A stretch of 32,866 nt of DNA from Sulfurovum sp. (lineage in GTDB: Bacteria > Campylobacterota > Campylobacteria > Campylobacterales > Sulfurovaceae), in NCBI GenBank assembly GCA_030826885.1, contig JAUUDF010000014.1:1-32866 (forward strand). The letters run 5' to 3'. Position numbers and translations under genes: made by a program. A model generated the notes under the pieces. It saw nothing but the letters and a program-made list of their open reading frames with translations. It was not told the DNA's origin and made no database searches. The first letter of the stretch is position 1; every line of letters begins with the position of its first letter. Below, one piece after another: positions 1 through 32,866 of the stretch.

Positions 1-90
1 GGAGAAAAAGATCGTACATCCAGTGCCATTGACTGTGAATTGCATAAAGCAGCAACATCAACCGTCTTTATGCTAACACAACTTGGTTAG
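1..90 (+). CDS. C-terminal end of an unidentified protein (5' partial)
   Basis: Frame 1 is open from the first base of the window to a TAG at 88-90 and gives 29 residues ending VFMLTQLG. The stop codon lies inside the left arm of a strong terminator hairpin, which is what the end of a real gene looks like. Nothing in so short a piece identifies the family. It could instead be chance open frame, so the call rests mainly on the terminator placement. Confidence 0.4.
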   Translation, partial: GEKDRTSSAIDCELHKAATSTVFMLTQLG

Positions 91-130
91 CAGACCCCAT
101 CCCCTACGGTGATGGGGTCTGCTAAATTTA
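87..130 (+). terminator. Rho-independent terminator
   Basis: A perfect 15-bp stem (87-101 paired with 111-125, core GCAGACCCCATC) encloses a 9-nt loop and is followed by ATTTATTAT. It overlaps the stop codon of the preceding partial gene and separates it from the small gene at 148. The symmetrical flanks could also terminate transcription arriving from the other strand. Confidence 0.8.
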
Positions 131-147
131 TTATAGGAGGATGGAAT

Positions 148-354
148 ATGAAAAAAGCAATGCTCTTTATCGCAGTTGTTGCGATGACAACACTCTTTGC
201 GCAGGCAAACGACATGGACAAGATGGAAGCAACCGTCGATCAGATCATGCAGGATGCCAAAAGTATGGCACCGGCACCCCAAAAAGATGTTACTCCTTCT
301 GCAGAAGATGAGAAAAACAATACCAAAGAAGAAACACCCTCCGAAGAACAATAA
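148..354 (+). CDS. Small exported acidic protein, unknown function
   Basis: The 68-residue protein begins MKKAMLFIAVVAM, a typical Sec signal peptide: a lysine pair, then a hydrophobic core to about residue 17, with a likely cut after FAQA near residue 20. The mature part is about 48 residues, hydrophilic and charged, rich in D, E, K, P and Q, with no recognisable domain and no cysteine. The ATG at 148 was chosen over an upstream in-frame ATG at 109 because AGGAGG sits at 135-140 and because the upstream codons lie inside the terminator stem. It is flanked by terminators on both sides, so it is probably a single-gene unit. I do not recognise the family. Confidence 0.7.
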   Translation: MKKAMLFIAVVAMTTLFAQANDMDKMEATVDQIMQDAKSMAPAPQKDVTPSAEDEKNNTKEETPSEEQ

Positions 355-390
355 TCCTTCTTCATCGAAACATTTCAAAGTCTCCCTTGT

Positions 391-425
391 CAGGTTCCCG
401 ACATTGTGTCGGGAACCTGTTCTCT
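391..425 (+). terminator. Rho-independent terminator after the small exported protein
   Basis: A perfect 13-bp stem, CAGGTTCCCGACA (391-403) with its complement at 407-419, has a 3-nt loop and is followed by TTCTCTTCC. It lies 36 bp after the stop codon of the gene at 148-354. The T-tract is interrupted by C, but the stem is very strong. Confidence 0.75.
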
Positions 426-447
426 TCCAATAAAACACAACAAAAAA

Positions 448-480
448 AGTAATACTCGGGTAACACTCCTGCTGTACAAT
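448..480 (+). promoter_or_regulatory. Candidate Pho box and -10 element
   Basis: AGTAATA (448-454), four bases, then GGTAACA (459-465) form two half-sites with an 11-bp period, the same design as the elements in front of pstS and phoB later in the window. After exactly 9 bp comes TACAAT at 475-480, a good -10 hexamer. The predicted transcription start is near 487, about 32 bp before the ATG at 519. The half-sites match the window consensus TGTAACC imperfectly, so the main support is the shared geometry. Confidence 0.55.
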
Positions 481-518
481 ATTTTTAACAACAAACCTTA
501 TGCAACAAAGGAATATAG

Positions 519-725
519 ATGCTGAAACATTTTACCCCCGTACTGTTCTCTTTTTTTGAACTTCTGTCACTGCAAGCATCCACCACAGAAGCAAAACAGC
601 AGTTTACCGTTACACATATCATGCTTGAGAGACTGCAGAGCGAAGACCTCCCTTCTTTGTCCGAGTATCCTTCTGCAGCAGACCAGAACGATACAAACTA
701 TCGAGGAGGTGACATCACATCATAA
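519..725 (+). CDS. Small exported protein, probably phosphate-regulated
   Basis: The 68-residue protein begins MLKHFTPVLFSFFELLSLQAS, which reads as a signal peptide with a hydrophobic core over residues 6-18. The mature part is short, polar and rich in S, Q, T and D, without cysteines or known motifs. The ribosome site is modest (AAAGGAA at 507-513, 5 bp before the ATG). The main argument for a real gene is the candidate Pho box and TACAAT hexamer at 448-480, at the expected distance upstream. I do not recognise a family. It may be a small periplasmic phosphate-starvation protein, but that function is inference from the promoter alone. Confidence 0.5.
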   Translation: MLKHFTPVLFSFFELLSLQASTTEAKQQFTVTHIMLERLQSEDLPSLSEYPSAADQNDTNYRGGDITS

Positions 726-860
726 TGAAGGCATCACCGGGTTTTGATGACCATACTACTCCTTCCTTCTTCATTGGCATATTCAAAACCCGCGACTGCA
801 GAAGGTACCCTCTTACTTTATATTTTCTAAATAAAAACTTATGTATACTGTAGTAGACTG

Positions 861-882
861 GTGTCATTTCATTTGATGACAC
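861..882 (+). promoter_or_regulatory. Inverted repeat just upstream of the lipoprotein gene
   Basis: GTGTCAT (861-867) and ATGACAC (876-882) form a 7-bp inverted repeat around an 8-bp centre. A TATACT at 844-849 lies just before it, so the repeat would sit over the start of transcription or at the very 5' end of the mRNA, 24 bp before the GTG at 907. It could be a repressor operator or a leader hairpin. There is no direct evidence for either. Confidence 0.35.
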
Positions 883-906
883 ATGCAGATTGTAATGGAG
901 TTTGAT

Positions 907-1818
907 GTGAAACATATTATTTTATTGATAGGCCTCTTTATCATGCAAGGGTGCAGTATCAATCAACTTTTTCTGACTGACGAAATAGACAAAGTCACCA
1001 TTGTCAGACATACTCCGTATCTTAAACATAACAGAGCCTACTTTACACGCGACACCCTCAAGCTTCTGGGGCATAAAAAACCATACCAACTGTTTTTGAA
1101 CCCAAAAACACACGACCTCGGTGTACTGCTTCATCGGGGAGAGAATTATACGCTGTATCATTTTTTCTCCCCTCCAAAGACATCCCGGTTTCATGGAACT
1201 CTGAAAAAAGTGCGTGCTATGTTGAAAAAACAGGGATACAAAGCACTCGAAAATGCAACGCAAGGCGGTTACGTCGTACATACCGGTCCCAGACGCTATA
1301 AGGGAGTCAAGACGTACCTCATCGATATCACCGACTACTCACGGCTGAAAAAGGAGTATGAAAAAGTAATCAGAACCTATAACACTCAATCGCTCTCCTC
1401 TCTTAAAGACACTCTGCCAAAGTCGATGATAGAGCCCTACCTGCGCTACTACTGGCAGCGTGCAGAGGATGAAACACAGAAAAAGGCACTCAGACGTATT
1501 GAGGAAAAGCTCCATATTGTACTTGAACAGTCAGAGACACCCGTACAGATACCGCTCTCCGAGCAGACTCCTTATCACTACTACCGCTATCGCGCCTCCA
1601 TGTATGAACTGGGGAATTACCTTAACAGTACAGAGAGCAGAGCTGCTCTCACACCCGCACAATATACCATTTTGCAGCACAGACTTCAAATACTTCAGCA
1701 AGAGAAACTTCTTGAGGAGGGCTCCCTGGAAACTCTCATTGCTGCCTATGAGAAGAACCATGATCCCCGTTTCAAACAGCGTATTCTCGAGCTTTTAAAA
1801 AAAGAGCGTGCTAACTGA
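907..1818 (+). CDS. Predicted lipoprotein, unknown function
   Basis: The protein of 303 residues starts MKHIILLIGLFIMQGCS. A short hydrophobic stretch ends in a GC pair that fits a relaxed lipobox, with Cys-16 as the probable lipidated residue. The GTG at 907 was chosen over in-frame ATGs at 883 and 895 because GGAG at 897-900 sits 6 bp before it and because it places the signal sequence at the N terminus. The later start explains the otherwise odd leader of acidic residues. The rest is mixed helical and charged, including an SRLKKEYEKVIRTYN stretch and a K/R/E-rich C-terminal half that could be helical repeats. It overlaps the convergent kinase gene by 8 bp. I do not recognise the family. 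Confidence 0.75.
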   Translation: MKHIILLIGLFIMQGCSINQLFLTDEIDKVTIVRHTPYLKHNRAYFTRDTLKLLGHKKPYQLFLNPKTHDLGVLLHRGENYTLYHFFSPPKTSRFHGTLKKVRAMLKKQGYKALENATQGGYVVHTGPRRYKGVKTYLIDITDYSRLKKEYEKVIRTYNTQSLSSLKDTLPKSMIEPYLRYYWQRAEDETQKKALRRIEEKLHIVLEQSETPVQIPLSEQTPYHYYRYRASMYELGNYLNSTESRAALTPAQYTILQHRLQILQQEKLLEEGSLETLIAAYEKNHDPRFKQRILELLKKERAN

Positions 1819-2860
1819 CAATACGTGAAATATCGAGCCTAAAAACACTGCCTTTGGCTTTCTTGCTCTCTACCTCGATGCCGATACCCATTTCCTCGCA
1901 CAGCTTTCTGACAATGTGCAGCCCGATGCCGATCCCTCTGTCCTGCTCTTTATAGTAGCGCTCAAATATCTTTTTGGGATGTTCTATCCCCTTGCCGGTA
2001 TCTTCTATTTTTAATGTAGCCCCTTCCAGCCTCACCAGCACCTGTCCGTTGGGTTTATTGTATTTGCTTGCATTGCTCAGCAGATTGTCCACTACCCGGA
2101 CAAATGCATCTCTGTTTGTATGCACTTTAAGCGATGCCACCTCCGAATGAAAAACAATATCAGGATAGAGCACTTCAAAATAGGGCAGGCGTTCCTGAAA
2201 GACAGAGGCGATATCGAACGTCTCAGCCTGTGTCTGTATGCCCTTTAGGAATGCCTGCAGGTTGTGTTGGAGTGCCAGCATGGTTTCAATATTATTCTCC
2301 AGCCTTTCTACCCTGGTATTCTCTCCTATCTCCTTGCGAAAGAGTTTCAGGTTTATTTTCATAGAACTCAACGGTGTGTTAAAGTCATGCAGAATGTCCT
2401 TGACGAACTCTTCATTCAAACGCAAAGCACGCCGAAGCGGCATCAGAGCATACACTGCAAAAAGCAGTGAGACTGCCGCTGCAATAAGCGTGTAGAGCAA
2501 AAACTGCTTCTGCAATGCTGACTCTTCCTTTTGCAACGCTGCCTCATAACGTGCTTTAGGGTATACCACTTTCATTAAAAACTTCTCTGCCTTGGGAACG
2601 GTAAAGTAGCTGTAGAAACTCTCCACATCTTTATAGAGAAAATTTTCCTCTTTCTCTTTGCTTCTCTCCACAAAGTCTGTCTTCATCCCCTCGCACTCGA
2701 TCGTATAAGCGCACAGACGCATCTGCTCATGTATCCGCTGCTTAAGAGTGCTTTTTCTCTCACTGAACTCATACCAAATATTGATCGCAATGAGTACCTC
2801 AAGCAGCAGAAAGAAAATGAGAAAGCTCTTCAGGAGCGATTCAAACTCATAGGTTTTCAA
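1811..2860 (-). CDS. Sensor histidine kinase of a two-component system
   Basis: The 349-residue inner-membrane kinase has transmembrane helices at about 11-30 and 120-140, enclosing a periplasmic sensor region of about 90 residues. The H-box is ILHDFNTPLSSMKINL with His-158. The N-box is NLLSNASKYNKP, the G1 box is EDTGKGIE, and the G2 box is GIGIGLHIV. The HDFNTPL form differs from the usual HELRTPL and is a variant I associate with Epsilonproteobacteria. There is no clear HAMP domain. The start codon is TTG at 2858-2860, because the ATG just upstream is out of frame and belongs to the regulator; AGGGG lies 8 bp before it. The start overlaps the end of the response regulator gene by 14 bp, so the pair is translationally coupled. 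The signal sensed is unknown. Confidence 0.9.
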   Translation of the reverse strand: MKTYEFESLLKSFLIFFLLLEVLIAINIWYEFSERKSTLKQRIHEQMRLCAYTIECEGMKTDFVERSKEKEENFLYKDVESFYSYFTVPKAEKFLMKVVYPKARYEAALQKEESALQKQFLLYTLIAAAVSLLFAVYALMPLRRALRLNEEFVKDILHDFNTPLSSMKINLKLFRKEIGENTRVERLENNIETMLALQHNLQAFLKGIQTQAETFDIASVFQERLPYFEVLYPDIVFHSEVASLKVHTNRDAFVRVVDNLLSNASKYNKPNGQVLVRLEGATLKIEDTGKGIEHPKKIFERYYKEQDRGIGIGLHIVRKLCEEMGIGIEVESKKAKGSVFRLDISRIVS

Positions 2861-3479
2861 TCATATACCCCTGTCCGCGCACATTCCTGATCTCGATCCC
2901 GAGTTTGCTTTTGAGTTTGGCAAGATTGACCCGAAGGGCATTGGCATTGGGCTGCTCAAGAAAGTCCATAAGGGTATAGCTGTCTACGATTGTATTGGCA
3001 CGCATGATGAGTGTATGCAAAAGGTTTGCCTGCACTTCGCCCAGCGTGATGATCTCCTGGCCTTTCTGCACGGTTTTATGCAGGGGATCATACACAAGGT
3101 TTCCAATCTCTATCAGGCGCTCATCACTTTCGTATTTACTCTTGATGCGGATGACAAGCTCTTCCGGGTCGAAAGGTTTTTTAATGTAGTCCTCCGCACC
3201 AATACGGAAAGCTTTGGAGATGGAGTTGATATCGGTCAGTGCCGTAATGTAGATCGCTGGTGTTTCATCTCCTGCTTCCTTGAGCGCTTCGAGGACATCA
3301 AAGCCGTCTGTGTCAGGCACATTGACATCAAGTATGTAAAGATCATAGGTATTGGAAAAGGTAAGGTCGAACACATCTGTTCCCCGATGTGCCGTATCGA
3401 CCCGGTAGCCCTCGCTCTCAAGGTACTCTTTCAGACTCTCACACAGGATCTTGTCATCTTCAAGCAGGAGTATATTCAT
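2847..3479 (-). CDS. OmpR-family response regulator
   Basis: The protein has about 210 residues. The receiver domain covers roughly 1-120, with the acidic pair ED at 7-9, phosphoacceptor Asp in LYILDVNVPD (residue 51 from this start), Thr in YITALTD and Lys in IKKPF. The C-terminal winged-helix domain ends with the typical NVRGQGYMIENL. There is an alternative ATG one codon upstream (3482); neither has a strong ribosome site, and the MNILLLEDD start matches family usage. It is the first gene of a regulator-kinase pair (14-bp overlap) and lies 48 bp after the EIIA-Glc-like gene in the same direction, so it may share that transcript. The target genes are unknown. Confidence 0.9.
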   Translation of the reverse strand: MNILLLEDDKILCESLKEYLESEGYRVDTAHRGTDVFDLTFSNTYDLYILDVNVPDTDGFDVLEALKEAGDETPAIYITALTDINSISKAFRIGAEDYIKKPFDPEELVIRIKSKYESDERLIEIGNLVYDPLHKTVQKGQEIITLGEVQANLLHTLIMRANTIVDSYTLMDFLEQPNANALRVNLAKLKSKLGIEIRNVRGQGYMIENL

Positions 3480-3527
3480 CATTCCAAAGAGTATAGGGTA
3501 AAAATATTAACCATGTATTACCCGCCT

Positions 3528-3998
3528 CTACTCTGCCACCATCACGACATCACCCTGCTTGACGATATGCAGTGACTTGTCTATCTGTTTGACATCGCTG
3601 CTCTCAGAGATGATTACCGGAGTAATCGTACTTTTGGCATGCTCTGAAAGGTAGGCAAGGTCTGCCTCTATCACAGGGTCACCTGCATTGACCTTCGCTC
3701 CTTCTTCCACCAGCCGTTCAAAGCCTTTGCCTTCCAGTGCCACCGTGTCAAGGCCAATGTGCACCATCACTTCAAGGTCTTTGTCGTTCCGGATGCTAAA
3801 TGCATGGTTGGTAGAGAAAATTTTACTCACTGTTCCCCCGATTGGGGCACAGAAAGTACCGCTTGCAGGGTTGATGGCCACACCGTCACCAACCATTTTC
3901 TGTGAAAACACTTCGTCGGGTATCTCTGTAATATCGACGACCTGTCCGTCAACCGGGGAGAGAAGCTCCCGTTTTTTACGCTTTAAAAATCCAAACAT
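3528..3998 (-). CDS. crr: Glucose-type PTS phosphocarrier domain protein (EIIA-Glc-like)
   Basis: The 156-residue soluble protein matches EIIA-Glc in length (Escherichia coli Crr has 169) and motifs. It has the opening SPVDGQV strand, the FAPxGG-like stretch CAPIGG, His-65 in FSTNHAFSI, and the phosphorylated His-80 in EVMVHIGLDTV. In the sugar phosphotransferase system this protein takes phosphate from HPr on the active-site histidine and passes it to EIIB, and in some bacteria it also regulates metabolism. It lies 2 bp after nagA, so an N-acetylglucosamine system is the obvious link. No EIIB, EIIC, HPr or EI gene is in the window. Whether a complete transporter exists elsewhere, or the protein is only regulatory, cannot be decided here. 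Confidence 0.85.
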   Translation of the reverse strand: MFGFLKRKKRELLSPVDGQVVDITEIPDEVFSQKMVGDGVAINPASGTFCAPIGGTVSKIFSTNHAFSIRNDKDLEVMVHIGLDTVALEGKGFERLVEEGAKVNAGDPVIEADLAYLSEHAKSTITPVIISESSDVKQIDKSLHIVKQGDVVMVAE

Positions 3999-4000
3999 TC

Positions 4001-5143
4001 CTACTGCTCCTCTTTACGTTCATAAACTGTTTCACCGTCTATAATGGTTGTTATAATACTGAAATCTTCATCAAATATCACTATATCTGCCGGCATGTCC
4101 ACGGAGAGACTCCCACCACCGGTTCCCAAGAGTTTCGCCGGTGCTTCCGTTACGCTGTAAATACATTCGGGAATACGCATACCCGTAACCCGGTGCATAT
4201 TGCGCAACGCTTCGTTCATCCGCAGCACACTGCCCGCAAGCGTGCCGTCCGGGAGTACCGCTTTGCCTTCGAAAACCTTCACTTCCTGTCCGCCAAGGTC
4301 GTATGTACCGCACTTCATACAGCCTGCACGCATCGCATCGGTAATGAGTATCATCTTCTCCTGTTTCATACGCTGCGTCATCCGCAGCAGCGAAGGATGC
4401 AGGTGAATCCCGTCGGCAATCACATCACAGGTAACGTCACTGTCAAATACCGCACCGACAATACCGGGCGTACGATGATGGAACGAAGACATGGCATTAA
4501 AAAGATGTGTCGCATGGGTGATACCCTCTGTAAAGCTCTGCATCGCCTGCTGATAGTCGGCATTAGAGTGCCCGATGCTTAATACAATGTGCGGGCACCT
4601 CTCATGAAGTTGCTGCATAAATGTCTCTGCACCCTCCATTTCCGGTGCCATCGTGATCATTTTAATCATATCGAGATGTTTTTCAATGGAAGAGATACAA
4701 GGGCGTTGTACATAGTGGGCATCCTGTGCACCATGTCTTTTGGGATTGATGAAAGGCCCTTCAAGGTGTACCCCGAGCAGTTTCGCCCCCTTTAGTTCCG
4801 ACTGCATCTCTCTTGCCGCCTCAACAGCACGGTCAATGTCTGTCTGGGGCATGGTCATGGTTGTTGCGAGAAATGCGGTCGTTCCGGTCTGAGGGAGCGT
4901 GTTTGAAATAGTGTGAAGCGCCTGGGGTGTCGCATCCATAACATCTGCCCCGCCGCTGCCGTGTATGTGAATGTCAATAAAGCCTGCGCTCACATAGGCA
5001 CCTCTGGCATCTATGCACTGTACGCCATCGAGGTTGACATGCGTGTCAATCGAATGGATGGTATCGTCAAAGAGGATGACACCATTGTCAACAACCATGT
5101 TTCCAACAATGATTTTTGCGTTGATAATCGCTTTGATATGCAT
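4001..5143 (-). CDS. nagA: N-acetylglucosamine-6-phosphate deacetylase
   Basis: The 380-residue amidohydrolase removes acetate from GlcNAc-6-phosphate to give glucosamine-6-phosphate, used in amino-sugar catabolism and cell-wall recycling. Visible motifs are HIHGSGG (His-59, His-61), HLEGPFINP with Glu-128, SIGHSN (His-192), ATHLFNAM (His-213) and LITDAM with catalytic Asp-269. These positions run parallel to E. coli NagA. The length is normal for the family. GGGGAGG directly abuts the ATG at 5141-5143 with no spacer, which is odd; no better start was found. It sits 11 bp after the acyl-CoA ligase gene and 2 bp before the EIIA-Glc-like gene, so these appear cotranscribed. No nagB is seen here. 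Confidence 0.93.
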   Translation of the reverse strand: MHIKAIINAKIIVGNMVVDNGVILFDDTIHSIDTHVNLDGVQCIDARGAYVSAGFIDIHIHGSGGADVMDATPQALHTISNTLPQTGTTAFLATTMTMPQTDIDRAVEAAREMQSELKGAKLLGVHLEGPFINPKRHGAQDAHYVQRPCISSIEKHLDMIKMITMAPEMEGAETFMQQLHERCPHIVLSIGHSNADYQQAMQSFTEGITHATHLFNAMSSFHHRTPGIVGAVFDSDVTCDVIADGIHLHPSLLRMTQRMKQEKMILITDAMRAGCMKCGTYDLGGQEVKVFEGKAVLPDGTLAGSVLRMNEALRNMHRVTGMRIPECIYSVTEAPAKLLGTGGGSLSVDMPADIVIFDEDFSIITTIIDGETVYERKEEQ

Positions 5144-5154
5144 CCTCCCCGCAG

Positions 5155-6705
5155 TTACGCTTTCGATGCTTCGAGCTGCTCTTTGAGCACCCTTTTGAGT
5201 ATTTTCCCTGTCGCATTTTTCGGCAGCGCATCGATCACATGGATCTGTTTGGGCTGTTTAAAGTTGGCCAGATGTTCACGCAGATGCTTCTTCAGCCCCG
5301 CTTCATCAAGTGCCTCTGTCTCTTCATCAAGCTCTACATAGGCTACCGGTATCTCTCCGCTCTTTTCATCGGCGATCCCGACCACGGCAGAGGCTTTTAT
5401 GCCCGGGAAGCGGTCGATACACTCTTCTATCTCGCGCGGGTAGATGTTGATGCCCTTGGAGATAATAAGATCCTTTTTCCTGTCTACGATGAAAAGGAAC
5501 CCCTCTTCATCCATGTAACCCATATCGCCTGTCAACAGCCAGCCATTGACAATGGTCTCCGCCGTCGCATCCGGACGGTTGAGATAGCCCTGCATGACAT
5601 GGTCGCCATAGGTGATAATGTCACCTATCTCGCCCCTTGGCAGCTCCTCCATCTCCTCATTGACAATTTTGATTTCATAGCCCGGAAGTGCTCTTCCGAC
5701 AGAGCCTGGTTTCTGTTTCTCAAAAGTATTGATGCAGACTGCCGGACTCGCTTCACTCAAGCCATACCCTTCAAGCAGTGTGGCACGTTTGAACTTTTTC
5801 GCCATGGCATCGAGGGTCTTGGGCTGCAGTGCCGCTGCACCGGAAATAAATGCCCGTATACGGTTGAACCACATGAAGTACCACGGCAGTTTCGCTTTTG
5901 CAAGGGCATTGTAAACATCCGGTATGCCAAAGAAAATACTCACCCGCTTCATGAGTGTCTGCTTGAAAATATTGGAGAAGGGCTGAATAGATCTAATGAT
6001 TACGATGCTCGCACCTACATACAGCGGCAAAATGACACCGACAGAGAAGGTAAAGGAGTGGAACATCGGCAAAAAGATGATCACCCTGTCTCGACTGGTT
6101 ACATTAATAGCAAGCCTGCCACTCTCTGCATTGGAGAGTACATTACGGTTGCTGAGCATCGCCCCTTTGGGTCTGCCGGTCGTTCCGGAGGTGTAAATGA
6201 TCACTGCAGTATCGTCCAGCCCCCCGTTGGCATAGGCGGCATCACCCCATGTTCCTTCCCATACCGTTTCAAAACGGCTCTCTTCCGGTTCAATCTCGGC
6301 CGGGTTGCCTTCCCAGAGGATACTGCTGCACAATTTCCTCGCACGGGATGCATCCACCACTCTCTGGTGGATCGCCGATGCGATGAGCAGTCTGCTGCCG
6401 CTGTCTTCAAGAATGTAGCTGAGCTCATCCTCTTTTAAAAAGGTGTTGACGGGTACGACGATCGCACCGAGTTTGGAGATGGCGAAAACAGCATAAATAA
6501 ACTCGGGTGAATTACGCAGAAACAGTGCTACACGATCTCCCTTTCCAAGCCCTTTTTGGGAGAGAAAGGCTGCAAGCATATCTGCTTTGGCAAGAATATC
6601 ACGGTAGCGTATCTTCTCTTCGTCTGCAAAGAGGGCAACTTTACCTCCACGCTTTTTGGCATGGGTACGCACAATCTCGTAAAAATTGCTGAAAGGAAGT
6701 GCCAT
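5155..6705 (-). CDS. Long-chain acyl-CoA synthetase (AMP-forming)
   Basis: The 516-residue enzyme of the ANL superfamily activates a carboxylic acid, probably a fatty acid, to its CoA thioester through an acyl-adenylate. Motifs in order are the P-loop-like YTSGTTGRPKG at 171-181, GYGLSEASP, TGDMG, the hinge region DRKKDLIISKGINIYPREIE, and the C-terminal PKNATGKILKR carrying the catalytic lysine. The length fits FadD-type ligases. It starts 1 bp after the stop of the FadL-like outer membrane protein gene, which supports exogenous fatty acids or hydrophobic acids as substrate. No beta-oxidation genes are in the window, so the acyl-CoA may feed lipid synthesis instead. The exact chain-length preference cannot be read from sequence. 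Confidence 0.9.
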   Translation of the reverse strand: MALPFSNFYEIVRTHAKKRGGKVALFADEEKIRYRDILAKADMLAAFLSQKGLGKGDRVALFLRNSPEFIYAVFAISKLGAIVVPVNTFLKEDELSYILEDSGSRLLIASAIHQRVVDASRARKLCSSILWEGNPAEIEPEESRFETVWEGTWGDAAYANGGLDDTAVIIYTSGTTGRPKGAMLSNRNVLSNAESGRLAINVTSRDRVIIFLPMFHSFTFSVGVILPLYVGASIVIIRSIQPFSNIFKQTLMKRVSIFFGIPDVYNALAKAKLPWYFMWFNRIRAFISGAAALQPKTLDAMAKKFKRATLLEGYGLSEASPAVCINTFEKQKPGSVGRALPGYEIKIVNEEMEELPRGEIGDIITYGDHVMQGYLNRPDATAETIVNGWLLTGDMGYMDEEGFLFIVDRKKDLIISKGINIYPREIEECIDRFPGIKASAVVGIADEKSGEIPVAYVELDEETEALDEAGLKKHLREHLANFKQPKQIHVIDALPKNATGKILKRVLKEQLEASKA

Positions 6706-6706
6706 G

Positions 6707-7954
6707 TTAGAACTCGTATGCCAGTCCTATGGTTGTCAGGTAGGCACCGCCTCCGCTGAAACTTCCTCCCTGTGCGAGTACAGAGTTTGGATCGAAGTAC
6801 TCTCCTTTTGCCAACGAGAACGGTTCTTTGTCGTCATACAGGAACGAGATCCCCCAACTAAGATTCTCAGTTTGCTGGTAGCGCATCCCCATCGTAAATA
6901 TTTTCGCGTCACTGTCCGGCAGTTCAAACCCTACATGATCTTTCGGAACGGGGGTTTCATCCAACGCGAAGCCCATCATGACCGTGGTCTTGCCAAGTAC
7001 CATGGTCGCACCCAGTCTGAAAGTATCGGTATCTTTCCAATTCTTGGGAATCGGCCGGTCAAAGACCGGAGCATAAAAACCGACATTCGAACCGTAGTTG
7101 AAGTCAAGGGTATCATACGCAGACCAGTAGGTACGTTCATAGTTGAACTCCAGGGTAAACGTTTTGTCCCATGTTTTCGAAACGGAAAGGTTCAGCGCTG
7201 CAGGAAGCGGCACAGAAACACTCGCATCTCCTCTGTAGGCAGGTCCTATACCGCTGAGTGCCGCTGTTCCTTCCTCATCAAGATCGATCTTGGAGCGGTA
7301 GGTTACCGCCAGTGCGATATCGTCTGTCGGACGGTAGCTCATTGCCAGGTTGTAACCGAATTCGACCGTATCTCCCTCCATGTCTCTTGCAAACGGTGCC
7401 GGTGCATAACCGGCCGCATAAATCGCGGCGGCATTGCTGCGTACAACCCCTTCACTGTATATCAGACGCAGACCGCCACCCACACTGAAGTTGTCCGCTA
7501 CTTTGTAGGAGAAGCTCGGGCTAAGTTCAAGCACTTTCAGCGTAAACTCTTCCGCCGATGCTCTCTGAAACGGTGTATGCCATTTTTTTGTCAGCCCGCC
7601 AGGAGCCGTCAAACTTACACCCCATCTGAAATCGCCTATGGCATTGGAGACATAGTGAAGGTTCGGAATAAGAATATTCTCTTCCTCTGACTCTCCCGAA
7701 AGCGGTGCTCCAAGCGTATAGACATTGGCAGGCAGATGCGCGAGTGTCACACCGCCTTCAATATACTGTTTGTCATCCATAAACGCCATATTTGCAGGGT
7801 TGTAGTAAGCTGTATCAGCACCACTTGTGTGCGCTACGTAGGCAGCCCCCAGTGCCATGGAGTTGAGTGACTGTTCCGGTATTTTATAAGCCCCTGCCAT
7901 CACTGCCGTTGCCGCGGCACCACTTAAAATGATCGTCTGTACCAACTTTTTCAT
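6707..7954 (-). CDS. FadL/TodX-family outer membrane transport protein
   Basis: The 415-residue protein has a signal peptide (MKKLVQTIILSGAAATAVMAGA, cut near residue 21) and the family hallmark AYKIPEQSLNSMALGAAYVA at the mature N terminus. SGADTAYYNPANMAF follows. The remainder alternates polar and hydrophobic residues as in a beta-barrel and ends in aromatic LAYEF, the usual C-terminal barrel signature. FadL-family proteins carry hydrophobic molecules such as long-chain fatty acids or aromatic hydrocarbons across the outer membrane. AAAGGAAG precedes the ATG, and the acyl-CoA ligase follows after 1 bp, so uptake and activation are coupled. It is the first gene of the long minus-strand run. 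Confidence 0.92.
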   Translation of the reverse strand: MKKLVQTIILSGAAATAVMAGAYKIPEQSLNSMALGAAYVAHTSGADTAYYNPANMAFMDDKQYIEGGVTLAHLPANVYTLGAPLSGESEEENILIPNLHYVSNAIGDFRWGVSLTAPGGLTKKWHTPFQRASAEEFTLKVLELSPSFSYKVADNFSVGGGLRLIYSEGVVRSNAAAIYAAGYAPAPFARDMEGDTVEFGYNLAMSYRPTDDIALAVTYRSKIDLDEEGTAALSGIGPAYRGDASVSVPLPAALNLSVSKTWDKTFTLEFNYERTYWSAYDTLDFNYGSNVGFYAPVFDRPIPKNWKDTDTFRLGATMVLGKTTVMMGFALDETPVPKDHVGFELPDSDAKIFTMGMRYQQTENLSWGISFLYDDKEPFSLAKGEYFDPNSVLAQGGSFSGGGAYLTTIGLAYEF

Positions 7955-7979
7955 GTTTCTTCCTTTTAATTACGTTTTT

Positions 7980-7992
7980 GTTCATAATGAAC
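7980..7992. promoter_or_regulatory. 13-bp palindrome upstream of the fadL-like gene
   Basis: GTTCAT-A-ATGAAC is a perfect 6-1-6 palindrome 25 bp upstream of the FadL-like start codon, where a dimeric regulator could block or control the promoter of the fadL-fadD-nagA-crr run. No regulator gene of the usual TetR or GntR fatty-acid type lies beside it. The assignment as operator is inference from symmetry and position only. Confidence 0.35.
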
Positions 7993-8040
7993 TTGCCTGA
8001 ATCCCCCAAAGAGACTCAGACAAATCCCGGGCCACAGCAC

Positions 8041-8931
8041 CTACGCTTCAACAAGCGCATAGAGCTGGCGTATCTCTTCGGGCCATATCTCCTCGTCGAT
8101 CGTTTCAAGTATGAGCGGTATGTCATCCATACGCGGATCGTTCATAATGAAACGGAACGCGTCCCAACCTATCTCTCCCTGTCCCAGGGAATGATGTCTG
8201 TCTACTCTTGAACCCAGTTTGGGCTTGGAATCGTTAATGTGCATCCCCATCAAATACTCAAACCCGACAATGCGTCCGAAAGCCTCCATGGTCTCATCGT
8301 ATGCTTCTTTGGTACGCAGGTCATATCCGGCGGTAAAGGTATGGCAGGTATCGAGGCAGATACCGACACGGCTCTTGTCCTCTACTTTGTCTATCAGGTG
8401 TGCCAGATGCTCAAACCTGTAGCCCAGATTGCTCCCCTGTCCTGCTGTATTTTCAATAACCAGTTTCACCTCTGAGCCTTCTGTAGCTGCAATGGCAGCA
8501 TTCATTGACTCGGCAATCACATCCAGACAGGACAGCTCCGCCTCCCTCAGTTTCTCTTCATACTGCGGATCGCGTTTGGAAATCTTCACCAGGTGAGAAC
8601 CCGGATGGAAGTTGAGCTTGTCCAGCCCAAGCTGTTCACAGCGTCGGAGTTCATCAATGAACGCTTCACGCGACTTTTCGAGCTTCTCTTCTTCGGGGTG
8701 CCCGAGATTGATCAGATATGAATCGTGCGGCAGTACATGCTTTGGGAGAATGCCGCTTGCCTCAAGATTGGCTTTAAATGCATCTATCGATGCCTGTGTC
8801 AGCGGCTTGGCAACCCACTGACGCTGATTTTTGGTAAAGAGTGCAAACGCCTTTGCACCGATATTTTTGGCATTGAGCGGTGCATTCTCCACACCGCCGC
8901 TGGCACTCACATGCGCTCCGACAAATTTCAT
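8041..8931 (-). CDS. nfo: Endonuclease IV (AP endonuclease)
   Basis: The 296-residue zinc enzyme cuts DNA on the 5' side of abasic sites in base excision repair. The start at 8931 gives [18 protein letters not shown], matching the N terminus of E. coli Nfo; a longer open frame upstream adds 22 unrelated residues. AGAGGT precedes this ATG. Metal-site motifs visible are [39 protein letters not shown] with [10 protein letters not shown], and LILETID near the end. The ATG lies 1 bp after the stop of the upstream lipoprotein gene, so the two are probably cotranscribed although their functions look unrelated. Confidence 0.95.
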
Positions 8932-8932
8932 T

Positions 8933-9415
8933 TTAACCTCTTGTCCGTTTGATCTTAATGGTGATATCATTGATTGTATCATGAAAAACCGTTTCATTAT
9001 TTAAAACACGGTACTCTATCTTATATTTTCCCGGCTGACTAATTTTTTGTGTAAAGCCGTTACGCGTTACAGCCATTCCTTTGCCGCCAAATATTTTCTC
9101 CCCCTTTATGACATGCGCCAACAGATTCTCAGGATAGTACGCAGAAAGCACTTTGGCATTGAAACGTCCAAGCGGCAGGCAGGAGAGAAAGCTTGAACAT
9201 ACCCTCTCGGTGCCTATATCAAGCCGCATCAGTGCCTCACCGTTGCCGTAAATCTCCAGTCGGGTCATGCCGTCACCATAATAGATGAACCCCTGGTCTG
9301 CATAACGCAGCGCGGGACTTTTCCAGACAATATAGGCACTCTCCTGCATCTGAAATGCTGGTTCACCGCACCCGGCAATCCAGAGTACCAACAGCATCGC
9401 AACATATTTTTTCAT
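8933..9415 (-). CDS. Small predicted lipoprotein, unknown function
   Basis: The 160-residue protein begins [19 protein letters not shown], a clear lipoprotein signal with lipobox IAGC and lipidated Cys-16. The mature part looks beta-rich ([37 protein letters not shown]) and ends in a basic KIKRTRG tail. An [20 protein letters not shown] stretch may be conserved. I do not recognise a named family. A -10-like TATAAT on the minus strand (complement of 9440-9445) stands about 25 bp upstream of the ATG. It is followed by nfo after 1 bp. Confidence 0.82.
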
Positions 9416-9479
9416 TGGATCTCTCCGTTTTTAGTGCAAATTATACCCTAACTTAAGAGTCATTTAAGGACTCAGTTTA

Positions 9480-9485
9480 TATAAT
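9480..9485 (+). promoter_or_regulatory. -10 element of the tRNA-Glu gene
   Basis: TATAAT lies 20 bp before the first base of tRNA-Glu, giving a predicted start near 9492 and a short leader. The upstream -35 region is not well defined. The same spacer carries a divergent TATAAT for the lipoprotein gene. Confidence 0.5.
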
Positions 9486-9505
9486 TCCGTCCACAAGTTG
9501 TCAAT

Positions 9506-9580
9506 GGCCCCTTCATCTAGCGGTTAGGATTCATGGTTTTCATCCATGCCACAGGAGTTCGAGTCTCCTAGGGGTCACCA
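9506..9580 (+). tRNA. tRNA-Glu (anticodon TTC)
   Basis: The 75-nt gene folds as a cloverleaf. The acceptor stem is GGCCCCT paired with AGGGGTC (one G-T pair). The D-arm contains AGCGGTTAGGA. The anticodon stem CATGG/CCATG encloses loop TTTTCAT with anticodon TTC. The T-arm has GTTCGAG, and CCA is encoded at 9578-9580. Decoding GAA/GAG as glutamate follows from the anticodon. Confidence 0.95.
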
Positions 9581-9714
9581 ACACTCTCTTTTTAGTTCAT
9601 ACTTCTATCACACACATAAACCAACTGACAAATCGTATACATAAATTGTCTATCACACTTAATATTCATATGAAAAGATATTTTACCAAGGGTCTAGATA
9701 ACTTTATCACTGCT
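9581..9714. other. AT-rich spacer without recognised gene
   Basis: Between tRNA-Glu and the decayed hydrolase gene there are 134 bp of AT-rich sequence. I see no open frame with a ribosome site, no terminator-like hairpin, and no repeat of either neighbouring tRNA end. Confidence 0.5.
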
Positions 9715-10098
9715 TCAAGCTTTCAGATGCCCAATATAATATAAAGCTCTACCTTTTCTTAGGTTTGCAATATCACCTGGGCTACCCCAGCTCGGTGGTA
9801 CTGAAGTCAGTGGAAAACTGATTTCTTCATATGCCTTAAGGACTAGTTCTGAACAAAAGAAACTATTATCGCTTTCTTTGCCCATATCCACTTTTCCAGC
9901 CCATCTCTTGCAGTCTTCGCTCTTAAAAGCTGCTTCTTCTCAAGCATTGCTTGGACAGTGGTGACACCATCCTCCCCGTAAGTTGTAACGATGTACGAGG
10001 CGACTTCTGTGGAAACGATGTCGAAGTGGGCGAATTTGTTGTCTATGTGTCTGATGAGGTCATTCCAATTATGAGAGAAGAAAAATGATTGTAGAAAA
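9715..10098 (-). pseudogene. Remnant of a YiiX-like (permuted papain-fold) cysteine hydrolase gene
   Basis: On the minus strand two adjoining frames together read as one protein. From 10098 to about 9931 the frame gives FFFSHNWNDLIRH, then KFAHFDIV and YIVTTYGEDGV. From 9930 to a TGA at 9715 the frame gives AFKSEDCKRWAG, then SFFCSELVLKAYEE and SWGSPGDIANL. A single missing base near 9931 joins them. FFCSELVxKAY resembles the catalytic cysteine motif of YiiX/YebB-type hydrolases (compare YCSEVVWKVY of E. coli YiiX, from memory), and the upstream KFAH may be the histidine region. No start codon exists: the reading frame continues right up to the CCA end of tRNA-Ala at 10099, so the 5' part is lost. 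The short intact pieces make the family call tentative, but the coding character is clear. Confidence 0.6.
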
Positions 10099-10174
10099 TG
10101 GTGGATCCTATCGGGATCGAACCGACGACCTCTTCGCTGCCAGCGAAGCGCTCTCCCAGCTGAGCTAAGGACCC
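10099..10174 (-). tRNA. tRNA-Ala (anticodon GGC)
   Basis: The 76-nt gene has acceptor stem GGGTCCT/AGGATCC. It includes the G3-U70 wobble pair that is the alanine identity element. The D-arm contains TTAGCTCAGCTGGGAGAGC, and the anticodon stem CTTCG/CGAAG encloses loop CTGGCAG with anticodon GGC. The T-arm has GTTCGATCCC, and CCA is encoded. A TACAAT -10 (complement of 10194-10199) lies 20 bp upstream. A truncated pseudogene begins directly after its 3' end. Confidence 0.96.
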
Positions 10175-10227
10175 ATGAGGTTTTACGGAGAGGATTGTAG
10201 CATAAGATCGGTAAAATTACAAGCGTT

Positions 10228-11883
10228 TTAGATGTCTGTTTCGCTTACGACCAATTCTCCGCGTTTAAGTCGGGGGATGATCTCTGTCTTGATTTTCCGT
10301 ATCAAATAGATTTTCTTCGAAGAGGGAAGCTGCGCATCATGTGGAATACGCTTGAGCTTCTCTTCATAGTGACGGATAAGCACGTTTCGCAGCGCAGCCT
10401 GAAGCTCCTCTTCACTCATCACTTTCAAGCTCTCATCGACTGCCAGTCCCATGAGGTGCGGGTGGTCTTTCTGTTCATTGATCAGGGCGGAGAAGAGAGA
10501 AGCATAGCCTCCGAACATCTCCACATCGACCACATCGAGTACCGAATCGATCAGTTCGGGTTTTTCAAGCAGTGTTTTGAGAATGCTCAACTGTGCCACG
10601 TCATCCCTGGGCTGGGAGAAGTTCTGCCGTGCACGTTCGGGTCTTGCCTGTGCGCCGAACATGGCCGGGGAGACCCCTATCAGCGTCGATGCCAACGGGA
10701 TGTAGGCATCTTTGATGATCTGACTGAGCCCTGAAAGAAACTGCTTCATTGTTCCAAATGCCGCCTCTTTGGCACGCGGATCGTTCAGGTCGTACCCACC
10801 GGCGATCTTCTCCAGCACAAAAGGAATCAGCGGCTTGGCATCGCGCAACAGAGAGGCAACCTTTTCACTCTGCCCTTTGGCAATAAGATCTGCCGGGTCC
10901 TGTCCGTCCGGGAAGAGTACGACTCCGCCGTCAAAATTGGCATGGGCAAGCATCTGGGCAGCTTTCAGTGCCGCGGCAACGCCTGCCTTGTCTCCATCAT
11001 AGGCGAGAATCACCTTCGGATCCCCCTTGCGCAGCAAGGGAAGGTGTTCACTTGTCAGTGCCGTACCGAGTGTCGCCACCGCCTCCGTAAAGCCTGCCTG
11101 ATGGAACATCACCACATCAAGGTAGCCTTCACATACAATCAGTTTTTTGTTTTTGTAAATACTCTCTTTTGCAAGGTGGTAACCGTAAAGCAGCCGCGAT
11201 TTGTTAAACAGCTTTGTCTGCGGTGAGTTGATGTACTTTGCCGGGTGGTTGGTAATGGTCCGGCCTCCAAATCCGACCGCTGCACCGCTGGGAGAGAAGA
11301 TGGGAAAGGTGATACGCTCTACCAGCCTGACATAGTAGTGCCCGTCCTCTCCCTGTGCCAACACCCCCGCCTCGACCGCCTGCGGTCTTGGCAGTGAGGT
11401 GGCATCGAGAAATTTCATAGCCGATCTGCCGTCAGGGACATATCCAATGCCGAAACGCTCGATGGAGTTTTGAGAAACACCTCTCTCTTTGAGGTACTGT
11501 TTCGCTACCGTATGCCCTTCAAGGTTCTTCACATACCATCGCTGTATCGCCTCAAGTACCCGCTTGGCATCGGAGTAGTCCGAACTGCCCTTGGTATAGC
11601 GCAGCGAAAAATTGAACATCGACGCCAGTTTTTCGATAGCCTCGGGGTAGGTCAGCTTTTCGATCTCCATCATGAACTTGATGGCATCACCCCCGGCCCC
11701 ACAGCCAAAACAGTGGTAGATCTGCTTGGAAGGACTGACCACGAACGAGGGTGTTTTTTCCCCATGAAACGGACAGTTCGCCTTGTAGTTCGCTCCTGCT
11801 TTTTTCAGCTCGACATAGTTGCCTATGACATCAACAATATCTATGGTGCTCTTGAGGGATTCTATGGAGGCGTTATCGATCAT
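10228..11883 (-). CDS. dnaG: DNA primase
   Basis: The 551-residue primase makes RNA primers for replication. The N-terminal zinc-binding domain shows CPFHGEKTPSF and YHCFGCGAGGDA (CHC2 type). The core contains GFGGRTI and the TOPRIM motifs VCEGYLDVV and AYDGDKAG, followed by DGQDPADLI. The C-terminal part from about 430 would bind DnaB helicase. The second of two adjacent ATGs (11883) was taken because GGAGG stands 4 bp before it and MIDNASIESL matches family starts; 11886 is the alternative. It stands divergent from the LapB-like/rnhA/rnc/aroC genes. The same association of dnaG with these genes is known in Campylobacter (from memory). Confidence 0.95.
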   Translation of the reverse strand: MIDNASIESLKSTIDIVDVIGNYVELKKAGANYKANCPFHGEKTPSFVVSPSKQIYHCFGCGAGGDAIKFMMEIEKLTYPEAIEKLASMFNFSLRYTKGSSDYSDAKRVLEAIQRWYVKNLEGHTVAKQYLKERGVSQNSIERFGIGYVPDGRSAMKFLDATSLPRPQAVEAGVLAQGEDGHYYVRLVERITFPIFSPSGAAVGFGGRTITNHPAKYINSPQTKLFNKSRLLYGYHLAKESIYKNKKLIVCEGYLDVVMFHQAGFTEAVATLGTALTSEHLPLLRKGDPKVILAYDGDKAGVAAALKAAQMLAHANFDGGVVLFPDGQDPADLIAKGQSEKVASLLRDAKPLIPFVLEKIAGGYDLNDPRAKEAAFGTMKQFLSGLSQIIKDAYIPLASTLIGVSPAMFGAQARPERARQNFSQPRDDVAQLSILKTLLEKPELIDSVLDVVDVEMFGGYASLFSALINEQKDHPHLMGLAVDESLKVMSEEELQAALRNVLIRHYEEKLKRIPHDAQLPSSKKIYLIRKIKTEIIPRLKRGELVVSETDI

Positions 11884-12006
11884 CATGCCTCCATTCTCGC
11901 CAAAGGCGAAGCTTCAGTGAGAGGAGTTTGAAAGGGACTTTGCCTCTTTTCAAGGAGACGGTCATAGCAAGCGTTATCAATCATACGGGTATTATATCTT
12001 ATTTGC

Positions 12007-12012
12007 TATAAT
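12007..12012 (+). promoter_or_regulatory. -10 element for the TPR-rnhA-rnc-aroC genes
   Basis: TATAAT preceded by TTTGC stands about 215 bp upstream of the LapB-like start codon and is the best -10 hexamer in the spacer. No clear -35 is visible, as is common in Campylobacterota promoters. Placement immediately before the repeat arrays means they would be transcribed. Confidence 0.4.
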
Positions 12013-12021
12013 CTACCGAGA

Positions 12022-12063
12022 AAATTAGAAATTAGAAATTAGAAATTAGAAATTAGGAATGAG
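12022..12063 (+). repeat. Heptanucleotide tandem repeat, unit AAATTAG
   Basis: Five exact head-to-tail copies of AAATTAG occupy 12022-12056, followed by a diverged GAATGAG. No insertion element or spacer sequence is associated. The unit length of 7 bp is shared with two other arrays downstream, although the unit sequences are unrelated. Confidence 0.9.
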
Positions 12064-12100
12064 GAAATGACAAATACTATCCATAGCATGCAGTCCATCC

Positions 12101-12128
12101 CTCAATACTCAACGCTCAACGCTCAACG
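12101..12128 (+). repeat. Heptanucleotide tandem repeat, unit CTCAACG
   Basis: One diverged unit CTCAATA is followed by three exact copies of CTCAACG (12108-12128). It is the second of three 7-bp arrays in the leader of the LapB-like gene. Confidence 0.88.
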
Positions 12129-12171
12129 CTTCACCAATAAAAGCTTTTCGACAGAAAAGCATACCGGAACT

Positions 12172-12199
12172 ATTCACTGTTCACTATTCACTATTCACT
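12172..12199 (+). repeat. Heptanucleotide tandem repeat, unit ATTCACT
   Basis: Four units, ATTCACT, GTTCACT, ATTCACT and ATTCACT, run head to tail and end immediately before the hairpin that covers the LapB-like start codon. Confidence 0.88.
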
Positions 12200-12231
12200 C
12201 CATCAAGCCATCAACAAGGATGGCTTGATGG
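12200..12231 (+). promoter_or_regulatory. Hairpin sequestering ribosome site and start codon
   Basis: CCATCAAGCCATC (12200-12212) pairs perfectly with 12219-12231 around a 6-nt loop. The ribosome site AAGGA (12216-12220) begins in the loop and enters the stem, and the ATG (12228-12230) is wholly inside the right arm. In mRNA this 13-bp stem would hide the start codon, so translation should be weak unless the stem is opened. It is not followed by a T-tract and is not a terminator. Confidence 0.6.
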
Positions 12232-13271
12232 AACACATTCTTCCCGCCTACAATGATCCGCTTTTTAGTATTCTGCTCATTGTTGTCATCGGTCTTATCA
12301 TTGCACTGGCAACCTACGGATGGGGGCTCTACATACAGCAGAAAGAGGCGGGGAATCTGCTGAAGTTCCTCGACAAGTTCGACAGTGCGGAGTGTGCGCT
12401 CGATACAGATGATATGCCGTTCGCACCGCACATGTTCAAACCGCTGACCCTGCTTGCGAAGGCATTTGAGAACTCAGGTGAGTACCATAAGGCAATCAGT
12501 ATCTACCTCTACCTCATCAAAAACAGCGAAAGCGACCCCGCCAAGACCGAACTGATGGAACGGCTCGGGATGACCTACATGCATGCGGGCTTCCTTGAGC
12601 GTGCACGAAGCATCTTTGTCGAGATACTCAGGAAAAGACCGAGAAACAAACAGGTGCTCTATGCACTGGGTGTGGTCTATGAAATGATGCAAGATTACGA
12701 AAAAGCACAGGAGATCATCGAACCGCTTGAACTGCTCGAAGAGGACACCTACACACTTAAAAAATTCCTCTCCTTCGCACAGCTTAACAGCAACAAAAAT
12801 ATGCCGACCGAAGAGAAGCTTGAGAGGCTGCAGAGACTACTGAAAGAGGAGCCTTCACTCTACCGCCAGATCATCTCCGCACTTCTGCGTCTTGACACCC
12901 GTATTGCCTGGGAGAACATTGATCCAAAGCGCATAAAAGAGATCCTCGATATTCTATGGTTCTTACCCAATTCACAACTCGATTTGGATATAATCTCGAA
13001 CAATGCACAGCTGGGCACACTCTACTACGCCAAAGGGTATTTGCAAAAACCCATGGCACAAAGCGGCATTTTCTCGCTCGACCTGATTGCTAAGGCAAGA
13101 GAGAACGGTTTTGAAGATGCTTCCTTGCAGTTTTCCTACCTGTGCAAAAAATGCAAACAGAGTTTTCCTGTCTCGTTCGGACGCTGTCCCAACTGTATGG
13201 CGATCAACTCTATTGAAGTCGAGGAACAGATTGCAAAAGCAAGCACGCAAACGGATTACTCTCTATTCTGA
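12228..13271 (+). CDS. LapB-like TPR protein with N-terminal anchor and zinc ribbon
   Basis: The 347-residue protein has an N-terminal membrane helix (residues about 13-34, LFSILLIVVIGLIIALATYGWG), several tetratricopeptide repeats (for example LLAKAFENSGEYHKAISIYLY, then repeats around MTYMHAGFLERARSIF and LYALGVVYEMMQDYEKAQEI), and a C-terminal rubredoxin-like ribbon with CKKCKQSF and CPNC. This is the architecture of LapB/YciM, which tunes LPS synthesis through LpxC turnover in E. coli (389 residues). The same role here is inference. Start: ATG 12228, or TTG one codon earlier. rnhA begins inside its 3' end. It is the first gene of a four-gene plus-strand unit. Confidence 0.82.
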   Translation: MEHILPAYNDPLFSILLIVVIGLIIALATYGWGLYIQQKEAGNLLKFLDKFDSAECALDTDDMPFAPHMFKPLTLLAKAFENSGEYHKAISIYLYLIKNSESDPAKTELMERLGMTYMHAGFLERARSIFVEILRKRPRNKQVLYALGVVYEMMQDYEKAQEIIEPLELLEEDTYTLKKFLSFAQLNSNKNMPTEEKLERLQRLLKEEPSLYRQIISALLRLDTRIAWENIDPKRIKEILDILWFLPNSQLDLDIISNNAQLGTLYYAKGYLQKPMAQSGIFSLDLIAKARENGFEDASLQFSYLCKKCKQSFPVSFGRCPNCMAINSIEVEEQIAKASTQTDYSLF

Positions 13272-13677
13272 CGGCTCAAGCCTCGGCAATCCGGGTCCGG
13301 GCGGCTACGGCGGTATTCTTGAGTATAACGGTCATACAAAAGAGTATGCCGGCGGAGAAGCACACACGACCAACAACCGTATGGAGCTTCGCGGGGTCAT
13401 CGAGGGTCTGAAGCTGCTCAAGGAGCCCTGTGACGTCGAAGTGGTCTCCGACAGTTCCTACGTCATTAGAGCCATCAACGAGTGGCTTGACGGGTGGCAG
13501 AAAAAAGACTTCAAAAAGGTCAAAAACCCCGATCTGTGGAAAGAGTATCTTGAAGTTTCTGCACCCCACCATGTGCACGGTACCTGGGTACGCGGACATG
13601 ATGGACATCCGCAGAATGAACGCTGTGACACACTGGCCAGAGAAGAGGCCGAACGTATACAGGCAACGTTAGACTAA
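13231..13677 (+). CDS. rnhA: Ribonuclease HI
   Basis: The 148-residue nuclease cleaves RNA in RNA-DNA hybrids. Motifs are LYSDGSSLGNPGPGGYGG (first Asp), TTNNRMELRGVIEGL (Glu), VVSDSSYVI (Asp), the basic handle region with WLDGWQKKDFK, and VRGHDGHPQNERCDTLAREEA (His and last Asp). The start is probably TTG at 13231, preceded by GAGG at 13221-13224. That makes the length normal and overlaps the TPR gene by 41 bp in a different frame. A longer open frame from 13087 adds unrelated residues. rnc follows after 20 bp. Confidence 0.92.
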   Translation: MQKQARKRITLYSDGSSLGNPGPGGYGGILEYNGHTKEYAGGEAHTTNNRMELRGVIEGLKLLKEPCDVEVVSDSSYVIRAINEWLDGWQKKDFKKVKNPDLWKEYLEVSAPHHVHGTWVRGHDGHPQNERCDTLAREEAERIQATLD

Positions 13678-13697
13678 CACACCAAGGAGCATAGATT

Positions 13698-14369
13698 ATG
13701 ACAGACTACAGTCAGCTTGAAAAACGACTGAACTATACCTTTAAGGACAAGCAGTTGATTATTGAGGCTTTGACACACAAAAGTTACAAAAAGCCTTACA
13801 ATAATGAGCGGCTTGAATTTCTCGGTGATGCCGTACTCGACCTGATTGTTGGCGAGTACCTCTTTATGAAGTTTCCAAAATCCAACGAAGGGGTACTCTC
13901 CAAAATACGTGCCTCTCTGGTCAATGAGAGCGGTTTTACCCTCCTTGCCAACGCCATCAGTCTTGGGGAGTATATCTACCTCTCTCCTGCCGAAGAGAAT
14001 AACAACGGACGACACAAGCCCTCTTTGCTTTCAAACGCTTTTGAGGCGGTCATCGGCGCGATCTACCTTGAGGCGGGTCTGGAGAAAGCCAAAGAGATTG
14101 CTATTACCCTGCTTGAAGCGGCACATCCGAAAATTGATCTCGACACCCTCTCAAAAGACTACAAAACGGCACTTCAGGAGCTGACACAGGCAACACACGG
14201 TGTCACCCCGCAGTATGATCTGCTGGGCGCTTCCGGGCCTGACCATAAAAAAGAGTTTGAGATCGCCGTAACCCTCAACGGCAAAACCATCGCTTCGGCC
14301 AAGGGCAAAAGCAAAAAGGATGCCCAGCAGAAGGCCGCCAAGATCGCACTGGAGGTACTCAAATCATGA
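13698..14369 (+). CDS. rnc: Ribonuclease III
   Basis: The 223-residue double-strand RNA endonuclease processes rRNA precursors and structured mRNAs. The signature [15 protein letters not shown] has Glu-40 and Asp-44. [16 protein letters not shown] carries the second catalytic Glu (116). A double-stranded RNA binding domain covers about 150-223 and ends in [22 protein letters not shown] at 13683-13688 precedes the ATG. Its stop overlaps the aroC start (ATGA), so the two are coupled. Confidence 0.96.
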
Positions 14370-15445
14370 ACACATTCGGAAAACGCCTGACCCTGACCAC
14401 CTTCGGCGAATCTCACGGCAAAGCAATAGGCTGCATCCTCGACGGCGTACCCGCAGGTCTTGCCATCGACGAGGCATTCATCCAGTCTGAACTTGACAGA
14501 CGCAAACCAGGCAAAAGCAAACTCGAAACCGGACGCAAAGAGGATGACAAGGTTGAAATACTCTCGGGGACCTTTGAAGGATTAAGTACCGGTACTCCCA
14601 TTGCAATGGTGATCTTCAACACCAATCAAAAAAGCAAAGACTATGCCAATGTCAAAGATCTCTTTCGCCCCGGGCATGCCGACTTTACCTACTTTCACAA
14701 GTACGGGCTCAGAGACTACCGCGGTGGCGGCAGAAGCTCCGCAAGGGAGACTGCCGCGCGTGTCGCAGGCGGTGCAATCGCCAAACTGATGCTCAAAGAG
14801 ATGGGCATTGCCATAGAGAGCGGTCTGTGTGAAGTCGACGGCATAAAAGCCCAGAGCATCGACTTTGCACATGCCAGAATCTCCAAACTCTGTGCACTCG
14901 ACCCTGACAAAGAGAGCGAGCAGGAGGCTGCCGTTCTGAAGGCTAAAGAGGCGCACGACTCGGTCGGCGGTGTGGTGCTCACACGTGCTACCGGTGTGCC
15001 GGCAGGACTTGGCGAACCGCTCTACTACAAACTCGACGCACTGCTTGCCGATGCGATGATGAGCATCAATGCGGCCAAAGCCGTTGAGATAGGCGACGGT
15101 GTTGCCAGTACCCACCTCAAGGGCAGCCAGAACAACGACCCCATCACCCCGGATGGCTTTGCCAGCAACCACGCAGGCGGTATCCTTGGCGGCATCAGCA
15201 ACGGCGATACAATTCTCGTCAAAACCCACTTCAAACCCACCCCGTCCATCTTCCAGCCGCAGCAGACCATCGACAAAGAGGGCAATCCGACCACTCTCGA
15301 ACTCAAAGGCCGCCATGACCCTTGCGTTGCTATCAGAGGCGCGGTTGTGACTGAAGCGATGATGGCACTTGTGCTCGCCGACATGGCACTGCTGAACATG
15401 GGGCGTAAAATGGAACACCTAAACGCCATCTACCGACAATCTTAA
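14366..15445 (+). CDS. aroC: Chorismate synthase
   Basis: The 359-residue enzyme makes chorismate from 5-enolpyruvylshikimate-3-phosphate with reduced FMN, the last step of the shikimate pathway. Family motifs are [20 protein letters not shown] near the N terminus, [24 protein letters not shown] in the centre, and the Arg-rich GRHDPC near the end. The length is typical. It overlaps rnc by 4 bp at the start and is followed after 12 bp by the convergent rnhB, with no visible terminator between. Confidence 0.97.
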
Positions 15446-15457
15446 GGAGCGCTACAC

Positions 15458-16018
15458 CTAAAAGAGTGTGGGTTCATCAAGTGCCTTGATGCGAAACGAC
15501 TTGCGGTGAATTTTGCACCGCCCGTGTTTGACAATCGCCTCAATATGTGCTTTGGTGCCGTAGCCTTTGTGCTTTTCAAATCCGTACGCCCGAAACGTGT
15601 CGGCGTAGGCGACAATCTCTCTGTCCCGTGTCACTTTTGCCAAAATGCTCGCAGCCGACACCTCCGGTATTTTGTCATCGGCCTTGATCATGGTTTCAAT
15701 GTTCTCAACCCCGAAAGTGCTGTTTCCGTCAAAGAGGTAGTCACACCCCTCCAGCACCTCCTGAATGGCTCGCAGCCCCTGTCGGAGGCACTCCGAAATA
15801 CCAAGTGCATCCACCTGCTCTGCCGGGAAACTGACAATATGGTAACGACTGTTTTCCACGATTTTCCCATATAGCGCTTCGCGCTGCTTCTCGGTCAGTT
15901 TTTTAGAGTCTGTCAACCCATCCACCTCACCTGTCAACACCACACCTGCAATCACCAGCGATCCTGCAATGCAGCCGCGACCGGCTTCGTCAATACCGCA
16001 CAAAGGCTTGTCAGTCAT
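15458..16018 (-). CDS. rnhB: Ribonuclease HII
   Basis: The 186-residue nuclease removes ribonucleotides from DNA and degrades RNA in hybrids. Motifs are LCGIDEAGRGCIAGSLVIAGV (Asp-10, Glu-11), TDSKKLTEKQRE, DYLFDGN with the third acidic residue, and VSAASILAKVTRDR. GYGTKAHIEAI follows near the C terminus. The start overlaps the end of recQ by 8 bp, so it is probably translated from the recQ transcript. Both RNase H types are thus encoded within 3 kb. Confidence 0.95.
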   Translation of the reverse strand: MTDKPLCGIDEAGRGCIAGSLVIAGVVLTGEVDGLTDSKKLTEKQREALYGKIVENSRYHIVSFPAEQVDALGISECLRQGLRAIQEVLEGCDYLFDGNSTFGVENIETMIKADDKIPEVSAASILAKVTRDREIVAYADTFRAYGFEKHKGYGTKAHIEAIVKHGRCKIHRKSFRIKALDEPTLF

Positions 16019-17789
16019 TCAGCAACTCCAAAAACGCCTCTCCGTACCGATCATATTTTACCTCCCCTATGCCATGCACTTCCAGCATCTCCTCTTTGTT
16101 TGCCGGCTTTTTTGCACTGAGGTCTTTGAGGGTCTTGTCGGAAAAGACAATGTAAGGGGGGATGCCGTTTTCCGAAGCGATGGTACTGCGAAGCTCCCGC
16201 AGTTTGTCATAGACTTCGACATCGTAGTCATCAAAATAGTTTACTTTGCGCTTCGGTGCCGCTTTTTGAATGCTCAGACGCTCTTTTTTCAGTTCGACGG
16301 TGTGCATTCCCTTAAGAATCTCAACCCCGAATTCTGTCAACCTATAGACCTTGAACTCTCCTATTGCCACAGCACCGAGTTCAAGGAGCTTGTCACCGAT
16401 ACTCAGCCATTGCGCCTTGGAGTACTTCGTACCTATGCCATACACGGAAAGCCTGTCATGTCCGTTTTGCAGTACACGCTGCTCTTTGCTGCCGCGGACG
16501 ACATCGATGACATAGTGCAGCCCGAACTGCTGGCCGGTTCGCACCATGGCAGAGAGCAGCATACGCGCCGCTTCGGTAATGTCAACCTTTTCACTCTGGG
16601 GTGCGCTGCAGTTGTCACATTTGTCAACGCACACGTCAATGCGGTCATCAAAATAGGCGGCAATACTCTGGTGGCGGCACCCTTCGGAGTTGGCAAAACG
16701 TACCATGGCGTCAAGCTTGTTGAACGCATGCTGTTTGTAGGGGGTTTCAGGCAGATCCTCGATGAACATCTTCTGCTGCACAATATCCTGTGCAGAAAAA
16801 AGCAGCAGTGTCTCCGCCTCCAACCCGTCACGGCCGGCACGGCCTATCTCCTGATAGTAGTTCTCCAGTGTCTTTGGCATTGTCATATGCACGACGAACC
16901 GGATGTTGGATTTGTCTATGCCCATCCCAAAGGCGATGGTCGCTACCACGATCTGCACCCTGTCTGCCACAAAGTCCCGGTAGGTCGCATTCTTCTCTTC
17001 GGTCGGCAACCCCGCATGATAGGCCCTTGCCTCAATACCTTTGTTTTGCAAAAAATGCGCCACCGTTTCGGTCGATTTTCGTGAGAGTGTATAGATGATC
17101 CCCGATTCACCTTCATGCGATTTCAAAAAACCAAGCAGCTGTTCACGCCCGTCATTGATGCGATGCCTGGCATGGATGGTCAAATTCTCCCTAAAAAGCG
17201 ATCCGCGCACCCGTTTGGGCTGATGTAATCCGAGGTTGGAGACAATGTCCTCTTCAACCGCTTTGGTTGCCGTAGCGGTAAAGGCGGCAATGGGTACCTT
17301 CGGAAACGCTTCTTTGAGAAGACTCAGCCTGCGGTAGTTTTCCCGAAACTCATGTCCCCACTCTGAGACACAGTGTGCTTCATCGATGACAAAGAAATTG
17401 AGAGGAAGCTGATGCAGCATATTGAGAAAATACCCGTTGGTCAGACGCTCGGGAGCGACATAAAGCAGCTTGATCTCACCTGCACGCAGCTGCGCTTCTA
17501 TCTGGCGGGACTCCTCCAGATCCTGCATGGAGCTTAGCATCGCCGCGCTGATCCCGTTGGCGCGCAGTGCCATTACCTGATCGTGCATGAGTGCCAGAAG
17601 CGGAGAGACCACCACCGTCACCCCCTCCATCAGCAGTGTAGGAAGCTGATAACAGAGTGATTTTCCTCCGCCCGTAGGCAGAATCATCAGTACATCCTCT
17701 TTTGCAAGAATCGCATCAACGACCGCTTCTTGCAACGGTCTGAACCTTTTGTGTCCAAAATAGTCTTCGAGTGTTTGCAGTTTATTCAT
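16011..17789 (-). CDS. recQ: ATP-dependent DNA helicase RecQ
   Basis: The 592-residue 3'-5' helicase acts in recombination and fork repair. It has the expected domain order: Walker A LPTGGGKSLCYQLP (Lys-43), DEAH box VIDEAHCVSEWGHEFRE (136-139), TATAT motif III, YHAGLP, and motif VI YYQEIGRAGRDG. A zinc-binding Cys set follows (GCRHQ, then VCVDKCDNC), then a winged-helix RQC domain and a C-terminal HRDC domain from about residue 515. No convincing ribosome site precedes the ATG. A 15-bp palindrome lies 41 bp upstream. rnhB follows with an 8-bp overlap. Confidence 0.96.
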   Translation of the reverse strand: MNKLQTLEDYFGHKRFRPLQEAVVDAILAKEDVLMILPTGGGKSLCYQLPTLLMEGVTVVVSPLLALMHDQVMALRANGISAAMLSSMQDLEESRQIEAQLRAGEIKLLYVAPERLTNGYFLNMLHQLPLNFFVIDEAHCVSEWGHEFRENYRRLSLLKEAFPKVPIAAFTATATKAVEEDIVSNLGLHQPKRVRGSLFRENLTIHARHRINDGREQLLGFLKSHEGESGIIYTLSRKSTETVAHFLQNKGIEARAYHAGLPTEEKNATYRDFVADRVQIVVATIAFGMGIDKSNIRFVVHMTMPKTLENYYQEIGRAGRDGLEAETLLLFSAQDIVQQKMFIEDLPETPYKQHAFNKLDAMVRFANSEGCRHQSIAAYFDDRIDVCVDKCDNCSAPQSEKVDITEAARMLLSAMVRTGQQFGLHYVIDVVRGSKEQRVLQNGHDRLSVYGIGTKYSKAQWLSIGDKLLELGAVAIGEFKVYRLTEFGVEILKGMHTVELKKERLSIQKAAPKRKVNYFDDYDVEVYDKLRELRSTIASENGIPPYIVFSDKTLKDLSAKKPANKEEMLEVHGIGEVKYDRYGEAFLELLND

Positions 17790-17829
17790 AGTAGAAGTGT
17801 AGCGTCTTGTCAGGAAAGAGTTGATTAAT

Positions 17830-17844
17830 ATGACAAATTGTCAT
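17830..17844. promoter_or_regulatory. 15-bp palindrome upstream of recQ
   Basis: ATGACAA-A-TTGTCAT is a perfect 7-1-7 palindrome between the LpxH-like stop codon and the recQ start. It may be an operator in the recQ promoter. It lacks a T-tract, so a terminator is unlikely. The regulator is unknown. Confidence 0.35.
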
Positions 17845-17857
17845 CTTCTATACAGGG

Positions 17858-18607
17858 TTATGCTGTTTCGCTCTCCTCATTCCAGTGGATAACCTTCCAC
17901 TCCCCCTCCATTGTCTCAACCAGAGCGGTGCAGGACTCTACCCAGTCGCCACAGTTTTTGTATGCTATCCCGTCAATCTGTCGCATCTCAGCCTTGTGTA
18001 TATGCCCGCATATAACCCCATCGTACTCTTTGTGCTTTGCATGCCGGGAGAGAATCGACTCAAAATCCGTAATGAAGCTTACCGACTTTTTAACATTGTC
18101 TTTGACATGTTTGGAGAGTGACCAGTAACGCTTGATCCCAAACTTTTTGCGAAAAAAATTAAGTACGTGATTGAGGTAGAGAAGCACATCATAACCGTAA
18201 TCCCCGATCACGGCAAGCCATTTCTTTGTCATCGTGATAGAGTCGAAAATATCTCCATGCGTAACATAATACCTTTTGCCGTCAAGCGCGACATACTCTT
18301 CCTCATTGGCGATCTTGAGATTGTTCCCTAGAAAAAGTGGCATAAAGGGGCGCAGGAAATCATCATGATTACCCGTGATGAAATAGACGTTGGTTCCCTT
18401 ACGTGCTTTTCGCAAGATTTTCTGCACCACATCCGAGTGTGACTGTCTCCAACGAAATTTACGTTTAAGTGCCCAGCCGTCAATAATATCTCCTACCAGA
18501 TAGAGATTCTCCGATTCATGGGCTTTCATAAATGCCATCAGCGCATCGGCCTGGGAAAACCTGGTACCTAAATGTACATCCGAAATAAAGATCGATCTAT
18601 ATTGCAT
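17858..18607 (-). CDS. LpxH-like metallophosphoesterase
   Basis: The 249-residue calcineurin-fold phosphoesterase shows all five metal motifs: FISDVHLG (9-15), VGDIIDGW, ITGNHDD, VTHGD and CGHIHKAE. It also has the GDWVESCTALVE ending typical of the UDP-2,3-diacylglucosamine diphosphatase-like group. LpxH hydrolyses UDP-diacylglucosamine to lipid X in lipid A synthesis. This protein looks closer to the LpxH2-type relatives whose substrate is unclear, so lipid A synthesis is possible but not assured. It is read toward recQ, with a 68-bp gap. No clear ribosome site is visible. Confidence 0.8.
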   Translation of the reverse strand: MQYRSIFISDVHLGTRFSQADALMAFMKAHESENLYLVGDIIDGWALKRKFRWRQSHSDVVQKILRKARKGTNVYFITGNHDDFLRPFMPLFLGNNLKIANEEEYVALDGKRYYVTHGDIFDSITMTKKWLAVIGDYGYDVLLYLNHVLNFFRKKFGIKRYWSLSKHVKDNVKKSVSFITDFESILSRHAKHKEYDGVICGHIHKAEMRQIDGIAYKNCGDWVESCTALVETMEGEWKVIHWNEESETA

Positions 18608-18847
18608 ACGTCAGTATAGGTACAAAGTATCACCAATTGGAAACAACATATTCATGCGACTATAATCAAACCTGTTGTAGATATGAAAACTGAAGATAAT
18701 ATGTGCGAAAGAGAAAATGCATTAGGGTATTTTGCAAGAAGGGGTGAAGCGACAAAAGCTTCTTTCTTCTTCCTCCCCTCTGGAGTATGCTATCTGCACG
18801 CTTTCCTATTGCAGCAGGGCAGAATACAAACAAAAACAGAAGTCTGC

Positions 18848-19513
18848 TTAGAGCGTCCCCCCTATACGGGCAAAATGGATACGGGATGCGATGTCTTCAA
18901 GTCTGTCAATGATCTTCAGGTTCTTTCTGATGTATTTCAGAAGGTTCATATATTCTTCACTGATCTCATGGTCTTTATGCATCATTTGCAACACCTCTTT
19001 TTCGATCATGCTGTAGACATCATCCGTTTTGCTCGCTTCGACCTCAATTTTGCTTTCGAGCTCTCTTATCCTGTCTTTGTCCTCTGTCTCAAGGACCATT
19101 TCCATGGTATATTCAAGTGCATTGATCGTACAGCGGTTGATTGTAAGAGATTCGTTGATGACACGCTTAATCTCTTTTTTGGTCTCAGGGTTACACACTG
19201 CCATATTTTTTATGTAGTTTTTCTCGTTCGTGGCGATACGCTGCAAAGCGGATGTAATCTTCAGTGCCGCAACCATTTCACGAAGATCCGATGCTTCAGG
19301 AGCGTAGCGTGCGAAGATGACCAAAACAAGATTGTCTATCTCCTCTGTTTTTTTATTGATCTGCTTCAAGGGTACTTTTACTTCATCGAAACTTTTCGGG
19401 TCACACTCTTCAAGTGCTCTGAGTGCGAGCTTTTGGGATATGGTAAGATCCTGCAGTATCTCGACGATCTTTTCGCGTACCTCTTGGAGTTTTTCTTCGT
19501 TTTTGCTTAACAT
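18848..19513 (-). CDS. phoU: Phosphate transport regulator PhoU
   Basis: The 221-residue all-helical protein carries the two PhoU repeats, with acidic metal-binding stretches such as LESKIEVEASKTDDVYSMIEKEV in the second. PhoU links the PstSCAB transporter to PhoR/PhoB signalling and restrains phosphate uptake when phosphate is sufficient. It is the last gene of the pst operon, 41 bp after pstB, with AAAGGA before the ATG. The C-terminal half keeps the family pattern (YMNLLKYIRKNLKIIDRLEDIASRI). Confidence 0.9.
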   Translation of the reverse strand: MLSKNEEKLQEVREKIVEILQDLTISQKLALRALEECDPKSFDEVKVPLKQINKKTEEIDNLVLVIFARYAPEASDLREMVAALKITSALQRIATNEKNYIKNMAVCNPETKKEIKRVINESLTINRCTINALEYTMEMVLETEDKDRIRELESKIEVEASKTDDVYSMIEKEVLQMMHKDHEISEEYMNLLKYIRKNLKIIDRLEDIASRIHFARIGGTL

Positions 19514-19554
19514 GTATTGTCCTTTCAGTATGGATTCAGCAACAAATTTCGGAT

Positions 19555-20346
19555 CTATCCGAATCGTCCTGTAATATAGTCTTCTGTCAGCTTTTGCGCC
19601 GGGCTGAGGAATATCTTCTCTGTCTCATCGAACTCGATGAGTTCTCCCAGATACATAAATGCCGTATAGTCGCTCAGACGGCTTGCTTGCTGCATGTTGT
19701 GGGTAACAATCACTACAGATACCTCCGACTTGAGTTCGGCAATGAGCTCTTCAATGGCAGAGGTTGAAATGGGGTCAAGTGCGGACGTCGGCTCGTCAAA
19801 AAGCAGGATTCTTGGTTTCAGTGCTACCGCACGCGCAATACAGAGACGCTGCTGCTGTCCACCGGACATCCCCAGCGCACTCTCATTCAAACGGTCTTTG
19901 GTCTCTTCCCATATTGCCGCACCTTTGAGTGCACTCTCTACCCTGTCCTCCAGTTCCGTCTTGTTCTTGATGCCTGCAAGTCTCAGTCCGTAAGCGACAT
20001 TGTCGAAAATGCTCATTGGAAACGGCGTAGGCTTCTGAAAGATCATCCCGACCTGTTGGCGCAGCCTGATAAAGTCATTCTCTTTTTTGATCTTCAAAAT
20101 ATTTTCAACAGAACCGTCATCATGATGCAGCTTAATCTCCCCTTCGTATTTGTTCCCCGGATAGAGGTCGTGAATACGGTTCATCGCGCGCAGCAGCGTA
20201 GACTTCCCGCAGCCGCTCGGTCCGATCATCGCGGTGATTTTATTGGCCTCTACCGGCATGGTGATCTTTTTTAAAGAGGGCTTCTCTGCACCCGGATAGG
20301 TAAAAGAGAAATCATTGACTTCCATCACAATATTTTGTGTTGACAT
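19555..20346 (-). CDS. pstB: Phosphate ABC transporter ATP-binding protein
   Basis: The 263-residue ATPase powers the high-affinity phosphate transporter. Motifs are Walker [19 protein letters not shown]-loop [13 protein letters not shown] (the phosphate-transporter form), signature [16 protein letters not shown], Walker [15 protein letters not shown] and switch VTHNMQQA. The start at 20346 gives [10 protein letters not shown] and has AAAGGA upstream; a longer open frame extends back into pstA without support. It begins 23 bp after pstA ends. Confidence 0.97.
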
Positions 20347-20369
20347 AAATATTCCTTTATATATTTCGT

Positions 20370-21179
20370 TTACTTTTTCTTGCGTACCACAAATCGTCCA
20401 AAGAGGTTGATAAACAGAACGATCACCGTCAAAATGAACGACGCCGCCCATGCCAATTCACGGCTTGGTGCATCGGGATAGGTGGCAAGGTTATAAATAC
20501 TGACCGTCAGCGACGGGAACTGTCCATTCAGGTCCATCGTCAAGAACTGGTTGTTCGCCGAGGTAAAGAGCAGCGGCGCAGTCTCTCCGATAATACGGGC
20601 GAATGAGAGCAGTACACCCGTCATGATCCCAACCTTCGCTGCACGAATGACGATCTGAAGGATGATCTTGTGCTTGCTTCCGCCCAGTGCGATCCCTGCT
20701 TCACGCAGTTCTTGAGGCACCAGTGCCAGCATGCTGTCTGTCGTGGAAATAATAATGGGCACCATCATAATCGCCAGTGCCGTTGCCCCTGCCCATCCGT
20801 TGTAGGTATCTACCGGTGCGACCATAAGCGCAAAGACAAAGACACCGATGACAATAGAGGGGGCGGACATCATCACATCACTGAGATTTCTGATAACCGC
20901 AGAAAACTTGCTCCCCACGCCGTATTCACGCAGGTAGATACCCGCCATCATCCCTACCGGCACCGCAACAGCCGTGGCGATCAGTGCCATGGTAAACTGA
21001 CCTATGAGCAGGTTACGGATTCCCCCTTCAACAAGGTCTTTACTGAAGGTGTCCCAACTGATGCTCATGATTCCTTTGTAACTGAGTGTCACCAAAATCC
21101 AGAACAAAAACCCTATGCCGACAAGTGCGGAGAGAGTCGAAAGTACAAGTATGATCTTATTAAGTAGCAGTCTGTTCAT
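20370..21179 (-). CDS. pstA: Phosphate ABC transporter permease PstA
   Basis: The 269-residue inner-membrane permease has about six transmembrane helices, including one at residues 10-32, and the coupling-loop motif [26 protein letters not shown] that contacts Pst[15 protein letters not shown] is characteristic of PstA. It ends in basic RFVVRKKK. It starts 1 bp after the pstC stop codon. Confidence 0.96.
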
Positions 21180-21180
21180 C

Positions 21181-22035
21181 TTACTTCACCTTTCTGCCAA
21201 AGAAATAGAATTTTGCCAATGAGATGACGACAAAACTCACCGCAAACAATATGAGTGCCAGATAATACATACTGCTCATTTCAAGATCTTCCGCTTCGGC
21301 AAAGTTATTTGCCAACAGTACCGGAATGGAAGTTGTAGGGTCGGTAATCTTTGACGGAAAATTCATTACCGATCCAATAAGGAAGGCTACGGCCATCGTC
21401 TCACCAAGTGCACGGCCCAGTGCAAGAATAATCGAACCGATGATTCCCCCTTTGGCATAGGGCATGATCACATCCTTAATGACTTCGAACTTGGTTGCCC
21501 CCATAGCATAGGCAGACTCTTTGAGTACTGAAGGGGTGGTGTTCATGGAGTCTCTGGTAATCGCTGCCATAAACGGAATGATCATAATTGCCAGTACGAT
21601 TCCCGCCGTCAACAGCCCGACACCATTGCCCCCAAATATGTCATGTACGATCGGGGCGAAATAGAACAGTCCCCACATACCGTAGATGATACTCGGAATC
21701 GCCGCAAGCAGTTCAATAGCGATCGAGACCGGTTTGGAGACCGTTTCCGAAGCGATCTCTGTAAGAAAAATGGCAATCCCCATAGCCAACGGTGTTGCCA
21801 GTACCATGGCTATAATCGTACTGAGCAGTGTGCCTGCAATGGGAATGAGTCCGCCAAAGACGCCGCCTTCGTCATCTTCTCCCGGCTCCCACTGTTCCGT
21901 CCAGAAAAAATCGAAGCCAAATGTGTGCATTGCATCCTGCGCATAATGGAACAGGATTGCAAAAATACCCACCAGCAAAACCAGAGACAGTGTCGCCGAA
22001 AAAAATGAAAAATTCCGGAAAAGTTTTCCGCCCAT
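21181..22035 (-). CDS. pstC: Phosphate ABC transporter permease PstC
   Basis: The 284-residue permease partner of PstA has about six membrane helices, the PstC stretch LLAAIPSIIYGMWGLFYFAP, and the coupling loop VLKESAYAMGATKFEVIKDVIMPYAKGGI. It contains a periplasmic loop rich in acidic residues (EQWEPGEDDEGGVFGG). The gene is separated from pstS by 249 bp containing a hairpin and a candidate Pho box with its own -10, so it may be transcribed both with and without pstS. Confidence 0.95.
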   Translation of the reverse strand: MGGKLFRNFSFFSATLSLVLLVGIFAILFHYAQDAMHTFGFDFFWTEQWEPGEDDEGGVFGGLIPIAGTLLSTIIAMVLATPLAMGIAIFLTEIASETVSKPVSIAIELLAAIPSIIYGMWGLFYFAPIVHDIFGGNGVGLLTAGIVLAIMIIPFMAAITRDSMNTTPSVLKESAYAMGATKFEVIKDVIMPYAKGGIIGSIILALGRALGETMAVAFLIGSVMNFPSKITDPTTSIPVLLANNFAEAEDLEMSSMYYLALILFAVSFVVISLAKFYFFGRKVK

Positions 22036-22137
22036 ACAAATACCCTTATAGTTAAAAGTGAAATCTACATGAAGTATAACAAAAAAGAGGTCATAACTTC
22101 ACACAGAATATTCGCCAGATTTGAAATTGGTAAGCCG

Positions 22138-22170
22138 ATTGTATATAAAAGAGATTACATTTTGGTAACC
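22138..22170 (-). promoter_or_regulatory. Candidate Pho box and -10 element before pstC
   Basis: On the plus strand GATTACA (22153-22159), TTTT, GGTAACC (22164-22170) give two half-sites at 11-bp period. In the gene direction TACAAT (complement of 22138-22143) follows after exactly 9 bp. This is nearly the same sequence as the element before phoB. It would give pstCAB-phoU a promoter separate from pstS. Confidence 0.65.
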
Positions 22171-22240
22171 ACTGTGAAGTCTACGAAGGATACTATGGAA
22201 AAAACATGATCACAGCGGTTGCCAAAAGGCAGAAGAAGGG

Positions 22241-22258
22241 CGGTAGCCACGGCTACCG
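22241..22258 (-). terminator. Hairpin in the pstS-pstC spacer, possible partial terminator
   Basis: CGGTAGC (22241-22247) and GCTACCG (22252-22258) form a 7-bp GC-rich stem with a 4-nt loop, 26 bp after the pstS stop codon. Downstream in the gene direction is CCCTTCTTC rather than a clean T-run. A partial terminator or mRNA-stabilising structure here would raise PstS over the membrane subunits, a common arrangement in pst operons. Confidence 0.5.
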
Positions 22259-22284
22259 TCATTTAAGTACAGAGGAAAGAGGGA

Positions 22285-23286
22285 TTATTTGATCCCTTTG
22301 CTCTCCCAGTATTTTCTGATTTCATCTTTTGTAGAAGATGGAAGCGGTACATAACCAAGCTCAGCTGCTGCTTTGTCTCCGTTTTTGTATGCCCAGTCAA
22401 AGAACGCTGTCACTTGCTTGTTTGTCTCTTTCTTCTCTTCAGGGAGCAGAATGAATGTTGCCGCTACGATCGGATAAGAGGTTGCACCTGCAGGGTCCCC
22501 GATAACCGCGTAGAAGTCATTTTTAGGTGTCCAGCTCGCATATTTTGCCGCATCCTGGAAAGACTTGACAGTAGGGTTGATGAATTTACCCTCTTTGTTC
22601 TCTACCTGTGCTGCAGGAAGACCAAGTTTGATCTTGTATGAATACTCGATATACCCGATAGAACCTTTGATCTGCTGAATGTTCGCAGAAACACCGGAGT
22701 TTGATTTACCCGCAACGACTTTGCTCGCTGTCCAGGTAGGTTTTTTGCTCACTTTGAACTCTGGATTGATTTTGTTCAGGAAATATGTAAAGTTGAATGT
22801 TGTACCTGACTTGTCCGCTCTTACACATGTTGTGATCGCTTTATGAGGGAGATTAACGCCTTCATTGTCTTTTTTAATGATTGCATCATCCCAGAATTTC
22901 GCTTTACCGGAGAAGATAGCATCAATCGCTGCACGTGAAAGTTTCAGTTCACCGTCTTTTACACCGTCAAGGTTGTACGCCAGTACAATAGAACCGACTA
23001 CTGAAGGGAACATATAGAGTTTGTTTTTTCTCAGTACCTCAGGCTTGAGAGGCTTGTCTGAACCTGCAAAATCGACCATACGTTTTTTGATAGACTTGAT
23101 ACCGTCACCGGAACCTGTTGGTGTATAGTTTACTTTTTTACCGGTTGCTTTAAAGTACTCGGATGTCCATGCTTTATATACTGGTCCGGGGAAAGAAGCA
23201 CCTCTACCTTTGAGTTCGTCTGCCTGTACCGCTGTCAGTGCAACAGATGCCGCGACTGCTGCCGTTACGAGTTTTTTGAAAGTCAT
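22285..23286 (-). CDS. pstS: Periplasmic phosphate-binding protein PstS
   Basis: The 333-residue protein has a Sec signal peptide (MTFKKLVTAAVAASVALTAVQA, cut after residue 22) and PstS phosphate-binding stretches GRGASFPGPVYKAW, TGSGDGIKSIKKRMVDFAGSDKPL and TTCVRADKSGTTFNF. It delivers phosphate to PstCA. The ATG at 23286 was chosen because AAAGGA lies upstream and the signal peptide starts there; a longer frame upstream runs into the promoter. A candidate Pho box with TATACT lies 46-78 bp upstream, so induction by phosphate starvation through PhoB is likely. Confidence 0.96.
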   Translation of the reverse strand: MTFKKLVTAAVAASVALTAVQADELKGRGASFPGPVYKAWTSEYFKATGKKVNYTPTGSGDGIKSIKKRMVDFAGSDKPLKPEVLRKNKLYMFPSVVGSIVLAYNLDGVKDGELKLSRAAIDAIFSGKAKFWDDAIIKKDNEGVNLPHKAITTCVRADKSGTTFNFTYFLNKINPEFKVSKKPTWTASKVVAGKSNSGVSANIQQIKGSIGYIEYSYKIKLGLPAAQVENKEGKFINPTVKSFQDAAKYASWTPKNDFYAVIGDPAGATSYPIVAATFILLPEEKKETNKQVTAFFDWAYKNGDKAAAELGYVPLPSSTKDEIRKYWESKGIK

Positions 23287-23331
23287 TCTTACATTCCTTT
23301 GTAATGTGTAGTTTCCCTTTTGGGTTGCGCA

Positions 23332-23364
23332 AGTATAGAACAACTTGGAAACAAATTGGTTACA
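23332..23364 (-). promoter_or_regulatory. Pho box and -10 element of pstS
   Basis: In the gene direction TGTAACC, AATT, TGTTTCC (complement of 23347-23364) is followed after 9 bp by TATACT (complement of 23332-23337). The start of transcription would be near 23325, 39 bp before the ATG. Position in front of pstS, the classic PhoB target, makes this the anchor site for the motif. Its first half-site overlaps the stop region of the OlsF-like gene. Confidence 0.72.
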
Positions 23365-25078
23365 CCCCTATGTAACGTTTCCGTTTGTTCTCTTTCATCT
23401 TCTCCAGATCAACAAGAATGAACCCGTCTACACAGTAGTTAAAGTGTTTGTCATACCCAAAGTCCATAAACTGCACACCGCCCTTCTCACACACTTCCGC
23501 ATACTGCTTGTAAAGTGTCGGAATACTAAATCCCATATAGGAGAGCTCTTCTCTGAGTACCCTCTGGTCTGCCTTGTAGTCGCATCCGCAGAATATCTCT
23601 TCACAGTAGTGCTTCATCTCCGCCGGAATTTTGTAGGGCGCTTTGTGTCTGACCAGCGGTTTTTCTGCATGAAAGTATGTGGTGTAAAAGTAGACCATCA
23701 GTGCCTTTGCCTGTACCGTGAAACTGTCACTCAGACTTACTGGGCCAAACAGGTAGCGTATGTGAGGATGGTTCCGGACATAGGCTCCAAGCCCCTGCCA
23801 CAGGTAGTCAAGTGCTCTGGAGTTCCAGTACTTTGGCTGCACAAAACTTCTTCCCAGCTCCAGTCCCTGCGAAAAATAGGATGTAAACGCATCGCTGAAC
23901 TTAAAGAGTGTACTGGTGTAAAGCCCCTCTACCCCAAAATCTTCAATAATCTCGTCACATTCACCAATGCGGTATGCACCGGCGATCTCCAGGTTTTCAT
24001 TATCCCAGATGATCAGGTGTTTGTAGTAGAAATCGTACCCGTCAATATCGCGCTTCTCTCCGGTCCCTTCACCAACATGCCTGAAACTGATCTCTCTTAG
24101 ACGGCCTATCTCTTTAATGACACAGTTTTCGATACTGCTTTCATAAAGAATGATCATCTTGCCGTCTGTTGTTTCCCCCAGAAGCTCTCCTTTTTTCAAT
24201 TCAGCCTTGATATCACCGGGTGCTTCCGAGAGAGAGATGCCTTTTTGCACTTTCAGCAACTCCGGTTTCCCCTTCGCAATACGGTAGAAATGCCGTCTGA
24301 GCAGTTTTACCGCTTCCTTTTGAGGCAAACCGGCAATGGCATAGCTCTCGTAGGGGATGGCATTGCCAATACGGAATCCTATCTCCTTGCCATACGACTT
24401 GAACATCTCATGCGGCAGTGTTGCCGTTGCCAGAGAACGGTTCAGCATGGAGAGCAGGTAGAAACTTTTGGAGTTGGTCGCCTGTATGTAAATGGGAAGG
24501 ATGGGCGCATAGTATTTGCGCGCTATCTTGTAAAATCCAGGCTTCCAACGGGTATCTTTGACACCATTCATCCGCGCACGGCTCACTTCCCCCGAAGGAA
24601 AAATAATCACAGCCTCTTCGTTTTCAAGTGCCTGCTGAATACGCATGAGCGTCTCTTTGGTCATTTTGCCGTTGACATTGTCTACGGGAATGACCATCTC
24701 CTTGAGGTTGTCAAACTGGGCTAAAAAGGCATTGGCGACAATTTTGACATCTTTTCGTACGCTTTTAAGCAGATGCAGCATCGCCATGGCATCAAGCGCA
24801 CCGAGTGGATGGTTGGCAATGATCACCGTGCGTCCGTAGGGGGGAATGTGGCTGAGCTCATTTTGTTTGAGGGCTATCTCCACCTCGAAGTACTCCAGTA
24901 TCGCCTCAATGAAACTGAACGCATCCTTGTGCCTGTTCTTGGCAAGAAAATCATTGATCTGCGACTCGTGAAAGATCTTCTTTACTGACCCGAAGAGTAT
25001 ATTCTTTGCCTTTTTAGGAAACTTTTCCAAAAGCGGGTAGTGATGTGCAAGGTAGTTCTCTACACTTACCTGTCCCAT
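23360..25078 (-). CDS. olsF: OlsF-like bifunctional acyltransferase (ornithine-lipid type)
   Basis: The 572-residue protein joins two acyltransferase domains. The N-terminal half is PlsC-like, with NHPLGALDAM (His and Asp of the active site) near 90-100 and IIFPSGEVSRARMNG near 160. The C-terminal half is of the OlsB/GNAT type, with AGAYRIGE, YTSTLFKFSDAF, ELGRSFVQPKYWNSRALDYLWQGL and YLFGPVSLSDSF. This fusion is the design of OlsF, which acylates ornithine twice to make phosphorus-free ornithine lipid. Its place between a Pho-box promoter and pstS fits membrane remodelling in low phosphate. The amino-acid head group is not visible from sequence. Its ATG overlaps the stop of the preceding small gene (TAATG). 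Confidence 0.75.
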   Translation of the reverse strand: MGQVSVENYLAHHYPLLEKFPKKAKNILFGSVKKIFHESQINDFLAKNRHKDAFSFIEAILEYFEVEIALKQNELSHIPPYGRTVIIANHPLGALDAMAMLHLLKSVRKDVKIVANAFLAQFDNLKEMVIPVDNVNGKMTKETLMRIQQALENEEAVIIFPSGEVSRARMNGVKDTRWKPGFYKIARKYYAPILPIYIQATNSKSFYLLSMLNRSLATATLPHEMFKSYGKEIGFRIGNAIPYESYAIAGLPQKEAVKLLRRHFYRIAKGKPELLKVQKGISLSEAPGDIKAELKKGELLGETTDGKMIILYESSIENCVIKEIGRLREISFRHVGEGTGEKRDIDGYDFYYKHLIIWDNENLEIAGAYRIGECDEIIEDFGVEGLYTSTLFKFSDAFTSYFSQGLELGRSFVQPKYWNSRALDYLWQGLGAYVRNHPHIRYLFGPVSLSDSFTVQAKALMVYFYTTYFHAEKPLVRHKAPYKIPAEMKHYCEEIFCGCDYKADQRVLREELSYMGFSIPTLYKQYAEVCEKGGVQFMDFGYDKHFNYCVDGFILVDLEKMKENKRKRYIGV

Positions 25079-25287
25079 TATGCGATCCTGTAGAGTTCAT
25101 TGGTTTGCGCAATGAAATGCTCGCTTACAGCTTTGGCTTTTTTATGTGCCGCAAAGAGACTCTCAACCAGATCCCACTCTTCGTAGATCACTTCATAGGC
25201 TTCTTCTGTCGATATACCGAATGCTTTTGCAAGGCGCTTGGCAAGCTTGTCCAGTTTCTTGTCCGAAATCATACTTTCATCTGTCAT
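25078..25287 (-). CDS. Small helical protein upstream of the OlsF-like gene
   Basis: The 69-residue soluble protein (starting MTDESMISDKKLDKLAKRL) is rich in charged helix, with GISTEEAYEVIYEEWDLVESLF and a KKAKAVSEHF segment. The ATG at 25287 is preceded by GGAG 8 bp away; in-frame ATGs upstream at 25299 and 25401 lack a ribosome site. Its stop overlaps the start codon of the OlsF-like gene (TAATG), so the two are translationally coupled. It could be a partner or regulator of that enzyme; I do not recognise a family. Confidence 0.72.
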   Translation of the reverse strand: MTDESMISDKKLDKLAKRLAKAFGISTEEAYEVIYEEWDLVESLFAAHKKAKAVSEHFIAQTNELYRIA

Positions 25288-25336
25288 GATGTGCTCCATT
25301 CTAAATAGATAAGAAACAATAATATATACCGATAAC

Positions 25337-25370
25337 AAAATAGCTACACAATGGAAACATTCCTGTAACC
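25337..25370 (-). promoter_or_regulatory. Candidate Pho box for the small protein and olsF
   Basis: In the gene direction GGTTACA, GGAA, TGTTTCC (complement of 25353-25370) shares its second half-site with the pstS box. A weak TATTTT (complement of 25337-25342) follows after 10 bp. The core GTTAC is read equally on both strands. It lies back to back with another candidate box serving the divergent gene at 25455. Confidence 0.5.
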
Positions 25371-25392
25371 GTTCGCCCCTCTGTCCCATTTT

Positions 25393-25425
25393 TGTTACCA
25401 CTTCGATACCAAACTAAATTACTAT
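25393..25425 (+). promoter_or_regulatory. Candidate Pho box and -10 element for the 77-residue protein
   Basis: TGTTACC (25393-25399), ACTT, CGATACC (25404-25410) are followed after exactly 9 bp by TACTAT (25420-25425). Predicted start is near 25432, with AAGGAG at 25441-25446 and ATG at 25455. The second half-site is weak, but the spacing is the same as at pstS. Confidence 0.55.
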
Positions 25426-25454
25426 TTGAGTACCAAAACAAAGGAGATATATTC

Positions 25455-25688
25455 ATGGAAAATATTTTTATAGTCAGACAGTTTGAAAGCGGCTGGGACG
25501 TGGAAGAAATTGCAGAAGATATGTACCTTCAGGAGGAATACTGCATAGAGGCCCTTCAAATCCCCGATGAGAAGATCTATGGAACCGAGATGATCGGCAA
25601 GCATCTGCTTGAAGTAGTACTGACAGACATTCAGGAGGAGGAGCTCTCCGAAGGCTGGTATGTCAACCTCACACGCATCAGTGCCTGA
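25455..25688 (+). CDS. Small protein of a Pho-associated paralogous pair, unknown function
   Basis: The 77-residue soluble acidic protein starts MENIFIVRQFESGW at an ATG with AAGGAG 8 bp upstream. It aligns end to end with the 87-residue product of 30286-30549. Both share MEN at the start, F5, a GW pair (13-14 here), IP at 36-37, His-50, Glu-53, WY at 68-69, L72 and RIS at 74-76. It has no signal peptide or membrane helix. Both genes lie behind candidate Pho boxes, so a role in phosphate stress is inferred. I know no family for them. Confidence 0.8.
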   Translation: MENIFIVRQFESGWDVEEIAEDMYLQEEYCIEALQIPDEKIYGTEMIGKHLLEVVLTDIQEEELSEGWYVNLTRISA

Positions 25689-25710
25689 GGCACTGTCTAT
25701 TTCGGTTTTT
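25679..25710 (+). terminator. Terminator with the stop codon as its loop
   Basis: CAGTGCC (25679-25685) pairs with GGCACTG (25689-25695), and the TGA stop codon of the 77-residue protein is exactly the 3-nt loop. TCTATTTCGGTTTTTT follows. It lies in the 8-bp gap to the convergent membrane protein gene and overlaps both gene ends, so it may serve both strands. Confidence 0.65.
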
Positions 25711-26551
25711 TGCTCAAAAAGCCGTAAATCCCCAAAGAGACGATGATCACGCCGATACCGGCAATCAGATAGAAAGCATGTATCATTTGTGAATAGTCAT
25801 GCAGCGCGATCTTGAAGACAACCATCAACGCTTCGATCGAAAGTGCAATAATAATCGCAACTGAGAACTTGGTCAAAATCGCAATATCCTCTCCCTCTTT
25901 TGCATAATTTTTGAAAAAGACCTCGCGTTCCAAAATGGTTTTTGCCAAATCGAAGATGGCAAGCCCCAATGTCAACGCGACAATCGGTTTGAAGATTTCA
26001 TCAAGCGCAAAATTACCATCGATCATAATCCCTTTCACATACCCAAAAAGCGCATACATAATGGCAAAAAAAGCAAATGCCATTAGTGAAAAGCTTGTCA
26101 GCTTGTAAAAGAACTTTGTAAACTGGTTGAACTGAGGGTGCAGCTCCACAAGTCCCAGCCTACCAAGCAGTGCAGAGAGCCGGAAGTCCATCAGAATGTT
26201 TTTTTCGCCCTCCTGTTTCATCACCGTAATACAGGTATACCCTGTTGCAGCGTTGATATAGGGATCACTGATGAGAATATCGTCATCTACCGGAACAAGC
26301 CGGTTGAGCAGATAGGAACGGTCTTTCCCTTTTGCCGATACCTCCTGTTTGTTTTTAAAAATATTGGCACCGCTTTGCAACATCTCCCGATCGGTTTCAT
26401 AGACCAGTTCAAGAGAAGGAAAATGCGCAAAAATCTGTTTATAGTTTGACACTGTCATCTCTGAAATATTTCCATGGTTTTTCATGGTCGAGACTATAAA
26501 CTCTTTAATGTCATTCTGGTTCTTCTTATAGACTTTGATAAACTCTTTCAT
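25697..26551 (-). CDS. PDC-sensor-like membrane protein, unknown function
   Basis: The 284-residue protein has an N-terminal soluble part (about 1-150) resembling a PAS/PDC-type sensor, with SDPYINAATGYTCITVMK as the most telling stretch. About four membrane helices follow (around 155-180, 190-215, 230-252 and 255-280). There is no kinase, GGDEF, EAL or methyl-accepting domain, so how a signal would be passed on is unclear. The ATG at 26551 has GGAG 5 bp upstream; another ATG lies one codon before. The family resemblance is weak and the function is unknown. It is convergent with the 77-residue protein gene. Confidence 0.75.
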   Translation of the reverse strand: MKEFIKVYKKNQNDIKEFIVSTMKNHGNISEMTVSNYKQIFAHFPSLELVYETDREMLQSGANIFKNKQEVSAKGKDRSYLLNRLVPVDDDILISDPYINAATGYTCITVMKQEGEKNILMDFRLSALLGRLGLVELHPQFNQFTKFFYKLTSFSLMAFAFFAIMYALFGYVKGIMIDGNFALDEIFKPIVALTLGLAIFDLAKTILEREVFFKNYAKEGEDIAILTKFSVAIIIALSIEALMVVFKIALHDYSQMIHAFYLIAGIGVIIVSLGIYGFLSKKPK

Positions 26552-26663
26552 CATTGCTCCAATCAAAAATCATTATAGAGATTATTGCATAATTTATTAT
26601 CAAACTCTAAAATAAAATGATTAAAAAATACTCAATCGATAACCCGTCTCTTTTTTATAGAAT

Positions 26664-28040
26664 TCAGTACTGCTTCTTTTCAAATATGCGCTCTGTAAAT
26701 TCTGCAAAACGCCCTCTTACTGCTTTGTCAAGCGAAATGGCGAACATCTTCACCTCATCATGACTGAAGCGCGTCTGCTTCATCAGTGCTGTCAGTCCGT
26801 TGTTGTAGCGGTTGAGGTAGAGGTTATCTATCTGCCGGTTCGAGCCGATCACCACCGCCATGCAACTCTCATCGAGCCGTGAAAGAATGAGCTGCGTCGT
26901 CTTTTCCGAAGCGTTCTGCCACTCATCCATGATGACGATCGCATCGCTGAGGGTGCGCCCCCTCGCCTCTCCCGGCCACAGCATTTCAATGCCGTAACGC
27001 TCCATAAGCTCATCCATTTTAGAACGGATAGACTCCTCACGCTCCCTGTTTTGGTGCTTTTTGAGTCGCTTCTTGGCGATGAATTCGAGTGTATCGTAGA
27101 GCGCCATATTGTAAATGCGGAACTTCTCTTCATTGCCTGCAAGAAAGCCTACTTCCGATCCCTTGTCCAGCGACTCGATGGAGTTTCTGACATAGACGAT
27201 CTTCTCATACATCCCCTTGTCGATCAGACGCATGGCCGCAGCAATGCTCAAGAGTGTTTTCCCGCTGCCCGCTTTTGCATCGACAACAAGCAGATCATAC
27301 GTATCAGAAAGCATCGCTTTGAGAAAAAACTTCTGTTTCAGGTTTGCAGGGCGCACCGCAAGCGCATGAAAAACTGAATCATCTATGACCTCGATCCGCT
27401 CTCCGCTTACGATGGCATAAGCACTGTTGCCGTCTTCTGCATAGAAGCTGTAGCAAAAATTCTCAGGTTTGTGTCCGGGGTCAAACTCACCGATGGAGGC
27501 AAAGGGAAGTCTGTTAAAGTGAGAAGAATCAAGCGGTACCCGTTTGACAAAATCAAATTCGGGCATATCCGATCTGTCATCGTGCAAGGTTTCAGCTTTT
27601 ATATTCTTCAGCAGTGCAAACATCCTCGCATAGATATCGATAGAGAGGAACCGTACTTTCAATCCCTTGTAATACTCCTGTGCAAGTTCCGCAACCTCGA
27701 CAATGCGCTTGTCGTTACTCTCTGCAAGATTGTGCTCGAGCATTTCACTCTCATATTTGTCTTTGGAGATCAGATGAATATGCATTCTGTCCACAACCAT
27801 TTTGACTACTTTATAGTGCTTCTTGTAGTCGACCTCCTTTGTTTTCGCCCTTGCCAGCAGTCTGGCAAACTCTCTTGAGTTGTACCCGAGCTCATCAAGA
27901 AGCTTCTTTTTATCCTCAAGTTCTATCAAGACTGTCTCGGGTATGACGACAATGTTATTTCCGCGATCTGCAATATTGTAAAGATGCTGCAGGTTTTGTA
28001 GAATGATATTGGTATCGACCACATAGACTTTCTGTTTCAT
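26664..28040 (-). CDS. PIN domain and PhoH-type ATPase (PhoH2 family)
   Basis: The 458-residue protein has an N-terminal PIN nuclease domain (VVDTNIILQNLQHL with Asp-8, then PETVLIELEDKK) and a C-terminal PhoH ATPase domain. The ATPase shows Walker A VDAKAGSGKTLLSIAAAM, YVRNSIESLDKGSEVGFLAG and Walker B VIMDEWQNAS. The family more often has DEAQN; here Ala is replaced by Trp. PIN-PhoH proteins are RNA helicase-nucleases in the cases studied. AAAGGA precedes the ATG. Two GTTAC-type elements lie 150-200 bp upstream, consistent with the Pho-regulon origin of the PhoH name. Confidence 0.92.
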   Translation of the reverse strand: MKQKVYVVDTNIILQNLQHLYNIADRGNNIVVIPETVLIELEDKKKLLDELGYNSREFARLLARAKTKEVDYKKHYKVVKMVVDRMHIHLISKDKYESEMLEHNLAESNDKRIVEVAELAQEYYKGLKVRFLSIDIYARMFALLKNIKAETLHDDRSDMPEFDFVKRVPLDSSHFNRLPFASIGEFDPGHKPENFCYSFYAEDGNSAYAIVSGERIEVIDDSVFHALAVRPANLKQKFFLKAMLSDTYDLLVVDAKAGSGKTLLSIAAAMRLIDKGMYEKIVYVRNSIESLDKGSEVGFLAGNEEKFRIYNMALYDTLEFIAKKRLKKHQNREREESIRSKMDELMERYGIEMLWPGEARGRTLSDAIVIMDEWQNASEKTTQLILSRLDESCMAVVIGSNRQIDNLYLNRYNNGLTALMKQTRFSHDEVKMFAISLDKAVRGRFAEFTERIFEKKQY

Positions 28041-28185
28041 AGCTTTCCTTTATGTACTGATTTATGCATGTAGCGGTAAACGGGTGTCGACTAAAGCGCA
28101 TCCCTAAAGCAGCAGAACACACTCGGGTACATCAGTGGAAACAATGAAATAATAACTGGGGAAAAGTACGACTAAGGGTAAAAAA

Positions 28186-28238
28186 AAGAGTAACCTGGTT
28201 ACATAAGACATACAGGAGTGTAAACCAAAACGGTTACA
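28186..28238 (-). promoter_or_regulatory. Two candidate Pho elements upstream of phoH
   Basis: A palindrome GTAACCTGGTTAC occupies 28190-28202. A second element, GGTTACA at 28232-28238 with TAAACCA 11 bp before it, reads TGTAACC-N4-TGGTTTA in the gene direction. A possible -10 TATGTC (complement of 28207-28212) follows after 8 bp. Half-sites outside the GTTAC cores are poor, so this is less secure than the pstS or phoB boxes. The leader to the phoH ATG would be about 160 nt. Confidence 0.45.
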
Positions 28239-28247
28239 GGACGATAA

Positions 28248-28526
28248 CTATTTGCTCTCTTCTTTTTTCTTTGGATGCTTTTTGGCAAAGCCCGCACCCT
28301 TCTTTTTTTTATACTCAAGGTTGAGCTCTTCTGCGACCGCCCTGTAGTCCAGCCCGGCACGATGCATAGTGGCAAAACATGCCGCAGCTACGGCAATGGC
28401 ATTGGGTACTTCGCCTTTCTGCTTGTACGATTGCAGATTTTTCTCGCTGACCTTGAGAAGTTTGCTGAATTTCGGCAGTGTTATTTCAGCATCTATCAGC
28501 AGTTTTTTAAACTCGGAAAATGTCAT
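28248..28526 (-). CDS. Small helix-turn-helix DNA-binding protein
   Basis: The 92-residue protein starts MTFSEFKKLLID, with GAGGG 5 bp before the ATG; a TTG six codons upstream is a less likely start. LPKFSKLLKVSEKNLQSYKQKGEVPNAIAV reads as a helix-turn-helix of the small Cro/XRE kind. The C terminus is very basic (KKKKGAGFAKKHPKKKEESK) and may add nonspecific DNA binding. Two TATAAT-like elements lie upstream on the minus strand. It is divergent from the histone-like gene at 28680, with 153 AT-rich bases between, so it may control that gene or itself. Confidence 0.75.
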   Translation of the reverse strand: MTFSEFKKLLIDAEITLPKFSKLLKVSEKNLQSYKQKGEVPNAIAVAAACFATMHRAGLDYRAVAEELNLEYKKKKGAGFAKKHPKKKEESK

Positions 28527-28595
28527 AGGCACCCTCTTTGTCAATGAATTATAGAAAGTATTATAGCCTTTTTTATGACTTTTACCTATATTTTA

Positions 28596-28624
28596 TTGAC
28601 ATATTGGAATAAATCATATATAAT
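28596..28624 (+). promoter_or_regulatory. Consensus sigma-70 promoter of the histone-like gene
   Basis: TTGACA (28596-28601) and TATAAT (28619-28624) are separated by exactly 17 bp, a perfect consensus promoter and the strongest in the window. The surrounding sequence is very AT-rich. Predicted start is near 28631, about 49 bp before the ATG. Confidence 0.8.
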
Positions 28625-28679
28625 CTCTATATTATATTACTATTTTATAGTGTATAAATATCAAAACAAAGGATCTACA

Positions 28680-28880
28680 ATGGCAAAGACATTGAAGAAA
28701 AAAGCGGTTAAAAAAGTATCTGTGAAAGCAACAAAGAAAGCGGTAGCGAAAAAAGTCATCAAGAAAAAAGATGCAAAAAAAGTAGCGAAAAAAATCACCA
28801 AGCTTGTACTGAAAAAAGCACCTGCAAAGAAAAAAGCAGCCAAAAAACTGGCCAAAAAAGCAGTAAAAAAAGTAGCATAA
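28680..28880 (+). CDS. Histone H1-like lysine-rich DNA-binding protein
   Basis: The 66-residue protein starts MAKTLKKKAVKK and consists almost entirely of lysine, alanine and valine, with repeated KK(A/V)xK(K) units and a KKAPAKKKAAKK stretch. It has no aromatic or cysteine residues. This composition is that of the bacterial H1-like (HC1-type) nucleoid proteins that bind DNA through charge. The ATG at 28680 has AAAGGA 6 bp upstream; a longer open frame adds only a hydrophobic leader without support. The perfect consensus promoter suggests high expression. Confidence 0.82.
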   Translation: MAKTLKKKAVKKVSVKATKKAVAKKVIKKKDAKKVAKKITKLVLKKAPAKKKAAKKLAKKAVKKVA

Positions 28881-28924
28881 TTTATTTGCTGCCTATAACG
28901 TGACACCATAGCCAGTCACTTCTC

Positions 28925-30292
28925 CTATTGTGCCCTTGCAAGGGCACGATGCTGATACTTCTGCATTTTTTTCTCGAACATCTTCATGGAAACTTCCTCT
29001 ATGAGTTTTTCCTTTTTATCGACCTTGTAATCATATTTTTGTTCAAATGTCTCTATCTGAATCGCTCTGTAGAGCTGCATGATCTTGTGATTCGTCAGCC
29101 CGCCGAGAAAATTTCTAAGCAGCATCAGCTCCTCTTTCCGGTATGACGCTTTGTCCAATCCGGCCGTTTTAAGATGCTCAAGCGCATGACGGTAAGTCAT
29201 ACTGTCAATCAGCCTCTCATCATATGTTTTGAAGAGAAAATATTTCGAGACGGTCGTAAAATAGTGGTTATATGGCTTTTTAATATTTTTAACCTTCTTC
29301 GAACCCCATATATATTCGGAAGCAATATGTTTAAAATCCGTTCGTAGCTTTTCTATCTTCTCGTTGACCGGTACCAGCCTTCCCTCCTGCGTGAGCACAA
29401 AATTGCGATTGAATGCCATGGAGAGCGCATTCATCACATTCTGAAATACGGTCTTGGCATGACTCTCCTGCTGCAGTGTTTCAACAAGAAGCTCTCTAAT
29501 TTGCATCTTCTCAATATGCTTCTCGTCCACTCCTGAAAACTGCTGTCTGTCCAGGTAGACCAGTTTGGCGATCTCCTTGACACGTACATCGCTTCGTACC
29601 ATCTGCATTATAATACGTATCAGTTTTTCTTTCGAGTAAATGTTGAGCACATCAATGATATCCGTCACACGGTACCGGTTCTCATCTGCAAGGTCCATCG
29701 CCTGTGCCAGTATGGTCTTTCCCGTTGTGTTTGTAACCGCTATACCCTTCTCTGCCAAATAGCGTTCTTCCGTAGCAATCGCCTCATCAAGGTACGTTTC
29801 AAGATAGAGATACTCAGGGTACTGTTTTAATTCTTTTTTTCGTTTAATCAGCGAAGCCAGCGCATACCGTTTGACATCTTCGGGCAACCCTTCGAAAAGT
29901 CTGTATTTTTCAATACGTCTGAAATTGTTCAGATTTGCATTGAAACGGATACGCTGTTCAAATGTCGCCGAGGCCTTCTGCAGCAGAGTATCGAGAATAA
30001 CCTCGCCGTCATGACTGAATGCCGTATGCCCGATGTCATGCACCATCCCGACAATCCGGGCGACCTGAAAAAAGTTTAGGTCAACCTCTCCAGTAAGCCT
30101 CTGCGATACACTTTTTAACAAATATTCGGTTGAGAGTCCTACCTCAACTGAGTGACTGTAGCGGTTTCGTATGCTGTCCCGGGTCTTTTTGGAGAGATAC
30201 ATCGGTATCTCTTTAAGACGGACAAATATTTTATGCCCTACAATATGCATCTCCGCCGCTTCTATACGCGATCGGTCCGTAGCGTCTAACAC
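28925..30292 (-). CDS. HD-domain dNTP triphosphohydrolase-like protein
   Basis: The 455-residue protein carries the HD metal site of dGTPase-type enzymes: RYSHSVEVG (His-47), VHDIGHTAFSHDGE (His-85, Asp-86) and AQAMDLADENRYRVTDIID, which contains the last acidic ligand. Such enzymes hydrolyse dNTPs to nucleosides and triphosphate, or act on related substrates. The start is taken as GTG at 30290-30292, which overlaps the end of the preceding small gene by 7 bp; an ATG 14 codons later is the alternative. The coupling to a small Pho-associated gene is notable. The exact substrate is not known. Confidence 0.83.
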   Translation of the reverse strand: MLDATDRSRIEAAEMHIVGHKIFVRLKEIPMYLSKKTRDSIRNRYSHSVEVGLSTEYLLKSVSQRLTGEVDLNFFQVARIVGMVHDIGHTAFSHDGEVILDTLLQKASATFEQRIRFNANLNNFRRIEKYRLFEGLPEDVKRYALASLIKRKKELKQYPEYLYLETYLDEAIATEERYLAEKGIAVTNTTGKTILAQAMDLADENRYRVTDIIDVLNIYSKEKLIRIIMQMVRSDVRVKEIAKLVYLDRQQFSGVDEKHIEKMQIRELLVETLQQESHAKTVFQNVMNALSMAFNRNFVLTQEGRLVPVNEKIEKLRTDFKHIASEYIWGSKKVKNIKKPYNHYFTTVSKYFLFKTYDERLIDSMTYRHALEHLKTAGLDKASYRKEELMLLRNFLGGLTNHKIMQLYRAIQIETFEQKYDYKVDKKEKLIEEVSMKMFEKKMQKYQHRALARAQ

Positions 30293-30549
30293 ATACTCCC
30301 TTTACAACTCTCTTTTCTGACAGAGATCCTCTCAAGCTGCTTATACCATGTTTCATTCATAGCACTTTCTGAGACCTTAAGAATGATCTCCAGGTGCCCG
30401 TTTTCGACCAGTGCTGCATTAACGATATTGTCTTTCGGTATGCCCAGCCTCTTTCGCGAATACTCCAGCCCATATCTCTCCGCCGCAAATCCGCAGAACA
30501 TCCAGCCAGTATCAATCTGTATCACAGGAACAACAAACATATTTTCCAT
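30286..30549 (-). CDS. Small protein of a Pho-associated paralogous pair, unknown function
   Basis: The 87-residue protein begins MENMFVVPVIQIDTGW and resembles the 77-residue protein at 25455-25688 along its length: GW at 15-16, IP at 37-38, His-52, Glu-54, WY at 68-69, L72 and RIS at 74-76, plus a short basic, cysteine-bearing tail. The ATG at 30549 has AAGGAG 9 bp upstream. A longer frame back to 30714 would start inside the Pho box and was rejected. A Pho box with TATACT lies upstream. The stop overlaps the HD-domain gene. Function unknown. Confidence 0.8.
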   Translation of the reverse strand: MENMFVVPVIQIDTGWMFCGFAAERYGLEYSRKRLGIPKDNIVNAALVENGHLEIILKVSESAMNETWYKQLERISVRKESCKGSMC

Positions 30550-30690
30550 GAGAACAGACTCCTTTACCCATACTGAAGAGACACAGGTGAGCCATTCGGA
30601 GATATCTGTATTAAGGGGCTGTAAACATCGGACAAGATGAGAAAGGTGGAAAAAACATGACCGACATGGCTCGCCTGTATGTCTAGGCAA

Positions 30691-30723
30691 AGTATAGACA
30701 CTCTTGGTAACCAAACGGTTACA
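30691..30723 (-). promoter_or_regulatory. Pho box and -10 element for the 87-residue protein
   Basis: In the gene direction TGTAACC, GTTT, GGTTACC (complement of 30706-30723) is followed after 9 bp by TATACT (complement of 30691-30696). The -10 and spacing equal those at pstS. The box overlaps the stop codon of phoB, so the gene has its own promoter within the end of phoB. The leader is about 135 nt. Confidence 0.7.
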
Positions 30724-31402
30724 GGAGCTTGTATCCTACGCCCCATACGGGCGCAAAGTACTCTTTTGTACCTTCCGGGTCTATTTTCTTTTTCAGGCGG
30801 TTCATCGCCACATTGATGGTTTTGTCATGAAAGTCCGGGTTGTCACTGCCCCATACTGCATCGCGGATGAAGTCTCTATCGAGCGGCTGTCCCGGATTTT
30901 TAATGAAGGTATGCAGCAGCTTGAACTCCAGGTTGGTAAGTTCGACTTGTTTCCCCTCAATACTCAGTGTATGATGCCCTACATCCAATATCATATCACG
31001 GTATTTGATCTTTTCATTTTGGGTCACCCCGGAACGCCTCAGCAGTGCCTCTACGCGCAACAGCAGCTCTTTGGGTTTGAAGGGTTTTGTCATATAGTCA
31101 TCGCCCCCCGAACGAAAGCCCTGTTCAAGGTCTTCATCACGGTCACGGGCGGTAAGAAAAATAACCGGTATCGTATATCCCTGCTCTCGCAGGTAGGCGA
31201 CAAATTCACTCCCTTCGATGCCTGGAAGGTTTCTGTCGACAATCATCAGCGAGGGCTCCTCTTCTTCCAGAAAACGTTCCACCTGTTCAGTAGAGAGAAA
31301 CCCCGTAGCACTATAGCCCTCTTTCGTAAGATGATACTCCAGAAGTTCCAGAATATCCTCTTCATCCTCAATAACCACAATCTCAATATCTTGTTTTTGC
31401 AT
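30719..31402 (-). CDS. phoB: PhoB-like response regulator (OmpR family)
   Basis: The 227-residue regulator has a receiver domain with the acidic pair EDEED at 12-16, phosphoacceptor Asp-56 in MIVDRNLPGIEG, FLTARD and MTKPF with the conserved lysine. The C-terminal winged-helix domain has LTNLEFKLLHTFIKNPGQPLDRDFIRDAVWG, then NVAMNRLKKKID and PVWGVGYKLL, close to PhoB. PhoB activates phosphate-starvation genes. The regional context (pst, phoU, porin, Pho boxes) supports this name. No PhoR kinase lies next to it. A nearly perfect Pho box stands only 20 bp before the ATG, implying autoregulation. Confidence 0.85.
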   Translation of the reverse strand: MQKQDIEIVVIEDEEDILELLEYHLTKEGYSATGFLSTEQVERFLEEEEPSLMIVDRNLPGIEGSEFVAYLREQGYTIPVIFLTARDRDEDLEQGFRSGGDDYMTKPFKPKELLLRVEALLRRSGVTQNEKIKYRDMILDVGHHTLSIEGKQVELTNLEFKLLHTFIKNPGQPLDRDFIRDAVWGSDNPDFHDKTINVAMNRLKKKIDPEGTKEYFAPVWGVGYKLL

Positions 31403-31407
31403 GGCGT

Positions 31408-31440
31408 ATCCTAAACTTTTCCGGTTACATTTTGGTTACA
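31408..31440 (-). promoter_or_regulatory. Near-perfect Pho box at the phoB start
   Basis: In the gene direction TGTAACC-AAAA-TGTAACC (complement of 31423-31440) is the clearest example, two identical 7-mers 11 bp apart. TAGGAT (complement of 31408-31413) lies 9 bp after it. That hexamer may be a -10, giving an mRNA that begins at the ATG, or may be the ribosome site AGGA. If it is only the latter, transcription would come from TATGAT (complement of 31450-31455) and the box would lie downstream as an operator. A palindrome TGACGCGTCA adjoins at 31441-31450. Confidence 0.7.
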
Positions 31441-31550
31441 TGACGCGTCATCATACCGGGTAGACAACCCTCTTTGAAAAGTATAGCAAAATTTACGCGC
31501 AAGAGGAAAGAGCGTCGGGAAAACGCACTTTTCCGCACTTATGCATCATG

Positions 31551-32696
31551 CTAAAACTTGATAATTGCATCCAGTTGTACACGTTCATAGTCGGCTTCTT
31601 CTCCACTTTTGCTTTTACTCGCATAGAGTGTGTCAAAAAAGAAGTTCCCCGCAATATAGAGGTTTTTGCCCATTTTATATTTGGTTCTGATAGCATGACC
31701 CTTGGCCGCTGTACCGCCGCCGAAGTTGTCTGAGTCGGAATATGCCCCAAACACTGCATCTTCCTGCAGATCGGTATAAGAGTATTTTACCTGCCAGTCA
31801 CCGACATGTTTTGCCTTCCCTAACTGAAAGGCAAGATCATACCCGAAGTTGTTGTCGTCAGCCCCAAAGTTGTATGCCACGCCCGCAGCTACCTTGAACG
31901 GCATTCCGAAAACATCTTTAAACTGCAGCTCTCCAAATGCCTCAACAATGTGGTAGTCATTTACATAGACACCATCGACAACAGTGTTTCCTTTGCTTTT
32001 ACCAAACATTGGCGTATTGCCTTTTAATCCGTCATAGTAGTACATCCCTGCACCAACATTGAACTTTGCCGTATCCATTTTATCTGTATAGACATACTGG
32101 GCAATCAGAAGATCTACATCATCCTGCGCAACCGAGTTCTCTTCGAGTGTCGGTCTGTTCGCTCCGATTGTGACTCTGTTGTATTCATCTTTGTACTGGT
32201 AGTTGACCCCGTTGAGCGATACATCGTTATCCCAGACAAGCTGTGACTTTATTGGTCTGTACATCATGTAGGGTTCTCTACCTATCTTTACAGTGTGCTC
32301 TTTTTCATGGTATGTCAATCCCAGAATATTGAATCTCAGTGACTGAAAGAAGTAATCACCCAAAGGCTCGTCATCACGGAATGTCTGGTTGCCTGAGGTC
32401 GGGTTGCCAAATCCACTCCGCATACCGACATCGAATCGAAGGTAATCTGTAAGATCGACCCTCATACCAAGCCTTAAACGGTACCTGTTTCTGTACTTGT
32501 TGTCCCTATCGTCACGTTCGATGCTCTCGTATCGCAATCTCAGGTCGCCCTTGAAGTGAACCCTTTCAAGCACGTGTGTTGTAGAGAAATAATCCGGATT
32601 TTCCGGTTTTACCATACGCTCATGCGGGGTACGCACATCTGAGTCCGCCATAGAAAGTGTTGCCACTGCTGTCGTTGAAAGTAAAATCTTTTTCAT
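31551..32696 (-). CDS. Outer membrane porin, probably phosphate-regulated
   Basis: The 381-residue protein has a short signal peptide (MKKILLSTTAVATLSMA) and a mature part of alternating beta strands (FKGDLRLRYESIERDD, RNRYRLRLGMRVDLTDYLRFDVGMR), ending LDAIIKF with the terminal aromatic residue of outer membrane barrels. It resembles the putative porins of Campylobacterota. A candidate Pho box lies 51-68 bp upstream and phoB is next downstream, so a role in uptake of phosphate or polyanions is plausible but inferred. AAAGGA precedes the ATG. A 76-bp piece of the gene recurs inverted at the window edge. Confidence 0.88.
   Translation of the reverse strand: MKKILLSTTAVATLSMADSDVRTPHERMVKPENPDYFSTTHVLERVHFKGDLRLRYESIERDDRDNKYRNRYRLRLGMRVDLTDYLRFDVGMRSGFGNPTSGNQTFRDDEPLGDYFFQSLRFNILGLTYHEKEHTVKIGREPYMMYRPIKSQLVWDNDVSLNGVNYQYKDEYNRVTIGANRPTLEENSVAQDDVDLLIAQYVYTDKMDTAKFNVGAGMYYYDGLKGNTPMFGKSKGNTVVDGVYVNDYHIVEAFGELQFKDVFGMPFKVAAGVAYNFGADDNNFGYDLAFQLGKAKHVGDWQVKYSYTDLQEDAVFGAYSDSDNFGGGTAAKGHAIRTKYKMGKNLYIAGNFFFDTLYASKSKSGEEADYERVQLDAIIKF
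32417..32492 (-). repeat. Inverted repeat arm inside the porin gene
   Basis: This 76-bp segment of porin coding sequence (roughly residues 69-93, from RNRYRLRLG to VGMR) is exactly complementary to 32791-32866. The arms enclose 298 bp holding the porin 5' end and promoter. The repeat may continue past the window edge. Confidence 0.9.
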
Positions 32697-32731
32697 GTTA
32701 TGTTTCCTTTGTCTGTTTGTTAGGTAAAAGA

Positions 32732-32764
32732 AAAACAGGAAAAAAGAGTAACAAACTGGTTACA
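32732..32764 (-). promoter_or_regulatory. Candidate Pho box upstream of the porin gene
   Basis: In the gene direction TGTAACC-AGTT-TGTTACT (complement of 32747-32764) has 11-bp period. The hexamer 9 bp further on is TGTTTT (complement of 32732-32737), a poor -10. Predicted start is about 29 bp before the porin ATG. Confidence 0.6.
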
Positions 32765-32778
32765 TTTGGAGGGTTTTA

Positions 32779-32866
32779 ATGGGAAAATATAGAAACAGGT
32801 ACCGTTTAAGGCTTGGTATGAGGGTCGATCTTACAGATTACCTTCGATTCGATGTCGGTATGCGGA
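32779..32866 (+). CDS. Start of an inverted partial porin copy (3' partial)
   Basis: An ATG at 32779 with GGAGGG 5 bp upstream opens a frame running to the window end that gives MGKYRNRYRLRLGMRVDLTD and continues like the porin, but lacks the signal peptide and first 66 residues. From 32791 on it is identical to the porin gene in inverse orientation. The two codons before that (AAA TAT against AAG TAC) encode the same residues with different third bases. It may be a silent cassette, a recent duplicate, or an assembly or amplification artefact at a contig end. Without its own signal peptide it would not make a working porin. Confidence 0.45.
   Translation, partial: MGKYRNRYRLRLGMRVDLTDYLRFDVGMR
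32791..32866 (+). repeat. Inverted repeat arm at the window edge
   Basis: The last 76 bases are an exact inverted copy of 32417-32492 in the porin gene. The true length is unknown because the window ends inside the repeat. Confidence 0.9.

Follow-up and report, generated by a model that had tools for sequence, protein, structure and literature searches.

A putative Pho regulon in Sulfurovum with a conserved box geometry, divergent half-sites and predicted leaderless promoters

The stretch of Sulfurovum DNA analysed here (32,866 nt, referred to in its entirety as the window) carries pst genes together with a gene for a PhoB/PhosR-like regulator. A Pho box, as described in a published study, comprises two 7-nt direct repeats that lie 4 nt apart, giving a pitch of 11 bp (PMC4415409), and the boxes found in the window match this layout. 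Together with the associated -10 elements, they follow the consensus plan TGTWWCC-N4-TGTWWCC-N9-TAnnnT. We are highly confident that a large part of a Pho regulon from a Sulfurovaceae-type bacterium lies in the window, and that in this regulon a PhoB/PhosR-type regulator would switch on genes through these boxes and the mRNAs of phoB and a PlcP-like gene would be leaderless. The genes concerned are the following:

17858–18607, minus strand: PlcP-like metallophosphoesterase (LpxH in database naming), Metallophos domain (PF00149)
18848–22035, minus strand: pstC, pstA, pstB and phoU
22285–23286, minus strand: pstS (TIGR00975, 303.6 bits, exceeding the cut-off of 205)
23360–25078, minus strand: olsF (OlsF NF052615, 775.1 bits, above the cut-off of 620)
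25078–25299, minus strand: smA, a small gene in front of olsF
25455–25688, plus strand: smB, encoding a 77-aa protein, paralogue of smC
26664–28040, minus strand: phoH, encoding a PIN-PhoH protein
30286–30549, minus strand: smC, paralogue of smB
30719–31402, minus strand: phoB/phosR-like OmpR-family response regulator, Response_reg and Trans_reg_C domains
31551–32696, minus strand: Porin_5-type porin

The best NCBIfam match of the regulator is PhoB (TIGR02154), and since its score of 170 bits lies below the equivalog cut-off of 296.2, we refer to it as PhoB/PhosR-like. No kinase gene adjoins phoB in the window, whereas in Campylobacter jejuni phosS is located next to phosR. The genome contains 14 HisKA places, 11 of which were compared with NCBIfam; the top PhoR score was obtained for a kinase at C29:40301 (153.6 against a cut-off of 334.2), which has no regulator gene beside it. 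Although databases name the metallophosphoesterase LpxH, its scores stay below the curated cut-offs for that enzyme (57.3 against 134 bits for NF003743 and 50 against 190.35 bits for TIGR01854). This protein is 45.7% identical to a Sinorhizobium meliloti protein that we take to be PlcP and whose gene has an AHL synthase gene and a LuxR-type gene in its vicinity. The structure predicted for the smB product is confident (pLDDT 93.9), and the model has no PDB match at E ≤ 0.001.

To score the sites, we used a matrix whose training set consisted solely of 28 pstS promoters from other members of the family (28 of 29 were kept; L175, with a partial pstS, was dropped). It returns nine sites of at least 10 bits in the window, against 0.025 expected per shuffle, each in front of one of the genes or gene pairs named below:

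18613–18645, minus strand: Pho promoter of the PlcP-like phosphoesterase gene; box 18628–18645, -10 TATACT at 18613–18618; 10.6 bits, weak
22138–22170, minus strand: Pho promoter of pstC; box 22153–22170, -10 TACAAT at 22138–22143; 20.3 bits
23332–23364, minus strand: Pho promoter of pstS; box 23347–23364, 9 bp, -10 TATACT at 23332–23337; 43.6 bits, no mismatch to the composite
25316–25370, minus strand: Pho promoter of smA-olsF; half-sites at 25353–25370 and 25331–25348, 9 bp, -10 TATTGT at 25316–25321
25393–25425, plus strand: Pho promoter of smB; box 25393–25410, -10 TACTAT at 25420–25425; 10.1 bits, weak, two mismatches
28217–28249, minus strand: Pho promoter of phoH; box 28232–28249, -10 TACACT at 28217–28222 after 9 bp; 20.1 bits, two mismatches
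30691–30723, minus strand: Pho promoter of smC; box 30706–30723, -10 TATACT at 30691–30696; 27.6 bits, one mismatch
31408–31440, minus strand: Pho promoter of phoB; box 31423–31440, -10 TAGGAT at 31408–31413; 18.9 bits, no mismatch
32732–32764, minus strand: Pho promoter of the porin gene; box 32747–32764, poor -10 TGTTTT; 16.6 bits

The smA-olsF promoter combines four half-sites in 11-bp phase, and its proximal box reaches 18.0 bits with the matrix. A first-pass annotation had listed nine elements, all of whose 18-mers are present at their positions, and the -10 hexamers it assigned to five of them (448, 22153, 23347, 25393 and 30706) indeed lie at exactly 9 bp; six of the nine elements stand. 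The element at 448–465 was rejected as a Pho box, with -7.4 bits on the plus and -8.8 bits on the minus strand and no place among the composite matches at up to three mismatches. The element at 25353 is not a promoter of its own (-7.1 bits, no -10) but the distal half of the four-half-site array, and the phoH box had been placed one repeat off, at 28221. Missing from the list were the promoter at 18613–18645 and the proximal box at 25331–25348.

How far the motif exceeds chance depends on how strictly it is defined. Exact GTWAC pairs with an 11-bp pitch occur three times in the window, compared with a mean of 0.06 and a maximum of 2 in 300 dinucleotide shuffles; when GTTTC/GAAAC is allowed, the count rises to five, whereas the shuffles average 0.43 and reach 5 at most. 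Genome-wide, relative to reversed controls, the bare GTWAC-N6-GTWAC pair shows no enrichment (10 sites vs 14) and proved of no use as a search term; enrichment is likewise lacking for the 18-mer at up to two mismatches (36 vs 45) and the composite at up to three (60 vs 53). The strict composite (box-N9-TAnnnT, at most two mismatches) has 15 matches in the genome, seven of them inside the window, which makes up 2% of the genome (binomial P ~7e-9; two of the other eight matches overlap each other). All seven are intergenic or overlap the 3' end of the preceding gene by at most 5 nt, in a window that is 86% coding, and the best match outside the window precedes a porin gene. A site of 11.9 bits also occurs at L194:8104, in a stretch of the same genome examined for another match, so that the two weakest window sites (25393, 10.1 bits, and 18613, 10.6 bits) cannot rest on score alone. 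A further site, C29:18848 (24.9 bits), is not counted because the frame behind it looks non-coding.

In the 28 pstS promoters from other genomes of the family, whose boxes were picked blind to the -10, TAnnnT follows at exactly 9 bp in 26 cases. In eight further families of the phylum, 23 of 25 regions upstream of pstS have it at this distance behind their best box. The proposal of a phosphate-starvation regulon is thus well supported on comparative grounds. Before phoB of relatives, 13 of 28 upstream regions have a site, and the remaining 15 have none of at least 4 bits. Boxes also precede pstC of relatives; the smA-olsF promoter of L013 reads GGTAGCC gttt TGTTACC, 9 bp, then TATGAT, and the porin promoter of Sulfurovum sp. 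L042 reads AGTAACA attt TGTAACC, 9 bp, then TATACT. The phoH gene was found in two of 59 other genomes, in one of them behind an 8.5-bit site that TATACT follows after 9 bp, in the other without a site. Across 60 family genomes, the strict composite has 104 matches, compared with 15 in the reversed control; at least five of the 104 carry a near-identical TGTATCC..TGTATCC..TATATGG stretch, which is probably something other than a Pho box.

The motif could in principle be a chance or general promoter-like repeat unrelated to phosphate, a view favoured by its loose forms being as common as their reversed controls, but the strict forms gather at phosphate genes in the window and, throughout the phylum, in front of pstS, which makes this extremely improbable. 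It is also very improbable, if less so, that another OmpR-type regulator of the genome, such as that encoded at 2847–3482, recognizes the boxes in place of the 30719–31402 protein. Direct-repeat sites are often common to OmpR-family regulators, and the 2847–3482 regulator has its own kinase alongside, whereas phoB has none. However, the gene at 30719–31402 carries a box itself, its product is closer to PhoB (170 bits, compared with 80.3 bits for the 2847–3482 regulator), and its counterpart lies directly before pstS in the record of an L. satsuma symbiont.

Contrary to the earlier notion of a box design peculiar to this regulon, the geometry is not new. With TGT taken as the beginning of each half-site, the E. 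coli MG1655 phoA, pstS, phoB and phoE promoters likewise show a pitch of 11 bp and a distance of 9 bp to the hexamers that we assume to be the true -10 elements. The box thus replaces the -35 element at a fixed 9 bp from the -10 in this genome, in its relatives and in these four promoters. E. coli pstS even has a four-half-site array like that of smA-olsF. As the first-pass annotation had recognized, it is the letters that differ, with TGTCATA-like half-sites in E. coli and TGTWWCC here; only they are lineage-specific. Identity between the two regulators is 35%, and their recognition helices differ. Within the phylum of Sulfurovum, the C. jejuni PhosR box is given as GTTTCNAAAANGTTTC, with GTTTC half-sites at the same 11-bp pitch. 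GTTTC half-sites occur in the pstS box of the window and in those of two other families, f2 and f3. The PhosS/PhosR system of this species, which belongs to the same phylum, regulates the pst genes and phoX, according to two reports (PMC3197622, PMC9449129). Among the open-licence papers in the matches listed, there was no Pho box study of sulphur-oxidising Campylobacterota.

A new element of the present analysis is the prediction that the phoB and PlcP-like mRNAs are leaderless. In the window, the -10 of phoB sits 5 nt ahead of the ATG at 31402, that of the PlcP-like gene likewise 5 nt ahead of its ATG, and both genes have an in-frame stop shortly upstream of the ATG with no start codon in between. 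Among promoters with a site, the -10 ends 5–7 nt before the ATG in 8 of 13 cases for phoB in relatives and in 14 of 15 for the PlcP-like gene (including the two copies of the present genome), compared with 0 of 29 for pstS, where one spacer measured 3 nt and one region had no start found. For the spacer counts, L317 (39% identity) was dropped, leaving 20 of 21, and repeated upstream regions were merged, as in the other upstream comparisons. Alternatively, other promoters may supply both genes with mRNAs that have ordinary leaders, in which case the close -10 would not be the main start. The transcript starts are predicted from sequence, the start in three PlcP-like relatives is a GTG located 24 nt beyond the -10, three more sit close behind another gene, and 15 of the 28 phoB regions have no site. 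Against this stand the upstream stops and the skewed spacing, and we consider ordinary leaders unlikely. Returning to leaderless transcripts, it is tempting to speculate, albeit tentatively and as a possibility we rate below even, that in this family the Pho regulator and a phospholipid-degrading enzyme are translated from mRNAs without a leader, the Pho box itself setting their start, whereas the pstS mRNA has a normal leader. This would divide the regulon into two translation classes and make leaderless translation an inherent second level of control when phosphate is scarce.

In the mechanism we envisage, phosphate shortage would lead to the presumable phosphorylation of the 30719–31402 regulator, which would bind two TGTWWCC half-sites head to tail, 11 bp apart, and recruit sigma-70 RNA polymerase to the -10 located 9 bp downstream, the box substituting for a -35. 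This would switch on uptake genes (pstS, pstC with the genes that follow it, porins) as well as olsF and the PlcP-like phosphoesterase gene, probably resulting in lipid remodelling, with phoH, the two paralogous small proteins and the regulator's own gene as further targets. The promoters of phoB and of the PlcP-like gene would make transcription begin directly at the start codon. In S. meliloti and in plcP clusters of marine bacteria, the phosphoesterase gene is under a putative Pho box, as stated in a previous study (PMC4796936), and the PlcP-like gene likewise lies behind one; unlike in the known plcP systems, its neighbours are recQ and phoU and its promoter is predicted to be leaderless.

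Collectively, the analysis shows the boxes with their spacing and conservation as well as the genes that follow them, whereas binding by this regulator, induction by low phosphate, the transcript starts and the role in lipid remodelling are inferred. The result is a Pho box model for sulphur-oxidising Campylobacterota that spans the family and was cross-tested, and in which E. coli and these bacteria have the 11-bp/9-bp geometry in common but not the letters of the half-sites. A single predicted switch would cover phosphate uptake, ornithine-lipid synthesis and a PlcP-like enzyme, and the leaderless promoters of phoB and the PlcP-like gene constitute a concrete prediction. Elsewhere in the genome, three in-phase half-sites at C30:40963–41017 are followed by an IS200-like transposase gene.

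The window derives from a genome of 1.65 Mb in 57 contigs and carries pstS, pstC, pstA, pstB and phoU, together with genes for a bifunctional OlsF (775 bits against a cut-off of 620), a PIN-PhoH protein, a PhoB-like regulator, a Porin_5 protein, a dGTPase-like HD protein and small ORFs. Matches to the PhoB-like protein at 62-81% occur in seven further genomes of this genus, the best named relatives being a Sulfurovum sp. and a Lamellibrachia satsuma symbiont. A small lysine- and alanine-rich, histone-H1-like protein is encoded at 28680-28880 (plus strand). The first-pass annotation had read nine 18-mers, each a pair of 7-mers resembling TGTAACC with a 4-bp spacer and five of them followed at 9 bp by a -10 region, as a phosphate-starvation regulon. 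All nine are present, and exact GTWAC pairs at a distance of 11 bp occur three times, whereas 300 shuffles averaged 0.06. Because sites should not be judged by a matrix built from them, the window was scanned with a 33-position matrix (box, 9 bp and -10 region) trained on 28 pstS promoters from other family genomes. Nine sites reached at least 10 bits, with the next-best scoring 6.7 bits.

Sites of at least 10 bits in the matrix scan (window position, gene, score)
23332, pstS, 43.6 bits
30691, small gene smC (30286-30549, minus strand), 27.6 bits
22138, pstC, 20.3 bits
28217, phoH, 20.1 bits
31408, phoB (regulator gene, 30719-31402), 18.9 bits
25316, small gene smA and olsF, 18.0 bits
32732, porin gene, 16.6 bits
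18613, phosphoesterase gene (17858-18607, minus strand), 10.6 bits
25393, small gene smB (25455-25688, plus strand), 10.1 bits

Dinucleotide shuffles of the window (n=200) contained a mean of 0.025 sites of at least 10 bits, with 10 bits attained in five of them and 15 bits in one. Natural sequence gives more background than shuffled sequence does: an 11.9-bit site (L194:8104) was present in a stretch that had been chosen because of another match. The element previously placed at 448 scored below -7 on both strands and was rejected as a Pho box. At 28221, a site indeed exists, but its register had been set wrong by one repeat. The element at 25353 lacks a -10 region and scores -7.1, yet together with a proximal box that had been missed it forms a minus-strand array of four half-sites in 11-bp phase (GGTTACA ggaa TGTTTCC attg TGTAGCT attt TGTTATC, 9 bp, TATTGT). 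The phoH leader also contains a near-perfect palindrome, GTAACCTGGTTAC, at 28190-28204, outside the 11-bp plan.

In the genome as a whole, the composite motif (TGTWWCC-N4-TGTWWCC, 9 bp, TAnnnT) has 15 matches at up to two mismatches, seven of which fall inside the window (P ~7e-9). These seven are intergenic or overlap the end of the preceding gene by at most 5 nt, in a window with a coding share of 86%. The strict composite is the only informative search form. Looser forms speak against the regulon: genome-wide, the bare half-site pair showed no enrichment (10 sites versus 14 for the reversed control), nor did the 18-mer at up to two mismatches (36 versus 45), and the composite at up to three mismatches gave 60 matches versus 53 for a reversed control that was a single total, not split by mismatch level. 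The top match outside the window (C2:1315-1347, no mismatches) lies upstream of a gene for a 389-aa protein without a match in Pfam and NCBIfam searches; among its 120 listed relatives, two contain PF07396, which we take to be Porin_O_P, and the source name of another starts with 'Phosphate-specific ou'. Elsewhere, an IS200-like transposase gene follows a set of three half-sites in 11-bp phase (G000:C30:40963-41017; L189:4964-5018).

Across 60 family genomes, including that of the window, the composite at up to one mismatch yielded 104 matches, compared with 15 for the reversed control, and at least one match was found in 47 genomes. At least five of the 104 are a near-identical TGTATCC..TGTATCC..TATATGG stretch (G041:C6:189107, G054:C118:4392, G012:C31:1241, G008:C148:24021 and G018:C5:34477), which, despite matching the composite, is probably something other than a Pho promoter. 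When boxes were picked without regard to the -10 region, TAnnnT followed at exactly 9 bp in 26 of 28 family pstS promoters. In eight further families of the phylum, 25 regions upstream of pstS were examined, and the best box showed the same spacing in 23 (20 of the 21 with at most three mismatches). Within the phylum sample, 28 of 121 genomes had a pstS match at the search threshold used. Some families use TGTTTCC half-sites, which would agree with GTTTC half-sites in the C. jejuni PhosR box.

The motif had been described as having its own box design. However, its geometry is the same as in four promoters of E. coli MG1655, namely phoA (TGTCATA aagt TGTCACG, 9 bp, TATAGT), phoB (TTTCATA aatc TGTCATA, 9 bp, CATAAT), phoE (TGTAATA tatc TTTAACA, 9 bp, TAAAAA) and pstS (TTACATA taac TGTCACC, 9 bp, TATTTT), whose hexamers we take to be the true -10 regions. 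Even the four-half-site layout of the smA-olsF promoter recurs in E. coli pstS. The recognition helix of the window regulator differs from that of E. coli PhoB, which fits the differing half-site letters without explaining them. According to a review, direct repeats in the 7+4 layout are general and their letters species-specific (PMC4415409), and two reports describe the C. jejuni PhosR regulon (PMC3197622; PMC9449129). Among the papers listed in our search of the open-licence literature, none dealt with a Sulfurovum Pho box or with leaderless phoB. The Pho box itself is of a known type, and the predicted leaderless arrangement is the part worth testing.

This arrangement concerns phoB and the phosphoesterase gene. 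Among 28 phoB upstream regions (at least 60% identity), 13 contain a site of at least 4 bits and 15 do not; in eight of the 13, the -10 region ends 5-7 nt upstream of the ATG, and in a ninth region (L018), in-frame ATGs follow at 0 and at 6 nt. For the phosphoesterase, 15 of 20 regions have a site, with this spacing in 14 (both copies of the window genome counted). It was seen in none of 29 pstS promoters with a site, 28 of which had trained the matrix, a circumstance that bears on their scores and not on the ATG distance. The promoters concerned lie at 18613-18645 and 31408-31440 in the window and in loci L297-L316, L012-L016, L021, L023 and L042. The window sequences are TAGGAT acgcc ATG for phoB and TATACT gacgt ATG for the phosphoesterase gene; in both, an in-frame stop codon lies shortly 5' of the ATG, with no start codon in between. 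Leaderless mRNAs are therefore predicted from these promoters, with transcription beginning at the start codon.

No kinase gene adjoins phoB in the window. The genome has 14 HisKA places. In an NCBIfam comparison of 11 of them, the top PhoR score was 153.6 bits against a cut-off of 334.2, for the kinase at C29:40301 (L285:1042-2091), whose gene is flanked by those for a peptidase and a ferredoxin-type protein and has no adjoining regulator. PhoR was also the best match of the kinase at C41:20916 (93.1 bits).

The products of smB (77 aa) and smC are paralogues with 35-36% identity, each gene having a separate box. A search with smB returned at least 80 proteins, including itself, and the few with an organism name come from Sulfurovum or Sulfurimonas. 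No Pfam family exceeded its cut-off for smB, and its confident structure model had no PDB match at E <= 0.001.

The phosphoesterase is LpxH-like in databases, yet scores far below the LpxH cut-offs. It shares 45.7% identity with an S. meliloti protein whose gene neighbourhood includes an AHL synthase and a LuxR-type gene; we take this position to be that of the lipid-remodelling phospholipase C, PlcP. Together with olsF, this putative PlcP suggests that the regulon includes lipid replacement. A 2015 paper reports putative Pho boxes in marine-bacterial plcP clusters (PMC4796936), and in a 2022 methanotroph study, which also discusses OlsF, PlcP is tied to lipid remodelling under phosphate limitation (PMC9239053). 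A second PlcP-like copy in the window genome (G000:C18:10654-11428; L316) has a Pho-type promoter 7 nt before its ATG.
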